Origin: Haloflavibacter putidus
Lineage (GTDB): Bacteria; Bacteroidota; Bacteroidia; Flavobacteriales; Flavobacteriaceae
Reading direction: 5' to 3'
DNA: 64,000 nt
Assembly: GCF_006546625.1 (NCBI RefSeq)
Contig: NZ_VIAR01000003.1
Location: forward strand, 186,001-250,000
In this document: piece by piece, positions 1 to 64,000 of the stretch
Position numbering within the stretch: position 1 is the first letter of the stretch
Layout of the letters: every line of letters begins with the position of its first letter
Position numbers and translations under genes: made by a program
Notes under the pieces: generated by a model
What the model saw: only the letters and a program-made list of their open reading frames with translations
The model's database searches: none
What the model was told of the DNA's origin: nothing

Positions 1-414
1 TCAGAAAATGCTGTAAAAAAGTATGGTTTGAAACCAATGGCAAAAATCCTGAGTTCTGCAGTAGTAGGCGTAGAACCACGAATAATGGGAATTGGTCCGG
101 TAGAAGCTTCTAACAAAGCATTAGAAAAAGCGGGATTAACCATGGACGATATGGATATCATAGAATTGAACGAAGCTTTTGCAGCACAAGCCTTGGCTTG
201 CATCAGAGCTTGGGGATTAAAAGACGACGACCCGCGATTAAATCCTAATGGTGGCGCCATTGCAATTGGGCATCCACTCGGCGTTACCGGAGCAAGATTA
301 GCTCATACCGCTGCTTTAGAATTACAACTTACCGGCAAAAAATACGCTCTAGTTACCATGTGTGTTGGTGTAGGGCAAGGTTATGCTGCGGTTATTGAAA
401 ATGCTGAGCTATAG
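1..414 (+). CDS. paaJ: 3-oxoadipyl-CoA/acetyl-CoA thiolase, C-terminal part
   Basis: The reading frame is open from base 1, so only the last 137 residues of a thiolase are present and the start lies outside the window. The thiolase C-terminal signatures are visible: NEAFAAQ, the NPNGGAIAIGHPLG block with the catalytic His, and CVGVGQG with the second catalytic Cys. Thiolases of this type cleave a 3-oxoacyl-CoA with CoA, and in phenylacetate degradation this is the last step (3-oxoadipyl-CoA to succinyl-CoA plus acetyl-CoA). Assignment to PaaJ rather than a fatty-acid thiolase rests on the neighbouring paaZ and paaY genes and is inferred. A decayed second copy of its 3' end follows at 441-509. 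Confidence 0.8.
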   Translation, partial: SENAVKKYGLKPMAKILSSAVVGVEPRIMGIGPVEASNKALEKAGLTMDDMDIIELNEAFAAQALACIRAWGLKDDDPRLNPNGGAIAIGHPLGVTGARLAHTAALELQLTGKKYALVTMCVGVGQGYAAVIENAEL

Positions 415-440
415 CGAAATCCCGAGAGCGCAGCGATTCT

Positions 441-509
441 GGATGTGTTGGTGTAAGGCAAAATTATGCCATAGTTATTGAAAACATTCCTACGAAAGCA
501 GCAATCTAA
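441..509 (+). pseudogene. Decayed duplicate of the thiolase 3' end
   Basis: Bases 444-484 repeat the thiolase end at 361-401 with an offset of 83 bp. Every difference in the aligned part is a transition. In frame it reads CVGVRQNYAIVIENI against CVGVGQGYAAVIENA in the intact gene, then runs on to a different stop at 507-509. The glycines of the CxGxGxG active-site loop are lost, so this is not functional. It may be the relic of a second thiolase gene or a scar of recombination next to the toxin-antitoxin pair. Confidence 0.75.
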
Positions 510-600
510 GAAGCAAAAGGAAACAAGTTTTGATAAGCAAAAACAAAGACATTTTTAAAAATTGAATAAAAAATACAAATAAGATTATCCACTTTTTGAG

Positions 601-640
601 AATATAAGTTTTTGATAACCTGATTAGTGGAACTTATATT
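601..640. promoter_or_regulatory. Inverted repeat upstream of the toxin-antitoxin pair
   Basis: Two perfect 10-bp arms (aatataagtt at 601-610 and aacttatatt at 631-640) flank a 20-nt spacer that ends 32 bp before the antitoxin start. RHH antitoxins commonly bind such repeats to autoregulate. That role here is inferred from position only. Confidence 0.4.
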
Positions 641-672
641 TATTAATTATATTTACAAAAAATAAATATAAA

Positions 673-918
673 ATGGCAACATTCACCTCATCTCTACCGG
701 ATCATTTATTAAAAGAATTGGCAAAAACAGCCAAAGAATTAAAGATGCCCAAGAATAAAGTTATAGAAAAAGCTTTGGAGATTTTTTTAGATGAAGTTCA
801 AAGGGCTAAATATGCTGAATCTTACCGAAGGGCGGCAAAAGATAAAGATATGATGGCGATGGCAGAAGAAGGAATGGCAGATTACTTTAAACAGCTTCAA
901 GATTTAGATAAAGAATGA
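673..918 (+). CDS. Ribbon-helix-helix type antitoxin
   Basis: This 81-residue protein begins with a short beta-strand segment (MATFTSSLP) followed by two helices, HLLKELAKTAKEL and PKNKVIEKALEIFL, as in MetJ/Arc/CopG ribbon-helix-helix DNA-binding domains. The acidic, helical C-terminal tail (from about residue 50) is where such antitoxins usually bind their toxin. The stop overlaps the start of the downstream MazF-like toxin by four bases (ATGA at 915-918), so the two are almost certainly co-translated. It would bind DNA at its own promoter, where a 10-bp inverted repeat lies at 601-640, and neutralise the toxin. The pair sits inside the paa cluster between the thiolase and paaZ, which suggests a later insertion. 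Confidence 0.75.
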   Translation: MATFTSSLPDHLLKELAKTAKELKMPKNKVIEKALEIFLDEVQRAKYAESYRRAAKDKDMMAMAEEGMADYFKQLQDLDKE

Positions 919-1247
919 AGCAAGGAGAAATCTGGCAGGTTTATTTCGATCCAATAAGAGGCAATGAACAAGGAGGGAACCGTCCAGCAGTAGTAGTTAG
1001 TGGGAATACCTTAAATAAAAATTTGGGTGTAGTGATTGTTTGTCCATTAACTAGTTCTATTCATAATTTTGAAGGAAATCCAGTTTTGGAGGCGACACAG
1101 GAGAATGGTTTGAAGCGAAAATCTGAAATAATGATTTTCCATATCCGGTCTCTATCTAAAGATCGTTTTAAACGAAAATTAGGTAATATTACTATGCCGG
1201 AGCTAAGTCAAATCAAGCAAACAATTTACGATATTTTAAAGTATTAG
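915..1247 (+). CDS. mazF: MazF/PemK-type toxin endoribonuclease
   Basis: The 110-residue protein carries the MazF/PemK family signature: the N-terminal QGEIWQVYFDPIRGNEQ strand-loop, then GGNRPAVVVSGN and CPLTSS, and the usual total length of about 110 residues. MazF toxins are sequence-specific mRNA ribonucleases held inactive by a cognate antitoxin. The start codon overlaps the antitoxin stop (ATGA), typical of a toxin-antitoxin operon. No transposon or integrase accompanies it. The cleavage specificity cannot be read from the sequence. Confidence 0.88.
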   Translation: MKQGEIWQVYFDPIRGNEQGGNRPAVVVSGNTLNKNLGVVIVCPLTSSIHNFEGNPVLEATQENGLKRKSEIMIFHIRSLSKDRFKRKLGNITMPELSQIKQTIYDILKY

Positions 1248-1345
1248 ATTCATTTTATTTTTTATAGATTGGGTTTTGTTCTTTATTATAAAATATATTT
1301 AACAGACGGCTATTGGGAGAACAATAGAGTTAAAAAAAATAAAAA

Positions 1346-3883
1346 ATGCAAAAATTACAAAGTTATATTAACGGAAAATGGGTAGAAGGTTCTGGCGAAG
1401 GCGTACCAATGCTAGATGCCGTTACCGGAGAAACCATTGCGTTAAGTGATACAAAAGGGCTTGATTTTGATCAAGCTCTAAAATATGGTAGAAAAAAAGG
1501 AGAAGCTTTACGGAAAATGACATTCCAAGAACGCGGATTAATGCTTAAAAAATTGGCCTTTTACCTGCAAAAAAAGAAAAAACAATTTTACGAGGTAAGC
1601 TACCGTACCGGAGCCACCAAAGCAGATAGTTGGGTAGATATTGAAGGCGGATTTGGAAACCTCTTCGCCAATGCTTCTTTACGGAAAATTTTCCCAAACC
1701 AGCCTTTTGATGTGGAAGGAGATCCTATAGATTTATCGCGTGGCGGTCGTTTTATGGGGCATCATATTTTGGTACCAAAAGAAGGAGTCGCGGTACACAT
1801 CAATGCTTTTAATTTTCCGGTTTGGGGAATGTTAGAAAAATGTGCCGTAAACTGGATGGCCGGAATGCCTGCAGTGGTAAAACCAGCCACCAATACTTCG
1901 TTTTTAACAGAAGCGGTAGTGCGCGAAATCATTAATTCGGGAATTTTACCCGAAGGTTCTTTACAACTTATTTCAGGTTCTGCGCGTTCTATTTTAGATA
2001 CGGTAGAATCGCAAGACGTGGTGACGTTTACCGGCTCTGCAGATACCGGAAGACTTTTAAAATCGCATAAACGCTTATTAGAAGAATCGGTTCCGTTTAA
2101 TATGGAGGCAGATTCTTTAAATTCTTCTGTTTTAGGGGAAGATGCAAAACCAGGAACGCCAGAATTTGCTTTATTCATTAAAGAAGTCCGCAATGAAATG
2201 ACTTCCAAGTGTGGTCAAAAATGTACCGCAATTCGGCGCGTGATTGTCCCGGAAAATTTGGTAGAAGATGTACAAATTGCCTTGGGCAAGTCGCTCGGAA
2301 AAGTTACTGTTGGCGATCCGCGTTTAAAAGAAGTGCGTATGGGGGCATTGGTAAGCAAAGATCAAGTACAAGAAGTACGCGAGCGGGTGCAAGAAATGAA
2401 TAAAACCGCTAGTTTGGTGTATGGCGATTTAGAAAATATAAAAACCATTGGAGCAGATACCAAAAAAGGTGCGTTTATGTCGCCTATTGTATTGCGAGAA
2501 GATAATCCGTTTGAAAATCTTGTCGTTCACACTACAGAGGCTTTTGGTCCGGTGAGTACTATTATGCCGTATAAAAATTTAGACGAAGCTATAAAATTGT
2601 CTAAAATGGGCAAAGGTTCTTTGGTAAGTTCTATTGCTACCGGCGATGATAAAATAGCCCGCGATTATACGGTAAAAGCAGCTACGCACCACGGTAGAAT
2701 TTTGGTAATTAACAGAGAAAGCGCCAAGCAGAGTACCGGTCACGGTTCGCCATTGCCAATGTTGGTGCACGGCGGTCCCGGAAGAGCCGGCGGCGGCGAA
2801 GAAATGGGCGGTAAACGCGGCGTAAAGCACTACATGCAGCGTTGTGCCATTCAAGGTTCGCCAACTACCTTAACAGAAATTACCGGTATTTATCAAGCCA
2901 ATTCCAAATATAAAGAGGCAGAAAAACATCCGTTTGCATACCATTGGGAAGACATTCAGCCCGGTATGTCGTTAAAAACGCATAACAGAACTTTAACCGA
3001 TACAGATATTGTAAACTTCGGTAATCTTACTTGGGATCATTTTTATGCCCATACAGATATTACTTCCTTAGACGGTAGTATTTTTGAGAAGAGAACCGCA
3101 CACGGATACTTTATTATTTCCGCAGCAGCGGGATTATTTGTATATCCTAATAAAGGTCCGGTAGCGGCAAATTATGGTTTAGAAGAAATTCGTTTTTTGC
3201 GCCCGTTGTATCATAACGACACGATTCACGTGCGATTAACTTGTAAAGAGAAAATAGATCGCGAACAAAAAGGAAGAGAATTACCCAGCGGAATCGTAAA
3301 ATGGTTTGTAGAGGTTTTTGACACCAACGTAACCGACGGAAAACTACCGAAAGACGAAGCAGAAGAAAAAGAGAGTTTAGTTGCTATTGCCACCATTTTG
3401 ACGATGGTGCAAAAGAAGCAAAATACCTTTACGGAAATTAACGAAGATGTTATCAATTCCGCTTTAGCGAAATTAAACGAAGACACAAAACCACAATGGG
3501 GCGAAATGAAACCCCAAGATTTGGTAGAACACTTAGAAGCAAGTTACCGAATTGCTTCGGGCGAAATCCAGGATTTTGAAATTGCTACGCCAGAGAAATA
3601 TTTAGATGATACCCGTTCTACTTTATGGAATTATGAAAAGATGCCCAAGAATTATAATTTCCCGTTATACGAAGAAGGAAAACTCCCAGAATTGAAACAT
3701 GAAAACTTGGAAGAAGCAAAGAAAAAACTGCAGGAAGCTCGAGAAGAATATATTGAGTTCTTTAAAGAAAACCCGGATGCTATTACCAAAAATGCCGTGT
3801 TTGGAGAGTTAACCAAATACGAATGGGAGTTGTTAGAGCGTAAACACCTTAACCATCATTTTGAGCAGTTTGGTATGTTGTAA
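1346..3883 (+). CDS. paaZ: PaaZ: oxepin-CoA hydrolase / semialdehyde dehydrogenase with extra C-terminal domain
   Basis: PaaZ opens the oxepin-CoA ring with its hydratase domain and oxidises the resulting semialdehyde with its aldehyde dehydrogenase domain in aerobic phenylacetate degradation. Residues 1 to about 515 are the dehydrogenase, with Glu254 in NMEADSLN and the nucleophile Cys293 in GQKCTAIRR. Residues about 530-690 are a MaoC hot-dog hydratase with Asp564 and His569 in DHFYAHTD. The family is normally about 680 residues, but this protein has 845. The extra 150 or so residues look like a DinB-superfamily DUF1569 domain (WGEMKPQDLVEHL near the start, EWELLERKHLNHHFEQFG near the end). 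A large hairpin at 3905-3980 follows the stop. Confidence 0.92.
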   Translation: MQKLQSYINGKWVEGSGEGVPMLDAVTGETIALSDTKGLDFDQALKYGRKKGEALRKMTFQERGLMLKKLAFYLQKKKKQFYEVSYRTGATKADSWVDIEGGFGNLFANASLRKIFPNQPFDVEGDPIDLSRGGRFMGHHILVPKEGVAVHINAFNFPVWGMLEKCAVNWMAGMPAVVKPATNTSFLTEAVVREIINSGILPEGSLQLISGSARSILDTVESQDVVTFTGSADTGRLLKSHKRLLEESVPFNMEADSLNSSVLGEDAKPGTPEFALFIKEVRNEMTSKCGQKCTAIRRVIVPENLVEDVQIALGKSLGKVTVGDPRLKEVRMGALVSKDQVQEVRERVQEMNKTASLVYGDLENIKTIGADTKKGAFMSPIVLREDNPFENLVVHTTEAFGPVSTIMPYKNLDEAIKLSKMGKGSLVSSIATGDDKIARDYTVKAATHHGRILVINRESAKQSTGHGSPLPMLVHGGPGRAGGGEEMGGKRGVKHYMQRCAIQGSPTTLTEITGIYQANSKYKEAEKHPFAYHWEDIQPGMSLKTHNRTLTDTDIVNFGNLTWDHFYAHTDITSLDGSIFEKRTAHGYFIISAAAGLFVYPNKGPVAANYGLEEIRFLRPLYHNDTIHVRLTCKEKIDREQKGRELPSGIVKWFVEVFDTNVTDGKLPKDEAEEKESLVAIATILTMVQKKQNTFTEINEDVINSALAKLNEDTKPQWGEMKPQDLVEHLEASYRIASGEIQDFEIATPEKYLDDTRSTLWNYEKMPKNYNFPLYEEGKLPELKHENLEEAKKKLQEAREEYIEFFKENPDAITKNAVFGELTKYEWELLERKHLNHHFEQFGML

Positions 3884-3904
3884 GAAGTGTAGATAGAACA
3901 ATAG

Positions 3905-3980
3905 ATAAAGCCGTCTAACTAAGAGAAAGATCCTGAATCAAGTTCAGGATGACAAATCTTCCTCAATTAGATGGCTTTAT
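3905..3980. terminator. Nested hairpin between convergent paaZ and DPP7 genes
   Basis: An outer 14-bp stem (3905-3918 with 3967-3980, one G-T pair) encloses an inner hairpin tcctgaa-tcaag-ttcagga (3931-3949). It separates two convergent genes, so a bidirectional terminator is likely. The inner hairpin followed by TGACA matches a repeat type seen again at 13756. Confidence 0.6.
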
Positions 3981-4006
3981 TATTTCAGTAAACTACGTTT
4001 GCTAGT

Positions 4007-6148
4007 TTACTTCACTAAAGTCAACTCATCAATAAGATGTGTTGCTCCGGCATATTTGTCTATTAAAAACAATACGTATCTAATATCTACACTAATGGTG
4101 CGTTGCAATTCATCGTCAAAAATAACATCGCCGGCCATGGCTTCAATGTTTCCGTCAAAGGCCAAACCAATTAATTCTCCGTTTCCGTTTAAAACTGGCG
4201 AGCCAGAATTTCCGCCGGTAATATCATTATCAGTTAAAAAGTTTACCGGCAAATAACCATCTTCATCGGCATACTGGCCAAAATCTTTTTTCTCGTATAA
4301 ATCGATTAACTTTTGCGGCATATCAAACTCTTCGTCTCCCGGTTGGTATTTGGCAACTGTTCCCTTTAAAGTAGTATAATAGTTTTTCTTAGCATCGTTA
4401 CTTTCATCTTCAGGTAAGGCAATTACTTTTCCGTAAGTTAAACGCAAAGTGCTGTTGGCATCCGGATAATATTTTTTGTCTGGGTTTTGCTCTCGCATTC
4501 CTTGAATCATCAACCTAAAAGCTTTTTGGTATTTGTCTTGCCACTCTTTTTCCTCGTCGGTTTCTGCTCTATAATGCATTAACAAATCTGTAGATAAGGC
4601 GTACATAGGGTCGTTGTCAAGCTCTTCTATATTCGGGTTGTTTAAAAATGCTCTAAAGCTCTCTTCAGATTTAAAAATGCTGTTTTCTATTGCTTGGTCT
4701 ATATATTTTTGCCAAGCTTCTACATCATTATCGCTTTTATCAGCAATTTCTTTTACTTTAGGGGCAATATCTTTTGCTTTTTCAGAGTACAAATGTAATT
4801 GAGAAGCCAGTACATCTTTTTCTAAAGGGAGATACAAACCATCGTATAATTTCTCGATTTCATTCTCTAATTTAGGTAACATCTCTGCTTGTTTCGCCTC
4901 GTTCTGCGTAAGGTAATATTCCATAGTTTTTCCTAAACGGTATGGAATTGTAGCCATTCGCGTACGCAATAAAAGACTTAAATAATTACGATGACGACTA
5001 CTTTCGTTGGTCTTTTTATAATACTTGTTAATAATAGGCATTACCTCTTCGTACTTGTCACTTTCTTGCTTTTTAGCCCATTTTTGGAATTTTTTCTCTG
5101 CTTTACGCTTGGTTTTGGCAGTTTTATGCTGTTTTAGCGCATCTATCATTCCTTGTCTGTTTTTCCAATAATTGGCAATACGGGCATAGCTGGAAGCGTA
5201 ATCTAAATTCACTTGTGGTTTTTCATCCATATATTTCTTCATCACATCCATAGATGTTTTAGAAGCTTCTACCCAAGCAGGATATGCGTACTCTACATTT
5301 TGCTCAATTCCTGCAGCAGGCATCCAACGATTGGTTCTTCCGGGGTAACCCAAAATCATAGCAAAATCGTTTTCTTCAAAACCTTTAATGCTAGTTGGTA
5401 AGTGATATTTTGGTTCTAATGGTACGTTGTCTTCAGAATACTCAGCGGGATTTCCGTCTTTATCTGCATACACTCTAAATAAAGAAAAATCTCCGGTATG
5501 GCGCGGCCACTCCCAGTTATCTGTATCGCCACCAAATTTCCCAATGTCTTTTGGCGGAGTTCCTACCAAACGTACATCGTTATAATCTTGGTAAACAAAG
5601 TAGTAAAACTCATTACCGCTGTAAAAAGACTTTACGGAAACGGTGTATTTTCCATCTTCGCTGTTTTCTTTTTGAATTTTTGCCATCTCTTTATTTAAAG
5701 CGGCTTCGCGTTCGTCTTCTGTCATTTGGCCGTTTACTTGCGCCAGCATACGTTCCGAAACATCGTCCATTCGCACAAAGAAGCGCACCGAAAGATTCTC
5801 CGGTTTTAACTCTTCTTCATAATTTTTTGCCCAAAACCCGTTGTTGAGGTAATCGTTTTCTTCTGTAGAAAGTTCAGCAATATTACCGTAACCACAGTGA
5901 TGGTTGGTAAGCACCAAACCTTTGTTGGAAATGATTTCTGCAGTACAACCACCGCCAAATTGTACGATAGCATCTTTTAAGCTTTGGTTGTTGATACTGT
6001 AAATTTCTTCGGGCGTAAGTTGAAGCCCCATTTTTTGCATATCTACGTAATTTAAACGCTCAATATGCATTAAAAACCACATTCCTTCATTTGCCCTTAC
6101 GGGTAAAAAGAATGTAGCCAAGAGTAAACATAAAAGTATTTTTTTCAT
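4007..6148 (-). CDS. dpp7: S46 family dipeptidyl peptidase, DPP7-like
   Basis: This 713-residue exported protein (signal peptide about residues 1-19, MKKILLCLLLATFFLPVRA) is an S46 serine peptidase that removes dipeptides from peptide N-termini in the periplasm. The catalytic His lies in TNHHCGYG (residues 81-88), an Asp in the GGDTDNWEWPRHTGDF block, and the nucleophile Ser648 in GGNSGSP. In Porphyromonas S46 enzymes the S1 residue decides specificity: Gly gives DPP7 (hydrophobic P1), Arg gives DPP11 (Asp/Glu P1). Here the equivalent residue is Gly666 in AFDGN, so DPP7-like specificity is inferred. A paralogue with Arg lies at 8563-10752. It stands alone and convergent to paaZ. Confidence 0.9.
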   Translation of the reverse strand: MKKILLCLLLATFFLPVRANEGMWFLMHIERLNYVDMQKMGLQLTPEEIYSINNQSLKDAIVQFGGGCTAEIISNKGLVLTNHHCGYGNIAELSTEENDYLNNGFWAKNYEEELKPENLSVRFFVRMDDVSERMLAQVNGQMTEDEREAALNKEMAKIQKENSEDGKYTVSVKSFYSGNEFYYFVYQDYNDVRLVGTPPKDIGKFGGDTDNWEWPRHTGDFSLFRVYADKDGNPAEYSEDNVPLEPKYHLPTSIKGFEENDFAMILGYPGRTNRWMPAAGIEQNVEYAYPAWVEASKTSMDVMKKYMDEKPQVNLDYASSYARIANYWKNRQGMIDALKQHKTAKTKRKAEKKFQKWAKKQESDKYEEVMPIINKYYKKTNESSRHRNYLSLLLRTRMATIPYRLGKTMEYYLTQNEAKQAEMLPKLENEIEKLYDGLYLPLEKDVLASQLHLYSEKAKDIAPKVKEIADKSDNDVEAWQKYIDQAIENSIFKSEESFRAFLNNPNIEELDNDPMYALSTDLLMHYRAETDEEKEWQDKYQKAFRLMIQGMREQNPDKKYYPDANSTLRLTYGKVIALPEDESNDAKKNYYTTLKGTVAKYQPGDEEFDMPQKLIDLYEKKDFGQYADEDGYLPVNFLTDNDITGGNSGSPVLNGNGELIGLAFDGNIEAMAGDVIFDDELQRTISVDIRYVLFLIDKYAGATHLIDELTLVK

Positions 6149-6369
6149 GGAATTATGTATTGGTTATAAAATGATTTTAAGTTGTATCACAAAGATACTT
6201 CTTTACGTAAGTAAGACCCTTTCCATGCTCAAAAGTTTAACGCTTTATGCGGAATTTTTTATACCACTAAGTTTAGAGACAGTTTGTTTTTGGTTTTTAA
6301 GTATTTTTTAGACTTCTATTTGTGGCAATACATTATACAATGATTATTTTTGAAGCAAAACACAATACT

Positions 6370-7125
6370 ATGAGTGAACAAGCATACGTAAAGAAAAATA
6401 TAAAGAATAAAATTGCGACCGTAGAATTTTTTCATCCTGCTCATAATTCGTTACCGGGAAAAATCTTGGCAGAATTGGCAGATACCATTACAGAAATAGG
6501 ACAAAATGATGAGGTTTTAGTAATTGTCTTAAAATCTGGTGGCGACCGCACTTTTTGTGCCGGGGCAAGCTTTACGGAATTAATCAATATTGAAAACGAA
6601 AAAGACGGCGAGAAATTTTTTATGGGCTTTGCCAATGTAATTAACGCAATGCGCAAATGTCCTAAATTTATTATTGGTCAAGTACAAGGAAAAGCTGTTG
6701 GCGGCGGAGTAGGAGTCGCCTCTGCGGTAGATTATTGTATGGCCACTAAATTTTCGGCAATTAAATTGAGTGAATTGAATTTAGGTATCGGGCCTTTTGT
6801 AGTTGGACCGGCAGTAGAGCGTAAAATAGGAACCAGCGGGATGTCTCAAATTGCTATAGATGCCAATTCTTTTTATTCGCCAGAATGGGCCAAGCAAAAA
6901 GGCTTGTATGCCAATGTTTACGAATCTGCAGAAGAGTTGGAAGAAGCAGTAGCAGAATTAGCGCAAAATTTATGTGCTTACAATCCGGAAGCCGTTAAAG
7001 AAATGAAACAAATGTTCTGGCGCGGAACCGAAGATTGGGACGAGCTTTTAAACGAACGCGCAAAAATTAGTGGAAGATTAGTTTTATCTGATTTTACGAA
7101 AGATAAATTGGAGAAGTATAAGTAA
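6370..7125 (+). CDS. Enoyl-CoA hydratase/isomerase family protein
   Basis: This crotonase-fold protein of about 251 residues would hydrate or isomerise an enoyl-CoA thioester. Visible blocks are the oxyanion-hole segment GDRTFCAGASFTEL, the GGGVGVASAVDYCMA helix start and the SELNLGIGP segment with the usual acidic residue. In this setting, between paaZ and paaY, it is a candidate for the PaaF or PaaG step of phenylacetate degradation, but I cannot tell which. The ATG at 6370 (MSEQAYVKKN) is chosen over a GTG at 6322, because the intervening 16 residues (AIHYTMIIFEAKHNT) do not look like a crotonase N-terminus. A hairpin at 7170-7190 follows the gene. Confidence 0.82.
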   Translation: MSEQAYVKKNIKNKIATVEFFHPAHNSLPGKILAELADTITEIGQNDEVLVIVLKSGGDRTFCAGASFTELINIENEKDGEKFFMGFANVINAMRKCPKFIIGQVQGKAVGGGVGVASAVDYCMATKFSAIKLSELNLGIGPFVVGPAVERKIGTSGMSQIAIDANSFYSPEWAKQKGLYANVYESAEELEEAVAELAQNLCAYNPEAVKEMKQMFWRGTEDWDELLNERAKISGRLVLSDFTKDKLEKYK

Positions 7126-7169
7126 AAAGTAGATGGCAAAAACCCTACCGTCATTACTTTGCAATGCCA

Positions 7170-7190
7170 CCTTCCCTTTGAAAGGGAAGG
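7170..7190. terminator. Hairpin after the enoyl-CoA hydratase gene
   Basis: Two perfect 10-bp arms (ccttcccttt and aaagggaagg) around one base, followed by a short T-run. It lies between the enoyl-CoA hydratase gene and paaY. The downstream stretch 7210-7245 has two imperfect copies of an AATCTCTA-containing unit, a simple repeat with no apparent function. Confidence 0.45.
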
Positions 7191-7253
7191 AGCTTTTTGC
7201 TTTATAATCCACAATCTCTAGTTCCCAATCTCTAATCCCTAATATACTAAAAC

Positions 7254-7853
7254 ATGATCTACAAATTTAAAAACCACATCCCCGTAATTCACGAAAGCAG
7301 CTTTGTGCATCCACTTGCTGCGGTAACCGGTAATGTTATTATTGGAAAAGATTGTTATATAGGTCCGGGTGCCGCAATTCGTGGCGACTGGGGCGAAATT
7401 GTTTTGGAAGACGGCGTAAACGTGCAAGAAAATTGTACGGTACATATGTTTCCGGGGAAAAGCATAACGCTAAAAAAAGGAGCGCACGTCGGGCACGGCG
7501 CAATTATTCACGGTGCTAATTTAGGCGAAAACTGTCTTATAGGGATGAATGCGGTAATTATGGATGATGCCCAAATTGGTGATGAAAGCATCGTGGGCGC
7601 GATGGCTTTTGTAAAAGCTGAAACCAAAATAGAAAAACGCAGTCTGGTGGTTGGCAACCCGGCAAAAGTGATTAAAAAAGTTTCAGATGAAATGATTGCT
7701 TGGAAAACTGCCGGAACCAAATTGTATCAACGTCTGCCGGCAGATTGTCACGAAGGTTTGGAAGAAGTGGAGCCGCTTCGGGAAATTCCTAAAAACCGAC
7801 CTAAACAAGAAAATTTTTACCAGACCTTACAAGAGATGAAAAAAAGCGATTAA
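7254..7853 (+). CDS. paaY: PaaY-like gamma-carbonic-anhydrase-fold protein
   Basis: The 199-residue protein is a left-handed beta-helix of the gamma carbonic anhydrase type, with successive hexapeptide turns (VIIGKDCYIGPGAAIRG, CTVHMFPG, HVGHGAIIHGANLG, CLIGMNAVIMDDAQIG) and three metal-site histidines (VHM, HVGHGA, IHGA). The E. coli homologue PaaY is 196 residues and acts as a thioesterase that clears dead-end CoA esters formed in phenylacetate breakdown. The C-terminal region (ETAGTKLYQ-like KTAGTKLYQRL) also fits PaaY rather than a housekeeping gamma-CA. It lies 128 bp after the enoyl-CoA hydratase gene. Its stop overlaps the convergent GNAT gene by 4 bp. Confidence 0.85.
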   Translation: MIYKFKNHIPVIHESSFVHPLAAVTGNVIIGKDCYIGPGAAIRGDWGEIVLEDGVNVQENCTVHMFPGKSITLKKGAHVGHGAIIHGANLGENCLIGMNAVIMDDAQIGDESIVGAMAFVKAETKIEKRSLVVGNPAKVIKKVSDEMIAWKTAGTKLYQRLPADCHEGLEEVEPLREIPKNRPKQENFYQTLQEMKKSD

Positions 7854-8416
7854 TCGAGTTTCTTTTGTAAATGCTCGTAAGAATGCTTTCCTAAACGTAC
7901 TTTGTTTACAGCTTGAAACCCGATGCGCTCGTACAAACATTTTGCTTTTGGGTTTTCTAAGTCTACTAATAATCCTATATGAGAATGTTTGTTTTCTAAA
8001 GCAATTTTTTCAGCAAATTGTATAAGTTGACTCCCAATTTTCTTTCCGCGATAGGCGGGATCTACACTCAATGCGTCTAAATAAAACTCTCCGGCTTTTG
8101 TTTCTGGATTTAGATTGCCGTCAAAAGCATAATTTTCCTTTAAAAATAGTTGCAATTTTTGCTGAAGTGGCAAATGGTACTTAGCGTCATAAGCAATAAG
8201 AATACCAACAATTTTCTTATCAGAAATGGCAACTAATGTATTATAATAACTATACAGACTATCTTCTAGCAAAAACTGTTGTTGCAAAAATTCTATAGCT
8301 TTTTCTTTATTTTCTTCTCCGATATAAAAATAAATTAAATCTTCCATAGCGTGTAATATCAATTCCGCGGAAGCTGAAGCATGCTCTTTTTTAGCAGGTA
8401 TGATTTCTAATTGCAT
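7850..8416 (-). CDS. GNAT family N-acetyltransferase
   Basis: This 188-residue cytosolic protein shows the GNAT acetyl-CoA site: YLDALSVDPAYRGKKIGSQLI (motif A with the Q/R-x-x-G-x-G/A type loop) and the C-terminal LVDLENPKAKCLYERIGFQ helix-strand. GNAT enzymes move an acetyl group from acetyl-CoA to an amine, but the substrate cannot be inferred here. It is convergent with paaY and not part of its operon. The ORF ends inside the paaY stop codon region, so the two 3' ends overlap by four bases. Confidence 0.8.
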   Translation of the reverse strand: MQLEIIPAKKEHASASAELILHAMEDLIYFYIGEENKEKAIEFLQQQFLLEDSLYSYYNTLVAISDKKIVGILIAYDAKYHLPLQQKLQLFLKENYAFDGNLNPETKAGEFYLDALSVDPAYRGKKIGSQLIQFAEKIALENKHSHIGLLVDLENPKAKCLYERIGFQAVNKVRLGKHSYEHLQKKLD

Positions 8417-8508
8417 AATAATTAAAGATTTTATACAGAAATAAAACAGACAAGATACTATCTTTTTAGTAATTTCTCTCCGTTCTGACTGTTCGTAATT
8501 TAGACCAT

Positions 8509-8544
8509 AAAAAAACCGATGCCAAGCACGACATCGGTTTTTTT
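8509..8544 (-). terminator. Terminator of the DPP11-like gene
   Basis: A 13-bp perfect stem (aaaaaaaccgatg with catcggttttttt) lies 20 bp after the stop of the leftward S46 peptidase gene. The T-rich arm suits intrinsic termination in both directions. Confidence 0.75.
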
Positions 8545-8562
8545 GTTGAAATTTAGAAAGTG

Positions 8563-10752
8563 CTACTTTCTTTTATTTCGTTTGTTTTTCTTCTTTTTAT
8601 TGGTTGCATTTTTTTTGGGATGAACCAATTTCATTTCGTCTATCAAATGGGTTGCGTTTGCATATTTATCTATGATAAATAAGATGTAACGTGCATCTAC
8701 CATTATGTTTCTAGAAATTATTGGGTCGTAATAATAATCGCTCATTGTGCCTTCCCAAACACGGTCAAAATTTAAACCAATTAGGTTTCCGTGGGCGTCA
8801 ATTACCGGACTGCCGGAGTTTCCGCCAGTAGTATGGTTGGTGCCAATAAAGTTTACCGGTAGTTTACCATTTTCGGCATATTGGCCGTAATCTTTGTTTT
8901 CGTACAAATCAATTAATTTTTGCGGTACGTCAAACTCATAATCGTCTTCTACATATTTTTGCATCACGCCTTCCAGATGGGTTACCGGTTCGTAATAAAC
9001 CGCGTCTTTAGGACTGTAACCTTTTACTTGACCATAAGTTACACGCAAAGTACCGTTGGCATTTGGAAAAATTCTATCGCTTTTTGAGCTTAACTCTACA
9101 ATGGCTTTCATATATTCTTTTTGCAAAGCATCAATTTCCATTCTTTTGCTCTGGTAGGTTGGCAATACAGCACTATAAAACTTCTCTGCTTGTTTTTTTA
9201 CAAAAGCATAACCCGGATCTTCATTTAATTTAGAAACAATTTCTTGCGGAGAACCTTGCATCAATTCTTCAACATCTGCATAAGTTGTCAGGGCAGAATT
9301 GTTATAAATTTTCTCGGTTAATTGTTCTTTGTCTTTTTGCTGAAGTCCGTTTGCTAAAAATTCTTCTGGCATATTTTCAGCATAAAATTCAATTACTTTT
9401 TCAAAAACCTTTTCATCTACTTTTGCGCTATAATCTTTGTATCCAGATTCAAAACGATTGAGTAAACTCTCTTTTCTGTCGGTAAAAGATTGTTCGCCGC
9501 GGTTATCTAAAACTTGTTCTAATTGGTATAGTTGAAAACCGTTTCGCAAGAGTTCTACATTACGTAAGAAAGCTTCAGAAAACAGATTGTAAGCCAAGTC
9601 ATAATCTTTAAATTCGGCGTAAGCCTTATCAAAATCCTTTAAAATATGTCCGTACTTATCTTGTAAACCTTTAGCTTTTACTTGCTGCATAAACTCTTTT
9701 TCCTGGTCTTTTTTAATGCCTACCACATTGGTGTTGGTAAGACCTTGACTTTCGCCAATCCATTTTTTGTGGTAATTGGCAATGCTTGCATATTTGGAAG
9801 CATATTTTATTTTTATTTCTTGGTCTTTACGCATAAAAACATCTTGCTCTTTTAGAGCGACTTCGCGCAGACCAATTCTTGCCGGGTTTATGGTTTCTAC
9901 CAATTGCTCGATGGCAACGGCCGGCAAATACTCATCTGTAGTCCCCGGAAACCCGAAAACCAAAGTAAAATCATCTTCGGCAACGCCGTCTAAACTTACC
10001 GGTAAATAATGTTTTGGCGTGTATGGCACGTTGTCTTCGCTATACTCTGCAGGACGATTATTTTTATCTGCATAAATTCTAAACAAAGAAAAATCGCCGG
10101 TGTGTCTTGGCCACATCCAGTTATCTGTGTCAGAACCATATTTACCTATAGAAGAAGGCGGCGCGCCTACCAATCTTATGTCTTTAAAAGTCTCTACGCG
10201 AAATAACATAAATTGGTTGCCGTCGTAAAATGTGCTAACACGATTGGTTTGCCATTCTTCTTTGGGAGAATTGTTTACTACTTTTTGTTTGTTTTGTGCA
10301 ATTATTTGTTGGCGTTCTTCTTCTGAAGAAGCGTTTTCTGTTCCTTCTAATACTTTTTTTGTAACATCAGAAATTTCTACTATAAAAGTTACCGTCATTC
10401 CCGGGTTGGCCAATTCTTCGTCGAGGTTTTTGGCCCAAAATCCATCAGTCAAATAATCGTTTTCTACGGTAGAGTGCGATTGTATCTGGCTGTAACCGCA
10501 GTGGTGATTGGTTAATAATAAGCCTTTCGGCGAAATTACCTCAGAGGTGCAACCGCCGTTAAAATGCGGCACGGCATCTTTTAAGCTACTTTGGTTAACG
10601 CTGTAAATATCTGCAGCGCTCATTTTCATGCCCAAATTTTGCATTTCGGTTTCGTTCATTCCTTCTAAAAGGGAGGGAATCCACATGCCGCCTTGTTGCG
10701 CACACATTGGGAAAGCGAGAAGGAGAATAAATAATTTAATAAGTTTCATCAT
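8563..10752 (-). CDS. dpp11: S46 family dipeptidyl peptidase, DPP11-like
   Basis: The 729-residue protein has a signal peptide (about residues 1-18, hydrophobic IKLFILLLAFPMCA) and all S46 hallmarks: TNHHCGYS near residue 85, DTDNWMWPRHTGDF, and Ser646 in GGNSGSP. The S1 specificity residue is Arg664 in NFDRVW. In the family Arg at this place marks DPP11, which prefers Asp or Glu at P1, so this enzyme should release acidic dipeptides and complement the DPP7-like paralogue at 4007-6148. The C-terminus ends in a Lys/Asn-rich tail (about the last 18 residues) not seen in the paralogue. A hairpin terminator follows at 8509-8544. Confidence 0.9.
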   Translation of the reverse strand: MMKLIKLFILLLAFPMCAQQGGMWIPSLLEGMNETEMQNLGMKMSAADIYSVNQSSLKDAVPHFNGGCTSEVISPKGLLLTNHHCGYSQIQSHSTVENDYLTDGFWAKNLDEELANPGMTVTFIVEISDVTKKVLEGTENASSEEERQQIIAQNKQKVVNNSPKEEWQTNRVSTFYDGNQFMLFRVETFKDIRLVGAPPSSIGKYGSDTDNWMWPRHTGDFSLFRIYADKNNRPAEYSEDNVPYTPKHYLPVSLDGVAEDDFTLVFGFPGTTDEYLPAVAIEQLVETINPARIGLREVALKEQDVFMRKDQEIKIKYASKYASIANYHKKWIGESQGLTNTNVVGIKKDQEKEFMQQVKAKGLQDKYGHILKDFDKAYAEFKDYDLAYNLFSEAFLRNVELLRNGFQLYQLEQVLDNRGEQSFTDRKESLLNRFESGYKDYSAKVDEKVFEKVIEFYAENMPEEFLANGLQQKDKEQLTEKIYNNSALTTYADVEELMQGSPQEIVSKLNEDPGYAFVKKQAEKFYSAVLPTYQSKRMEIDALQKEYMKAIVELSSKSDRIFPNANGTLRVTYGQVKGYSPKDAVYYEPVTHLEGVMQKYVEDDYEFDVPQKLIDLYENKDYGQYAENGKLPVNFIGTNHTTGGNSGSPVIDAHGNLIGLNFDRVWEGTMSDYYYDPIISRNIMVDARYILFIIDKYANATHLIDEMKLVHPKKNATNKKKKNKRNKRK

Positions 10753-10947
10753 GGTATTGTAATTAAAAATTAAATCAGAATAGGGAAAAATCTTTTAGCC
10801 TGCAAAATACTAAATTTTGTTGGTTTTTGTTAGCAGGTTTACCCGTTTAAATTTTACTTAGATATTAATTATAGCGCGCAACGTAGTGAGGTTTAAATGT
10901 TAAAACACCACAATTCGGACTAATTTTGAATACAATAACATATTTAC

Positions 10948-10967
10948 ACTAACTACTGTTTGTTAGT
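10948..10967. promoter_or_regulatory. Inverted repeat, possible TetR operator
   Basis: actaac at 10948-10953 and gttagt at 10962-10967 form a 20-bp inverted repeat just upstream of the paaK remnant and the broken tetR gene. A -7-like TAATTTTG stands at 10921-10928. TetR regulators often bind such repeats in their own promoter. This is an inference from position. Confidence 0.35.
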
Positions 10968-10987
10968 TTTTAATAAAAAAGTACTTT

Positions 10988-11165
10988 ATGTATCAAAAAG
11001 ACATAGAACCCTACCACTAGAAAAGTTGCGAAAATTACAAAGTGAGCGCTTAGTAAAATTGGTGAATCGCATTTATAAAACAGTCTCATTTTACAAAAGA
11101 CAATTCGATTTGCACGGCGGACATCTCAAAGATATAAACTCTATAGAAATACAATTAAAAGCTTA
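10988..11165 (+). pseudogene. paaK: Remnant of phenylacetate-CoA ligase N-terminus
   Basis: An ATG at 10988 starts MYQKDIEP and hits a stop after ten codons. Shifting the frame by one base at about 11010 restores the typical PaaK beginning: LPLEKLRKLQSERL, then VKLVNRIYKTVSFYKRQFD. PaaK converts phenylacetate to its CoA ester, the entry step of the paa pathway. Similarity fades near residue 60, and the remaining 370 or so residues of a normal ligase, with the AMP-binding motifs, are absent. The gene is therefore both frameshifted and truncated. The broken TetR gene follows directly. If the pathway still works, another ligase must exist outside the window. Confidence 0.78.
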
Positions 11166-11221
11166 CAACAGCATTAAAAAAAGTAACGTAGGCAAAACAC
11201 AACGCATAAAAGATTTACGCC

Positions 11222-11810
11222 ATGCCTAAACCAAAAAAACATAATAAACGTCGTGAAGAAATTTTGCAAGTGGCGGCTAAACTTTTTAACGAAAAAGGCT
11301 ATAAAGCAACTTCTTGTAAAAGATATTGCCACGGTTGCAGGTACTGAGGCTGCCAGTTTGTACAACCATATTAAAAACAAGCAGGAAATTTTACAGGTAT
11401 TGCTTTTAGCTGTAGCCGAAAAATTTAACGTTGCTATAGATGCTATTTCTGTAAAGAAAATTGCGTCTAAACAAAAACTAAAACAAATAATAGAAGCGCA
11501 TTTAGAAATTGCTTTTGAGCACAGACAAAGCGTACATCTTATTCTGCACGATTGGAAAGAGCTGGAAGAAGAGCAAAAACAAACTTTTTTAACTTTACGG
11601 AACGATTACCAAAATAAATTTCAAAAAATTATAGAAGACGGTATAGAAAGCGGGTGTTTAAAAAATATAAATCCAGTCTTGCAATTACAGCATATTTTAT
11701 CTTCCTTAAGATGGATTTACAACCCGGAACTCTACAAAAAACCAGTCGAAATAAATTTGGAAGAATATAAAGAAACCGTACTCAATTTGCTATTTAACGG
11801 TATTTTTTAA
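11222..11810 (+). pseudogene. TetR family regulator disrupted by a +1 frameshift
   Basis: From the ATG at 11222 the frame encodes MPKPKKHNKRREEILQVAAK and continues LFNEKGYKATS, a typical TetR helix-turn-helix start. It then runs out at 11345. The rest of the HTH (VKDIATVAGTEAASLYNHI) and the ligand-binding domain continue in the next frame to 11810. Removing one T in the run at 11312-11315 joins both parts into a protein of about 195 residues. TetR-type repressors control paa genes in several bacteria, so this may be the paa regulator. Either it is a real null allele or there is a sequencing error. The neighbouring paaK remnant makes real decay plausible. Confidence 0.8.
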
Positions 11811-11871
11811 GTGTACTCTTGCAATATTTGGGAAAAGCTTGCATTTTCATGGGAATATAGGTCGAAAATAC

Positions 11872-11879
11872 TATTTTTG
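11872..11879 (+). promoter_or_regulatory. Bacteroidetes -7 box upstream of the E2 gene
   Basis: TATTTTTG matches the TAnnTTTG -7 consensus of Bacteroidetes sigma-A promoters and lies 38 bp before the E2 start codon. No clear -33 TTTG at the ideal spacing is visible. Confidence 0.4.
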
Positions 11880-11916
11880 TTAGCACACGAATTATAACGA
11901 TTACATAAGTTTATTT

Positions 11917-13233
11917 ATGTCTACAATAGAATTTAAACTTCCCAAAATGGGAGAAAGTATTTCCAAAGGAACCATCATAAATTGGTTGGTTAGCGAAGGA
12001 GATAGCATAGAAAAAGACCAGATCATCCTGGAAGTTGCTACAGATAAAGTAGATTCTGAAGTGCCCGCCCCGGTAAATGGAAAAATCATTAAAATAATTG
12101 CCCAAGCAGATGAAGTAGTGCAAGTAGGGCAAGTAATTGCAAATATCGAAGCTTCCAGTGATCAATCGGTTAAAGCAGATAACGCTTCCGCGGAAGCGAA
12201 AAAAGCAACTCCAAAATCTACAAAGCCCAAACCACCTGAAAAGAAACCAGTTTCAAGCTCTACTTCGAAATCATCTTCAACTTCGCAAAGTTATACCGTA
12301 AACAAAAATCAAAATACTTACATCTCGCCGCTTATTCAAAATATTGCGATAGATTATCATATTGGTTATGAAGAGCTGGCGCGAATTCCGGCAACGGGGC
12401 ACGAAGGTCGTTTACGAAAAAGCGATGTTTATAAATATATAGAAGAAGGCAGGCCGGCACAATTTGCGCAGGCCACGCCAGAAACAAATGGTTTTCAAGT
12501 TCCCGATTTAAAATTGGACAAAGGCAAAGGAGAAATCATAGAAATGGATCGCATGCGCCAAATGATTGCCGATCATATGGTGTATTCCAAACACACTTCA
12601 CCACACGTTACCGCTTATGTAGAAGCAGATTTAACCGAAATGGTAAATTGGCGCAATGCAAATAAAAAGACTTTTCAAGATAAATATGGCGAAAAACTCA
12701 CATTTACGCCACTTTTTGTAGAAGCTGTAGCCAAAGCAGTAAAAGACTTCCCGATGATTAATGTGAGTGTAGATGGCAAAAACATCATTAAAAAAGAACA
12801 CATAAATATTGGGATGGCAACAGCCTTACCCAGCGGAAATTTAATTGTTCCCGTAGTAAAAGACGCCGATAAAAAAGATTTAAAAACGATTGCTGCGGAA
12901 GTAAATGCGCTTGCCGAAAAAGCCAGAAACAACAAGCTTAAACACGAAGAAACCAGCGGAAGTACGTTTACAATTTCTAACGTGGGCACGTTTGGAAGTT
13001 TAATGGGAACGCCAATTATCAATCAGCCGGAAGTAGCTATTTTGGCAACAGGAATCATCAAGAAACGTGCTGAGGTGATGGAATATGAAGATGGTGATAA
13101 AATTGAAATTAGAAGTATGATGTATTTATCACTTTCTTTTGATCACCGCGTGGTAGACGGTTTTCTTGGCGGAAGTTTTTTAAGAAGAGTAGCAGATTAT
13201 TTTGAAGATTTTAATGAAAAGCGGACGATTTGA
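11917..13233 (+). CDS. 2-oxoacid dehydrogenase complex E2 (dihydrolipoyl acyltransferase)
   Basis: This 438-residue acyltransferase is the core of a branched-chain or related 2-oxoacid dehydrogenase complex. Residues 1-80 are a lipoyl domain with the lipoylated Lys44 in VATDKVDSE. A flexible Ser/Lys/Pro-rich linker (about 92-133) leads to the E1/E3-binding domain (about 135-172, with GHEGRLRKSDVYKYI). The catalytic domain fills about 200-438 and ends with SFDHRVVDG, where His410 is the active-site base. The fused E1 of the same complex is encoded 700 bp downstream at 13934. E3 is not in the window. The TGA stop overlaps the ATG of a small repeat ORF (TGATG at 13231-13235). Confidence 0.9.
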   Translation: MSTIEFKLPKMGESISKGTIINWLVSEGDSIEKDQIILEVATDKVDSEVPAPVNGKIIKIIAQADEVVQVGQVIANIEASSDQSVKADNASAEAKKATPKSTKPKPPEKKPVSSSTSKSSSTSQSYTVNKNQNTYISPLIQNIAIDYHIGYEELARIPATGHEGRLRKSDVYKYIEEGRPAQFAQATPETNGFQVPDLKLDKGKGEIIEMDRMRQMIADHMVYSKHTSPHVTAYVEADLTEMVNWRNANKKTFQDKYGEKLTFTPLFVEAVAKAVKDFPMINVSVDGKNIIKKEHINIGMATALPSGNLIVPVVKDADKKDLKTIAAEVNALAEKARNNKLKHEETSGSTFTISNVGTFGSLMGTPIINQPEVAILATGIIKKRAEVMEYEDGDKIEIRSMMYLSLSFDHRVVDGFLGGSFLRRVADYFEDFNEKRTI

Positions 13234-13334
13234 TGCAGGACATTTTGAAACAGGAGGTTTTGAGACAAGACGGTTTGAAACATGACGAATTGAAACACGA
13301 AAGTTTGAAACAGGACTTTTGGAAACAGGACTAA
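13233..13334 (+). CDS. Small ORF encoded by a 15-bp tandem repeat
   Basis: Six tandem 15-bp units (consensus GACnnTTTGAAACAG) fill 13239-13328 and keep a reading frame open. The frame starts at an ATG that overlaps the E2 stop (TGATG) and encodes 33 residues, MQDILKQEVLRQDGLKHDEL and on to SLKQDFWKQD. Each repeat gives a pentapeptide of the form D-x-L-K-Q. The units differ mostly in two codon positions (the x residue). I recognise no family. It could be a real translationally coupled peptide or a non-coding satellite whose length of 15 bp happens to keep frame. Confidence 0.45.
   Translation: MQDILKQEVLRQDGLKHDELKHESLKQDFWKQD
13239..13331 (+). repeat. 15-bp tandem repeat, six units
   Basis: Units gacattttgaaacag, gaggttttgagacaa, gacggtttgaaacat, gacgaattgaaacac, gaaagtttgaaacag and gacttttggaaacag stand head to tail and end with a partial gac. 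The core TTTGAAACA is most conserved. The array begins six bases after the stop codon of the E2 gene. Confidence 0.9.
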
Positions 13335-13391
13335 ATAAAATTTGATGCGAAGACATAATTTAAAAAAATTACAGATATAGATCTTTTTGTC

Positions 13392-13433
13392 ATACTGAAC
13401 GATGCCGTCCGATAGGCGGTATTGATTCAGTAT
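13392..13433. repeat. Imperfect hairpin repeat
   Basis: atactgaa (13392-13399) and ttcagtat (13426-13433) enclose a GC-richer core, preceded by TGTC. This resembles the short dispersed TGTC-type hairpins found between genes elsewhere in the window (3931, 13756). It may stop transcription after the E2 gene. Confidence 0.45.
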
Positions 13434-13462
13434 CTAATTTATAATGCTGTTAAAAGGAATTC

Positions 13463-13753
13463 ATCAATAGTTATGTATATATCTTAACCAATAAAGTAAA
13501 AGGAACTCTTTATGTTGGAGTTACAGGAAATATAGAAAGAAGAATTTTTGAGCATAAGAATAAATTGATTGAAGGATTTACAAAAAAATATAACTTAAAG
13601 AAATTAGTTTTTTATCAAGAATTCTCCCAGATAGGAGAAGCTCTCAAGAGAGAGAAACAATTGAAGAATTGGAAAAGACAATGGAAAATTGAATTGATAG
13701 AAGAAAAAAATAAGGAATGGGAGGATTTAGCAAGCAATTGGAATGTAGAGTAG
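13463..13753 (+). CDS. GIY-YIG nuclease family protein without a standard start codon
   Basis: The frame encodes SYVYILTNKVKGTLYVGVTG followed by NIERRIFEHK, the GIY-YIG nuclease core (here YVY...YVG), and ends with the EALKREKQLKNWKRQWK helix typical of the small single-domain UPF0213-like group. These stand-alone proteins are about 90 residues long. The expected start MNSYVYIL reads ATC AAT AGT TAT here, and no ATG, GTG or TTG occurs in frame before codon 35 (TTG at 13565). Either an ATC codon is used or the start has been lost and the gene is decaying. It lies between the E2 and E1 genes on the same strand. Its function in the cell is unknown. Confidence 0.65.
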   Translation: MNSYVYILTNKVKGTLYVGVTGNIERRIFEHKNKLIEGFTKKYNLKKLVFYQEFSQIGEALKREKQLKNWKRQWKIELIEEKNKEWEDLASNWNVE

Positions 13754-13755
13754 AG

Positions 13756-13776
13756 ATTCTGGGTCAAGCCCAGAAT
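13756..13776. terminator. Hairpin of the TGACA repeat type
   Basis: attctggg and cccagaat pair perfectly around tcaag and are followed by TGACA. The loop and the trailing TGACA are the same as in the hairpin at 3931-3954. It directly follows the GIY-YIG gene. Confidence 0.5.
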
Positions 13777-13933
13777 GACAAACTAATAGTCAATTTAAAC
13801 TATATTACTTCGATTCTCAGCTAAATAAAAATTTAAATTATACGATTATCAATAAATTATAAAAGTTACGACTTAGCGAGATTGAGAAGAAAAACACAAA
13901 ACGTCATGTTTCGTGATTCTAAAAAAATAAAAA

Positions 13934-16036
13934 ATGATAAAAAAAGATATACTAAAAAAAGCATTCTCCAACCTTTGTACCGCGAAGGCTTTAACAGAGT
14001 TATATGAAGAAAATTTTAAAACGGTTTCTAAATATGTACACGCTACTTCGCGTGGGCACGAAGTGATTCAAATGGCGGTGGGAATGCAGTTATTTCCGCA
14101 AGATTATGTTTTTCCCTATTATCGGGACGACTCGATTTTACTGTCTATCGGGATGCAACCTAAAGATCTCATGTTGCAAGTTTTGGCCAAAAAAGAAGAT
14201 CCGTTTTCTGGTGGGCGCACCTATTATTCGCATCCCAGTCTAAAAGATGCCGATAAACCTAAGATTCCGCACCAGAGTTCTGCTACGGGAATGCAAGCCA
14301 TTCCGGCTACAGGCGTTGCTTTAGGGTTTCATTACCGCGAAGGAGGCGATTTATTTACGGAAGATGAAAAATACGCGTTTTATAAAGAAATGGGGCAAGA
14401 AGAAGCTTTGGTGAATGGCGAGAAACCAGTTGTGGTTTGTTCGTTAGGAGACGCCAGTGTTACCGAAGGGGAAATAGCAGAAGCTTTTCAAATGGCTGCG
14501 CTTAAAAAATTACCTATTTTATATGTGGTGCAAGATAACGGCTGGGATATTTCTGCTAACGAAGCCGAAACTCGCGCCCAAAATGCGGCAGAATATGCAC
14601 AAGGATTTAAAGGTTTAGAAGCCGTTTCTATAGACGGAACCAATTTTGAAGAAAGTTATACCACGGTTCAAAATGCGTTGAAAACCATCCGTAAAGAAAG
14701 AAGACCAATGTTGATTCACGCTAAAGTCCCGTTATTGAATCACCATACTTCCGGCGTGCGAATGGAATTTTATCGCGATGATTTAGAGGAAGCGAAAACC
14801 CGCGATCCGTTTCCGAAAATGAAAGACTATTTATCTAAAAATAATTTTACGGAAGATGAGTTGGAAGCGATTGAAGCCTTGGCGCGCGTAAAAGTAAAAG
14901 AACACTACCAAGAAGCTTTAGCTGCAGAGAACCCGAAACCAGAAGATTTATTTACGCATGATTTTGCACCAACGCCGATTACCGAAGAAAAAGGAGAACG
15001 CTCTCCCGAAGGCGCCGAAAAAGTGGTGATGGTAGATTGTGCGTTGTTTGCCATTGAAGAACTGATGAAAAAACACAAAGAATGCTTGTTGTACGGCCAA
15101 GATGTTGGCGGAAGATTGGGCGGTGTGTTTAGAGAAGCGGCTACTTTGGCACAAAAATTTGGAGACAATCGCGTGTTTAATACACCAATTCAAGAAGCCT
15201 TTATAGTGGGGTCCACCGTTGGGATCTCGGCGGTAGGATTAAAACCCATTGTTGAGGTACAATTTGCAGATTATATCTGGCCGGGACTCAATCAGTTATT
15301 TACAGAAGTTAGCAGAAGCTGTTATTTATCTAACGGCAAATGGCCGGTTTCTATGGTATTACGTGTTCCAATTGGCGCTTATGGCAGTGGCGGACCTTAT
15401 CATTCTTCTTCCGTAGAAAGTGTGGTGAGCAACATTCGCGGACTCAAAATTGCGTACCCGAGCAATGGAGCCGATTTAAAAGGTTTGATGAAAGCCGCTT
15501 ATTACGACCCTAATCCGGTAGTAATTTTTGAACACAAAGGTTTATATTGGAGTAAAGTGCCCGGAACTAAAGGTGCAACCTCTGTAGAACCTAGCGAAGA
15601 TTATGTATTGCCGTTTGGTAAAGCTTGGGTTTTACAAGAAATCTGGAAGCAAGAAGACAAAGAAACCCTTAGTATTATTACCTACGGAATGGGCGTGCAT
15701 TGGGCGATGAACGCTTCCGCGGAATTAAATATGCAAGATCAAATAGAAGTAGTAGATTTACGAACCTTGCATCCTCTAGATGAGGAAACCATTATGAAAT
15801 CCGTAAAGAAATGCGGCAAATGTTTGGTTGTAACCGAAGAACCTTCAGATAATACCTTTGCAAGAGCTTTATCGGGTAAAATTCAGGAAGAATGCTTTAA
15901 ATCATTGGACGCTCCGGTAATGACAATTGGTTCAGAGAATATGCCAGCAATTCCGTTAAACTCCACTTTAGAAGAAACCATGATTCCTTCAACGGAGAAA
16001 GTAAAGAAGAAGATAAAGGAGTTGGTGGATTATTAA
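13934..16036 (+). CDS. Branched-chain type 2-oxoacid dehydrogenase E1, fused alpha-beta
   Basis: This 700-residue protein joins E1 alpha and E1 beta, which are separate genes in most bacteria. The alpha half (about 1-340) binds thiamine diphosphate through GDASVTEGE (Gly172-Asp173) and the downstream QDNGWDIS. The beta half (about 365-700) begins VMVDCALFAIEELMKK and carries the GQDVGGRLGGVFR, NTPIQEAFIVG and VQFADYIWPGLNQL blocks. E1 decarboxylates the 2-oxoacid (for example from Val, Leu or Ile) and loads the acyl group onto the lipoyl domain of the E2 encoded upstream at 11917. Such fusions are common in Bacteroidetes and feed branched fatty-acid synthesis. A hairpin terminator follows. 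Confidence 0.9.
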   Translation: MIKKDILKKAFSNLCTAKALTELYEENFKTVSKYVHATSRGHEVIQMAVGMQLFPQDYVFPYYRDDSILLSIGMQPKDLMLQVLAKKEDPFSGGRTYYSHPSLKDADKPKIPHQSSATGMQAIPATGVALGFHYREGGDLFTEDEKYAFYKEMGQEEALVNGEKPVVVCSLGDASVTEGEIAEAFQMAALKKLPILYVVQDNGWDISANEAETRAQNAAEYAQGFKGLEAVSIDGTNFEESYTTVQNALKTIRKERRPMLIHAKVPLLNHHTSGVRMEFYRDDLEEAKTRDPFPKMKDYLSKNNFTEDELEAIEALARVKVKEHYQEALAAENPKPEDLFTHDFAPTPITEEKGERSPEGAEKVVMVDCALFAIEELMKKHKECLLYGQDVGGRLGGVFREAATLAQKFGDNRVFNTPIQEAFIVGSTVGISAVGLKPIVEVQFADYIWPGLNQLFTEVSRSCYLSNGKWPVSMVLRVPIGAYGSGGPYHSSSVESVVSNIRGLKIAYPSNGADLKGLMKAAYYDPNPVVIFEHKGLYWSKVPGTKGATSVEPSEDYVLPFGKAWVLQEIWKQEDKETLSIITYGMGVHWAMNASAELNMQDQIEVVDLRTLHPLDEETIMKSVKKCGKCLVVTEEPSDNTFARALSGKIQEECFKSLDAPVMTIGSENMPAIPLNSTLEETMIPSTEKVKKKIKELVDY

Positions 16037-16060
16037 TATTTCAATTGATACTTTTATAAA

Positions 16061-16094
16061 AAAAAACCAATCTGTTGCTGCGGATTGGTTTTTT
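16061..16094 (+). terminator. Terminator after the E1 gene
   Basis: aaaaaaccaatc pairs with gattggtttttt around a ten-base loop, 25 bp after the E1 stop codon, with a strong T-run on the plus strand. Confidence 0.85.
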
Positions 16095-16200
16095 GTTTTT
16101 TTAGAAATAGTTGCTACTACACTTTATATTCTTTGAAATTTACTTTTAGCAATATAAACGGAATAGCAATCAATAGTTTATATCGAATTTGTGTGTTTAT

Positions 16201-16325
16201 TAACCGCCGCGTTAGGGATTGCAGCGGTTACCCTGCAGGGAGCGGTAGCGAACCGAAGCGTAAAAGCGGAAAGCCCGACCCCTCCCCAATTTTAAAAGGG
16301 GAGGGGAAACGCCCAGATAACCGCC
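16201..16325. repeat. Dispersed REP-like element, copy 1, with flanking 8-bp direct repeats
   Basis: The element (about 16209-16314) starts GCGTTAGGGATTGCAGCGG, contains AGCGGAAAGCCCGACCCC and ends in a hairpin cctccccaatt/aaggggagggg followed by ACGCCC. TAACCGCC stands at both edges (16201-16208 and 16318-16325), which could be a target-site duplication. A second copy with the same order of blocks is at 47475-47645. The 427-bp gap 16037-16463 otherwise holds only the terminator and about 120 bp of A/T-rich DNA with no convincing gene. Bases 16127-16200 on the minus strand could encode a short hydrophobic tail (RYKLLIAIPFILLKVNF), which is too little to call. Confidence 0.75.
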
Positions 16326-16463
16326 TTGTTTATAGAATTGTTTAAAAATAATTATGTAAAATTTTGTACGCTGGTTAAAGCGGCTATAAAAATGCTGGTT
16401 TTAAGTTGGTTTCGCGTTATTTACGGTATATTGTAAAATTATAAAAAAAAGATAGGTTTTAAT

Positions 16464-17333
16464 ATGGACAAGAACTTCTGGGTTCAAGTAAAAGATACCT
16501 TTTTAGACTTTTTAGTAGAGATTGGGCCACGCGCTTTTTACGCAATTATAATATTGATTATTGGTGTTTTCTGTATCAAAATTGTTATGCAATTGTTTAA
16601 GCGAATACTTAAAAAATCTAAGATAGAACTGTCTTTAAAAACTTTCGTAGAGAGTCTTTCTATCTTTGTTTTATGGGGTTTGCTCATCTTTTTGGTTGGT
16701 TCTATCTTGGGTATAAAAGCTTCTTCTTTTTTAGCAATTTTTGGTGCGGTTGGTATTGCTATTGGCTTGGCTTTACAAGGTAGTTTGGCCAATTTTGCGG
16801 GTGGGGTTTTAATTTTGGTTTTTAAACCCTTTAAAGTTGGCGATTTGATTAAAGTAAACAACGTTTTGGGCTTTGTAGAAAAAATAGATATTCTCTATAC
16901 GCGGGTTAAAACCTACGACGGACTCATAGTTACCATGCCTAACGGTAATGTTTCAAATAGCGATGTAGATAATAGAACCATGGAGCCTTACCGAAGGGTG
17001 GACCTAAATTTAAAATTTAATTATGATGTAGATGTCGAGTACATTCGTAAGCTTATTGTAGAAACTTTAAATAAACATCCGCATATTATAAATGAGCCGG
17101 AACCAGATGCTTGGTTAGATCAAATTGGCGAATATGAGCTAAAGTTTGTTGCAAGATGTTGGGTAAGATCAGAAAATTATTACCCGGTTTATTGGGAACA
17201 ATTACAGGCAGTAAAAAAAGCCTTAGACGAAAATGGTATAGAAATACCTGTACCAAAACGCACTTTGTACCAACCGCAGCTAAACCAAGAATCAATGCGT
17301 AAGACAGACGAAAATTCGGTTGAGAAGAAATAA
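16464..17333 (+). CDS. Small-conductance mechanosensitive channel (MscS family)
   Basis: The 289-residue inner-membrane protein has three predicted membrane helices (about 24-46, 66-88 and 90-125). The third is the Gly/Ala-rich pore helix GAVGIAIGLALQGSLANFAG that defines MscS. The beta domain follows with the signature FKVGDLIKVNNVLGFVEKI, and VTMPNGNVSN matches the family pattern. MscS channels open under membrane tension and release solutes during osmotic downshock. The length is that of the minimal E. coli MscS. It has its own intergenic regions on both sides and appears monocistronic. Confidence 0.92.
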   Translation: MDKNFWVQVKDTFLDFLVEIGPRAFYAIIILIIGVFCIKIVMQLFKRILKKSKIELSLKTFVESLSIFVLWGLLIFLVGSILGIKASSFLAIFGAVGIAIGLALQGSLANFAGGVLILVFKPFKVGDLIKVNNVLGFVEKIDILYTRVKTYDGLIVTMPNGNVSNSDVDNRTMEPYRRVDLNLKFNYDVDVEYIRKLIVETLNKHPHIINEPEPDAWLDQIGEYELKFVARCWVRSENYYPVYWEQLQAVKKALDENGIEIPVPKRTLYQPQLNQESMRKTDENSVEKK

Positions 17334-17391
17334 ATTAATTCTTCTCCTCTTTGCTAAAACAATAAGTAAAGTAAGTCGCCTTTCAGGATTT

Positions 17392-18306
17392 TTAGCCAAC
17401 TTGATACGGATATTTTTCGTACACCGCGTTATCTTCGTTAATGGTATTGCCGGCTTCTTTGCTCTTTTTTAATTTCTCGAAAATTATCTCAAGCTCTTTT
17501 TCTGTATACGTGTCTAATTGCATCATAGATAATGCTTTGTATAACATAGGCTCAGAAAAATTCGGGTATTTTTCTAAAGATTTTTCGAATTGAACGATGG
17601 CTTCTTCCCATTTTTGCTGCTCAAACAAAGAAATTCCGTAATAAAATAAATCTAAATGGTGGTAACCATCTTCGCCCCATTGGGCTACTTGTTCTTTTAT
17701 ATCTTGTTTAAAGATTTTTTCTGCTTTTTTAAATTCATTTAACTGCAAATAAGACAAAGCTATATGAAAGTTGTAAGTATGGTCCATCACAAAAGAGTTG
17801 CCTTCCAATTCTTTTATTCGCTCAAAATCTTTAATTGCGCTGCGGTAGGTTTTTGCAAAAATACATTTTATAAATCCTCGATAAGACAGCCATTTCTTTT
17901 CGTCATATTTTACGGCTTTATCTAAGAACACCATTCCTGCCTCATATTTGCGCGCTTTAAAAAGTGGCATAGCTTTCTGCTGCCATAAATAGGCAATGGT
18001 AGAGTCTTTTGCCAAACCTTTGTCTATGCATTTTTGGTATTTATACATTCCGTACCGGTAATTATAGTTGTGGGCGCAATCGTATAAATATTCTTGAATA
18101 ATTTTTTCCTGTTTTTCCTTTACGGAAATGGACGTTGCTGTAATATTTTCCTTTACGGAATTTTTCTTTGCTGAATTTACACCAGCTGTGATTTTGCTTT
18201 CACAAGATACCAATGCCAATAAGCAAAACAAAAAACCAAGTGATAGAAACAGGTTTTTTCGTACAAAAAAAGACGAAACAACAGTGGATATTTTCTTAAG
18301 AATCAT
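17392..18306 (-). CDS. TPR-containing lipoprotein
   Basis: The 304-residue protein begins with basic residues, a hydrophobic stretch and the lipobox LVSC (Cys around residue 35), so it is probably an envelope lipoprotein. From about residue 95 it consists of tetratricopeptide-like helical repeats, for example LWQQKAMPLFKARKYEAGMV, FKKAEKIFKQDIKEQ and WEEAIVQFEKSLEKYPNFSE. TPR arrays bind protein partners. No catalytic motif is visible and there is no operon partner. The start ATG at 18306 gives a long pre-lipobox region of 34 residues; a later start is possible but none fits better. Confidence 0.7.
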   Translation of the reverse strand: MILKKISTVVSSFFVRKNLFLSLGFLFCLLALVSCESKITAGVNSAKKNSVKENITATSISVKEKQEKIIQEYLYDCAHNYNYRYGMYKYQKCIDKGLAKDSTIAYLWQQKAMPLFKARKYEAGMVFLDKAVKYDEKKWLSYRGFIKCIFAKTYRSAIKDFERIKELEGNSFVMDHTYNFHIALSYLQLNEFKKAEKIFKQDIKEQVAQWGEDGYHHLDLFYYGISLFEQQKWEEAIVQFEKSLEKYPNFSEPMLYKALSMMQLDTYTEKELEIIFEKLKKSKEAGNTINEDNAVYEKYPYQVG

Positions 18307-18431
18307 ATAAATAAAAAAGAATTTCGTTAATCTACGTTAATTGGATAATAAGACGATGTTAATTGTGTTTCTAAAATGAATTGTATGCGCTAAATTAGTT
18401 AAAAAATTAATTTAACCTTAAAATTAAAGCT

Positions 18432-18878
18432 ATGGAATTTAAAAAAGAAGTTGCCTCTAATCTAAATCAGTTGTTAGAAAAAACTTATGATGCAGAGAAA
18501 GGCTATAAAGAAGCGGCATCTAATGTAAAAAACGCCAAAATGAAAAACTTTTTAGAAGAGCAAGCAAAACAACGCTATGATTTTGGACATAAAATAAAAG
18601 AAGAAATTAAAGCTTTTGATGAAAAACCCGATAAAGGCGGAAGCGCTACCGGAAGTTTGCACAGAACTTGGATGGATGTAAAAACTGCAGTTTCTGGTAA
18701 CGAGAACGAAACCGTTATGGAAGAAGTGCAACGTGGTGAAAAAGCTGCCATAGAAGATTATGACGATATTTTAGCCGATAAAGATTTGCCGCCAAGTACA
18801 AAATCTTTATTGCAAGAGCAACGCCAAAAAATTGAGCAGGCTTACCAAAGTGCTAAAAACTGGGAAGTTATTTCCTAA
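18432..18878 (+). CDS. PA2169/DUF2383 family four-helix protein
   Basis: The 148-residue soluble protein is all-helical and fits the DUF2383 (PA2169 family) ferritin-like group: LNQLLEKTYDAEKGYKEAAS in helix 1, QAKQRYDFGHKIKEEI in helix 2, a Gly-rich link GGSATGSLHRTW, and VQRGEKAAIEDYDDIL in helix 3. Members are often stress-induced, and whether they bind metal is unclear. It stands alone, with a bidirectional terminator at 18901-18928 shared with the convergent ric gene. Confidence 0.8.
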   Translation: MEFKKEVASNLNQLLEKTYDAEKGYKEAASNVKNAKMKNFLEEQAKQRYDFGHKIKEEIKAFDEKPDKGGSATGSLHRTWMDVKTAVSGNENETVMEEVQRGEKAAIEDYDDILADKDLPPSTKSLLQEQRQKIEQAYQSAKNWEVIS

Positions 18879-18900
18879 AACAAAATAACTTATAAAACCA

Positions 18901-18928
18901 AAAAGGTCGGGCAAACACCCGACCTTTT
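18901..18928. terminator. Bidirectional terminator
   Basis: aaaaggtcggg and cccgacctttt form a perfect 11-bp stem between the convergent DUF2383 and ric genes, with A and T runs on opposite sides. Confidence 0.85.
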
Positions 18929-18947
18929 CCTCATGAAAAAAGTAAAA

Positions 18948-19679
18948 TTAAACAGCAACATTTTGCTTCTTCTCTAAAGCGATAGCTTTAGGAAACAAAA
19001 TATTATTTTCGAGGTGTATATGTTTATGCAAATCCTCTTCAAACTCTTGCAGCATTGCAAACGTTACTTTATAAGTATTGCAAGCATCTGCTGGGGGTTG
19101 GTAATTATCGCTTTCTTTAGCAATAACGCGTAGCAATTCTCCTGCTTCTGCGTGTTCGTGCTCCATCATATTAATAGGATTTTCTACAGATCCAAAATGT
19201 GGTTTTTCTAAAGCTTGATTGGTTAAATCTGTATTTACTAATTTTCTAATAAAAGGAAATAATACCAATTCTTCCTTCTTCATATGAGAAGCTAGTTCTT
19301 TAGAAAGTTCTTGAAAAGCTTCGTTTATTTTGAATAACTCCGGGTGTCTGCCGCCATGCACTTTGCATAATTTATTTAAAAATTGCAATAGGGGTGGAGT
19401 TTTTTCAGACACATAACGGTGGTGTGTTTTTTCTACATAATCTGCCAATAAATCTAATGGCCATTGGTTAAAGTCTGGATCGCCATTATTAGTAGCAGAA
19501 AAAATTTGCTCCAATTGTGCACCAATATCGTCTGGATTAATTTTGTTTTTCTCACATACATCGCTTACTGCACGGTTTCCGCGACAGCAAAAATCAATTC
19601 CAAACTTATTAAAAACAGCAGCTGTTCTATAATCTTGCGCTACTAATTCTCCAATTTGTTTATTCATTATATTCTCCAT
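18948..19679 (-). CDS. ric: Iron-sulfur cluster repair protein RIC (ScdA/YtfE/DnrN family)
   Basis: RIC is a di-iron protein that restores iron-sulfur clusters damaged by nitric oxide or oxidants. The N-terminal domain carries the diagnostic FGIDFCCRGNR with its Cys pair, after IGELVAQDYRTAAVF. The rest is a hemerythrin-like domain with the His/Glu iron ligands in HHRYVSE, HGGRHPEL, HMKKEELVLFPFI, MEHEHAEAGELL and HKHIHLENNILFPKA. The length of about 243 residues is normal. MENIMNKQIGEL (19679) is the preferred start; an ATG at 19688 adds three residues. It follows an Rrf2 regulator on the same strand and neighbours the nos operon, which fits a role in NO defence during denitrification. Confidence 0.92.
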   Translation of the reverse strand: MENIMNKQIGELVAQDYRTAAVFNKFGIDFCCRGNRAVSDVCEKNKINPDDIGAQLEQIFSATNNGDPDFNQWPLDLLADYVEKTHHRYVSEKTPPLLQFLNKLCKVHGGRHPELFKINEAFQELSKELASHMKKEELVLFPFIRKLVNTDLTNQALEKPHFGSVENPINMMEHEHAEAGELLRVIAKESDNYQPPADACNTYKVTFAMLQEFEEDLHKHIHLENNILFPKAIALEKKQNVAV

Positions 19680-19693
19680 AACATACATATTAA

Positions 19694-19707
19694 GGACATT
19701 TTTGTCC
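19694..19707. promoter_or_regulatory. Perfect GGACA-4-TGTCC inverted repeat upstream of ric
   Basis: GGACA at 19694-19698 and TGTCC at 19703-19707 face each other over four T bases, 15 bp before the ric start and between ric and the upstream Rrf2 gene. It is a good candidate operator for a regulator of NO response, but no binding data can be inferred. Confidence 0.4.
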
Positions 19708-19727
19708 GATTTTAAACTAAATTTTTT

Positions 19728-20162
19728 TTATTCTTTTAAAAATGCTAATTTATCTTTTACCCCAAGCACCAGTTCTTCTAGCGTGGTGTGTTCTAATAAA
19801 TTATTTAAATTTTCTCTTACATCCATAAATTGAAAATGCATTGCACAAGGTTTTTCTGAGCTACATTCACTAAAGCCAAGAGCGCAATTGGTATATAAGG
19901 CGTCGCCGTCTATAGCGTATACAATTTGTTTTAATTTAATTTGATCTAAGGTAGCCAAGTTTACTTCAAAGCCACCTTTAGCGCCACGCATACTAGTTAT
20001 AATATCGTGTTTTACTAATTTCTGTAAGATTTTTCCGGTAAATGCTTCGGGGCTGTCTATTGCATTTGCTATATCTTTTAAGCTTACACGTTTTTGTTGC
20101 ATTGTGTCTTGTGCAATAAAAATTGCTGCTTTAATACCATACTCGCATGCTTTAGAAAACAT
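19728..20162 (-). CDS. Rrf2 family transcriptional regulator with three cysteines
   Basis: The 144-residue protein has the Rrf2 winged-helix (SKACEYGIKAAIFIAQ, then VSLKDIANAIDSPEAFTGKI and the wing RGAKGGFEVN). Cys93, Cys100 and Cys106 (C-x6-C-x5-C) lie where IscR and NsrR hold an iron-sulfur cluster. NsrR uses such a cluster to sense nitric oxide, and IscR senses cluster status. The gene stands directly upstream of ric and divergent from the nos operon, so an NO-sensing role is likely but inferred. The ATG at 20162 (MFSKACEYG) is preferred to an upstream TTG that would add nine residues. Confidence 0.85.
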   Translation of the reverse strand: MFSKACEYGIKAAIFIAQDTMQQKRVSLKDIANAIDSPEAFTGKILQKLVKHDIITSMRGAKGGFEVNLATLDQIKLKQIVYAIDGDALYTNCALGFSECSSEKPCAMHFQFMDVRENLNNLLEHTTLEELVLGVKDKLAFLKE

Positions 20163-20263
20163 AAAACCTTGTTTATAATACAAGTACAAATGTAAGTGGT
20201 TTAATTAAGATAAAAAAGTCTGAATAAATGATTTTGGTCATATTTTCTCTACTTTTATGCTCA

Positions 20264-20271
20264 TATCTTTG
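20264..20271 (+). promoter_or_regulatory. Bacteroidetes -7 box of the nos operon
   Basis: TATCTTTG is an exact TAnnTTTG match, 33 bp before the ATG of the cytochrome c gene that opens the nos operon. The intergenic region of about 140 bp is shared with the divergent Rrf2 gene. Confidence 0.5.
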
Positions 20272-20304
20272 TAGTGTTTTAATAACTAAAAAAAATCAAT
20301 AACA

Positions 20305-20817
20305 ATGAAAAACTATTTAAAACTAAGTTTCTTGCTGTTAGCTTTTTCAGGTATACTGATAGGCTGCGGCGGAGAAAAGAAAAAAGACGAGAAAAAAGAA
20401 AAAGTCACTTTACATAGTGGTAAAGACAAAAAAGATAAAAAAGAAGACAAGAAAAGTAAGGTTCCTGCTTCAGAGCGTGTTGCTTTAGATAATAAAGGAG
20501 TAGGGCCAATTAAAAATGTTGATTTAGCAGAAACGGTAGATCAAGATTTGGCAAGCAAAGGTAAAGATGTATACAATAAAATGTGTACTGCTTGCCACAA
20601 GCCAACAAAACGTTTTATAGGGCCGGCCCCAGCAGGAATTTTAGAAAGAAGAAGTCCGGAGTGGGTTATGAATATGATTTTGGCTCCAGAAAAAATGGTA
20701 CGCGAAGATCCGTTGGCAAAAGATTTATTAATAGAGTTTAACGGCTCGCCAATGGCAAACCAAGGGCTTACAGAAGAGGAAGCTCGCGCAGTTTTAGAAT
20801 ACTTTAGAACACTATAA
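20305..20817 (+). CDS. Monoheme cytochrome c lipoprotein of the nos cluster
   Basis: The 170-residue protein has a lipoprotein signal (LIGC, Cys21), then a Lys/Asp-rich linker (about 24-55) and a class I cytochrome c domain with the heme site CTACH (Cys94, Cys97, His98). Met150 in NGSPMANQG is the likely sixth ligand. It would shuttle electrons to nitrous oxide reductase while tethered to a membrane. The gene opens the nos operon, 20 bp before nosZ, and clade II nos clusters often encode such cytochromes. A TAnnTTTG box lies upstream. The highly charged linker is a notable feature and might work as a flexible arm. Confidence 0.88.
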   Translation: MKNYLKLSFLLLAFSGILIGCGGEKKKDEKKEKVTLHSGKDKKDKKEDKKSKVPASERVALDNKGVGPIKNVDLAETVDQDLASKGKDVYNKMCTACHKPTKRFIGPAPAGILERRSPEWVMNMILAPEKMVREDPLAKDLLIEFNGSPMANQGLTEEEARAVLEYFRTL

Positions 20818-20837
20818 ACCAATTTTATTAGAACACT

Positions 20838-22802
20838 ATGAAGATATTAAATTTAGGATTAGGCTTATTAACAGTCGCGGCCATGTTCAGCTGCAAGTCC
20901 GATGACAACGGAAATAAAAGCCAAGGGGCTTTATCTTCCAACAACGCAGAGAAAGTTTACGTTGCTCCCGGCGAGCACGATGAGTATTACGCATTTGTAT
21001 CTGGTGGTTATAGCGGTAACCTTACCGTTTACGGATTACCATCGGGTAGAATGTTTAAAGAAATTCCGGTATTTAGCCAATTTCCAACTTCCGGTTACGG
21101 CTATTCCGAAGAAACAAAACCAATGTTAAATACTTCGCATGGGTTTATTCCTTGGGGAGATTCTCACCACCCGGATATTTCTCAAACAGAAGGGGTTACA
21201 GACGGTCGTTGGATTTTTATTAACGAAAACAACACCCCACGTATCGCTCGAATAGATTTAGAAACATTTGAGACTACCGAGATTATTGAAGTACCTAATA
21301 GTGCTGGTAACCACAGTTCTTCCTTTGTTACAGAAAACACAGAGTATGTAGTAGCAGGAACACGTTTTTCTGTTCCGGTACCACAAGAAGACCTTAGTAT
21401 AAAAGAATACAAAGGTAAATTTAAAGGAGCTTTATCTTTTATTAGCGTAGATCCTGAAGACGGTGGAATGGATATTAAATTCCAATTAATGATGCCGGGC
21501 TTTAACTACGATTTATCGCACCCCGGTCGCGGGCAATCACACGGTTGGTTCTTCTTTACTACCTATAACACAGAAGAAGCAAATACTTTATTAGAGGTTA
21601 ACGCTTCTCAAAACGATAAAGATTTTATTGCAGCAGTAAACTGGAAGAAAATTGAAGAATATGTAAATAATGGCGGTGGTAAAATGATGCCGGCCAAATA
21701 TGCCCATAATGTTTACGATCACGATACACATATAGGTACTTCTACTATGAAAGAAGAAGTAAGGGTTATTAATCCTTCAGATGTTCCCGGAGCAGTATTT
21801 TTATTACCAACGCCAAAATCTCCACACGGTTGTGATGTATCTCCGGACGGACAATATATTGTAGGTAACGGTAAATTATCTGCAAACTTGACCGTACACT
21901 CTTTCCCAAAAATGGTAGAAGCTATCAAAAACGAGAAATTTGAAGGAGAAGCTTACGGAATTCCAATTTTAAACTTCGACGAAACTTTAGCAGGAGTTGT
22001 AGAGCAGCCAGGTCTAGGACCACTACACACAGAGTTTGACGATAAAGGTAATGCATATACAACTTTCTTTATCTCTTCTGAAGTGGTAAAATGGAAATTA
22101 GGAACTTGGGAAGTTTTAGACAGAAAACCAACTTACTATTCTGTTGGTCACCTTACAATCCCGGGAGGTAACTCTAGAGAGCCAGACGGTAAATATATGT
22201 TTGCAATGAACAAAATTACCAAAGACCGTTACTTGCCAACAGGACCAGAATTAGAACACTCTGCACAATTGTATGATATCTCCGGCGATAAAATGGAACT
22301 AATCTTAGATTTCCCAACCCACGGAGAGCCACACTACGCAGCAGCAATCAAAGCAGACAAAGTAGCGCCAAATTCTAAGAAATTCTATAAATTGGCAGAT
22401 AATAAGCACCCGTTTGCCGCAAAAAGTGAAGCAGATACAAAAGTGGTGCGTGAAGGCAACGAAGTGCACATATATTTAACTACCATACGTAGTCACTTCT
22501 CGCCAGATAATATAGAAGGTATAAAAGTAGGCGATAAAGTTTACTTCCACGTTACCAACTTAGAGCAAGATTTTGATGTACCGCACGGTTTTGCCGTAAT
22601 AGGTCAAAACAACTCAGAACTTTTAATTATGCCGGGGCAAACAAAAACATCAGTTTGGGAGCCTAAAAAAGTTGGGGTGTGGCCGTTTTATTGTACAGAC
22701 TTCTGTTCTGCACTACACCAAGAAATGCAAGGCTACATCCGCGTTTCGCCACAAGACTCAGACATTGAGTTAGATTGGTCTCTTGGCGAAGACGTAGAGT
22801 AA
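20838..22802 (+). CDS. nosZ: Nitrous oxide reductase NosZ, clade II lipoprotein form
   Basis: NosZ reduces N2O to N2 in the last step of denitrification. The 654-residue protein has a seven-bladed propeller with CuZ ligand histidines in GDSHHPD, HPGRGQSHGW, HDTHIG, SPHGCDVS, LHTEFD and HGEPHY, and a C-terminal cupredoxin with the CuA site YCTDFCSALHQEM (Cys619, Cys623, His627). The N-terminus is a Sec-type lipoprotein signal (MKILNLGLGLLTVAAMFSC, Cys19) with no twin-arginine motif, which marks the clade II (atypical) type. It follows the cytochrome gene closely and precedes accessory genes in one long operon. No nitrite or NO reductase gene is in the window. Confidence 0.96.
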   Translation: MKILNLGLGLLTVAAMFSCKSDDNGNKSQGALSSNNAEKVYVAPGEHDEYYAFVSGGYSGNLTVYGLPSGRMFKEIPVFSQFPTSGYGYSEETKPMLNTSHGFIPWGDSHHPDISQTEGVTDGRWIFINENNTPRIARIDLETFETTEIIEVPNSAGNHSSSFVTENTEYVVAGTRFSVPVPQEDLSIKEYKGKFKGALSFISVDPEDGGMDIKFQLMMPGFNYDLSHPGRGQSHGWFFFTTYNTEEANTLLEVNASQNDKDFIAAVNWKKIEEYVNNGGGKMMPAKYAHNVYDHDTHIGTSTMKEEVRVINPSDVPGAVFLLPTPKSPHGCDVSPDGQYIVGNGKLSANLTVHSFPKMVEAIKNEKFEGEAYGIPILNFDETLAGVVEQPGLGPLHTEFDDKGNAYTTFFISSEVVKWKLGTWEVLDRKPTYYSVGHLTIPGGNSREPDGKYMFAMNKITKDRYLPTGPELEHSAQLYDISGDKMELILDFPTHGEPHYAAAIKADKVAPNSKKFYKLADNKHPFAAKSEADTKVVREGNEVHIYLTTIRSHFSPDNIEGIKVGDKVYFHVTNLEQDFDVPHGFAVIGQNNSELLIMPGQTKTSVWEPKKVGVWPFYCTDFCSALHQEMQGYIRVSPQDSDIELDWSLGEDVE

Positions 22803-22891
22803 GAATACATTGTTGATTAATTGATTTTTTCAGAAAAGCGGGGATGGTTAGTTTCAAGCCTCTCCGCTTTTTAACTTCAAAATATTTTAGG

Positions 22892-23497
22892 ATGAAAGCA
22901 GCAAGCGCTATAATGATAATTGGCTCAGCTTTATTATTGAGCCTGTTTATCTATCCGTTATGGACGGTAGAACTAGAAGCTCCGCAATATCCGGACGGAT
23001 TGGGAATGTACATACATTTAGACGGCTTAAAAGGCTTTACGGAATATGATTTAAAAAATATTGATGGCCTAAACCACTATATTGGTATGCAAAAATTGCC
23101 GAAACCCACAGATATGTGGGAGTTTCAAACTTTTCCTATTGTGGTAGGAATAATGTCTGGCTTAGGAATATTAATAGGTGTTTTAGGATTTTTTAAAGTA
23201 GTTACCTACAAATGGTTTTTAGGTTGGCTAATCTTAATGACAGTTTTAGGAGTTGCCGGCATGTACGACTTTAATGCTTGGTTGGTAGATTATGGTACCA
23301 ACTTAGATCCAAAAGCTATTATAAAAGTGGTAGATAAAGAAGGAAATCCTTTTAGTTACAAACCACCATTATTAGGCTCTCGAGATATTCTTAACTTTAC
23401 GGCAGTTTCTTATCCAGCAATGGGAGGTATTTTGCTAACTGTAGGAATGTTCTTAACTTTCGTAGCTTATTTAGTAGGATTAAAAAGAGCAAAATAA
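22892..23497 (+). CDS. Nos-cluster membrane protein between nosZ and nosL
   Basis: This protein of about 201 residues has an N-terminal membrane helix (about 2-22), a periplasmic stretch with LDGLKGFTEYDLKNIDGLNHY and WEFQTFP, and three further helices (VVGIMSGLGILIGVLGFF, WFLGWLILMTVLGVAGMY, MGGILLTVGMFLTFVAYLVG). Proteins in this position are typical of clade II nos clusters (a NosB-like slot), and their function is not established. The ATG at 22892 is preferred to a start at 22844, because the 16 extra residues are basic and would precede the membrane helix without need. The stop is immediately followed by the nosL ATG. Confidence 0.7.
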   Translation: MKAASAIMIIGSALLLSLFIYPLWTVELEAPQYPDGLGMYIHLDGLKGFTEYDLKNIDGLNHYIGMQKLPKPTDMWEFQTFPIVVGIMSGLGILIGVLGFFKVVTYKWFLGWLILMTVLGVAGMYDFNAWLVDYGTNLDPKAIIKVVDKEGNPFSYKPPLLGSRDILNFTAVSYPAMGGILLTVGMFLTFVAYLVGLKRAK

Positions 23498-23935
23498 ATG
23501 AAGAAATTAGGTGTTTTATTTTTTCTGATGGGCTTTTTGATGAGTTGTAGTAAAGAAAAAAAACCCATTGCATACGGAGAAGACAGTTGTGACTTTTGCA
23601 AAATGACGATCGTAGATAAAATTCACGGTGCCGAAATTGTAACAGACAAAGGCAAAGTATACAAATTTGACGCTACCGAATGTATGTTAGATTTTGAACA
23701 AGAAATGAGCAAAGAAAAGGTTGGGCAATTTTACACCAATCATTATCACAACCCGGGTGAGTTAATCTTAGCCAATAAGGCAAGTTTTTTAATTTCTAAA
23801 AATATACCAAGCCCAATGGGAGGGTTTATTACTGCATTTTCTAGTCAAGAAAAAGCAGCAAAAGTACAAGCCGAAAAAGAAGGTGAAATTTACACTTGGC
23901 AAGAACTTAGAAAACACCAACAAAACAAGAAATAA
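23498..23935 (+). CDS. nosL: NosL copper chaperone lipoprotein
   Basis: NosL delivers copper(I) to NosZ at the outer face of the membrane. The 145-residue protein has a lipobox FLMSC (Cys17) and the conserved metal-binding segment CDFCKM (Cys31, Cys34, Met36). Further family features are the ATECMLDFEQE segment and the MGG turn near residue 108. The start codon adjoins the stop of the preceding membrane-protein gene, and nosD begins 24 bp after the stop, so it is part of the nos operon. Confidence 0.92.
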   Translation: MKKLGVLFFLMGFLMSCSKEKKPIAYGEDSCDFCKMTIVDKIHGAEIVTDKGKVYKFDATECMLDFEQEMSKEKVGQFYTNHYHNPGELILANKASFLISKNIPSPMGGFITAFSSQEKAAKVQAEKEGEIYTWQELRKHQQNKK

Positions 23936-23959
23936 TGTCTTTTAAAGTCGCTACATATT

Positions 23960-25204
23960 ATGCCTCTTCGTCTATATAGTTTACTTTTCTTTAGTTTTTT
24001 TATTTGCAGTATTTTTATGCCGGCAAACGCACAGGTAGAAGTTTGTAGTACCTGTGCTTTTACCAGCATAAAAGCAGGAATAAAAGCCGCCAAGCCCGGT
24101 GATACGGTTTTGGTTAAAAAAGGTATTTATAAAGAAAACTCTATTATTATAGACAAAGCCATAAGTTTGGTAGGCCAAGATTTACCGGCTATAGACGGCC
24201 AAGATAAAGGTGATATAATTCAAGTTTTTGCAGATAACGTGCTCGTAGATGGTTTTAAATTGGTAAATGTAGGCTCTAGCTACACAGAAGATTATGCCGC
24301 CATCCGCGTAAGCAAAGCAAAAGATTTTATTATTCAGAATTTAGAATTGCGTAAAATTTTCTTTGGAATTTATCTGGAGAAAGCTACAGATGGTATTGTG
24401 CGCAATAATAATATTATGGGCGATGCAGTTTCTGAACATAATTCCGGAAACGGTATACAACTTTGGTATTCCAAAAGAATAAACATTACCAACAATTCTG
24501 TAAAACAAGTGCGCGACGGTATTTACCTCGAGTTTGCAGACAATTGTACTATTTCAAATAATATAAGCAAAGACAATTTGCGTTACGGTTTGCACTTTAT
24601 GTTTTCTAACGATGATGTGTACAACGATAATGTTTTTGAAAACAATGGCGCCGGCGTGGCAGTTATGTTTTCTAAGCGCATAAAAATGATGCGCAATAAA
24701 TTTCAGTATAACTGGGGGACTGCAGCCTATGGTTTGTTACTCAAAGAAATAAACGATGCAGAGATTTATAACAATCTTTTTGAAGAAAACACTACCGGTA
24801 TAAATATAGAAGGCTCTAACCGAATAAATTATGAAGGAAACACTTTTAAAAATAACGGTTGGGCGGTAAAGGTGCGCGGGGCTTGTTATAACAACGAGTT
24901 TATAAACAATAATTTTTTATATAATTCTTTTGATGTAAGTTATAACAGCCGTATAAACGATAATAAATTTTATCAAAATTTCTGGAGCGAATATACCGGC
25001 TACGATTTAGATGAAAATGGCTATGGAGACGTGCCCTACAGGCCGGTAAAGCTCTTTAGTTATATTGTAAACAGAACTCCGGAGACCATAATTTTAATGC
25101 GTAGTCTTTTTGTAGATATTATAGATTTTTCAGAAAAAGTATCGCCGGTTTTTACACCAGACAATTTGGTAGATGAAGCGCCGTTAATGAAAAAACACCA
25201 ATGA
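23960..25204 (+). CDS. nosD: NosD periplasmic copper-processing protein
   Basis: The 414-residue exported protein (signal peptide about 1-24) is a right-handed parallel beta-helix of the NosD/CASH type. Repeats of the form NNxxxxNxxGIxL are seen throughout, for example GIYLEKATDGIVRNNNIMG, NITNNSVKQVRDGIYL and NLFEENTTGINIEG. NosD works with the NosFY ABC transporter in building the CuZ site of NosZ. Its stop overlaps the nosF ATG (ATGA at 25201-25204), which implies coupled translation. Confidence 0.93.
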   Translation: MPLRLYSLLFFSFFICSIFMPANAQVEVCSTCAFTSIKAGIKAAKPGDTVLVKKGIYKENSIIIDKAISLVGQDLPAIDGQDKGDIIQVFADNVLVDGFKLVNVGSSYTEDYAAIRVSKAKDFIIQNLELRKIFFGIYLEKATDGIVRNNNIMGDAVSEHNSGNGIQLWYSKRINITNNSVKQVRDGIYLEFADNCTISNNISKDNLRYGLHFMFSNDDVYNDNVFENNGAGVAVMFSKRIKMMRNKFQYNWGTAAYGLLLKEINDAEIYNNLFEENTTGINIEGSNRINYEGNTFKNNGWAVKVRGACYNNEFINNNFLYNSFDVSYNSRINDNKFYQNFWSEYTGYDLDENGYGDVPYRPVKLFSYIVNRTPETIILMRSLFVDIIDFSEKVSPVFTPDNLVDEAPLMKKHQ

Positions 25205-25908
25205 TAAAAATAGAGAACATTCATAAAAAATTCGGTAAAAATAAAGTACTGAAAGGGGTAGATTTAGAAATTCCCGAAAACGGTATTTTTGCCATCTTAG
25301 GCCCAAATGGGTCGGGTAAAACCACGCTAATAAAATCTATTTTGGGAATGGTTGTGCCAGATAAAGGCAAAATTTTTATAGATGGCAAACAAACACAACA
25401 AAACGGCTTATACCGTAAAAATATAGACTATTTACCCCAAATTGCCAATTTTCCGGGTAACCTTGGTGTAAAAGAGCTTATAAAAATGATTAAAGATTTA
25501 CGTGGCGTTAATGCAGACTCCGATCATTTAATTAAGTTATTTCAATTAGAACCCTTTTTAGATAAAAAACTCAGTAACCTCTCGGGGGGTACAAAACAGA
25601 AAGTAAACATTGTACTCACATTTATGTTTGATAGTAGGTTGGTTATTTTAGATGAGCCCACCACAGGTTTAGACCCAATTGCTCTTCTGCATTTAAAAGA
25701 GCTTATTGAACAAGAAAAAAAGAAAGGAAAAACCGTTTTGGTAACCTCGCATATTATGAGTTTTGTGGAAGAAGTTTCCGATGAAATCGTGTTTATTTTA
25801 GAAGGCAAAATTTATTTCAAAGGAAATCTAAGTCAGTTACGGAAAAAAACCGGTGAAGAAGATTTTGAACGCGCTATTGCTCATCTTTTAAAGAAAAACC
25901 ATGCTTAA
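25201..25908 (+). CDS. nosF: NosF ABC transporter ATP-binding protein
   Basis: The 235-residue ATPase has Walker A GPNGSGKTT (about 34-42), the Q-loop YLPQ, the ABC signature LSGGTKQK (about 129-136), Walker B LVILDEPTTGLDP and the switch TSHIM. Together with NosY it forms a transporter that supplies an unknown, probably sulfur-containing, species for NosZ maturation. It overlaps nosD by 4 bp and nosY by 8 bp. Confidence 0.95.
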   Translation: MIKIENIHKKFGKNKVLKGVDLEIPENGIFAILGPNGSGKTTLIKSILGMVVPDKGKIFIDGKQTQQNGLYRKNIDYLPQIANFPGNLGVKELIKMIKDLRGVNADSDHLIKLFQLEPFLDKKLSNLSGGTKQKVNIVLTFMFDSRLVILDEPTTGLDPIALLHLKELIEQEKKKGKTVLVTSHIMSFVEEVSDEIVFILEGKIYFKGNLSQLRKKTGEEDFERAIAHLLKKNHA

Positions 25909-26683
25909 AATATTAAAATACAGTTTTTTCGATTTAATACGTAGTAGGTGGAGTTATGTATATCTCTTATTTTACTTACTGCTGGGTTTTGTACTGCTTT
26001 TCTTAAACCAAGATTTGTCTAAAGCCGTAATTACTTTAATGAATGTAATAATCATTTTAGTACCCCTTATCGGAACCATTTTTGGCGTTATGTATTATTA
26101 TAACTCCAAAGAATTTACAGAATTATTGCTGGCACAACCCGTAAAACGCTCCTCAATTTTTGTTGGGCAATACCTGGGAGTCTCTTTGTCTTTGGTCATG
26201 AGTTTGGTTTTAGGCCTGGGATTGCCGTTTGTGTTTTACGGGTTATTTCAGTCGGCTGCTATTTGGGATTTTAGCCTGCTGTTAGTCACCGGTGCATTGC
26301 TTACCTTTATTTTTACCGCTTTGGCGTTTAACATAGCCCTATACAACGAAAATAAAATTAAAGGTTTTAGCTACGCCATCTTGTTATGGTTGTTTTTGGC
26401 CGTGGTTTACGATGGTTTATTTTTGATGTCTTTGATTGTTTTTGAAACTTACCCCTTAGACAAGTTTACCTTATTTGCTACCATTTTTAACCCAATAGAT
26501 TTATCTAGGATTTTAATTTTGCTTAAATTAGATATCGCAGCTTTACTTGGGTATACCGGTGCTATTTTTCAAAAATTCTTTGGTACCAATTGGGGCTTGT
26601 TTTTAGCTTTAGGAACCTTATGTTTGTGGGTAATTTTACCTGTGTTAAACATTCGCCGTAAGGCTAAAAAGAAAGATTTTTAA
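25901..26683 (+). CDS. nosY: NosY ABC transporter permease
   Basis: The 260-residue protein has six hydrophobic segments of an ABC-2 type permease (for example VYLLFYLLLGFVLLFL, TLMNVIIILVPLIGTIFGVM, LVMSLVLGLGLPFVF) and the conserved cytoplasmic stretch SKEFTELLLAQPVKRS that contacts the ATPase. It partners NosF in NosZ copper-site assembly. The start overlaps nosF by 8 bp, and the next gene begins 11 bp after its stop. Confidence 0.9.
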   Translation: MLKILKYSFFDLIRSRWSYVYLLFYLLLGFVLLFLNQDLSKAVITLMNVIIILVPLIGTIFGVMYYYNSKEFTELLLAQPVKRSSIFVGQYLGVSLSLVMSLVLGLGLPFVFYGLFQSAAIWDFSLLLVTGALLTFIFTALAFNIALYNENKIKGFSYAILLWLFLAVVYDGLFLMSLIVFETYPLDKFTLFATIFNPIDLSRILILLKLDIAALLGYTGAIFQKFFGTNWGLFLALGTLCLWVILPVLNIRRKAKKKDF

Positions 26684-26694
26684 AACGATAAATT

Positions 26695-27927
26695 TTGCTG
26701 AGTTTACAAAAACAATTGCGTATTGCCTTAAGTCTGTTTTTTATAGCAGTTTTGGCAGGTTTATTTTTACGTTTTTTGTTTGTGGCAGATTTTGCGGTGG
26801 TTTTTAAATATGTAGTGCACGCGCACTCCCATGTAGCTTTGCTAGGCTGGGTTTATATGGCTTTAATCCTGCTTATTTATAAACTTATTCTAAAAAAATT
26901 TTTCCCGTCAAAAGTTTATAAGCGCATTTTTTATTTTACCTTATTTACCGTTATTGGGATGTTGTGTAGTTTTCCTTTTCAAGGATATGCGGCAGTTTCT
27001 ATAACGTTTTCTACCTTGTTTTTGTTTGTTAGTTATGCCTTTTATTGGGCATATTTAAAATATCTTCCTAAAGAAGACCGACAAACCCCTGCCTTAAAAT
27101 GCATTAATTATGCGTTGTTTTATATGGTGGTTTCCAGCATTGGGCCGTGGGCAGTTGGCGCGGTAATGGCTACTTTGGGACCAAATTCTGAGTGGTACCG
27201 GGTTGCCATTTATTTTTATTTGCATTTGCAATACAATGCCTGGATGATTTTAGCTTTGGTTGGCATCTTTTTATATATCATCGAGCAACGCGGTATTTAT
27301 TTTTCCAAAAGAAATTTCAGTCGTTTTATACTTAGTTTTCATGTTTCTATTGTCTTAACATTTTTTCTTTCGGTGTTGTTTTTATATCCGCCTACAATAA
27401 TTTATGTTTTGGCGGTAAGTGGAGGCGTGGTGCAAATTATGGCTTTTGGTTATTTGTTCAAATTTCTAAAAGAACGTCGTTTTTTATTTGCAAGACGTTT
27501 TACAAAACTTCAGCAGCAAATGTTAAGCTGGCTTTTTGTTTTGCTTATCGGAAAATTGATTTTTCAGTTTGTAGGAGCTTTTCCGCAGGCTGCAGATTTA
27601 GCTACTATTTATAAAAACTTAACCATTGGTTTCTTGCACTGGGTGTTTTTGGGCTTGGTAAGTATAGGTTTGTTTTTTTTACTGAATTATTACCGCTTGT
27701 TACGTCTAAGTTTTTTACAATTTAGATTATACATATTAGCTTTTGTCTTTACGGAAATACTTATTTTCTTTTCGCCGTTTTCTAAAATTACCGGCTTTCC
27801 GTTTCCCGATAGTTATTATTGGTGGGTGTTTTTGGCCAGTTTGTTTTTTGTATTGATAATTGGTAGTATTTTTTTAAGCAACCTATCCAATAAAAAAAGA
27901 CCGCCAAAAGGCAGCCTTTCTAAGTGA
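26695..27927 (+). CDS. 12-TM heme-copper-oxidase-I/NnrS-like membrane protein
   Basis: The 410-residue protein has about twelve membrane helices. Histidines sit at places reminiscent of heme-copper oxidase subunit I: VHAHSHVALLGW at the start of helix 2, YLHLQYNAW in helix 6, SFHVSIV in helix 7 and GFLHWVFLG in helix 10. The layout resembles NnrS and the isolated subunit-I-like proteins of Bacteroidetes, but the canonical HPEVY and HH motifs are not there. It is the last gene of the nos operon, 11 bp after nosY, so a part in nitric or nitrous oxide metabolism is inferred. The start codon is a TTG (no upstream ATG). Function unknown. Confidence 0.65.
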   Translation: MLSLQKQLRIALSLFFIAVLAGLFLRFLFVADFAVVFKYVVHAHSHVALLGWVYMALILLIYKLILKKFFPSKVYKRIFYFTLFTVIGMLCSFPFQGYAAVSITFSTLFLFVSYAFYWAYLKYLPKEDRQTPALKCINYALFYMVVSSIGPWAVGAVMATLGPNSEWYRVAIYFYLHLQYNAWMILALVGIFLYIIEQRGIYFSKRNFSRFILSFHVSIVLTFFLSVLFLYPPTIIYVLAVSGGVVQIMAFGYLFKFLKERRFLFARRFTKLQQQMLSWLFVLLIGKLIFQFVGAFPQAADLATIYKNLTIGFLHWVFLGLVSIGLFFLLNYYRLLRLSFLQFRLYILAFVFTEILIFFSPFSKITGFPFPDSYYWWVFLASLFFVLIIGSIFLSNLSNKKRPPKGSLSK

Positions 27928-27932
27928 ATTTT

Positions 27933-28469
27933 TTATTCTTGTCCCGGCGGGTATTTCTTTAAAACTTCTTCTACAATTTCTTGTATACGTTCAATTTTGG
28001 TGTCCATATCCATAGATAGCGCCCCGGTTCCCATACCTTGCCAAACCAGTTCCATTGTTTTGGCGTCTATCAAATCTATATAAAGCGTTCCTTCTGTGGT
28101 TCTGGAAACGGTGTTATAACCGCGTCCCCAGTAATAAGGATGAAACGCATAACCATAGCCATAAGCATAGTTATTTTGATAGATATTTACATTTTCTTGT
28201 GTTTTGGTAAAGATGCTTACCAATAAATCCGGTTCTTGCTTTTTCGTAAAACCTTTGGCAGTCATTTCTTTTTCGATAGCACGTAGAATACGCTTTTTAT
28301 CTAAGTCTGAAACTTCTGCTTTATCTATACCTGGTTTGTAAAAAGCAAAACTATCGTATTGCTCAAAGTTGGTTTTACGGTCATAATCTGTAGCTACCTG
28401 TACAGAACTACAAGAAGCTACAAAAGCTGCGAGTAGTAAAAAAACAGGTATTTTTATTAATTTTTTCAT
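27933..28469 (-). CDS. DUF4136 lipoprotein
   Basis: The 178-residue protein has a lipoprotein signal (FVASC, Cys20) and the DUF4136 pattern: VQVATDYDRKTNFEQYDSFAFY at the N-terminus, IEKEMTAKGFTKK in the middle and GTLYIDLIDAKTMELVWQG with the final EVLKKYPP. An aromatic, Gly-rich stretch (YAYGYGYAFHPYYWGRGY) lies near residues 100-120. These are small envelope lipoproteins of unknown function, common in Bacteroidetes. The 3' end is 5 bp from the convergent 12-TM gene, and it follows hutU on the same strand after 14 bp. Confidence 0.85.
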   Translation of the reverse strand: MKKLIKIPVFLLLAAFVASCSSVQVATDYDRKTNFEQYDSFAFYKPGIDKAEVSDLDKKRILRAIEKEMTAKGFTKKQEPDLLVSIFTKTQENVNIYQNNYAYGYGYAFHPYYWGRGYNTVSRTTEGTLYIDLIDAKTMELVWQGMGTGALSMDMDTKIERIQEIVEEVLKKYPPGQE

Positions 28470-28483
28470 GGTGTTTTTGTTTT

Positions 28484-30469
28484 TTATAACGAATTAAACA
28501 AAGCGTCGTCCACTTGGTTGGGAAGCGTAACTTTTAAATTTGGTTCTTGTTGCATTGCACGTTTAATAGCAAAAACCGCTCCTTCATTTCGTGCCCAAGA
28601 ACGTCGGGAAATCCCATTATTAACGTCCCAGAAAAGCATTGATTGTAAGCGCTTTGTAGCCTCTTTAGAACCATCAAGAACCATACCGAAGCCACCATTA
28701 ACTACTTCTCCCCAGCCAACGCCGCCGCCGTTATGAATACTAACCCAAGTTGCTCCTCTAAAGCTGTCGCCTATTACATTTTGTATGGCCATATCTGCGG
28801 TAAATTTACTGCCGTCATAAATATTAGAAGTTTCGCGGTAAGGAGAATCGGTGCCCGAAACATCGTGGTGATCGCGACCCAGAATTACTTCGCCAATTTC
28901 GCCTTTTTCTATGGCATCGTTAAAAGCTTGGGCAATTTTTACTCTTCCTTCCGCGTCAGCGTACAAAATTCTAGCTTGCGAACCAACAACCAGTTTATTT
29001 TCTTGTGCGCCTTTTATCCAAGTAATATTATCCTGCATTTGCTGTTGAATTTCTTCGGGGGCATTTTGTTTCATCTCCTCTAAAATTGTGGTTGCAATTT
29101 TATCGGTTTTTAATAAATCTTCTTTTTTACCCGATGCGCAAACCCATCTAAAAGGACCAAAACCATAATCAAAACACATTGGGCCCATAATGTCCTGCAC
29201 GTAACTTGGGTATTTAAAGCTTTTGCCGTCTTGACTCATAATATCGGCGCCGGCGCGAGAAGCTTCTAAAAGAAAGGCATTTCCGTAATCAAAAAAGTAC
29301 GTGCCTTTTGCGGTATGTTTATTAATAGCGTCGGCTTGGCGCTTTAAACTGCGTTGTACTTCTTTTTTAAACTGCTCCGGATTTTCTGCCATCATTTTAT
29401 TGGCTTCTTCATAACTCAAACCAACCGGATAGTAACCGCCGGCCCACGGATTGTGCAAAGAGGTTTGGTCACTACCAATATCTATTTTTAAGTTTTCTTC
29501 ATCAAATTTTTCCCAAACTTCTACAATATTGCCATCGTAAGCAATAGAAACGCTTTCATTGTTTTCTTTGGCTTTTTTTACACGTTGGGTGAGTTGGCCT
29601 AAATCGCTAATTACTTCTTTTACCCAACCTTGTTCGTGGCGGGTTTTGGTGGCTTTTTTATTTACTTCGGCACAAACGGTTATACAACCGGCAATATCGC
29701 CGGCTTTAGGTTGCGCACCGCTCATTCCGCCAAGGCCGGAGGTTACAAACAAACCGCCATTGGTTTGCTTTTTTATTTTTCTAAAAGCGTTAAGAACTGT
29801 AATTGTTGTCCCGTGCACAATACCTTGCGGACCAATATACATATAGCTTCCGGCGGTCATTTGACCGTATTGTGTGACGCCAAGCGCATTAAATTTCTCC
29901 CAATCGTCTTGCGAAGAATAGTTTGGAATCATCATGCCGTTGGTTACTACCACTCGCGGTGCATCTTTATGCGAAGGGAACAAGCCCATTGGGTGTCCGC
30001 TGTACATTGCCAAAGTTTGCTCTTCTGTCATTTGAGCAAGATATTGCATTGTTAAACGGTATTGCGCCCAATTTTGAAACACCGCACCATTTCCGCCATA
30101 GGTTATAAGCTCGTGCGGATGTTGTGCCACCGCGTGATCCAAATTATTTTGAATCATAAGCATTATAGCTTTGGCCTGATTGCTTTTTCCCGGATAATCG
30201 TTTATATCGCGAGCATAAATTTTATAATCTGGTCTAAATCTATACATATAAATCCGACCGTATTTTTCTAATTCTTCTTTAAATTCGGGAAGTAAGGTAG
30301 CGTGATGCTTAGCGTCAAAATAGCGTAAAGCGTTTTGAAGCGCCAATTTCTTTTCATTGGCATCTAAAATATCTTTTCGTTTTGGAGCGTGATTTATCTC
30401 GGGGTCGTATTTTTTTGCTTGCGGAAGTTCTTCCGGGATTCCTTGTAGTATTTCTTCTTTAAAGGTCAT
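28484..30469 (-). CDS. hutU: Urocanate hydratase
   Basis: Urocanase converts urocanate to imidazolonepropionate with a tightly bound NAD+ in histidine degradation. The 661-residue protein has the conserved blocks HELITYGGNGAVFQNWAQYR, TVTSGLGG-type VTSGLGGMSGAQ, the FDYGNAFLLEASRAG and DIMGPMCFDYGFGPFRWVC segments with the active-site Cys, and RDHHDVSGTDSPYRET. It is of the longer type, about 100 residues above the E. coli length, as usual in Bacteroidetes. No other hut gene is in the window. A 7-bp tandem repeat lies just upstream of the start (30492-30526). Confidence 0.95.
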   Translation of the reverse strand: MTFKEEILQGIPEELPQAKKYDPEINHAPKRKDILDANEKKLALQNALRYFDAKHHATLLPEFKEELEKYGRIYMYRFRPDYKIYARDINDYPGKSNQAKAIMLMIQNNLDHAVAQHPHELITYGGNGAVFQNWAQYRLTMQYLAQMTEEQTLAMYSGHPMGLFPSHKDAPRVVVTNGMMIPNYSSQDDWEKFNALGVTQYGQMTAGSYMYIGPQGIVHGTTITVLNAFRKIKKQTNGGLFVTSGLGGMSGAQPKAGDIAGCITVCAEVNKKATKTRHEQGWVKEVISDLGQLTQRVKKAKENNESVSIAYDGNIVEVWEKFDEENLKIDIGSDQTSLHNPWAGGYYPVGLSYEEANKMMAENPEQFKKEVQRSLKRQADAINKHTAKGTYFFDYGNAFLLEASRAGADIMSQDGKSFKYPSYVQDIMGPMCFDYGFGPFRWVCASGKKEDLLKTDKIATTILEEMKQNAPEEIQQQMQDNITWIKGAQENKLVVGSQARILYADAEGRVKIAQAFNDAIEKGEIGEVILGRDHHDVSGTDSPYRETSNIYDGSKFTADMAIQNVIGDSFRGATWVSIHNGGGVGWGEVVNGGFGMVLDGSKEATKRLQSMLFWDVNNGISRRSWARNEGAVFAIKRAMQQEPNLKVTLPNQVDDALFNSL

Positions 30470-30491
30470 GTTTAGTGAATATGTTTTAAAT

Positions 30492-30526
30492 TTCAGTGTT
30501 CAGTGTTCAGTGTTCAGTGTTCAGTG
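30492..30526. repeat. 7-bp tandem repeat TTCAGTG, five units
   Basis: Five perfect head-to-tail TTCAGTG units are followed by a partial TTCA. The array lies between the hutU start and the 3' end of the four-helix protein gene, and it overlaps that gene's last codons. Such short arrays can change length by slippage. Confidence 0.95.
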
Positions 30527-30895
30527 TTCATTTTTTACGCCGAATTTATTTGGATTGCGAATCATATAATTAATTAACTTTCCAATTTCTTCGATGGGAT
30601 ACTTTAATTTATTATACGTTTCTTTATCTATATATTTACAGAGAAAAGAAAATTCTAACCAAACTTGAGTTTCGGAGTTTTCAGCATCACAATCGGTTAA
30701 CTTACTAAAAAAATGCTTGGGATAAGATCTTTTTCGATAGGCTTCTGCCAAGTTTGCCGTTATACTTCTGGAAGATCGTCTTATCTGATCGGTCAATGAA
30801 TAGGTTTCGCTTTTAGGAAAAGATTTAGAAATTTCAAATATTTCCATAGCAAGAGATACAGATTTTTGGTACGCTATTAAATCTTGAAGTTTCAT
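30521..30895 (-). CDS. Four helix bundle protein (23S rRNA IVP / TIGR02436 family)
   Basis: The 124-residue protein matches the family first seen in 23S rRNA intervening sequences: LIAYQKSVSLAMEIFEISKS, FPKSETYSLTDQIRRSSRSI and ANLAEAYRK with the conserved NLAEA, then the helix with ETQVWLEFS. The family forms a small pentameric four-helix bundle. Its role outside rRNA is unknown. The gene is upstream of hutU on the same strand, and its 3' end runs into a TTCAGTG array, so the last residues KNEH come partly from repeat sequence. It has features of a mobile or inserted unit, but no ends could be defined. Confidence 0.85.
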   Translation of the reverse strand: MKLQDLIAYQKSVSLAMEIFEISKSFPKSETYSLTDQIRRSSRSITANLAEAYRKRSYPKHFFSKLTDCDAENSETQVWLEFSFLCKYIDKETYNKLKYPIEEIGKLINYMIRNPNKFGVKNEH

Positions 30896-30981
30896 AAATT
30901 AAAAATTTAATTTAGAGCAAAATAGTTTAGAAACTGCTATAAAATTTTGCTTACTGCCAACTCATCACTGCCAACTAATTT

Positions 30982-31140
30982 CTACTCCCTCGCCTTATCA
31001 AACCCATACGGGCAATGTCTACAGCCGCTTTTACAGCAATAACCACGTTTTAAATGGTATTGTTCCGTAAAGCACCTATAACCTTGGGGCGTTAAATAAT
31101 AATCTCCTTCTTCTAACGGAATACGTTTCTTTAAATTCAT
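30982..31140 (-). CDS. Small Cys-rich DUF5522-like protein
   Basis: A 52-residue reading frame from the ATG at 31140 gives MNLKKRIPLEEGDYYLTPQG, then YRCFTEQYHLKRGYCCKSGC and RHCPYGF near the C-terminus. The five cysteines (C-x12-CC-x3-C-x2-C) and the RGYCCxSGCRHCPYG block match the DUF5522 family of short proteins, common in Bacteroidetes and unstudied. A metal or cluster site is likely. It lies in a 480-bp gap between the four-helix protein and the ACC-deaminase-like gene. Confidence 0.78.
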   Translation of the reverse strand: MNLKKRIPLEEGDYYLTPQGYRCFTEQYHLKRGYCCKSGCRHCPYGFDKARE

Positions 31141-31366
31141 AGGTTTCAAAAATAAGGATTTTTAAATGCAAATAGAAGCTTTGTATTTGTTGGTGTAAAA
31201 TTTCAGTAAACCTTTACGGAAGAAAAAAGGCTTTTAAAATGTTATAATATATTATCATAAAGAGCATCTTACACCACGAATTTTGGTGCTAAAACATCTT
31301 TTAAATCTACAATTAAAATAAGCTGTTTAAAAAGCTTTGGACTTTTCGGTAAAAAATAAATATTTG

Positions 31367-31374
31367 TATTTTTG
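31367..31374 (+). promoter_or_regulatory. Bacteroidetes -7 box upstream of the ACC-deaminase-like gene
   Basis: TATTTTTG matches TAnnTTTG and ends 5 bp before the ATG at 31380. If it is used, the transcript would have almost no leader. Confidence 0.35.
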
Positions 31375-31379
31375 CAATT

Positions 31380-32300
31380 ATGCTAAAAGCCCAGCAAAAA
31401 TCTGTAAATCATTTTATCTGCGAGTTACAAGGCGTTCAAGTTTGGTTGAAACGCGAAGATCTTTTGCATTCGCTTGTTTCGGGCAATAAATTCAGAAAAT
31501 TAAAATACAATCTACAAGCCGCAAAAGATGAAAATCACTCAAAAGTGTTGACTTTTGGTGGGGCATTTTCTAACCATATTTTGGCAACTGCAGCCGCTGC
31601 CCAAGAAGAAAATTTGCAAAGTATTGGCATAATTAGAGGAGACGAATTGGGTGGCAAAAACTTGGAAAATACTTTGGCACATAATCCTACTTTGCGACAA
31701 GCTAAACAAATGGGAATGCAGTTTCATTTTGTGAGTCGGTCCGATTACCGTAAAAAGCATGAATTAAATTTTATAAACGCTTTACGCGGAATTTTTAGTG
31801 ATTTTTATCTAATTCCCGAAGGAGGCACTAACAATCTAGCCATAAAAGGTTGCGAAGAAATTTTAACCGAAGAAGATAAAAATTTTGATGTAGTTAGCGT
31901 TGCGGTAGGAACCGGCGGCACGATTAGTGGTTTGATAAATTCTGCTTCCGTAAAGCAAAAAATAATGGGGTTTCCTGCCTTAAAAGGAAACTTTTTGCAA
32001 GACGAAATTAGTAAAAATGTAAAAAAAGAAAACTGGCAACTTATACTAAATTACCATTTTGGTGGTTATGCTAAGACAAACGAAGCCTTAATAGCTTTTA
32101 TAAATGCCTTTAAAGAAAAGTATTGTGTAACTTTGGATCCTATTTACACCGGAAAAATGATGTACGGACTTTTTGATTTGATTAAAAATGATTATTTTAA
32201 AGAAAACACGCGTATTTTAGCAATTCATACCGGCGGTTTGCAAGGCATTGCCGGAATGAATAAAAATTTACGCAAAAAAGGAAAGACCTGTTTATTATAA
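31380..32300 (+). CDS. ACC deaminase / D-cysteine desulfhydrase family PLP enzyme
   Basis: The 306-residue fold-type II PLP enzyme has the family blocks WLKREDLLH, SGNKFRKLKYNL with the PLP lysine (Lys37 or Lys40), FGGAFSNHILATAAAA and the phosphate-binding GTGGTISGL. Family members deaminate 1-aminocyclopropane-1-carboxylate or release H2S from D-cysteine, and the choice cannot be made safely here. In non-plant-associated bacteria the D-cysteine activity is more common. The stop overlaps the next start by one base (TAATG), so it is transcribed with the glucosaminidase gene. Confidence 0.85.
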   Translation: MLKAQQKSVNHFICELQGVQVWLKREDLLHSLVSGNKFRKLKYNLQAAKDENHSKVLTFGGAFSNHILATAAAAQEENLQSIGIIRGDELGGKNLENTLAHNPTLRQAKQMGMQFHFVSRSDYRKKHELNFINALRGIFSDFYLIPEGGTNNLAIKGCEEILTEEDKNFDVVSVAVGTGGTISGLINSASVKQKIMGFPALKGNFLQDEISKNVKKENWQLILNYHFGGYAKTNEALIAFINAFKEKYCVTLDPIYTGKMMYGLFDLIKNDYFKENTRILAIHTGGLQGIAGMNKNLRKKGKTCLL

Positions 32301-33172
32301 TGAGAATAAAATTTTACTTCGTATCGTTTTTGGTAGTTATATTTTTTAGTGCTTGTGGTACTAAAAAAAAAGCCGTTAGTAATAAATCTGTTAAGCAGAA
32401 TAACACTGCCTATCATTCTCGGCAAGAAATAGAAGAAAGTATTGCACGAGAAAAAGCCAAAAGAGGTGCAGAAAATCGTACAGAAGAATCCAATTATAAA
32501 AAACCAGAAGTAAAAAAACCGGTTTTTAAAGATAATAATGAACTTTATATTTACAACTATGCGCAAATTGCTAAAGACGAAATGGCTTTATACGGCATTC
32601 CTGCCAGCATAACTTTAGCACAAGGTATTTTAGAATCTAGCGCGGGTTTAGGAGAACTCACCAGAAAATCTAACAATCATTTTGGTATAAAATGCAACGG
32701 TTGGGAAGGCGAAAAAGCCTACCACGACGATGACGCTTATCAAGAATGTTTTAGAAAATATAAAGACCCAAAATATAGTTTTAGAGACCATTCTTTGTTT
32801 TTAAAAGACAGAAGACGTTATGCTTCGCTTTTTAATTTAAAAAAAGATGATTATAAAGGCTGGGCGCGCGGTTTAAAACGTGCCGGTTATGCTACAGATC
32901 CGCGTTATCCTGCAAAGTTAATTAGCATTATAGAGCGTTACCAACTTTATAGATTTGACGAAGAAGTTTTGGGTACCGGCAATAGAGACGGTTTACCTAC
33001 AAAAACCTTAAAAGTAGATCATACCGGTATTCGCTATACTGTAAAAAAAGGCGACACGCTTTACAGTATTGCAAAACGCCATAATTTAACGGTAGAAGAG
33101 TTAAAACAACTCAACAATCTACGCAACGACCATCTGCAAATTGGTCAGAAATTATTTGTAAAAACCTTGTAA
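32300..33172 (+). CDS. GH73 glucosaminidase with LysM domain, lipoprotein
   Basis: The 290-residue envelope protein cuts peptidoglycan. It has a lipobox FFSAC (about Cys16), a charged linker, a GH73 N-acetylglucosaminidase domain (about 85-215) with [19 protein letters not shown] including the catalytic Glu, and NHFGIKC. A C-terminal LysM domain (about 243-290: [19 protein letters not shown]) binds glycan. It is translationally coupled to the upstream PLP enzyme gene (TAATG) and lies 10 bp before hemL. Such GH73-LysM proteins serve cell separation and wall turnover. Confidence 0.9.
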
Positions 33173-33182
33173 TAAGATTATT

Positions 33183-34469
33183 ATGTTATACCAAAGAAGT
33201 AGTGCTTTATTTACCGAAGCAAAAAAGTATATTCCCGGCGGAGTAAATTCCCCGGTAAGGGCTTTTAAAGCGGTTGGCGGAAATCCTATTTTTATTAAGG
33301 AAGCTAAAGGCGCATACTTATATGACGAAGACGACAGAAAATATATAGACTATATTAACTCTTGGGGGCCGCTAATTTTAGGTCACGCCTACCAACCGGT
33401 TATAGATGCAGTTATAGAAAAAACCAAAAAAGGAACCAGTTTTGGTACGCCAACAGAAATTGAAACCAAAATTGCCAAACTTGCGGTTTCTATGGTGCCG
33501 GGTATAGACCAAATTAGAATGGTAAACAGCGGTACAGAAGCTTGTATGAGCGCGGTTAGACTGGCACGCGGATTTACCAAAAAAGACAAAATTATAAAAT
33601 TTGCCGGTTGCTACCACGGCCATAGCGATTCGTTTTTGATACAAGCAGGAAGTGGTGCCGTAACTTTTGGCACACCAAATTCTCCCGGCGTTACCAAAGG
33701 AACCGCACAAGACACCTTGTTGGCAAACTTTAACGATTTAGGGAGCGTAGAAGCTTTATTAGAAGCAAACAAAGACGAAGTGGCGTGTATAATTTTAGAA
33801 CCCGTTGCCGGAAATATGGGCTGCATTCCACCACAAAAAGACTTTTTGCAAGCTTTACGGAAAGTATGCGATAAACATAATGTTTTACTGATTTTTGATG
33901 AGGTAATGACAGGCTTTCGCTTGGCAAAAGGTGGCGCGCAAGAACTATTTGGTGTAAACGCAGATATTGTAACCTTTGGGAAAGTAATTGGCGGCGGTTT
34001 GCCGGTTGGTGCTTTTGCAGCGCGAGAAGAAATTATGGAATATTTGGCGCCAAACGGTCCGGTTTATCAAGCGGGAACTTTAAGCGGAAATCCGTTGGCG
34101 ATGGCAGCCGGTTTGGCAATGCTAAGCGAGCTAAACAACGATGCCGGTATTTATAAACGTTTGGAAGAAAAAACTACTTACTTAAAAGAAGGACTTCAAA
34201 AAGTTTTAAATAAAAATAAAGTCACCTATACAATCAATCAGATTGGGTCGATGATTTCGGTGCATTTTAACGATGTTCCCGTAACTGATTTTGATTCTGC
34301 CGCCGAAGCAAACAACGAATACTTTAAAAAGTTTTTTCAAGGCTTATTGGAAGAAGGCGTTTATATCGCGCCAAGTGCTTTTGAAACTTGGTTTATAACC
34401 GATGCTTTAAGTTATGAAGATTTAGATAAAACCATTGCCGCAGCAGAAAAAGTAACGGCTAAGTGGTAA
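33183..34469 (+). CDS. hemL: Glutamate-1-semialdehyde 2,1-aminomutase
   Basis: HemL makes 5-aminolevulinate from glutamate-1-semialdehyde in the C5 route to heme. The 428-residue fold-type I PLP enzyme has the N-terminal [11 protein letters not shown] signature, [17 protein letters not shown], the PLP-phosphate segment [21 protein letters not shown], and the Schiff-base Lys267 in [15 protein letters not shown]. The length is normal for the family. It is the third gene of a short run with the PLP enzyme and glucosaminidase genes, which are functionally unrelated. Confidence 0.96.
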
Positions 34470-34671
34470 GAAGCAATTAAAAATTCTTCTTTAAAATTAT
34501 AAATATATTAGTAAGAAGAGCGGAGTCAAGTCTTTATTGAAAAAATAAGCTATTGATTTCGCTTTTTTATGCTCAAATAAAAAATGATGTTTTAACATTT
34601 AGCAGGATATCTGCAATTGCACTTATGAAATACGATATAACGAAAGTAAATAATCTTACAAGAAAAAACAC

Positions 34672-36192
34672 CTATAACTGCGCATTCAATTCTAACAATT
34701 CTTCTACATATTCGCGTTTGTTAGAAAGACGCGGAATTTTATGCTGTCCGCCCAATTTGTTCTGTTTTTTAGACCAACTGTAAAAAAGCTTTGGTTTGGC
34801 TTGGTGTAACTTTAATAGATTTAAGGTTGTGTTATTATGGCGTTTAGCTTCGTAATCGCTATTTAAACTTTGCAAAATTTCATCAAGGCTGCCGGCAAAT
34901 GCATCTAAATTTTTAGGAGGTGTCTTAAATTCTACAATCCATTCGTGGGCGCCTTTTTCTTCGCCTTTCATAAATATTGGTCCGGCTGTATAATCAACAA
35001 TTGCACATTGGTGTAATTCACAGGTCTTTTTTAAAGCTTCTTCTGCGTTTTCTATTATTAATTCTTCGCCAAAAACATTAATATGGTGTTTGGTCCGGCC
35101 GGTTACTTTTATGCGGTAAGGAGAAAGCGAAGTAAACCTAATGGTATCGCCAATTTTGTAGCGCCATAAACCAGCATTGGTGGTAATAACTACGGCGTAA
35201 TTTACACCGGTTTCTACTTCGTTAAGCGGAATGGTTTTTTCGTCTTTCGTACCATAGGTATGCATTGGAATAAATTCGTAAAAAATACCATAATCTAACA
35301 TCAACAATAATTCTTTGCTGCTGTTTTGGTCTTGCACGGCAAAAAAACCTTCGGAAGCATTATAGGTTTCATAATACCTAAAATCTTTTTTCGGAATTAT
35401 CTTGTCGTACTGTGCTGCATAAGGTTCAAAACTTACCCCGCCGTGAAAATATACTTCCAGATCTGGCCAAACTTCCAGTAAATTACTTTTATGGGTGGTT
35501 TCTAAAACTTGGTTTAGCAAGACCAACATCCACGACGGTACGCCGGCAATACTGGTAACTTTTTCTCGTATGGTTTGGTTTACAACAGCTTGCATTTTTT
35601 TTTCAAAATCGCTCATCAGAGAAATTTCGTTGTTTGGCGTGCTGCTGTAGGTTGCCCAAAACGGCATATTGTCTATCAAAATGGCAGAAAGGTCGCCAAA
35701 TACAGTTCCGTTTTCCCGGTACAATTCTTTACTTCCGCCCAAGCGTAAACTTTTACCGGTAAATAATTGTGCGTTTTCGTTATTGTTAAGGTAAAGGCAC
35801 AATAAATCTTTGCTGGCCGCATAATGGCAATTTTCTAAAGATTCCGGGCTAACCGGTATAAATTTACTTTTTGCATTGGTGGTGCCGCTAGATTTGGCAA
35901 ACCATTTTATGGGCGTTGGCCAGAAAATATTATTTTCGCCACGACGGCTGCGTTCTATAAGCGGAGCAAATTCTTCATAGGTTTGAATGGGAATTTGCTC
36001 TTTAAAATCTTCATAGGAGTTTATGGAAGAAAAACCGTGTTTTTTGCCAATTTCTGTGTTTTTTGCTTTATAAACTAAATGATGCAAAAGCTCAAACTGA
36101 ACTTCTTGTGGGTATTTTATAAACAATTCCATTTGATGGATTCGCTTTTTTAAAAACCAGGATGCAATAGAATTTACTATAGGAATTGGCAT
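34672..36192 (-). CDS. GH3 family acyl-adenylating protein
   Basis: The 506-residue protein matches the bacterial GH3 family (named for plant auxin-responsive GH3, which adenylate acids and conjugate them with amino acids). Visible blocks are WFAKSSGTTNAKSKFIPVS (the ATP-binding SSGTT), YNASEGFFAVQD, YAVVITTNAGLWRYKIGDTI and the C-terminal HEWIVEF region. Bacterial members are almost uncharacterised, and the substrate acid is unknown. It is convergent with the hemL run and divergent from the DUF2797 gene. The region 34470-34671 before it holds no gene. Confidence 0.88.
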   Translation of the reverse strand: MPIPIVNSIASWFLKKRIHQMELFIKYPQEVQFELLHHLVYKAKNTEIGKKHGFSSINSYEDFKEQIPIQTYEEFAPLIERSRRGENNIFWPTPIKWFAKSSGTTNAKSKFIPVSPESLENCHYAASKDLLCLYLNNNENAQLFTGKSLRLGGSKELYRENGTVFGDLSAILIDNMPFWATYSSTPNNEISLMSDFEKKMQAVVNQTIREKVTSIAGVPSWMLVLLNQVLETTHKSNLLEVWPDLEVYFHGGVSFEPYAAQYDKIIPKKDFRYYETYNASEGFFAVQDQNSSKELLLMLDYGIFYEFIPMHTYGTKDEKTIPLNEVETGVNYAVVITTNAGLWRYKIGDTIRFTSLSPYRIKVTGRTKHHINVFGEELIIENAEEALKKTCELHQCAIVDYTAGPIFMKGEEKGAHEWIVEFKTPPKNLDAFAGSLDEILQSLNSDYEAKRHNNTTLNLLKLHQAKPKLFYSWSKKQNKLGGQHKIPRLSNKREYVEELLELNAQL

Positions 36193-36286
36193 TTATTAAC
36201 GTATATTTAAACCGAATTAGATAATCATAAAAGTAAGATTATTTTAATCGCCTGAAAAAAACTTTGTACTAAAAAATTAGAAAAAT

Positions 36287-37081
36287 ATGCAATTAGAAGG
36301 TGTTTTGCGAAAAATGAAAACCGAGTGGAACCCAACGGTAGACTATTTTTTACTCTTTGAAAACGATTTTTTACACCTTAATCAAATCTTAGACAAAAAG
36401 ATAAACATTCACTTTAAAAGATTTGAATGTCTTAACTGTAAAAAAGATAAAAAGATTTTTAGACAAGGTTTTTGTTATGATTGTTTTTATGAAATACCAC
36501 AAGCGGGAGATTGGATTATGAAACCCGAATTGAGTACTGCGCATTTAGATAAAGAAGACCGCGATTTAGAATACGAAAAAAAAGTGCAATTGCAACCGCA
36601 TGTTGTTTATTTGGCCAACTCTTCTAATGTAAAAGTTGGGGTAACCAGAAAAACACAAATCCCAACCCGATGGATAGATCAAGGCGCGCACGAAGCCTTA
36701 GAAATTTTAGAAGTGCCCAACCGTTACCTTGCCGGAATTGCCGAAGTTGCTTTAAAAGACCACGTAGCAGATAAAACCAATTGGCGCACTATGCTTAAAA
36801 ACGAAATTGAAGATGCCAATTTAGAAGAAATTCGCGATAGTTTGGAAGCGTTTTTACCCGAAGAAACTTTGCCGTATTTATTAAAAAACAACAAAGAAAA
36901 GCATATTAACTTTCCGGTTTTGCAATATCCTACTAAATTAAAGAGTTTGAATCTTACAAAGACATTGGATTATTCTGGGGTATTAAAAGGTGTTAAAGGG
37001 CAATATTTAATTTTTGACGATAACACGGTTTTTAACGTTCGCAATAACGAAGGTTTTGTGGTGAGTATAGATTTTAATTAA
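36287..37081 (+). CDS. DUF2797 family protein
   Basis: The 264-residue protein has a CxxC...CxxC zinc-ribbon-like part (FECLNCKK and GFCYDCFYE, about residues 47-65) followed by VVYLANSSNVKVGVTRKTQI and PTRWIDQGA, the pattern of a GIY-YIG-like fold that defines DUF2797. The function is unknown. The 3' end overlaps the convergent racemase gene by four bases. I see no operon partner. Confidence 0.88.
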   Translation: MQLEGVLRKMKTEWNPTVDYFLLFENDFLHLNQILDKKINIHFKRFECLNCKKDKKIFRQGFCYDCFYEIPQAGDWIMKPELSTAHLDKEDRDLEYEKKVQLQPHVVYLANSSNVKVGVTRKTQIPTRWIDQGAHEALEILEVPNRYLAGIAEVALKDHVADKTNWRTMLKNEIEDANLEEIRDSLEAFLPEETLPYLLKNNKEKHINFPVLQYPTKLKSLNLTKTLDYSGVLKGVKGQYLIFDDNTVFNVRNNEGFVVSIDFN

Positions 37082-38154
37082 TCTATTAATTTTTTCTTGA
37101 TATACTTTGAGTTCATTACGCGTAAAGCGCCCATATACGTCATTTTGAAACTCACAATATCGCCAACTTTATAGGTTTTGGTAGATTTGCTAAGGTCTAA
37201 AACCAACATATCTGAACTGGCACCAATAAAACTCAAATTATCTTCACTCGCTTTTAAAAAGTCTACTTTAGAAATGTCTAACAGCCCGATATCTAAAATA
37301 GCGCGACGTTGAGTGCTGCCATAATCATCTTCGTTAATCTGGGTTCTTTCTCCAGATGGATTGGCTTCTATATAACCGTGTGGCACAGCAGGTTTTTCGG
37401 TAATTTCTATGATTTCGGAATGTAGCATAAATACATCGTCTTTCATATCGGGAATGGTTTCGTTGGCAAACAAATCTGTTCCTAAAAACAAAGTTTCGCC
37501 AATTCTAAAATGGTTTACTCCTTTAGGAATTAATCCTTTTAACAACAACGGCACCATTACAGATGAACCGCCACTAACGCCATTTATTTTTTTACCAAAC
37601 TTGGCTTCTATTAACTGTTCGTATAAACTTAGCTGAATCAATTTGTCTTTACTGGGCATTACGCCGTTAAGGCAATTTAAATTAGAGCCAATGCCTGCAA
37701 CTTCTATGTTGGGCAGTTCAAAAACCCGTTTGTAGAAATCTATTAAAGAATCGCCCATAATACCTTCGCGCAAATCTCCCAGCTCTATCATAATAATAAT
37801 ACGGTGGATTTTGTTTTGGCGTTTGGCTTCTTCAGACAACCATTTTATGGTAATAAACTCTGTATTAAAGCTTACATCTGCATATTTCACCACTTTTTCT
37901 ATACTGTTTTTAGCTGGCGGTTTTATATAGATGGTCTCTTTTTCGGGATGTAATTTTTTTATTATTTTTAGGTTGCTTAAACGGGCATCGCAAACTTGTT
38001 CATCTCCTAGCGAAAGGATAAAACCTAAAAATATTTCGTTTCCGCAAAGCATTTTTAAAACCGGAGCCCATTCTATATCGTTTTCATGGAAAAGATTTTG
38101 CAAATAACGATAATTATGCGTTAAAGAAGATTTACTAAGAGTTACGTAGGCCAT
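37078..38154 (-). CDS. Alanine-racemase-fold amino-acid (ornithine-type) racemase
   Basis: The 358-residue PLP protein has an alanine-racemase N-terminal barrel. The Schiff-base lysine lies in WAPVLKMLCG near residue 34, and MIELGDLREGI and INGVSGGSSVM (PLP phosphate region) follow. It belongs to the group that includes the clostridial ornithine racemase and the YhfX proteins, so it probably interconverts L- and D-forms of a free amino acid, but the substrate is not visible. It is encoded just after (6 bp) a sodium:solute symporter gene on the same strand, which suggests uptake and racemisation of the same compound. Confidence 0.82.
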   Translation of the reverse strand: MAYVTLSKSSLTHNYRYLQNLFHENDIEWAPVLKMLCGNEIFLGFILSLGDEQVCDARLSNLKIIKKLHPEKETIYIKPPAKNSIEKVVKYADVSFNTEFITIKWLSEEAKRQNKIHRIIIMIELGDLREGIMGDSLIDFYKRVFELPNIEVAGIGSNLNCLNGVMPSKDKLIQLSLYEQLIEAKFGKKINGVSGGSSVMVPLLLKGLIPKGVNHFRIGETLFLGTDLFANETIPDMKDDVFMLHSEIIEITEKPAVPHGYIEANPSGERTQINEDDYGSTQRRAILDIGLLDISKVDFLKASEDNLSFIGASSDMLVLDLSKSTKTYKVGDIVSFKMTYMGALRVMNSKYIKKKLID

Positions 38155-38159
38155 GCGCG

Positions 38160-39563
38160 TTATTTTTTCACGATTAAATATACAATAATTCCGCTTATTA
38201 TACCAATTAAAATAGGATCGAAGCCAAAAGGAATTTGAATTTCTAAAAACGAAAGAAGTAGCGTAGTGCTGCCACCAATTAGCATAGAAAGTAATGCGGC
38301 CAAAGGTTTTTTCTTTTTACCAAATAACATTCCTAACACCGGAATAAGCAAACCCGAAACCATAAACGAGTAGGAGAGGAGCATTAAATCTAAAACGCTG
38401 GTCATATAACTGGCAATAAGCACCGCCACAAAACCTACAGTAAAAGTAATGATTTGCGAAATGCGCATTGCGTTGGGATTGTTTTCTTTTAAGCCTAAAA
38501 TATCTGTAGTAAAATTACCAGAAGCTGCCAAAAGACAACTATCTGCGGTAGACATAATTGCCGAAAAATAGGCAGACAACATCAAGCCCATTAAGCCAAC
38601 CGGTAAAATGGTTTTTAAAAGCATTGGCAAACCAATTTCCGGATCCATTTGGGCAGCGTTGGCAAAACCTTCTGCAGCAAATAAACCTTGTTCTGCGCCA
38701 ACCCGCGCAAATAAACCTAAAATTATACCCATAAAGGCCATTATGGGATATTCAAACAAACCGGCAATATACCAGGCTTTTTTGGCAGTTTTTTCGTCAC
38801 GGCATGCGTAAATACGTTGATAAAGCGTCATTCCTACAAACCAAATGGGCACTATGGTAATAAACCAGTTTATAAATTGCACCCACGATAAATTGGTAAG
38901 ACTAAAAAGTTTATCGGGTAGCGTATCTGTTATAGTTTGGTAGCCGCCAAGATAATTATAAGCAAACGGAATGCCTATAAAAATGAGACCCACCATTAAA
39001 ATAGACCACTGAAAAGTATCGGTATAAATTACTGCTTTTATTCCGCCAAAAACGGTATAAACAATAGCTACTGCGCCCATAATATAAAGCGCGTTTTCTA
39101 AGCCCAATTCAGGAAATGTACCAACGGCTAATTTTGCTCCGGCCAATAATTGCGAAGAGGTAAAACCAAGATAGCCTATAAAAGAAATTAAGCCAGCTGT
39201 TAAAGCCACCGCTTTACCGTAATGATTTTTTAGAAGCTGCGGAAAAGTTAGAAAATTAAGTTCTCGTGCTTTATGAATTACTTTAGGAATTAAAAAAACA
39301 GCGCTTAACCAAGCGCCAATCAAGCCGGTAAAAAGCATCCACGAGCCGGAAAGTCCCATTACAAAACCCAAGCCACCTAAGCCAATACTAAAACCGCCGC
39401 CAACATCTGTTGCTACTACAGAGAGACCAACATGAAAACTACTCATATCTCTGCCGCCCACATAATAATCGTTGGTGCTTTTATTTTTTCTATAGTAATA
39501 AAAGCCTATTCCCAATACGATTATCAGGTAGACAATAAAGACAATAATATCTATAATGGGCAT
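38160..39563 (-). CDS. Sodium:solute symporter (SSS family)
   Basis: The 467-residue inner-membrane protein has about 13 membrane helices and SSS family marks: FYYYRKNKSTNDYYVGGRDM after helix 1, GGGFSIGLGGLGFVMGLSGS in helix 2, and FSAIMSTADSCLLAASGNFT in helix 9, the sodium-site helix with the Ser/Thr ligands. Substrates of the family include sugars, proline and other amino acids. The gene lies between a GNAT gene (3 bp upstream) and the racemase gene (6 bp downstream) on the minus strand, so an amino acid is the likely cargo. Confidence 0.9.
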   Translation of the reverse strand: MPIIDIIVFIVYLIIVLGIGFYYYRKNKSTNDYYVGGRDMSSFHVGLSVVATDVGGGFSIGLGGLGFVMGLSGSWMLFTGLIGAWLSAVFLIPKVIHKARELNFLTFPQLLKNHYGKAVALTAGLISFIGYLGFTSSQLLAGAKLAVGTFPELGLENALYIMGAVAIVYTVFGGIKAVIYTDTFQWSILMVGLIFIGIPFAYNYLGGYQTITDTLPDKLFSLTNLSWVQFINWFITIVPIWFVGMTLYQRIYACRDEKTAKKAWYIAGLFEYPIMAFMGIILGLFARVGAEQGLFAAEGFANAAQMDPEIGLPMLLKTILPVGLMGLMLSAYFSAIMSTADSCLLAASGNFTTDILGLKENNPNAMRISQIITFTVGFVAVLIASYMTSVLDLMLLSYSFMVSGLLIPVLGMLFGKKKKPLAALLSMLIGGSTTLLLSFLEIQIPFGFDPILIGIISGIIVYLIVKK

Positions 39564-39566
39564 GCG

Positions 39567-40010
39567 TTATTTTTTATACCGCATCTCTAGGTATTTGTTG
39601 GTAAAGCCTAATTTTTCGTAAAGGTGTTTGGCGGGATTGTTTGGTTCTACGTGCAAAGCAATATCGCCTTGGCAAGTAGCAATGGCTTTTTCCATAAGCT
39701 GTTTACCTATACCTTTTCCGCGGGTTTTGTGGTGTACAGCAATATAAACCAGAATGTTTTCGGGGATATAATCAGACATTCCGGTTTGATTGATTATTGT
39801 AATTCCTAAAGTTTCTTCTTGGTCTTTGATAAGTAATGCAAAGCCCGAAAAAGTGCTTTCAGAATCCCCAATAGCATAATTTAAACATTTTAAAATATCT
39901 TTTTTCGCATCGCCATATTCGCCTAAATGCTCATAGAGAAAGTCTACAATATGATCTTTCTCTTTAGCAGAAGGTTTATGTTGTGCATCAAATATTTTAA
40001 AAGTATACAT
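39567..40010 (-). CDS. GNAT family N-acetyltransferase
   Basis: The 147-residue protein has the GNAT acetyl-CoA loop HHKTRGKGIGKQLMEKAI and the C-terminal HVEPNNPAKHLYEKLGF motif. It is the first gene of a tight run with the symporter and the racemase (3 bp to the symporter start), so it might acetylate an amino acid or its D-isomer. This link is inferred from gene order only. Confidence 0.8.
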   Translation of the reverse strand: MYTFKIFDAQHKPSAKEKDHIVDFLYEHLGEYGDAKKDILKCLNYAIGDSESTFSGFALLIKDQEETLGITIINQTGMSDYIPENILVYIAVHHKTRGKGIGKQLMEKAIATCQGDIALHVEPNNPAKHLYEKLGFTNKYLEMRYKK

Positions 40011-40025
40011 GGAGCAAGTAGATTT

Positions 40026-40220
40026 CTAAAATTCTTCTTGGTCTCTTAAAGATTGTATGTAAGCTGCTTTTTGTCTTTGCTTTCTGTTTTCTACAGATTT
40101 TTTTGTGTAATATTGGTTGTCTCTAAGGTTCTGTAATACCTTAGTATCTCTAAACTTACGCTTTAAACGTTTTAATGCGCGTTCAATTTTTTCTCCGTCT
40201 TTTACTTTTACTATTAGCAT
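40026..40220 (-). CDS. rpsU: 30S ribosomal protein S21
   Basis: This 64-residue basic protein is ribosomal S21, which binds near the platform of the small subunit and helps mRNA binding. The typical VKDGEKIERALKRLKRKF beginning and the basic YYTKKSVENRKQRQKAAYIQ region are present. The length is normal for Bacteroidetes. It lies between rpoD (upstream, same strand, 118 bp) and the GNAT gene (15 bp downstream). Confidence 0.95.
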   Translation of the reverse strand: MLIVKVKDGEKIERALKRLKRKFRDTKVLQNLRDNQYYTKKSVENRKQRQKAAYIQSLRDQEEF

Positions 40221-40338
40221 ATATTTATTTTAACTTAAATGATTGAATCTAACAATTATTATTTTTTCTCGTAAAATGTGCCGCAAGGTACAAATAATCA
40301 TGTTTAAATGCTTGAAAATTACTACCTATTAGCATTTT

Positions 40339-41202
40339 TTAGCCTAAAAACTTTTTTAATAACTTATTTTTAGAAGAATGCCGAAGTTTTTTAATTCCTT
40401 TTTCTCGTATTTGACGTACTCTTTCTCTGGTTAAACCAAAGGTTTCGCCAATTTCTTCTAAGGTCATTGCCCGGTGATCTCCAATTCCGTAAAACAATTT
40501 TATCACATCTGCTTCGCGTTGGGTTAGAGTTTCTAAAGCACGATTTATTTCTATATTTAAAGAATCGCGTATTAAACCTTCGTCTGGGTTGGGTGATTCT
40601 CCTACATTAAGAACATCGTATAAATTGGATGTTTCTCCGTCTTTTAAAGGCGCATCCATAGATAAATGTCTGCCGGAGTTTTTTAAAGATTGCTTAACGT
40701 CTGCAATTGTCATATCAAGCTCGTTAGCAAGCTCTTCTGGCGTTGGTGGCCGCTGGTTGGCTTGTTCTAAATGTGCAAAAGCTTTATTTATTTTATTGAT
40801 AGAACCAATTTTGTTAAGCGGCAATCTCACCACACGAGATTGTTCTGCCAAGGCTTGCAGGATAGATTGCCTAATCCACCATACGGCATACGAGATAAAT
40901 TTAAAACCCCGGGTTTCGTCAAAACGTTTTGCAGCTTTTACCAAACCAACGTTTCCTTCATTGATTAAATCTGGAAGTTTTAGACCTTGATTTTGGTATT
41001 GTTTGGCTACCGAAACCACAAAACGTAAATTGGCAGTAGTAAGTTTTTCTAATGCAACTTGGTCTCCTTCTCTAATGCGCTGTGCCAGCTCTACTTCTTC
41101 TTCTGCGGTAATTAAATCTACCTTACTTATATCATGCAAGTATTTATCTAACGAAACAGATTCTCTATTAGTAACCTGTTTAGTAATTTTAAGCTGTCTC
41201 AT
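40339..41202 (-). CDS. rpoD: Primary sigma factor RpoD/SigA, short Bacteroidetes form
   Basis: The 287-residue housekeeping sigma factor contains region 1.2 ([20 protein letters not shown]), region 2 ([19 protein letters not shown], then the [16 protein letters not shown] part that contacts the -10/-7 element), region 3 and region 4 with the [22 protein letters not shown]. Region 1.1, found in proteobacterial RpoD, is missing, as is usual in Bacteroidetes, where it recognises TTTG/TAnnTTTG promoters such as that at 50606-50635. A weak hairpin lies in its leader (about 41221-41254). Confidence 0.96.
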
Positions 41203-41306
41203 GCGCTAGTGTTTTATTTTGACCTTTTCTTATTAAATTCTTAGGCAAGAGGTCTTTTTTAAAAAATGCCTAGATTTTCGCAATTTAGTATTTTATGAAC
41301 GCCAAT

Positions 41307-43976
41307 TTAGTTGTTTTCTTGTTTTTGTTTGTCTTTTTTCTTTTTTCCGAAAAGACCACCTAAAATATCTTCTGCAGCGTCTTTTATTTTATCTCTGCCA
41401 TCTTTGGTTTTGCTGGTGTCTTTTACCGTGTCTTCTTGATTTTCTGTAGCGTCATTGTCTTTATTTCCGCCAAGAATATCCTTGATCTTATCGGTTGCTT
41501 TATCTTTTATTTTGTCTTTTTGCGAAGCTATTATCTGCTGACTTAACTCCTGCGTGGCTTGTTTTATGTTGAGTTGCACATTAGGGTTGTTAAAGCTTCC
41601 GCTTAAAGCGACAGGTAAAGTTATTTTGGTATTTTCTAAATCTGTTTGTGTAAGATTTGCCAAGCCACCACCAATTTCTGAGCCTAAATATTTAGCAGGT
41701 AAATCTAAAGCCATTTCATAGTTCATTTGGTTATCAAAACCATGGCTTCCGTTAACGGTAATTAAAATATCTTTTATATTAAAATCAAATGGTTGCAAGT
41801 TTACTTGACCGTCTTGAAATTGTACTTGAGTTTGAATGTCTTTTAGGTCTAACTTGTCTAAATTTAAAAAATCTAGCTTACTGTCTAAGTTGGCCAATAA
41901 AGGCATTTGCTGTGTATCTACATCTGCATTTAAAATTTTGGCAAAAGCATCTCCTGCTAAACTGCTTAAAATTGGGGTTAACTCTTTTGTTAAATTACCC
42001 TGTAAATTAATAGTGGTATTAAGATCTCCCTTTAAAGCTTTGGCAATTGGTGCCAGGTTGCGTAAAAGCTCTAATTCTTTAAAAGACTCTACAATATTTA
42101 TACGGTTCAACTTAAGGTCCATATCAAAAGTTGGTTGTGCGGCTTTGGTAGATACATTTCCGTTAAGGCTAATATTACCACCAAAAATATCTGCCGAGAC
42201 ATTTTCTAAACGTGCTGTTTCGTCTTTTATAGCCATTGCGCCTTTGGTGTTGCTTAGCGTCAAATTATCATAAATTACTTTATTGGCGGTAAAATCTAAT
42301 CGCGCATCTAAAAAAGAAGGAATTTTAATAGCTTCTTCTTGGGTGACTTTGGGTTGTTGCGAAGTTTTGGTTTCTTCATTTTCCTTTACGGAAGTGTCTT
42401 CGGCTTGCGCAATCATAAAGTCGTTAATGGCAAAGGTATTGGCAGCAACTTTAAACCTACCTTTCAATTTTTGATCAGAAAATAAATACCCCATCAAATT
42501 ATCTAAAGTCCCCGAAATTTTAGCATCTGTTTGACCGGTTTTTAATTGCATTTCTTGCAAAGTAACGTTACTGGTGTTAAAGCTCAAATTGGCGCGGTCT
42601 ACCAAAACAGGATTAGGAATTTCTTTAGAGGTATATTTAAAATTGCTAATGCTTGCAGTACCTTGACTTTTAACCCTGCTGTAGTTTTCGTTTTCTACAT
42701 CGTTCATCGTAAAATTGGTTTGCAAGTCAGCTTTTAAAATTCCGTTTAAATCTTGTTCTAATTCTAACGGATAGGCTTTTTCTAGGTTTGCAAGATTTAG
42801 TGTTCCTTTTAAAACCAGATTAACCAACATGTTTTCGGTAAGATTTTTAAAATTACCATTTGCAGAAAATACGTCTTGGTCTATGGTAAAAGTTAACTTA
42901 TCTAAATTTAGATAAGTGTCTTCCAATTTGCCGGTTTGGTTTTTTAAGACCGCATCTAAATTTATGTTCTGCACTTGCTTTGGTAAATCCGGATATTTAA
43001 AAGCGGCGTTGTTACTGGTAACTGCGATGTCTAGTTTCGGAATAGTTTCATCGTCTATAATTCCGTTTATTTTACCATCTATTTTAAAGTCGCCCGAAGT
43101 TTCTACTCCATCTAAATTTTTCGCATAAGTTTCGGGAATTACGGCTAAAAAGTTTTTAAAATCAGAAGAAGGCGTGGTAAAACTTATATCTACCTCGTTA
43201 TTATTTTCGTTTACTTTTACAAAACCATCAAAAGTTAAAGGCAATTTATTAATTAACGCTTTATTTTCTAAAAAACTAAATTTCTGCTCTGCCAAATTCA
43301 TTTTAAAGTCGGCGTCTAATTGCAGTTTGTGGCTTTCTAAGTAATTTTCTTGGTCTAAGGCAAAAGAAATAAGTGTTTCTGAAGTTGTTTTTAGCGTAAA
43401 CTCTTCCGCAGAGAAATCACCGCTCCCGTAGTGATTAAAATCTCTTAGACGTACAAAAGTTTTAGAGCCTTCGTCTAAATAATTAATGCGCGAGTTGGTA
43501 ATACTATATTCCTGAACATCTAAACTTAAACCGCCTTGTTTGCTTTGTTGCTGGTTTTGGTTTTGGGTGCTGCTTTCTTTAGCAATGTCATAATTTGCGT
43601 TGCCTAGAGAGTCTACTTTAATGTTTATATACGCATTATCTAAATCTAATTTGTTAACGCTCAAAGGTTCGTCCCCGCTTTTAAAAAGTTGCGGAATGCC
43701 CATACTAAATCCAAGTTTTTCTGCCGTTGCCAGAGTATCGCCGGCAAAAGGTCTTTTATTAATAACGCTTAGGTTGTGTAATTGCAGCTCGGCATCGGGA
43801 AAGCTCGAAAAAAGACTTAAATTTAAATCTTCCCAAGCTACGGTTGCATTTATGTTGTTATTGATAGATTTTTTTACAGCACGTTCTATTGGTCCTTTAA
43901 ATATAAAAGGTGCGGCAATTAAAAACACCACCAAAACCAGTAGTACGATTCCTATAATTTTTAAAGCTTTTTTCAT
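41307..43976 (-). CDS. AsmA family membrane-anchored protein
   Basis: The 889-residue protein has an N-terminal membrane anchor (about residues 7-27, IIGIVLLVLVVFLIAAPFIF) and a very long beta-rich periplasmic part with AsmA signatures, NATVAWEDLNLSLFSSFPDA near the start and SLAGDAFAKILNADVDTQ...LDLKDIQTQVQFQDG in the C-terminal AsmA_2 region. AsmA-like proteins are thought to form bridges that move lipids between the membranes. The C-terminus is a long Lys/Asp-rich tail (about 825-889) that includes two ILGG motifs (DKIKDILGG and AAEDILGG). It is monocistronic. Confidence 0.88.
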   Translation of the reverse strand: MKKALKIIGIVLLVLVVFLIAAPFIFKGPIERAVKKSINNNINATVAWEDLNLSLFSSFPDAELQLHNLSVINKRPFAGDTLATAEKLGFSMGIPQLFKSGDEPLSVNKLDLDNAYINIKVDSLGNANYDIAKESSTQNQNQQQSKQGGLSLDVQEYSITNSRINYLDEGSKTFVRLRDFNHYGSGDFSAEEFTLKTTSETLISFALDQENYLESHKLQLDADFKMNLAEQKFSFLENKALINKLPLTFDGFVKVNENNNEVDISFTTPSSDFKNFLAVIPETYAKNLDGVETSGDFKIDGKINGIIDDETIPKLDIAVTSNNAAFKYPDLPKQVQNINLDAVLKNQTGKLEDTYLNLDKLTFTIDQDVFSANGNFKNLTENMLVNLVLKGTLNLANLEKAYPLELEQDLNGILKADLQTNFTMNDVENENYSRVKSQGTASISNFKYTSKEIPNPVLVDRANLSFNTSNVTLQEMQLKTGQTDAKISGTLDNLMGYLFSDQKLKGRFKVAANTFAINDFMIAQAEDTSVKENEETKTSQQPKVTQEEAIKIPSFLDARLDFTANKVIYDNLTLSNTKGAMAIKDETARLENVSADIFGGNISLNGNVSTKAAQPTFDMDLKLNRINIVESFKELELLRNLAPIAKALKGDLNTTINLQGNLTKELTPILSSLAGDAFAKILNADVDTQQMPLLANLDSKLDFLNLDKLDLKDIQTQVQFQDGQVNLQPFDFNIKDILITVNGSHGFDNQMNYEMALDLPAKYLGSEIGGGLANLTQTDLENTKITLPVALSGSFNNPNVQLNIKQATQELSQQIIASQKDKIKDKATDKIKDILGGNKDNDATENQEDTVKDTSKTKDGRDKIKDAAEDILGGLFGKKKKDKQKQENN

Positions 43977-44223
43977 AATTTATTTATATACAATTCTTTA
44001 TTATCTTAATTTTATTTTTTAATGAGTGTTATGTATTTGACTGTTTTTTACTGATTATTGGTTTCTATTGGGAGAGCTTAAAATTTAATAAATTTTATAG
44101 GCCGTAATTTTTTTGTTATTGTCCAATATCGTTTTTTTGCATAGCCAAAAGCAAATTTAAGTCTCTAAATTTTCCTTTAGCTTAATTTGCTGTGAAATTG
44201 TTAATGCCAGACTGTTAAAATTT

Positions 44224-45354
44224 TTGAAAAGTCCTACTATAACATACATTGCTCTGGGAAGCAATCAAGGAAATAAATTGAAAAATTTACAACTTGCCAC
44301 CACCTATATATATAAGAAAATTGGTGATGTAACCGCGGTTTCTAAAATTTATACCGGTCCGGCGGTAGGTTTTAACGGCGATGCTTTTTTTAATGCGTGC
44401 ATAGAAGTTTCCACACGATTTTCTGCAAAAAAAGTTTTGCGTTTACTCTTAGAAATAGAGCAGCTAATGGGGCGCCAACGTAAAACCAAACTAGGTTACG
44501 AAAACCGGCTAATCGATTTAGATTTGTTGTTTTATGAAGAGGAGATAATTCAAACCAAACGCATTACTTTACCGCACCCGTATTTGCATACCCGCAATTT
44601 TGTATTGCAACCACTGGCAGATATTGCCGGCAACGTTAAACATCCGGTATTGCAAAAAACAGTAAAAGAGTTTTTTGAAAGCCTTCCCGAGCAAGCTCAG
44701 TTAGAAAGCATTTCCGCTAAATTACAAACAAAAACAAGCACGCTGGAAATGTATAATTATTTGGCCATAGAAGGTAATATTGGCGCCGGTAAAACCAGTT
44801 TGGTCAGTATGATAGCGCAAGATTTTAAAGCCAAATTAATTACCGAACGTTTTAAAGACAATCCGTTTTTACCAAAGTTTTACAAAGATCAAAATCGGTA
44901 TGCTTTTCCGTTAGAAATGTCTTTTTTGGCAGACCGTTACCAACAATTATTAGATGATATTTCGCAATACGATTTGTTTAACGATTGTATGGTAGCAGAT
45001 TATGACGTGTATAAATCGCTTATTTTTGCCAAAGTTACCTTACAGGAAGAAGAATATGCTTTATATAAAAAACTTTTCCAGATAATGTACAAAGATTTGG
45101 CCAAGCCGGATTTATATGTTTATCTCTACCAAAATACAGAGCGTTTGCTAGAAAATATTCAAAAACGTGGTAGAAAATACGAACAAGATATTCCTGCAGA
45201 TTATCTGGAAAACATCAACAGAGGTTATTTAGAATTTATAAAACAGCAACACCACCTCAAAGTAAAAATTATAGATATTTCTGAACTGGATTTTGTTAAC
45301 CAGCGCGAAGATTATTTAAAAGTATTGCAGCAGATTTCTGGACTTAGGGATTAG
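44224..45354 (+). CDS. folK: FolK-deoxynucleoside kinase fusion protein
   Basis: Two enzymes are joined in 376 residues. Residues 1 to about 165 are the folate-pathway pyrophosphokinase HPPK (FolK): YIALGSNQGNKLKNL, SKIYTGPAVGFNGDAFFNACI and ENRLIDLDLLFY. Residues 176-376 are a deoxynucleoside kinase with P-loop GNIGAGKTS (Gly184 to Lys190), FLADRYQQLLDD and RGRKYEQDIPADYLENI. Met176 opens the kinase part with MYNYLAIEGNIGAGK, the usual N-terminus of a stand-alone dNK, so an independent start there is possible. The start is a TTG at 44224. Both enzymes feed nucleotide and one-carbon metabolism. Confidence 0.9.
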   Translation: MKSPTITYIALGSNQGNKLKNLQLATTYIYKKIGDVTAVSKIYTGPAVGFNGDAFFNACIEVSTRFSAKKVLRLLLEIEQLMGRQRKTKLGYENRLIDLDLLFYEEEIIQTKRITLPHPYLHTRNFVLQPLADIAGNVKHPVLQKTVKEFFESLPEQAQLESISAKLQTKTSTLEMYNYLAIEGNIGAGKTSLVSMIAQDFKAKLITERFKDNPFLPKFYKDQNRYAFPLEMSFLADRYQQLLDDISQYDLFNDCMVADYDVYKSLIFAKVTLQEEEYALYKKLFQIMYKDLAKPDLYVYLYQNTERLLENIQKRGRKYEQDIPADYLENINRGYLEFIKQQHHLKVKIIDISELDFVNQREDYLKVLQQISGLRD

Positions 45355-45413
45355 GTAGTAGGTTTTAGGAAAACTCTGTGCTAGATTCTACTCAATTTTG
45401 TAGAAAATAGATT

Positions 45414-46634
45414 TTATTTTACTTCGAGCTCAAATTGCAATGCTTTCTTTGTTTTATTACTGATTACAATAGTATAATTTCCCGGTTTTAAGGCTAAATA
45501 ACCAAACGCTTTTTTTGTCGGGATTTCAATAATGTCTGTAGGAATAGCTTTGTGAATATTTTCGCCTTTTACATACGCTAAAACCATAACCGGAAATGAG
45601 ATTTCCGCATCTTTCAATTCAATTTTAACCGCTTTGTTTTCTGCGTCAAACAGCCAACTTGGTTGGTTATTTTTATACTTTGTTACAGGGTGTAAAACAG
45701 CAATATCTGAGTAACTTTTGTTTCTTTTGTAACCTAATACTTCTTTATTTTCGTCCAATAAAACCGAACTCTCTTTAAGATCCAAAGCTTTTAAAAGTAA
45801 GTTGTTGTAAGCATTTTTGCTCCGTTCACTATATTTTGTTTGATTAATTGTCAGCGGATCTAAGCCGGTGTATTCGGCAAGTCTTGCCGCCATAGCTTTC
45901 TCCCATTTTTTATGCCTGCCTTCCAAAACGTGGTCATAACCGCAATGAATAATAAACTTTTCGTTCGGGTTTTTGTTTATAAAACCTTCAATATTTTTTG
46001 CTTGTGCAATTTCTCTTTCTTTACCGTTTAACCTAGCAGTTTGTTCATACGAAAACACTGTAAACCCTATTTCTAAAGCAGTTCTTACTAAATTTCCAAA
46101 TTGCGGTTCTTTAATATAATAACCACTTTTTTGAATGGGGTAACCGCGTTTATGAAGAAGCGAATCTTTGTTTTTTCCGTTGGTCAATGCTTCAAGGGCG
46201 ATATTCTGATACCCGTTTTTATATAATTTTAGCAATAAACTTTTAGTAAATTTCCTATGGAAAGGATTGTGATGCGCTTCATTTATTATAACTACTTGTT
46301 TTGTTTTTGCTTGCTCAACAATATAATCTACCGCCGGTATAATTTCATATTTGTCTCGTATAGAATCAATTTGTTTTTCGGAAATATTTATATCCCTTCC
46401 GGGGAAAGCGATATCCCATTGCGCTAAAGCATTTTTAAAATCACCTTTTTTGGCATATTCTGCCGCCGAAATCTGATTTTTCCAAACAGTTGTATCCTTG
46501 GCAAGCTTTTCTTGAATTGCAGCATCCAATTTATAGATGTTTTGAAATTCTATTTCTTTATAATCACTACCGCTTTTACAATTTACAAAGAGAAGAATAA
46601 GTGGCAACAAATACATAATAGCAGTAAAACGCAT
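45414..46634 (-). CDS. ChaN/EreA-like lipoprotein
   Basis: The 406-residue lipoprotein (lipobox FVNC, Cys19) has a domain (about 100-260) with QVVIINEAHHNPFHRKF, LEALTNG and FIIHCGYDHVLEG. This pattern (NEAHH, a later GH/GYxH) resembles the ChaN-like heme-binding and erythromycin-esterase (EreA/Tiki) superfamily, whose members use conserved His and Glu residues. The C-terminal part (about 300-406) is beta-rich and ends with LKPGNYTIVISNKTKK. The substrate is unknown. It is monocistronic and convergent with the folK fusion gene. Confidence 0.65.
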   Translation of the reverse strand: MRFTAIMYLLPLILLFVNCKSGSDYKEIEFQNIYKLDAAIQEKLAKDTTVWKNQISAAEYAKKGDFKNALAQWDIAFPGRDINISEKQIDSIRDKYEIIPAVDYIVEQAKTKQVVIINEAHHNPFHRKFTKSLLLKLYKNGYQNIALEALTNGKNKDSLLHKRGYPIQKSGYYIKEPQFGNLVRTALEIGFTVFSYEQTARLNGKEREIAQAKNIEGFINKNPNEKFIIHCGYDHVLEGRHKKWEKAMAARLAEYTGLDPLTINQTKYSERSKNAYNNLLLKALDLKESSVLLDENKEVLGYKRNKSYSDIAVLHPVTKYKNNQPSWLFDAENKAVKIELKDAEISFPVMVLAYVKGENIHKAIPTDIIEIPTKKAFGYLALKPGNYTIVISNKTKKALQFELEVK

Positions 46635-46853
46635 AAAATACTTTTAATTTGAAGTTGCAATTATAACTAAATTTTTAGTTTTAATAGAAATCTGCAATAA
46701 AAAAGTATATTGTTTTAAGAACTTAGGATAATTTTAGAGAGTCAAACCACACCTCGACCAGGCTCGGCGTGACAATAAACTAAAGAACGAAAAACGATCA
46801 ACTCTATTTAGGGAAGCTCAAAATATCAACTACTCAATACTAAGGTCTCAATA

Positions 46854-47390
46854 CTATTTTACTATTTTCGCAAATAAATCCCAGACAACCACCCCGGCGC
46901 TTACCGAAATATTTAGCGAGTGCTTACTGCCGTATTGCGGAATTTCGATTACATTATTTGCTTTAGAAACTACTTTTTGACTTACGCCTTTTACTTCGTT
47001 ACCAAAAACAACGGCGTATGTTTGGTCTTTTTCCGGAGTGAATTTGTCGAGCATAACGGCATTTTCGGCTTGTTCTATGGCCAAAATTTGTATGCCGTCT
47101 TTTTGCAATTTTTCTACCAAGTCTATCGTGTTTTCTACATATTCCCAAGCTACGCTTTCGGTGGCGCCAAGAGCGGTTTTTCTAATGTCTTTATGTGGCG
47201 GGGTAGCGGTAATGCCGCAGAGGTATATTTTTTTGATTAAAAAAGCATCGGCGGTCCTAAAAACCGAACCAATATTGTTAAGACTTCTAATATTGTCTAG
47301 CACCAAGATTAAAGGCGTTTTAGATGCTTCTTTAAATTCGGTTATGCTTTTTCTGGTTAACTCGCTGTTTTTTAACTTTCGGTTTTTCAT
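46854..47390 (-). CDS. TrmH/SpoU family RNA 2'-O-methyltransferase
   Basis: The 178-residue SPOUT-fold methylase has the three SpoU motifs: RSLNNIGSVFRTADAF (motif 1), VVFGNEVKGVS (motif 2) and IPQYGSKHSLNISVSAGVVV (motif 3, AdoMet-binding knot). It methylates ribose 2'-OH groups of tRNA or rRNA, and the target nucleotide cannot be told. The gene is short because it lacks an N-terminal RNA-binding domain beyond the first 25 residues. It is divergent from mutS. Confidence 0.9.
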   Translation of the reverse strand: MKNRKLKNSELTRKSITEFKEASKTPLILVLDNIRSLNNIGSVFRTADAFLIKKIYLCGITATPPHKDIRKTALGATESVAWEYVENTIDLVEKLQKDGIQILAIEQAENAVMLDKFTPEKDQTYAVVFGNEVKGVSQKVVSKANNVIEIPQYGSKHSLNISVSAGVVVWDLFAKIVK

Positions 47391-47474
47391 AGCTGCAAAA
47401 GTCTGCTAATTTGACTAATTTTTAAAACGAAACTTCAAAAAAGTAATCATTGCTCTGGTTTTTCCTGTTTTTGC

Positions 47475-47645
47475 GTGAGGGATAGTAGCGGTAGCCCGTA
47501 AAATCTTGCTTTGTAAAAAATACCGGGAGTTTGGGCGACCGGTAGGAAGCCCAAAAAACCGTATATTTTTTTAAAGAAAGCTTGCGGACTATAAGCGGAT
47601 AGCCCGACCCTTCCCCAATTTTAATTGGGGAGGGGACACGCCCAA
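47475..47645. repeat. Dispersed REP-like element, copy 2
   Basis: This copy shares blocks in the same order with the one at 16209: GCGTGAGGGATAGTAGCGGTAGCCC-type start, AAGCGGATAGCCCGACCC, and the hairpin ccttccccaatt/aattggggagggg then ACGCCC. The central part (47500-47575) differs. Both copies are followed within 20 bp by CTTTGTTTATA or CCTTGTTTATA. It fills most of the 343-bp gap between the methylase and mutS genes. The remainder is A/T-rich, with no gene seen. Confidence 0.75.
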
Positions 47646-47733
47646 AATAGCTTTGTTTATATTCTTAAAGTCGAATTTATTAGTAAAAACTATTGGAATG
47701 CCTATTTTTACCAAAATTTAAAAATCACTCGTT

Positions 47734-50349
47734 TTGTCTGCAAAAAAAGCTAAAAAAGTAACGCCGCTAATGAAGCAATATTATGCCATAAAGCATAAAT
47801 ATCCGGATGCGATGTTGTTGTTTAGAGTAGGCGATTTTTACGAAACTTTTGGTGAAGATGCCGTAAAAGCAGCGCGCATTTTAAACATTGTTTTAACCAA
47901 CCGAAATAACGGTAGCGAACGAACAGAGTTGGCCGGATTTCCGCATCATAGTTTAAATACCTATTTGCCAAAATTGGTAAAAGCCGGTGAGCGCGTGGCC
48001 ATTTGCGACCAGTTAGAAGACCCAAAGCAGACCAAAAAAATTGTAAAACGCGGGGTGACAGAATTGGTTACGCCGGGCGTGGCGCTAAACGATGAGGTTT
48101 TGCAGAGTAAGACCAATAATTTTTTATGTGCCGTGCATTTTGGAAAGAAAAATTGCGGAATTGCTTTTGTAGATGTATCTACGGGCGAGTTTTTGACGGC
48201 AGAGGGCAATGTAGAATATCTGGATAAATTGTTGCAAAACTTTGCCCCAAGCGAGGTGTTGGTTTCTAAAAGTTGTAAAAAAGATTTTGCTAAACACTTT
48301 GGCAACGGCTACCATACGTTTTTTTTAGAAAACTGGATTTTTAAACCAGATTATGCTACAGAGACCTTAAACCAGCATTTTAAAACCAAATCGCTTAAAG
48401 GTTTTGGTATTGAAAATCTTGTAGATGGGGTGATTGCTTCGGGGGCTATTTTGTATTATTTAAGCGAGACGCAGCATCATAAATTAGAACATTTAGCTTC
48501 TATATCGCGCATTGCACAAGAAGAATATGTGTGGATGGACCGCTTTACCATTCGTAATCTGGAGTTGTATCAATCTAGCGCCAACCAAGCGGTTACCTTG
48601 TTAGATGTTATAGATAAAACCATTTCGCCAATGGGTGGCAGGTTGCTAAAACGTTGGTTGGCATTGCCGTTAAAAAATTTGGAAAAGATTACGCGACGTT
48701 ATGAAGTAGTTGACTTTTTTTTGAAAAATGGCTCGTTAAAAGAAAAATTACAAAGCCAAATAAAAAATATGGGCGATTTGGAACGTCTGATTTCTAAAGT
48801 TGCGACGCAAAAAATAAGTCCGCGGGAAGTCGTGCAACTAAAAACCTCTTTAGACGCGGTGGTTCCTATAAAAGAAGCCACAAAAAACACCGGCTGCGAG
48901 CCTTTAAATAGTATCTCAGAAAATTTGCATGCTTGTGATTTATTGCGTTCTAAAATTAAAAACGCTTTAAAAGATGATGCTCCGGTAAATCTGGCAAAAG
49001 GAAATGTGATTGCAGATGGCTTTTCGGAAGAATTAGACGAGTTGCGTAAAATTGCCTTTTCAGGGAAAGATTATTTGGATAAAATGATAGTGCGAGAGGT
49101 AAAAACTACCGGCATTAGCAGTTTAAAAATTGGCAGCAATAATGTGTACGGTTTTTATATTGAAGTACGCAACACGCATAAGGATAAAGTACCAGAAACC
49201 TGGGTGCGTAAACAAACCTTGGTAAATGCCGAACGTTATATTACTGAAGAACTAAAAGAATATGAAACCAAAATTTTAGGTGCCGAAGAGAAAATTCATA
49301 CTTTAGAGCAAGAAATTTTCACCAAACTGGTGATCTGGCTTAACGACTATATAGCTTCTGTACAACAAAACGCTTTGCTAATTGCACGTTTAGATTGTTT
49401 GTGCAGTTTTGCCCAATTGGCATTGGAAGAAAATTATTGCAAGCCGCAATTGCATACCGGGCACGATTTAAAAATAGAGCAAGGCAGGCATCCGGTAATA
49501 GAAAAACAATTGCCACCGGGAGAACCGTATATTGCTAACGATTTATTTTTAGATAGGGAAACCCAGCAGATTGTTATGATTACCGGGCCAAATATGAGTG
49601 GTAAGTCGGCTATTTTACGCCAAACTGCTTTAATTGTTTTATTGGCACAAATGGGAAGTTTTGTTCCGGCAAAAGCCGCTGAAATTGGACTGGTAGATAA
49701 AATTTTCACCAGGGTAGGAGCCAGCGATAATATTAGTATGGGCGAATCTACTTTTATGGTAGAAATGAACGAAACCGCCAATATCCTAAACAATGTTTCC
49801 GAAAGAAGTTTGTTGCTTTTAGACGAGATTGGACGCGGAACCAGTACCTACGACGGTATTTCTATCGCCTGGGCAATTAGCGAATATTTACACGAACATC
49901 CCGCAAATGCCAAGACTTTATTTGCAACCCATTACCACGAATTAAACGAAATGACTCAGCGTTTTGAACGGATTAAAAACTATAATGTTTCGGTAAAAGA
50001 ATTAAAAAATAAGGTTTTGTTTTTACGGAAATTAGTGCCGGGCGGCAGCGAGCATAGTTTTGGAATTCACGTAGCAAAAATGGCCGGAATGCCGCAGCAA
50101 GTGGTATTAAGAGCTTCTAAGATATTGAAAAAATTAGAAAAATCGCATGCGGGAGAAGAGCTTACCACCAATCTTAAAAGCGCAGCCGAACAGGAGCCGC
50201 AATTGAGCTTTTTTCAAATGGACGATCCGTTATTGCAGGAGATAAAAGAAGAAATTTTAGATCTAGATATAGATACGCTTACCCCGGTAGAAGCCTTGAT
50301 GAAATTGAACGAAATAAAACGCTTGTTGCAACCAAAAAAGCAAGCCTGA
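47734..50349 (+). CDS. mutS: DNA mismatch repair protein MutS
   Basis: The 871-residue protein recognises mispaired bases and starts mismatch repair. The N-terminal mismatch-binding domain carries [20 protein letters not shown] followed by [11 protein letters not shown], the Phe-x-Glu wedge lying in FYETF. The ATPase domain has Walker [10 protein letters not shown] (618-626), then [27 protein letters not shown] and the ATHYHEL switch. The C-terminal helical dimerisation tail is present. The start is a TTG at 47734, as no ATG fits upstream. A weak inverted repeat is found downstream at 50527-50556. Confidence 0.96.
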
Positions 50350-50526
50350 TTTTCTGAGAGTCAAGAAATAAAGAAAATTGTAAACAGAGAATAAAGGCTT
50401 TATGCATTACGCTATAAGTGAGGGTTTTATTGATAGATCAAGGCTGATTTTTTTAAGTTTTTGTTATCAACTACAAATACGCTAATTTCTAATCCTTAAT
50501 TGGCAATTCCATTATTTTTAGACGCT

Positions 50527-50556
50527 ATTGTTAGCGCTAATTAGCAGGCTAACAAT
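50527..50556. repeat. Inverted repeat downstream of mutS
   Basis: attgttagc and gctaacaat form a perfect 9-bp stem over a 12-base loop. There is no T-run, so termination is uncertain. The 322-bp gap 50350-50671 otherwise holds only this repeat and the tRNA promoter. Confidence 0.4.
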
Positions 50557-50605
50557 GACTTTTATTATGTTGGAAAGGATTTGTAAATTTTTTTTTCAAA
50601 AATGC

Positions 50606-50635
50606 TTTGAGATATTAATAAAAAGTATAAATTTG
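50606..50635 (+). promoter_or_regulatory. Bacteroidetes sigma-A promoter of the tRNA genes
   Basis: TTTG at 50606-50609 and TAAATTTG at 50628-50635, separated by 18 bp, match the -33 and -7 boxes of Bacteroidetes promoters. The tRNA-Gly gene begins 37 bp after the -7 box. Confidence 0.7.
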
Positions 50636-50671
50636 CATCCGCAATAAGGCAATAAAGTTCTTTTAAAAAAC

Positions 50672-50744
50672 GCGAAAATAGCTCAGCTGGTAGAGCGCCA
50701 CCTTGCCAAGGTGGAGGTCGCGGGTTCGAATCCCGTTTTTCGCT
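50672..50744 (+). tRNA. tRNA-Gly (anticodon GCC)
   Basis: A full cloverleaf is visible: acceptor GCGAAAA with TTTTCGC, D-arm AGCTCAGCTGGTAGAGC, anticodon stem ccacc/ggtgg around TTGCCAA with anticodon GCC, and T-arm GTTCGAATCC. CCA is not encoded. It lies upstream of tRNA-Leu in a likely common transcript. Confidence 0.95.
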
Positions 50745-50816
50745 CTGAAACGTAAAACTCTTGAAGTTTTAGTTTTTTTAAAAAACGGTAAAATGTTTTA
50801 CGTTATAAATGCTCAG

Positions 50817-50904
50817 GCTCGGGTGGTGGAATTGGTAGACACGTTGGACTTAAAATCCAATGGCCATTATGGCCGTACGGGTTCAAGTCCCGTCCCGAGT
50901 ACCA
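50817..50904 (+). tRNA. tRNA-Leu (anticodon TAA), with encoded CCA
   Basis: The acceptor GCTCGGG pairs with CCCGAGT, the D-arm has TGGTGGAATTGGTAGACA, the anticodon stem ttgga/tccaa holds TAA, a variable arm (tggcc/ggccg region) is long as in class II tRNAs, and the T-arm is GGTTCAAGTCC. CCA is encoded at 50902-50904. A terminator hairpin follows at once. Confidence 0.95.
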
Positions 50905-50942
50905 AAAACCCTCTTAATCTTTTGATTTTGAGGGTTTTTTTG
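50905..50942 (+). terminator. tRNA operon terminator
   Basis: aaaaaccctc and gagggttttttt form a stem over a short loop directly after the CCA end of tRNA-Leu, with a T-run on the plus strand. Confidence 0.85.
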
Positions 50943-50960
50943 TGTATTCAGAAAATCAAA

Positions 50961-51043
50961 ACGGGTTCATCCCGATAGCTATCGGGATGAACCCGTCCTG
51001 AATACCAAAGACCCTCTTGATCTTTTGATTTTGAGGTTTTTTT
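50961..51043 (+). repeat. Duplicate of the tRNA-Leu T-arm and terminator, split by a perfect palindrome
   Basis: Bases 50992-51036 repeat 50889-50933 (tRNA-Leu 3' end plus terminator) at an offset of 103 bp, with four differences, all transitions. To the left acgggttca (50961-50969) repeats the T-arm at 50877-50885. Between the two parts stands TCCCGATAGCTATCGGGA, so that 50961-50996 is a perfect 36-bp palindrome, flanked by gtattcag/ctgaatac (50943-50950, 50998-51005). The remaining 50905-51259 gap holds the terminator copies, A/T-rich DNA and a TAATTTTG box (51212-51219) before the channel gene. Confidence 0.85.
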
Positions 51044-51259
51044 GTTTTTATATTTTGCTGTTATCTATTTAATTTCAGTAACTAAACAATTTGTCAAGTT
51101 GATCGCTTTACTATCAGATATCAGCAATATTTGCAGTTTTGTAAGAAATTTCTATACTTTTAGCTTAAAAATGAATTTTTGATGAGGAAATAGAGCGTTT
51201 TAGAGGTTTTATAATTTTGTTAAAATTCATTTTTTATTATCTTCAAAAAAAACCAATTT

Positions 51260-52321
51260 ATGCGAAATTATTTACTAGGAGTTTTCTGTTTATTTTATTT
51301 TTTAAGTTTTGGACAAGATACTACTGCTGCTAAAGACTTTTCATCTAAAGAATTTAGCATTGGTGTTTTTGAAACGCCTCCTTTTGTTACCAAAACGCCA
51401 AATGGTTTTGGCGGGATGAGCGTTAAATCTTGGAAGATGGTAAACGAAAAACTGCAATGGGATTATAATTTTAAAGAATACGAATCTCTGGGAGCCTTAA
51501 TAAAAGGAGTAGAAGCGGGAGAAGTAGATTTTAGTATAAATCCTATTACCGTCACAGATAATCGGATGAAACGTTTAGATTTTTCGCAACCCTATTTTAT
51601 ATCTAACACCGGTATTGCAAAGAAAAGTGAATCTGCCGTTTGGAAAATAATCAGTAATTTATGGAGTTGGAAATTCTTATCGGCTATCTTAATTTTACTT
51701 TTTATCCTGCTGGTTTTCGGAACCTTGGTTTGGTTTTTTGAACGTAAGAAAAACGAAGAATTTGGCGGAAAAGGCGCCCAAGGAATTTATGAAGGTTTAT
51801 GGTGGAGTGCCGTTACCATGACTACAGTAGGTTACGGGGATAAGTCTCCAAGAACAACCGGAGGCCGCGTTGTTGGGCTTATCTGGATGTTTATGGCCGT
51901 GATTATCCTCTCTAGTTTAACAGCAGGAATCGCTTCGGCTTTGACCGTACAATCTATTAGCGATGAGATAGCTTCTATAGACGATCTAGGTCGGTTTAAA
52001 GTTGCAACGGTAGAGAACTCCAGTTCGCAAGAACTATTAGATTTATACCAAATAGATTATATAACGGTAACCAATGGCGAAGAAGGTATAGAAAAATTGT
52101 TGGACCAAGAATACCTTTTTGTATATGACTTGCCAATTTTGCAGTATGAAGTTAAAGAGCAAGGTTTAGAAAAAGATATCGAGATATTGGAGCGTTCTTT
52201 AAAAAGAGATTATTTTAGCTACAGTTTTCCTAAAAATACAGCTTTAGTAGAACCCATTAACCCTGAAATTATTGCGGTGTTAAAAACAATGGAGTGGAGT
52301 AAAATTATAGAAAATTATTAG
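51260..52321 (+). CDS. GluR0-like ligand-gated potassium channel
   Basis: The 353-residue protein has a signal peptide (about 1-18) and a periplasmic-binding-protein lobe (about 30-125, FSIGVFETPPFVTKTPNGF...DFSQPYF). Next are M1 (about 133-158), a pore loop with the potassium selectivity filter TVGYGD (189-194) and M2 (about 203-228). A second binding lobe (about 232-345) follows. This is the topology of bacterial glutamate receptors such as GluR0, where an amino acid bound in the split SBP domain opens a K+ pore. The ligand and cell role are unknown. It is monocistronic, followed by a perfect palindromic terminator at 52416-52451. Confidence 0.9.
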   Translation: MRNYLLGVFCLFYFLSFGQDTTAAKDFSSKEFSIGVFETPPFVTKTPNGFGGMSVKSWKMVNEKLQWDYNFKEYESLGALIKGVEAGEVDFSINPITVTDNRMKRLDFSQPYFISNTGIAKKSESAVWKIISNLWSWKFLSAILILLFILLVFGTLVWFFERKKNEEFGGKGAQGIYEGLWWSAVTMTTVGYGDKSPRTTGGRVVGLIWMFMAVIILSSLTAGIASALTVQSISDEIASIDDLGRFKVATVENSSSQELLDLYQIDYITVTNGEEGIEKLLDQEYLFVYDLPILQYEVKEQGLEKDIEILERSLKRDYFSYSFPKNTALVEPINPEIIAVLKTMEWSKIIENY

Positions 52322-52415
52322 ATGCTACTTAGTAGCGTATCTACGCTAAGAAAAGCAATAAATTTTCCCATAAAAAGCTTATAATCGCTTAAAGCGGAAG
52401 AAATTATTGCAAAAA

Positions 52416-52451
52416 ATATAGTCTGGTTTTTTATAAAAAACCAGACTATAT
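52416..52451. terminator. Perfect 36-bp palindromic bidirectional terminator
   Basis: Two 18-base arms (atatagtctggtttttta with its exact complement) meet without a spacer between the convergent channel gene and the first small lipoprotein gene. T-runs lie on both strands. Confidence 0.75.
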
Positions 52452-52482
52452 AAATTACGATAATCTAAAATTAGAGAAGTGT

Positions 52483-52758
52483 TTAATCTACTTCTCTATC
52501 TATTTCTTCTGCTTCTTGATTTATTTCTCGGCTTGTACGTTCTGTTGCTTCTTCTACTTCTCTGGCTCCTTCTTTAACAGCTCTTTCGGTTTTTTCTGCT
52601 GCCTTTTCTATGGCTTCGTCGGTTTGCTCTGCTGCATTTTCTATGTCTTCACCAATGGCTTCTGCTGCTTCTTCGGTTTTATCTCTGGTGGTTTCTCTGC
52701 ACGCGCTAAAAGCCAAAAATAAAGTGAGGGCAAGTGTGCTAACTAATAATTTTTTCAT
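52483..52758 (-). CDS. Small helical lipoprotein 1 of a tandem family
   Basis: The 91-residue protein has an MKKLLVSTLALTLFLAFSAC lipoprotein signal (Cys20) followed by RETTRDK and then an uninterrupted amphipathic, charged helix with a roughly 11-residue period (EEAAEAIGEDI, ENAAEQTDEAI, EKAAEKTERAV). No domain is recognised. It resembles LEA-like or apolipoprotein-like sequences. It is the last of three such genes in a row. The set may share an origin, as signal and first residues after Cys (RE/RD) are alike. Confidence 0.7.
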   Translation of the reverse strand: MKKLLVSTLALTLFLAFSACRETTRDKTEEAAEAIGEDIENAAEQTDEAIEKAAEKTERAVKEGAREVEEATERTSREINQEAEEIDREVD

Positions 52759-52838
52759 GGTTTTGGTTTTTAATTGTATTAAAAGTAAAATTATAAAAAA
52801 TTAATATTTAATACCAAACTCGCAATATAAAAGAAAAA

Positions 52839-52870
52839 AGCTGTTTCGTGAATAAAATTCTGAAACAGCT
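52839..52870 (-). terminator. Terminator of small lipoprotein gene 2
   Basis: agctgtttc pairs with gaaacagct over a 14-base loop, and the minus strand continues in a T-rich run. It lies 34 bp after the lipoprotein stop at 52904. Confidence 0.7.
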
Positions 52871-52903
52871 CTTTAATACATTCTACCTAAAAGTAAAAAA
52901 ATC

Positions 52904-53245
52904 TTACAAGTCGTCGTTTCCGCCCATTCCTGTGTTTTCTTCTACTTCGTTGGCGCCTTCTTCCATAGCATCACCGGTTTCTTCAGCCGCATTTTCTACA
53001 GCGTCACCAGTTTCTTCGGCAGCGTTTTCAATAGCATCGCCGGTCTCTTCTGCCGCTTCTTCCATATCATTTTGTGCGTCTTGGGTAGCGTCATCCATAT
53101 CGTCTGCAGCATCTTCCATGCTGTTTTCAATATCGCCTCCGGTTTCTTCCATTTGGTCTTCGGCAGACTGGTTTTGGTCTCTACAAGCAGTAAAAGCAGT
53201 ACTTGCTGCTACTGCAATTGCTAACATTACAATTGATTTTTTCAT
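52904..53245 (-). CDS. Small acidic repeat lipoprotein 2 of a tandem family
   Basis: The 113-residue protein has a lipoprotein signal (MKKSIVMLAIAVAASTAFTAC, Cys about 21, then RDQNQ). The mature part is strongly acidic, with near-identical 10-residue repeats, ENAAEETGDA three times in a row (about 71-100), after degenerate copies (MEDAADDMDDA, MEEAAEETGDAI). No metal or enzyme motif is present. The repeat would form an acidic amphipathic helix. Same post-Cys RDQ as in the next gene. Cellular role unknown. Confidence 0.72.
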   Translation of the reverse strand: MKKSIVMLAIAVAASTAFTACRDQNQSAEDQMEETGGDIENSMEDAADDMDDATQDAQNDMEEAAEETGDAIENAAEETGDAVENAAEETGDAMEEGANEVEENTGMGGNDDL

Positions 53246-53282
53246 GAGTTTTGGTTTTTATTTAGTATTTAATTTTTGGTCT

Positions 53283-53504
53283 TTAGTCTCCTATTTTGTC
53301 TATCTGTTTGTCTACTTCTTCATTAACTTCTTTGTCTAATTCTTCACCAGTTCTTTCTAAAATGCCTTTATTTTCTTCGGTTTCAACTTCTTTTTCTACC
53401 TCTACTTCTTTTACAACGGTTTCTTTTTCTGTTTTTTGATCTCTACAAGAAGTAAAACCAAGCGTAAGGCTTACTAGTGCTAGCGTTAAAATTGATTTTT
53501 TCAT
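53283..53504 (-). CDS. Small lipoprotein 3 of a tandem family
   Basis: The 73-residue protein begins MKKSILTLALVSLTLGFTSC (Cys20) followed by RDQKTEKET, the same signal plan and RDQ start as its neighbour. The mature chain is a charged helix rich in Glu, Lys and Val (VVKEVEVEKEVETE, then ELDKEVNEEVDKQID). It is the first gene of the tandem set read leftwards, 37 bp before the second gene. Function unknown. Confidence 0.7.
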   Translation of the reverse strand: MKKSILTLALVSLTLGFTSCRDQKTEKETVVKEVEVEKEVETEENKGILERTGEELDKEVNEEVDKQIDKIGD

Positions 53505-53602
53505 GATGTTTAATTAGTGTTAGTGGGCTAAGTTATAAAAAACTGGAAAAATGCAACCAACACATTTATAAAATTTTAATAAATTTTTTACTTAATCGAC
53601 TT

Positions 53603-54844
53603 TTATAGCAAAGCTTGCTCGCTAATATAGTCCATTATTTTTGTGGTGGCTCCGGTTCTTTTTATAACAAAATCTTTGGCATTTTGTCCTGCTTTCTCCT
53701 GTTCTTCTTTACGGAAAAGCAAGTGCTGTAAAATAACATTCATTTCTTGTTGGTCCTTTACGGAAAAGAGTCCATCGTGGGTTTGTAAAGCCTTGGCTTC
53801 CGGAAACTTTTCAAAGTTTTTTCCTATAACAATTGGCACGCCAAAGGTTGCGGGTTCTAATATATTGTGCAAACCGGTGTTGCCCATTGCCCCACCAACG
53901 TATGCCACGTCTGCATAATTGTATAATTTGCTCAGTAAACCAATGGTATCGATAATTAAAACCGAAAAATTATTTAGGTTTTGTCCTTCTATTTCAGAAT
54001 ATAAAATGCTGGGTTTTTTTAAAGCTTTTTGAAAAGCTTTTATTTTTGAAGCTTCTATTTGATGCGGAGCAATAATATATTTTGCTTCCTGCCTGGTGTT
54101 ATTAATAAAATTGGACAGATATGTCTCGTCTTCCGGCCAAGTACTGCCACATACCAAACAAGGTTTTTCTGCCACAAATTCTTCGGCGAAAGCCAACTTA
54201 TTATCTATTTTTAATTGAGCGCTAACCCTGTCAAATCGCGTGTCGCCACTTATCGCAACTTTACGGAAATCGTAGTTTTTTAATAGATTTAAAGAGTTTT
54301 TATCTTGCACAAAAATATAGGTAAAACGCTCTAGAACCTTTCGCATAAATTTACCGTAGCTTTTAAAAAAATGCTGGTCTTTTCTAAATAATCCGGATAC
54401 CAATAAACACGGAATTTTTTGCTGCTGCAATTGTGCTAAATAATTGGGCCAAACTTCGTATTTTATAAAGATAGCAAGCTTTGGCTGTACAATTTTTATA
54501 AACTGTTTAGCGTTTTTTTTGGTATCTAAAGGTAAATAGCAAACCGCATCTGCAATGGCAGTGTTTTTCTTTATTTCGTAACCGGAGGGAGAGAAAAAAC
54601 TAACTAAAATTTGGTATTGGGAATAGTTTTTCCGAAAGCGATTTAGAATTGGTACGGCTTGTTCATATTCGCCCAGCGAGGCAGCGTGCACCCAAATTAC
54701 GGGTTTGTTATTTAATTCTTTCCGTAAAGAGGTAAAAGTATTTTTCCGACCCGAAACAAACAGACGCAATTTGCTGCTAAAGAGCGCTATTACAGGCAAA
54801 AGCTTTTCTGCTAATACTATAAAAAAGTTGTAGAGAACCTTCAA
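53603..54844 (-). CDS. waaA: 3-deoxy-D-manno-octulosonic acid (Kdo) transferase
   Basis: WaaA adds Kdo to the lipid A precursor at the cytoplasmic face of the inner membrane. The 413-residue GT30 protein has an N-terminal anchor and the family segments PVIWVHAASLGEYEQAVPIL, SFFSPSGYEI, FIKYEVWPNYL, then VSGLFRKDQ and VCGSTWPEDE, and the C-terminal GGAMGNTGLHNILEPATFGV nucleotide-sugar site. The length fits. It is monocistronic and divergent from the DegT aminotransferase gene. Confidence 0.93.
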   Translation of the reverse strand: MKVLYNFFIVLAEKLLPVIALFSSKLRLFVSGRKNTFTSLRKELNNKPVIWVHAASLGEYEQAVPILNRFRKNYSQYQILVSFFSPSGYEIKKNTAIADAVCYLPLDTKKNAKQFIKIVQPKLAIFIKYEVWPNYLAQLQQQKIPCLLVSGLFRKDQHFFKSYGKFMRKVLERFTYIFVQDKNSLNLLKNYDFRKVAISGDTRFDRVSAQLKIDNKLAFAEEFVAEKPCLVCGSTWPEDETYLSNFINNTRQEAKYIIAPHQIEASKIKAFQKALKKPSILYSEIEGQNLNNFSVLIIDTIGLLSKLYNYADVAYVGGAMGNTGLHNILEPATFGVPIVIGKNFEKFPEAKALQTHDGLFSVKDQQEMNVILQHLLFRKEEQEKAGQNAKDFVIKRTGATTKIMDYISEQALL

Positions 54845-54913
54845 AAGTTATAAAATTGGTTGTACAAAAATAAGTCTTTCTGTTAAAATGACGCCTACAA
54901 AAGCGATTATTCG

Positions 54914-54921
54914 TAAATTTG
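54914..54921 (+). promoter_or_regulatory. Bacteroidetes -7 box upstream of the DegT aminotransferase gene
   Basis: TAAATTTG matches TAnnTTTG, 20 bp before the start codon at 54941. A -33 box is not clear. Confidence 0.4.
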
Positions 54922-54940
54922 CCGCCTAGAAAGTAAGCAG

Positions 54941-56068
54941 ATGAAAAAAATACAAATGGTAGACCTTAAAGGTCAGTTTCAACCAATAAAAGAACAAATT
55001 AAGGCTTCTTGGGAAGAAGTTTTAGAAAACACCAGTTTTATAAACGGTCCGCACGTGCATGGTTTCCAAAAAGAATTGGAAGAATATTTAAATGTTAAGC
55101 ACGTGATACCTTGTGCAAATGGTACAGATGCCTTGCAAATTGCTATGATGGGATTGGGATTAAAACCCGGAGACGAAGTGATAACGGCAGATTTTACTTT
55201 TGCCGCTACCGTAGAGGTAATTGCTTTGCTAAATTTAACCCCGGTTTTGGTAGATGTAGAAAAAGATTCTTATAATATTTCTGTAGAGGCTATAGAACGT
55301 GCTATTACGCCAAAAACCAAAGCAATTGTGCCGGTACATTTGTTTGGGCAACCAGCCAATATGGAAGCTATAAACAAACTTGCCAAAAAGCATAATTTAT
55401 TTGTAATTGAGGATAATGCGCAAGCTATTGGCGCAAATTATTATACTGCAGACGGAAGCTCCCAAAAAACCGGAACTATTGGCGACGTTGGGACAACCTC
55501 TTTTTTTCCTTCTAAAAACCTTGGTGCTTATGGCGATGGCGGCGCAATTTTTACCAACGATGATGCTTTGGCACATACTATAAGAGGAATTGTAAACCAC
55601 GGAATGTATGAGCGTTACCACCACGATGTTGTTGGGGTAAATTCTCGTTTAGATAGTTTGCAAGCTGCTGTTTTGCAAGCAAAATTACCGCATTTAGATG
55701 CGTATAATAAAGCTAGACGTACTGCTGCAAATAAATATAGCGAGGCATTAAAAGAGAATGAAAATGTTGCTGTGCCAAAAATTTTAGGAAAAGAAGATTC
55801 GCATGTTTTTCACCAGTATTGTTTGCGAATTTTAAACGGTAAACGCGATGCGCTTTTAAAACATTTACAAGAAAATGACGTTCCGTGCGGAATTTATTAT
55901 CCAATTCCGTTGCATGCACAAAAAGCTTATGCAGATAAACGCTACAACGAAGAAGATTTTACAATTACTAATCAATTGGTAAAAGAGGTAATTGCTTTGC
56001 CAATGCATACCGAGTTAGAAGAAGATCAAATTACGTTTATTACCAAATTGATAAACGATTTTGTATAG
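54941..56068 (+). CDS. DegT/DnrJ/EryC1/StrS family sugar aminotransferase
   Basis: The 375-residue PLP enzyme adds an amino group to a keto-sugar nucleotide, usually for cell-surface glycans. It shows CANGTDALQIAMMGLG (cofactor phosphate), IEDNAQAIGA with the PLP-ring Asp, the Schiff-base Lys192 in SFFPSKNLGAYGDGG and VGVNSRLDSLQAAVL. The sugar product cannot be told from the sequence. It is a single gene between waaA and a hairpin terminator, so it is not inside a recognisable glycan locus here. Confidence 0.92.
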   Translation: MKKIQMVDLKGQFQPIKEQIKASWEEVLENTSFINGPHVHGFQKELEEYLNVKHVIPCANGTDALQIAMMGLGLKPGDEVITADFTFAATVEVIALLNLTPVLVDVEKDSYNISVEAIERAITPKTKAIVPVHLFGQPANMEAINKLAKKHNLFVIEDNAQAIGANYYTADGSSQKTGTIGDVGTTSFFPSKNLGAYGDGGAIFTNDDALAHTIRGIVNHGMYERYHHDVVGVNSRLDSLQAAVLQAKLPHLDAYNKARRTAANKYSEALKENENVAVPKILGKEDSHVFHQYCLRILNGKRDALLKHLQENDVPCGIYYPIPLHAQKAYADKRYNEEDFTITNQLVKEVIALPMHTELEEDQITFITKLINDFV

Positions 56069-56090
56069 GAAATAGAACAAATTATTCCGT

Positions 56091-56124
56091 AAAGGCTTCT
56101 TATCTATAAAAGTAAGAAGCCTTT
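56091..56124. terminator. Terminator after the aminotransferase gene
   Basis: aaaggcttctta and taagaagccttt form a perfect 12-bp stem, followed by a T-run. It separates two convergent genes and probably serves both. Confidence 0.85.
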
Positions 56125-56126
56125 TT

Positions 56127-56723
56127 TTATACCGACCAATCTAAGGCATGTAAATTACTTTCTAATCCGTAAAATATAAGCACTTCTCCATTAGGTTTTA
56201 TGCATAGATGGTTCATTTTAAATTCAGAATCTTTAAAAAATAGATTATGCAACAAATTGTACGGGTCGTGGTATAAATGTTTTTTAGGATTGGCTTGTAT
56301 GCCGGAGTTTTTGGTACCAATTAAAAACGCTTGAATTTTTCTTTTGTTCTTTCTAATATAGCGCCAATATTTTTTGTGTTTTAGATCGTTTTTTACTTTT
56401 TCTGTGTTGTCGCTATAAAGATGTAGCATCGTATTTTTTTCAGGGTTGTAATCTTTTCCAATTATTTTGCTTAAAAACATTTTTATTTGCTGGTGCTGCG
56501 TACTGTCTAATTGCGCAGTATTTTTTCGCGGAAAGATTTCTGTTACTATAGTAGAATCATTTTCGACGGTTTTGGTGAAAATTTTACGTTGATCTAAGGT
56601 TTTATAGGTTTGTTCGGTTAAGATTTGCTTTTCGGAAACCAAATAAAAGATTTCTTTTTTTTCTTGAGCGAAAGATTTTGCAACTATAAATAGGAAAACG
56701 AACATTAAATAAAATCTGTTCAT
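56127..56723 (-). CDS. Exported protein of unknown function
   Basis: From the ATG at 56723 the 198-residue protein has a signal peptide (MNRFYLMFVFLFIVAKSFAQ, cut after about residue 20). I recognise no family. The mature chain is Lys-rich with KKYWRYIRKNKRKIQAFLIG and a conserved-looking end with HDPYNLLHNLFFKDSEF and KPNGEVLIFYGLESNLHAL. The start at 56810 is rejected, as it would add 29 residues before the signal peptide and overlap the upstream gene. It lies 16 bp downstream of the barrel-less TonB plug gene and may be co-transcribed. Confidence 0.6.
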   Translation of the reverse strand: MNRFYLMFVFLFIVAKSFAQEKKEIFYLVSEKQILTEQTYKTLDQRKIFTKTVENDSTIVTEIFPRKNTAQLDSTQHQQIKMFLSKIIGKDYNPEKNTMLHLYSDNTEKVKNDLKHKKYWRYIRKNKRKIQAFLIGTKNSGIQANPKKHLYHDPYNLLHNLFFKDSEFKMNHLCIKPNGEVLIFYGLESNLHALDWSV

Positions 56724-56739
56724 ACTAAAACATTTTTGG

Positions 56740-59136
56740 TTAATAAGTTTCTTCTTCCGAGAGGTGCAATTCTTCCGAAATAAAATAGCCATTTTGCGAG
56801 AAGCCTTCAATATAAAGATTTATTTTAGAAACATTTCTATTAGGAATTTTGAATTCTAATTCTCCGTTTTTGTCGAACTCTAACATCGCTTTCCAGTCTA
56901 TAACGCCAAATTCTTGAAATTCTGGGGAATAATATTTGTATTTAGGCGAATAATATTCGTCTGGTTCTGTAAAGCCGGAATTTGCTATAAAACTTTGGGT
57001 AGTTGCCCTATTAGAATTAACACCAGAGTCTATAGCGGTTTTTATTCTAATTACTCCTCCGGTACCTTGGGAGGCAAATTCACTTGAACCTGTCTTTCGT
57101 ATTTCTATACTTTCTACCTCGTCTGTACGTAAACTCATTAAAAAATCAGAGCCTTCGTTATCAAAAAACGGAGCTCCATCTATTACGATTACCGGGGCGG
57201 GTGGTCCGCCAAAGTTTTGTAAGCGGCGTGAAAAAACTTCTACTCTTCCCGGATGTCTATGCACATCAAAACCTTGCTGCGCAATATAGTCTGTGATATA
57301 AAGGTAAGATTTAGAAAGATCCTCTGTAACGGTGGTAATTTCAGAAAAAGTAGTAGATCTTTTGTTACGTGTACGCTGCTTGCTCGCGGTTAATACTATA
57401 CTGTCTAAAATATTGTCTCCTTCAATAAAATTACTGTAATCTATATTCTTCTCTTGTTTTTTTGTTGTTTGCTTTTGAAAGATGTATTTACCGACCTCTT
57501 TAAAGTCACTGCTGTCTATGCCAGGAAAAACAGTGCCATAGAGCTTATTTTTAGACAATTTATTATTGCGGTTGTTAACCGTTCCCACAGAAATACGGGT
57601 TTTATTTACAATATATGCACTATCTATTACAAAGCTGCCATCTGGTTTTAAATCTACAATTTCAAATAGATTAGCTACCTTACTTTTAATCAAGGCAGTT
57701 TTTTCTTTCTTATAATTAATGTCTTTTATTTTACCGCTTAACTTAAAACCAGTTTCTTTGTCGAATAATTTTTTAGGTGGCGAATTATAAATTTTATGCC
57801 ATTCATATCTGCTCCAGCCCTGGGTTTTTAGTAAAAGATCTAAATAATAATCTTGCTTCCGCAAGCTTCCATTTTGCGAAAAATAACTAGCGGCATTTTC
57901 TAGATGTCCTTTTACATACGGTTTTAAATAGTATGCAGACAGGCTGTTATTATTGGGTTTGTAATGCTCATTTGCTTCTGGTAGGGTAGATATACTAATT
58001 TTATTTAAAGCTAAAGAATCGTGGGCTGTGGCAAGTTGTAATTTTACAGATAAAGAATCTCCGAGATTTTTAACATCGGCTAATTCTATTTTATGTCTAA
58101 GAATATTGGTTCTATTAAAAACAAGGCGTTCTAAGATTGGCTCAAAGTTTTCATTAAATATTGTGATGGTATTAACCCCGGGAAAAAGTTTAGATTTTTT
58201 AAGATGTAAATTACTTGCTAAATCCTTTTCGGATATTTGAAAACCAATACCTTGCATTTTTCCTGCTTGGCGAACAATTAATGAATAGTTTTTGTTTTTC
58301 ACAAAATCTATGCTTTGCTGATTGGTTTTTACAGCAACAATTATTTCTTTAGGAGCAAAGATATTACAGGTTAAGGTTAATCCGTGCTCTTCTATTTGCG
58401 GAAGTTTTTTTGTAAGAATTTTACCATTCTCTAACTCAATTTCAACCAGGTAATTACTCGTAATTTGAGGGTTTATATTAAAACTCGCCGTGCCAAACGG
58501 GCTCGATTTAAACCTAGAGAGCAGTTTACCTTCCTTGAGTAATCTTCCTTCTTTAAACTTTAAGCTTTTTCCCTCGTTATTTATAAGCTTTACAGCAATA
58601 GTATTTAAAGCATTTTCCAACAAGTGTCCGCCTTCGGGTAAAAGCTGTAAATCATACTTGGTGTTTGTGCTAGTCTTTGTGTCTTCTGTAGTAGTATTAC
58701 CACCTAAAATAGTAAACTGCTGAGTAAAATGATTATGTTCTGAAAAGTTTTTAGAATATCTTGAAGAAGCTTTAATGAGATAGTCACCCGGCTTTAAATG
58801 TATCAAATTAAAATTTCCGGCACCATAACCGTTTTCAATAAAAAGTATTTTTGATCTTACATTTTCACCCTTACTGTCATAAATTGCTACGTTTAAATTT
58901 GTAGTTAAATTAGTATTTTTTAGATGCTGCAAATTGAAAGTATAAGCGGCAAACCAAAGATTTTCTATACCAATAAAACTGGTCTTATTAAGATGAAGAT
59001 ATGGGACTTCCCGCTCTAATGCAAAGAAAGAAGAATAGGCCTCTTGCAGGTCTTTTATGTTATCTGGTTTGGTTTGACTTGTACTAAAAAACGAAACTAA
59101 GAAACATAAAAACCCTAGAAGAAACCTATTTTTCAT
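56740..59136 (-). CDS. MG2-like protein with isolated TonB-receptor plug domain
   Basis: The 798-residue exported protein (signal peptide about 1-20) begins with LEREVPYLHLNKTSFIGIENLWFAAY, the macroglobulin-like domain start that is frequent in Bacteroidetes. After beta-rich domains it has a TonB receptor plug motif (about 600-705): QGFDVHRHPGRVEV, PAPVIVIDGAPFFDNE and VESIEIRKTGSSEFASQG then GGVIRIKT. The 22-strand barrel that normally follows is missing, and only about 80 residues remain. Such plug-only proteins are thought to assist surface proteins, but their role is unknown. fabD lies 7 bp downstream on the other side... it follows fabD on the same strand. Confidence 0.75.
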   Translation of the reverse strand: MKNRFLLGFLCFLVSFFSTSQTKPDNIKDLQEAYSSFFALEREVPYLHLNKTSFIGIENLWFAAYTFNLQHLKNTNLTTNLNVAIYDSKGENVRSKILFIENGYGAGNFNLIHLKPGDYLIKASSRYSKNFSEHNHFTQQFTILGGNTTTEDTKTSTNTKYDLQLLPEGGHLLENALNTIAVKLINNEGKSLKFKEGRLLKEGKLLSRFKSSPFGTASFNINPQITSNYLVEIELENGKILTKKLPQIEEHGLTLTCNIFAPKEIIVAVKTNQQSIDFVKNKNYSLIVRQAGKMQGIGFQISEKDLASNLHLKKSKLFPGVNTITIFNENFEPILERLVFNRTNILRHKIELADVKNLGDSLSVKLQLATAHDSLALNKISISTLPEANEHYKPNNNSLSAYYLKPYVKGHLENAASYFSQNGSLRKQDYYLDLLLKTQGWSRYEWHKIYNSPPKKLFDKETGFKLSGKIKDINYKKEKTALIKSKVANLFEIVDLKPDGSFVIDSAYIVNKTRISVGTVNNRNNKLSKNKLYGTVFPGIDSSDFKEVGKYIFQKQTTKKQEKNIDYSNFIEGDNILDSIVLTASKQRTRNKRSTTFSEITTVTEDLSKSYLYITDYIAQQGFDVHRHPGRVEVFSRRLQNFGGPPAPVIVIDGAPFFDNEGSDFLMSLRTDEVESIEIRKTGSSEFASQGTGGVIRIKTAIDSGVNSNRATTQSFIANSGFTEPDEYYSPKYKYYSPEFQEFGVIDWKAMLEFDKNGELEFKIPNRNVSKINLYIEGFSQNGYFISEELHLSEEETY

Positions 59137-59143
59137 ATTCTAT

Positions 59144-60025
59144 TTAAATTTGTGGCTGCATAGTAACCGCTTTGCGGTCTATCTTTTTAACTAAGCCTTG
59201 TAAAACTTTACCGGGACCAACTTCAGTAAAAGAGGTAGCGCCATCTTTTAACATATTTTGTACGCTTTGTGTCCACTTTACCGGAGAAGTGAGTTGAAAG
59301 ATAAGATTTTTTTTGATTTCTTTAGGATTTGTTACCGAAAAAGTTGTCACATTTTGATAAATAGGGCAAATGGGAGTTGCAAATTCTGTTTCTTCAATAG
59401 CCTTGGCTAGTTCTTCGCGTGCTGGCTCCATTAATGGCGAATGAAATGCACCACCAACCGGTAATATAAGTGCGCGTTTGGCTCCCCTGTTTTTTAATTC
59501 TTCGCAGGCTTTTTCTACGGCAGGAACTTCACCCGAAATAACAATTTGTCCCGGACAGTTATAATTTGCAGCAACCACAACACCTTCTGTTTCTGCACAA
59601 ACTGCTTCTACCAACTCATCTTCCAAACCTAAAACCGCCGCCATTGTAGAGGCTTGTTTTTCACAAGCTTTTTGCATAGCTTCTGCTCGCTTTGCTACCA
59701 ATTTTAACGCATCTTCAAAAGTTAAACATTGGTTGGCCACCAACGCAGAAAACTCCCCTAAAGAGTGTCCGGCAACCATATCTGGTTTAGCGGTATCGCC
59801 CAAAACCTGGTGCATTATAACCGAATGTAAAAATATTGCCGGTTGGGTTACTTTTGTTTGTTTTAAATCTTCGGCAGAGCCTTCAAACATTATATCTGTA
59901 ATGTTAAAACCTAAAATTTTGTTGGCTTTATTGAATAACTCTTGCGCTTTAGGATATTTTTCATAAAGCTCTAATCCCATTCCGGTATATTGGGCGCCTT
60001 GCCCGGGAAATACGTATGCGTCCAT
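59144..60025 (-). CDS. fabD: Malonyl-CoA:ACP transacylase
   Basis: FabD moves malonyl groups from CoA to acyl carrier protein for fatty-acid synthesis. From the ATG at 60025 the 293-residue protein has the typical MDAYVFPGQGAQYTGMG start, the catalytic Ser in VAGHSLGEFSAL, the Gln in the PGQ loop, and VGGAFHSPLMEPA with the second catalytic residue His. The upstream ATG-like start (60076) would add 17 residues (HLGLFYYICFKTKLKF) and is rejected. It is followed after 7 bp by the plug-domain gene on the same strand. Confidence 0.94.
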   Translation of the reverse strand: MDAYVFPGQGAQYTGMGLELYEKYPKAQELFNKANKILGFNITDIMFEGSAEDLKQTKVTQPAIFLHSVIMHQVLGDTAKPDMVAGHSLGEFSALVANQCLTFEDALKLVAKRAEAMQKACEKQASTMAAVLGLEDELVEAVCAETEGVVVAANYNCPGQIVISGEVPAVEKACEELKNRGAKRALILPVGGAFHSPLMEPAREELAKAIEETEFATPICPIYQNVTTFSVTNPKEIKKNLIFQLTSPVKWTQSVQNMLKDGATSFTEVGPGKVLQGLVKKIDRKAVTMQPQI

Positions 60026-60120
60026 AAATTTCAATTTTGTTTTAAAACAAATGTAATAAAAAAGACCCAAATGCATTTTTAAAGCAATTGGGTCTTATAT
60101 AAGTATAAATTAAAGAAATT

Positions 60121-60621
60121 TTATACGTCTAAATTTCCTTTTTTGCCTAAATCTGTTTTTTCGTTGGTAGCGGCTGCAACTCCCATCTTAAATATGTTAA
60201 TTAGTTTGTTGCCTTTCGTATCCCAATAATAAGCGTTTTCCGGAATTACTTTAATTGCCGTTAAATCGGGATCGTCTACGCCGTCAAACCAATTATCTGC
60301 CATACTACTATAAAGGTCTTTTAAAACAGACTTATCGGTGTGAATTTCTGCTTTTCCATACGCACTTAAGAAAGCCATAGAAGATGGATCGCTATATAAT
60401 AATTGAACGCGATTATCTTTTTCTATATCTTGGTTATGATCACTTTTTTTAGAGCTTAAAAACCAAATGTTACCTTCTACGTCTATTTTTTGAGTGGTCA
60501 TAGGTATTGCACTTAATGGCGTTTTTCCCAAATTGGTTGCCATCATAGCAACTTTAATATCTTTGGCCAATTCTCTAACTTTTTCTTGTGCTTCTTTGTT
60601 GTATTTGTTCTCGGTACTCAT
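60121..60621 (-). CDS. Pyridoxamine 5'-phosphate oxidase-like (general stress) protein
   Basis: The 166-residue protein has the flavin-reductase-like split barrel of the PNPOx family, general stress protein 26 type: VREL...KVAMMATNLGKTPLSAIPM, GNIWFLSSKKSDHNQDIEKD, RVQLLYSDPSSMAFLSAYGK and WFDGVDDPDLTAIKV with ENAYYWDTKGNK. Such proteins bind FMN or a related cofactor and are often stress-induced; the true substrate is not known. It is monocistronic. Confidence 0.85.
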   Translation of the reverse strand: MSTENKYNKEAQEKVRELAKDIKVAMMATNLGKTPLSAIPMTTQKIDVEGNIWFLSSKKSDHNQDIEKDNRVQLLYSDPSSMAFLSAYGKAEIHTDKSVLKDLYSSMADNWFDGVDDPDLTAIKVIPENAYYWDTKGNKLINIFKMGVAAATNEKTDLGKKGNLDV

Positions 60622-60753
60622 AATATTTTTCTTTTTTTAAAGATAAGTAGAGAAACACCCAAAATGTGTCAATAAATTATTAAAAATAAGCAGTTTTTGT
60701 TAAGCCTTGCTAAAAGTGAAGAAACATTAGCATAAAACAGGTAGTAGGGTTTA

Positions 60754-60771
60754 TCGCTTCCGCGGAAGCGA
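60754..60771. repeat. 18-bp perfect palindrome TCGCTTCCGCGGAAGCGA
   Basis: The palindrome lies in the gap between the PNPOx-like and fructosamine-kinase-like genes. Its 16-bp core also occurs inside the E2 gene (12183-12198), and shorter forms are at 15712 and 8363. Confidence 0.85.
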
Positions 60772-60839
60772 ACTTTTTCTATAAAGAAATTTATATTATT
60801 TTAATAGCAAACCAATTGCGATTGTAGTGCTGCCCTTCT

Positions 60840-61697
60840 TTAATTATAATGACTAATAATCTGGTCTACCGAGCTGTAATAGCTTTCTCCAAAAAGATTT
60901 AAATGCACCAGTAAGTAGTAAAGTTGCCAAATTTTTAGTCGGTCTTTCCAGTCATCTTCCAATTTGAATTCTTGATTATAAGCTGTAAATAATTCTTCTG
61001 CAAAGCCGCTAAAAAGATGCATCATGGCAATATCCATCTCGCGCGGAGCAAAACAAACGGCAGGATCTATCAAACAAGCTTGTCCGGTTTCATCGGTCAT
61101 AAAATTACCATTCCAAAGATCGCCGTGAATAAGCGCCGGTTTTTCTTTAGGAATTACATCTTGAATGTTTTTAAAAAAGGAATCTGTACCAGAAAATTTA
61201 TAATCGTTTTCTCTGGCAAGTTTTAATTGAGGCTCTAGTCTTTTTTCGATAAAAAAAGTTGCGGGATCTTCTGTAGTTGTCTGGTTATATTGTGGTAAAC
61301 TCCCAATATAATTATCGTAATTTAAACCAAAAGTAGGCTGACTATTTTTATGCAATTGTGCTAATTTTACACCAAAATTTTTCCAGAAATCTTCTGGTTT
61401 CCCGCTAGAAGAAATATGCTCTAACAGAAGATAGCCCATATTTTCTTCTACGCCGTTATCTATTGCTTTGGGTACGCGCAAAACGTTAGCTTCTGCCAGT
61501 AAATTTAAACCCATTGCTTCCTTTTTAAACATTTTAGGAAAGTCTTGCTCTTGATTTATTTTTACCACAAATTTTCCCATATCGGTTTTAACCGTAAAAA
61601 CTTCGTTTATATCTCCGCCGCCAAGAGGCGAAAAGTCTTTTAGTTCAAAGCCATTCTTTTTTCCAATGCTATATAATAGGTTACGCGTATCGATAAT
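60840..61697 (-). CDS. Fructosamine kinase family protein with non-AUG start
   Basis: The kinase-fold protein phosphorylates glycated amines (FN3K family) or a related small molecule. The first ATG (61580) gives only 246 residues and lacks the nucleotide loop. The frame is open further to 61697 and encodes IIDTRNLLYSIGKKNGFELK and then DFSPLGGGDINEVFTVKTD, which includes the family's LxGGDIN loop. With it the length is about 286, the family norm. No ATG, GTG or TTG exists there, so the start must be ATT (61697) or ATC (61694), or it was lost. The catalytic HGDLWNGNF (Asp) and IDPAV (metal Asp) are present. It lies directly after folA. Confidence 0.75.
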   Translation of the reverse strand: MIDTRNLLYSIGKKNGFELKDFSPLGGGDINEVFTVKTDMGKFVVKINQEQDFPKMFKKEAMGLNLLAEANVLRVPKAIDNGVEENMGYLLLEHISSSGKPEDFWKNFGVKLAQLHKNSQPTFGLNYDNYIGSLPQYNQTTTEDPATFFIEKRLEPQLKLARENDYKFSGTDSFFKNIQDVIPKEKPALIHGDLWNGNFMTDETGQACLIDPAVCFAPREMDIAMMHLFSGFAEELFTAYNQEFKLEDDWKDRLKIWQLYYLLVHLNLFGESYYSSVDQIISHYN

Positions 61698-61698
61698 T

Positions 61699-62181
61699 TT
61701 ATTTTTTTAAATAGGTTAAATAGGTAAAGGCATAATTATGCTTTGCGTCTTTCTCGTGGTATTGTTCTTTTTTTAATTTCCATAAAGAAAAATCAATTTC
61801 AGGAAAATAAGTATCGGCGTTAAACTTGCCGTGTACGCGGGTTAATTCCATTTTGTCTGCAACCGGCAAACCAAGTTTGTAAATTTCGCCGCCGCCAATA
61901 ATAAAAGCTTTTTGGTTGCCTTCTACCATTTCTAAAGCTTGGTCTAAGCTATGCACAACGCTACATCCGGGTTTATTATAATCTTCTTGCCGGGTAATTA
62001 CAATATGTTTGCGGTTTGGCAAAGGTTTGGGGAAAGACTCAAAAGTTTTTCTTCCCATAATAATAGGATGTCCGGTGGTTATACGTTTAAAGCGTTTAAA
62101 ATCGTCTGGGAGGTGCCAAATGAGATCGTTGTTTTTGCCCAATTCATTGTTTTCTCCTATGGCGGCTATTATTGTTATCAT
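61699..62181 (-). CDS. folA: Dihydrofolate reductase
   Basis: The 160-residue enzyme reduces dihydrofolate with NADPH. Conserved features are the N-terminal IAAIGENNELGKNNDLIWHLPDD with the active-site Asp, the adenine-loop GRKTFESFP and the AFIIGGGEIYKLGL segment. It lies between a 2TM-protein gene (1 bp upstream) and the fructosamine-kinase-like gene (adjacent), all on the minus strand. Confidence 0.96.
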   Translation of the reverse strand: MITIIAAIGENNELGKNNDLIWHLPDDFKRFKRITTGHPIIMGRKTFESFPKPLPNRKHIVITRQEDYNKPGCSVVHSLDQALEMVEGNQKAFIIGGGEIYKLGLPVADKMELTRVHGKFNADTYFPEIDFSLWKLKKEQYHEKDAKHNYAFTYLTYLKK

Positions 62182-62182
62182 T

Positions 62183-62620
62183 TTACGAATTTAGTGGTGG
62201 GTGCCTAAATTTATCATCTTCATTAAAAGGCTTTGTTTTCTGGGGTAAGGGATGCTCTCTATCTACTTTTTTTTGTAGTTTTTCAATCCTAATCTGTTGT
62301 TTTTCTACCAATTTTTCCAATTGGTGTTCTTCCCATTCTTTTCCCATTAATTTATTTACAACAAAAACATTTATAGTATGAATTAAAATAAAGAAAAACC
62401 ACAGTAAAATTGCCCAAACAAACCAATCTATGCCTGAAATTTCGATTTCTGCACCAATATTTAAAACCACGTTTAAAATAATAAATAAAATAGAGCCGGC
62501 AACAAATGCTACAATGTGCGTTGTTAAAGCTCTTTTTTGTCTAATTCTGCGTTGCGCATTTTCTATTAATTCACGCTGCTGCGGATCAATTTTGGTGCTC
62601 TTTTTATCGGTACTTGCCAT
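62183..62620 (-). CDS. 2TM domain-containing membrane protein
   Basis: The 145-residue protein has two membrane helices (about 33-53, HIVAFVAGSILFIILNVVLN, and about 66-88, WFVWAILLWFFFILIHTINVF) joined by a short loop, then a coiled-coil (HQLEKLVEKQQIRIEKLQKKV). This is the 2TM (PF13239) pattern, found in Bacteroidetes and often beside histidine kinase domains. Here no kinase is attached. It ends 1 bp before folA, so it is co-transcribed. Confidence 0.82.
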   Translation of the reverse strand: MASTDKKSTKIDPQQRELIENAQRRIRQKRALTTHIVAFVAGSILFIILNVVLNIGAEIEISGIDWFVWAILLWFFFILIHTINVFVVNKLMGKEWEEHQLEKLVEKQQIRIEKLQKKVDREHPLPQKTKPFNEDDKFRHPPLNS

Positions 62621-62679
62621 AAATTAAATGTATCTTAGTCTTTACTCCAAATTTAACATTTTTAGTAAAAAAAGAGAGA

Positions 62680-63759
62680 ATGCTTATGAAGAATTTAAGA
62701 AAGCAATTTCCGGCGCATAAAACCCAAACTTACCTTAATACTGCAGGCGTTGGCTTACTATCTGAAACTGTTTTTGACTTTAAAGCAGATAAAAATTTAG
62801 ACTTATTGACTTTGGGAAGCGAATTTATGCAAAAGCACGAAACAATTTATGCAGAAGTACGTGAGGCTGTAGCCGAATTTTTAAACGGCAAGGCGCAATA
62901 TGTTACTTTGGTGCCCAATTTCTCAATTGGGTTTAATACGCTTTTAGAAGCAACACCGCAAAACACAAACTTTTTGCTTTTAAAAGAAGATTATCCTTCT
63001 GTAAATATGCCGGTAGAAGCGCGAAATTTTACAATTGATTACGTGCATATTCAAGAAAATTTAGAAGAGGCTATTTACAAAGCTTTTAAAATAAAACAAC
63101 CCAAAGTTTTTGTCTTTAGTATTGTGCAATACCTTAACGGAATAAAGCTATCGCAAGAATTTATAAAAGAATTAAAAAAGGATTTTCCCGATACTATTTT
63201 GGTAGCCGACGGAACACAATATTGCGGCACCGAAATATTTGCTTTTGAAAACTCCGGAATAGACGTTTTGGGGGTAAGTGCGTATAAATGGTTAAATGCC
63301 GGTTTGGGAGCAGGTTTTTTTATGTTTAAACCGGAAGTAGAAAACTTTTTTAAACCAAAAATGCTCGGTTATGGTTCTAATTTAGGAAAGTACAAAGAAC
63401 AACCAGATTGTTTTATTGGTAAATTTGAAGCAGGCCATTTAGACGCTACCAATATTGGCAGTCTATTACCGGCAATTAATTTGATTAAGCAAACCGGGCA
63501 AGAGAATATTCAGCTATATTTAGAAGAACTTTCGGGTAAAGTAAAAACTGCTTTATCTAATTTGAATTTGTTGGAAAAAAGTGTAGTAAACCGTAAGCAA
63601 CATTCTACTATTTTTAATCTAAAAGGAGACGACGCCTTGTTTAAAAAGTTAATGGCAAAAAATATTATCTGTTCGCAACGCGGCGAAGGCATTAGGGTGA
63701 GTTTTCATCATTATAATACGGTAGAGGACTTAAATAAATTACTGGAAATCATAACTTAA
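62680..63759 (+). CDS. Class V aminotransferase family PLP enzyme
   Basis: The 359-residue protein is of the class V (isopenicillin-N-epimerase / cysteine-desulfurase-like) type. It starts near LRKQFPAHKTQTYLNTAGVG, has VPNFSIGFNTLLEA (cofactor pocket), VADGTQYCGTEI with the PLP Asp, and the Schiff-base Lys203 in VSAYKWLNAGLG. The CSQRGEGIRVSFHHYNT end fits the family. The substrate is unknown. A second ATG (62686) two codons in may be the true start. It is divergent from the 2TM-folA run. Confidence 0.85.
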   Translation: MLMKNLRKQFPAHKTQTYLNTAGVGLLSETVFDFKADKNLDLLTLGSEFMQKHETIYAEVREAVAEFLNGKAQYVTLVPNFSIGFNTLLEATPQNTNFLLLKEDYPSVNMPVEARNFTIDYVHIQENLEEAIYKAFKIKQPKVFVFSIVQYLNGIKLSQEFIKELKKDFPDTILVADGTQYCGTEIFAFENSGIDVLGVSAYKWLNAGLGAGFFMFKPEVENFFKPKMLGYGSNLGKYKEQPDCFIGKFEAGHLDATNIGSLLPAINLIKQTGQENIQLYLEELSGKVKTALSNLNLLEKSVVNRKQHSTIFNLKGDDALFKKLMAKNIICSQRGEGIRVSFHHYNTVEDLNKLLEIIT

Positions 63760-63795
63760 AAACTATACTGCAATAAGTTTAAATTTGGCTCAACT

Positions 63796-64000
63796 TTACT
63801 TTTTCTGTTCTATTTCTGGTTCATTTGTCATTGGGAAAGTTTTTATTTTGTCTTTTATATACAATTCTAATTCGTGATCAGAATGAACCAAATCGATGGG
63901 AATTCCTTTGTTGTAAAAGAATTTGAGAACGTGCCCAAACTCAAACGGGTTTTCAGAAATTAAAATTTTTATAGATTTTTTTTCGTCAGTTTTTAAATAA
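63796..64000 (-). CDS. Partial protein, C-terminal 67 residues
   Basis: The minus-strand frame is open from the right edge to the stop at 63796, so the gene starts outside the window. The visible part reads LKTDEKKSIKILISENPFE, then FGHVLKFFYNKGIPIDLVHS and a Glu/Lys-rich end (NEPEIEQKK). I recognise no family. The composition and the absence of stops support a real gene. It is convergent with the aminotransferase gene. Confidence 0.6.
   Translation of the reverse strand, partial: YLKTDEKKSIKILISENPFEFGHVLKFFYNKGIPIDLVHSDHELELYIKDKIKTFPMTNEPEIEQKK

Follow-up and report, generated by a model that had tools for sequence, protein, structure and literature searches.

A short strand-balanced word in Mesonia genomes as a putative DNA-uptake sequence

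The window analysed here, a stretch of 64 kb in total, comes from the genome of a Mesonia species (Flavobacteriaceae; G000), and an exact search found in it 24 copies of the 9-mer TTTACGGAA (19 on the + strand and 5 on the − strand) vs 1.5 expected. The ORF at 1346-3883, encoding a PaaZ-like protein, contained three of the + strand copies (1507..1515, 1678..1686, and 3428..3436), and the ORF at 13934-16036 with E1 dehydrogenase/transketolase domains contained two (14354..14362 and 14846..14854). Single + strand copies were present within the ORFs at 6322-7125 (enoyl-CoA hydratase family; 6571..6579), 11253-11810 (TetR_C_24 domain; 11594..11602), 22844-23497 (23036..23044), 26695-27927 (27748..27756), 33183-34469 (class III aminotransferase; 33854..33862), and 47734-50349 (50022..50030). 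At the 6571..6579 site, eight of nine named loci could be aligned, each of them 1-2 bases different. Other + strand copies were antisense to their ORFs, namely those at 5631..5639 (S46 peptidase, 4007-6148), 18119..18127 and 18152..18160 (TPR protein, 17392-18306), 42385..42393 (AsmA, 41307-43976), and 53708..53716, 53757..53765, and 54260..54268 (ORF 53603-54844), and the copy at 31213..31221 was located between ORFs. On the − strand, the word was found between ORFs at 31063..31071, antisense to the ORF 31380-32300 at 31946..31954, in the sense orientation of the ORFs 40339-41202 and 53603-54844 at 40485..40493 and 54720..54728, respectively, and at 56085..56093 between the convergent ORFs 54941-56068 and 56127-56810. 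The preliminary description had reported more than 20 recurrences on both strands, which the exact search bore out, and all 19 of its + strand positions were correct. It gave four − strand copies: those at 31946, 54720, and 56085 were accurate, but the one placed at 31073 was really at 31063-31071, and the fifth copy (40485-40493) was overlooked.

About one copy had been predicted for such a sequence, and shuffles of the window that kept its dinucleotides gave 1.49 copies of TTTACGGAA (maximum 6 across 100 shuffles). In-sample Markov models of orders 0-7 gave expectations for the window of 0.8, 1.5, 2.0, 2.6, 4.0, 8.1, 17.2, and 24.6, respectively. It had been suggested that a model of order 6 or higher predicting the count would refute the motif; order 6 approached the observed number and order 7 reached it, but this explanation was rejected as circular since a model trained on 64 kb learns the motif itself. 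The non-circular controls were the backwards word counted genome-wide, the congeners, and an order-3 model on 463 kb. A count over the full host genome (2.92 Mb), which had been proposed as a check, upheld the excess: there were 953 copies of TTTACGGAA vs 72 for the backwards word, and two congeners from the family draw had 106 and 101. The repeat unit is the longer word CTTTACGGAA, with the core CTT-NN-CGGAA, and it occurred 112 times in 463 kb of the host genome vs 2.7 expected under the order-3 model. One-mismatch words were in excess at several positions of the word. An extended flanking motif was rejected, as only a weak A/T enrichment was seen beyond 10 bp.

The strand imbalance of the window (19:5, binomial p 0.007 for a single window among many) was not a property of the genome. 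Genome-wide, the 9-mer was distributed 493:460, and strand heterogeneity across 21 sampled stretches, the window included, had a p of 0.19. The preliminary description wished to see strand bias tested relative to the origin; the genome-wide count was balanced, and there was no polarity within or between the sampled stretches (15:20 over 119 kb of contig C1). Even spacing was also rejected, with a CV of 1.07 in contig C1 (random, 0.97) and 0.93 in the window (random, 0.96). Inverted pairs acting as terminators were dismissed as too few, with 7 opposite-strand neighbour pairs at <=150 bp among 147 sites.

The word had been described as occurring in various frames and in gaps, such that codon use could not explain it, and our counts agreed. 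With ORFs standing in for genes, all five open frames in G000 were occupied (30, 19, 22, 12, and 23 sites; the sixth frame contains a stop), which excluded the enrichment in a single frame that had been named as a second possible refutation. Codon choice in G000 was overridden, being skewed to the word in all five open frames; for example, Phe-Thr-Glu was written TTT-ACG-GAA 35 out of 47 times vs 4.2 expected. By the same use of ORFs, the sites outside them numbered 41 of 147 in G000 (~17 expected), 17 of 51 in its sister species G310 (8 expected), and 3 of 10 in G306 (1.2 expected). This excess was not seen in G300, where 1 of 27 sites was outside ORFs (1.3 expected) and 26 were within (25.7 expected). 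In the 67 kb that could be aligned between G000 and G310, at 90.4% identity, all 21 of the 21 G000 copies were kept in G310 (permuted 10-mers, 28/77), and 21 of 23 G310 copies were kept in G000 in the reverse comparison (permuted 10-mers, 24/57). At two well-aligned coding sites, the relatives varied at wobble positions only.

The word or its dialect CTTTACGGAT was present in seven of 16 Mesonia genomes, and the other nine were at or near background. Dialect lineages among the relatives were characterised by CTTTACGGAA, CTTNNCGGAA, and CTTTACGGAT. Namely, there were 746 copies of CTTTACGGAA in G000 (vs 8), 804 in G310, 255 in G300, and 263 in G306, divided between the strands as 376/370, 397/407, 128/127, and 139/124, respectively. 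The core CTTNNCGGAA was counted 1176, 1261, 914, and 794 times in the same four genomes vs 107, 113, 74, and 117 for the control. The T dialect CTTTACGGAT reached 169, 154, and 162 copies in G053, G273, and G311 vs 70, 70, and 69 for the A form. The word was near-absent in the sister lineage G301, and no alternative word at G000-like density was found in samples of 82-338 kb from each of the nine word-poor congeners. Separately, we observed overlapping words around GCCAATACC in G304, where GCCAATACCA occurred 11 times in 120 kb vs 0.5 expected, in five of six stretches; it is about as dense there as the T dialect is in G053, and it is perhaps a longer repeat. Standout words in G302 were mostly clustered in 1-3 of six stretches, and CTTCAGCA had a z of 5.3 in G309 under an order-4 model.

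The preliminary description named an uptake signal, a chromosome organiser, or a protein-binding site as possible functions. An uptake signal fits best because of the strand balance, the lack of polarity, the use of all open frames, the conservation, the dialects, and the near-absence in G301. Judging from these sequence patterns, it is fairly probable that CTTTACGGAA serves as a DNA-uptake sequence of these Mesonia species. On the other hand, an organiser of the FtsK/KOPS type was disfavoured since a sequence that orients FtsK needs strong replichore polarity and none was observed in the genome-wide count or the sampled stretches. A general DNA-binding protein may be an alternative to uptake.

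Another explanation was that the word is a Chi-type site, where an AddAB (RecBCD-like) nuclease would recognise it and switch to recombination, and selection would spread it. Similar to Chi, the word is short, over-represented, asymmetric, and strongly conserved, and its number and length lie within the Chi range. Moreover, AddB-type PDDEXK_1 proteins (~900 aa) were present in 16/16 genomes and a second AddA-like match was located nearby on the same contig in 12/16, both as family matches only. However, nine of these genomes showed the word at background levels or close to them despite having the nuclease, a lineage restriction that differs from Chi, and the samples of word-poor genomes showed no other word at G000 density. 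Additionally, Chi favours the leading strand in well-studied genomes, whereas here the two strands were used about equally, with both orientations interspersed along a 119 kb contig. A Chi role was judged unlikely.

Alternatively, a sequence-specific nucleoid or chromosome-structure protein could bind the word at its roughly one thousand sites, which would account for the high copy number, the strand balance, and the conservation. We considered this quite unlikely, since the lineage restriction, the dialects, and the near-absence in the sister lineage G301 would be unusual for a housekeeping architecture protein, and polarity of the KOPS kind was lacking. Still less credible was a by-product, either of a methylation or defence self-tag or of a lineage mutation bias favouring the word. 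A mobile gene for defence or modification could produce a lineage-restricted pattern, but a modification motif needs no enrichment, and mutation bias would not keep 21/21 copies at 90.4% background identity. Finally, chance or codon usage, for which nothing spoke except the circular order-7 fit, was refuted by the 953 copies vs 72 backwards, the occupancy of all open frames, the codon override, and the 21/21 conservation.

Used as an uptake sequence, the short asymmetric word would let competent cells favour DNA from their own kind. An import machinery with a taste for the word would take in word-bearing fragments, which would then recombine into the chromosome, and by this ratchet (molecular drive) copies would build up and be maintained at all positions where the encoded protein can accept them. 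We infer competence of the host, a positive effect of the word on uptake, and recognition of the word by an import protein.

To our knowledge, uptake sequences are known only from Pasteurellaceae and Neisseriaceae, with type IV pili, and the pilus is the uptake motor in these classical cases. The uptake signal sequences of Pasteurellaceae are of the AAGTGCGGT and ACAAGCGGT types. Like the Mesonia word, they are asymmetric, 9-10 bp long, and present in hundreds to thousands of copies, equally on both strands, in several frames, and with dialects in sister clades. They are in excess between genes; in Mesonia, sites outside ORFs were in excess in G000 and G310 but not in G300. However, the word itself is different in Mesonia, and its density in the host (about 0.26-0.33 per kb) is below that of Haemophilus. 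The dialects of Neisseriaceae, with their DUS/ComP system, also differ between lineages by one or two bases, and in both cases a surface receptor is proposed to read the word. Unlike the Neisseriaceae DUS, inverted pairs were few in Mesonia (7 within 150 bp among 147 sites). A literature search on Mesonia or Bacteroidota with competence found no uptake study, and among the matches listed for the bare 9-mer there was none on an uptake motif.

The type IV pilus ATPase (PF00437) was above the cut-off in only 4/16 Mesonia genomes and, unlike in Pasteurellaceae, below it in all four CTTTACGGAA-rich genomes (G000, G310, G300, and G306); one of the positive genomes, G311, carries the T dialect. The lack of this classical machinery counted against the uptake reading. 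ComEC, an HhH protein (~300 aa), and a DUF5689 protein with an adjoining TonB-type barrel were each present in 16/16 genomes, and their genes were open in the host. By domains and gene order, the outer-membrane pair consisted of homologues of Riemerella RA0C_RS04920 and RA0C_RS04915, and together with the HhH protein and ComEC this set resembled that of R. anatipestifer and R. columbina. The pair is reported to be essential for transformation in Riemerella anatipestifer, and there is no pilus gene among the eight genes reported as essential (PMC8459023). R. columbina favours its own DNA, and the study in question identifies no uptake sequence, in contrast to the word found in Mesonia; its k-mer table lists A/T-rich words, with the counts set against base composition only (PMC7965970).

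We propose that the DUF5689/DUF5017 protein behind the TonB-type barrel may be the reader of the word, in place of the minor pilin ComP of Neisseriaceae; this role is the weakest step of the mechanism. By eye, the N-terminus of the protein resembles a lipoprotein signal. Against solved structures, the receptor had one weak match, to a DUF4955 protein (residues 335-431, E 7e-5), plus one marginal match, and the barrel had none. The trees of the receptor and barrel pair were discordant with the species phylogeny (delta lnL 1183 and 821) and grouped G000/G310 with G300/G306, i.e., both CTTTACGGAA clades. The receptor that accompanies the T dialect shared just 36% identity with its G000 counterpart. 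The link between the receptor and the word was only suggestive because G299 and other genera with similar receptors lacked the word. Namely, G299 had the receptor type of the CTTTACGGAA-rich genomes yet no word (5 copies; none found in 338 kb). In six genomes from other genera with receptors 53-60% identical, CTTNNCGGAA was at 1.0-2.1 x control, within the range of 12 other non-Mesonia genomes (0.4-2.8 x control), and the receptor was not supported as a predictor of the word outside Mesonia.

A more specific version of the uptake reading is tentative and rather doubtful. Here, a SusCD-like pair, made of the TonB barrel and the DUF5689/DUF5017 surface lipoprotein, would read a 10 bp self-tag, and the receptor locus would be exchanged between species, each exchange rewriting or erasing the tag genome-wide by molecular drive. 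This would be a pilus-free counterpart, in Bacteroidota, of the Neisseria and Haemophilus systems.

If the uptake reading is true, DNA self-recognition would exist in a second great phylum, with outer-membrane machinery, and the host genome would use its tag without the usual DNA-grabbing pili. The word, as a probe in the form of word-bearing vs word-free DNA, and its candidate receptor would then provide a handle on how Bacteroidota move DNA across the outer membrane. Moreover, the word-rich, dialect, and word-poor Mesonia species together would represent a natural experiment on the birth and loss of such a word.

The 9-mer TTTACGGAA had 24 exact copies in the window (19 on the forward and five on the reverse strand), compared with 1.49 in dinucleotide shuffles, in line with the more than 20 recurrences on both strands, against about one expected, of the preliminary description. 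The positions given there held at all except two points: the reverse-strand copy placed at 31073 was at 31063, and another at 40485 had been missed. The extended 10-mer CTTTACGGAA occurred 20 times in the window versus 0.33 expected under an order-2 model, and one-mismatch variants of the word were likewise over-abundant, at several positions. The draft genome containing the window (G000, 2.92 Mb) held 953 copies of TTTACGGAA (493 and 460 on the two strands), and the mirror control, the word read backwards, had 72. In 299 genomes sampled evenly from the family, G000 among them, the second-highest count was 230 (G297, mirror 74) and no other genome exceeded it; thus, the excess was not a family trait. 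The named loci nearest to a window gene were mostly from Mesonia (Flavobacteriaceae), the genus inferred for the host, with two labelled Psychroflexus among them.

Within 16 Mesonia genomes, including G000, CTTTACGGAA was counted 746 times in G000, 804 in G310, 255 in G300 and 263 in G306; G053, G273 and G311 had 69-70 copies, G307 27, G301 18 and the remaining seven four to 17. The T form, CTTTACGGAT, dominated in G053, G273 and G311 (169, 154 and 162 copies) and was found 97, 102, 37, 61 and 29 times in G000, G310, G300, G306 and G307, and two to 12 times in the remaining eight. Both forms were well over mirror controls in G307 (CTTTACGGAA 27 versus 8, T form 29 versus 5) and about twofold over them in G301 (18 versus 7 and 12 versus 6). 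With the middle bases of the core CTT-NN-CGGAA left free, CTTNNCGGAA reached 1176, 1261, 914 and 794 copies in G000, G310, G300 and G306 (mirror 107, 113, 74 and 117), so that a looser form of the word was about as dense in G300 and G306 as in the other two; in G299, G301 and G053 there were 82, 205 and 147 (mirror 116, 120 and 123). Samples of G000, G310 and G300 showed a pronounced peak at a gap of two bases between CTT and CGGAA; the peak was weaker in G306, with 236 per Mb versus 171 without a gap. Counts of CTTTACGGA were 245 and 251 versus 41 and 42 in two uncultured Mesonia (L109, L110) and 38 versus 21 in M. aquimarina; M. oceanica, M. mobilis, M. aestuariivivens, M. hippocampi and M. 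phycicola had 9-29, below their own mirror in each case. The best rival explanation was a Chi-type site, consistent with AddB-type proteins in all 16 genomes; however, a protein present this widely does not match a word confined to seven of the 16. It was also possible that the word was the site of a nucleoid protein.

Neighbouring copies in the samples shared a strand 59 times and lay on opposite strands 67 times, and their spacing appeared random. Since the strands were balanced genome-wide (493/460) and sampled stretches were homogeneous in strand use (p 0.19), the 19:5 imbalance of the window was a local accident and not a genome trait. Balanced strands, mixed neighbours and homogeneous stretches ruled out KOPS-type polarity.

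ORFs of G000 contained 106 of 147 sites compared with 130 expected (463 kb), an excess outside ORFs that was also seen in G310 (17 of 51 sites outside, 8 expected) and was absent from G300 (1 of 27, 1.3 expected). The word used all five stop-free frames in G000 (30, 19, 22, 12 and 23 sites) and the other 41 of 147 sites were outside ORFs, in line with the earlier observation of various codon frames and gaps. Codon choice was tested in ORFs within 503 kb of G000 with expectations from codon use. Phe-Thr-Glu was encoded by TTT-ACG-GAA in 35 of 47 cases (4.2 expected), Leu-Tyr-Gly by CTT-TAC-GGA in 11 of 30 (0.4) and, for the opposite strand, Phe-Arg-Lys by TTC-CGT-AAA in 13 of 34 (0.9); contexts that spanned two codons gave 35/537 (18 expected) for Ser-Val and 35/482 (15) for Leu-Arg. 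Nine word-poor congeners summed gave 3/100 (7.7 expected), 6/82 (1.8; three of the six from G307) and 3/62 (2.0) for the same three choices.

At coding site 7695 of locus L238, the word was present in G000, G310, G300 and G306, and eleven other aligned genomes were one to three wobble bases off; the word at L238 6752 was also common to these four. Window site 6571 was one to two wobble bases off in the eight of nine named loci that aligned, and the remaining sites had larger differences or no alignment beyond G310. In a 67 kb alignment of G000 and G310 (90.4% identity), all 21 G000 copies were kept in G310 (permuted 10-mers 28/77), and 21 of 23 G310 copies in G000 (24/57).

The palindrome TTCCGCGGAA was located inside ORFs at window 8363, 12186 and 15715 and between ORFs at 60758, and two of these four copies read CGCTTCCGCGGAAGCG. 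Samples contained 15 copies in G000 (503 kb), 7 in G310 (198 kb), 6 in G300 (140 kb) and 2 in G306 (140 kb), and 0 to 2 in each of 12 other congeners (82 to 338 kb); the palindrome may represent another version of the signal. Other repeats were also observed. Namely, GCTTTCGCGA, within the palindrome CGCTTTCGCGAAAGCG, occurred 13 times at 7 separate places in Nonlabens sp. L188 and 9 times at 5 places in Dokdonia sp. L149 (22 kb loci, both strands counted). Words containing CTTCGGAA were moderately over-represented in several Flavobacteriaceae loci (L119, L128, L178, L136, L135 and L159) and in samples of G303, G306 and G309, and GCCAATACCA with overlapping words recurred in G304 samples (11 in 120 kb versus 0.5 expected, 5/6 stretches). 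Locus L014 (G000:C1:100001-118896) had a CRISPR-like array at ~14832-18127, in which 43 direct repeats recurred about every 67 bases. The window also encoded a Sec-dependent nitrous-oxide reductase, NosZ (20838-22802), and, downstream of two tRNA genes, a long hairpin of 20 paired bases (50956-51001) followed by T-rich sequence on the reverse strand.

According to a Riemerella anatipestifer study, transformation requires ComEC, DprA, ComF and RecA and, as a less familiar set, an HhH protein, a DUF1343 protein, RA0C_RS04920 (DUF5689, DUF5017) and the adjoining RA0C_RS04915, a predicted outer-membrane protein with a carboxypeptidase-regulatory domain (PMC8459023). ComEC and an HhH protein of ~300 aa were present in all 16 Mesonia genomes. 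PF00437, the ATPase family of type II secretion and type IV pili, was over the cut-off in only four (G304, G305, G308 and G311) and did not reach it in the remaining 12, including G000, G310, G300 and G306. At locus L254 of G000, a candidate barrel of 929 aa (6780-9569) had a carboxypeptidase-regulatory domain, together with a match to a plug domain slightly below the cut-off, and 29 bases after it began a candidate receptor of 448 aa (9599-10945) with DUF5689 and DUF5017, whose N-terminus, on visual inspection, resembled a lipoprotein signal. Judged by domains and gene order, the two are putative homologues of RA0C_RS04915/RA0C_RS04920.

A species tree from 13 proteins of one 20 kb region (4201 columns) grouped, after midpoint rooting, (G301,(G000,G310)), then (G300,G306) with (G053,G273,G311), and a third clade of G305, G299, G303, G309, G304 and G308. 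The receptor and barrel trees both joined G000/G310 to G300/G306 and G299, in sharp conflict with the species tree, and the receptor of G301, the closest relative of G000/G310, was just 35% identical. The species tree was rejected by receptor (delta lnL 1183) and barrel data (821), and species data rejected both other trees; receptor and barrel trees conflicted less with each other (128 and 75). Thus, both CTTTACGGAA-rich clades shared a receptor type that cut across descent. The link between receptor type and presence of the word was suggestive, but a simple rule was contradicted by G299, which had the same receptor type without the word, by the T form, which accompanied a receptor 36% identical, and by other genera: CTTNNCGGAA was 1.0-2.1 times mirror in six genomes with 53-60% identical receptors and 0.4-2.8 times mirror in 12 further non-Mesonia genomes.

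Our literature search, which covered its sources in part, found no report of an uptake sequence in Bacteroidota; a study of Riemerella columbina set k-mer counts against base composition and reported words rich in A/T (PMC7965970). Together, these features match the pattern anticipated for an uptake sequence that molecular drive maintains, and the word can be considered a putative uptake sequence of this kind.
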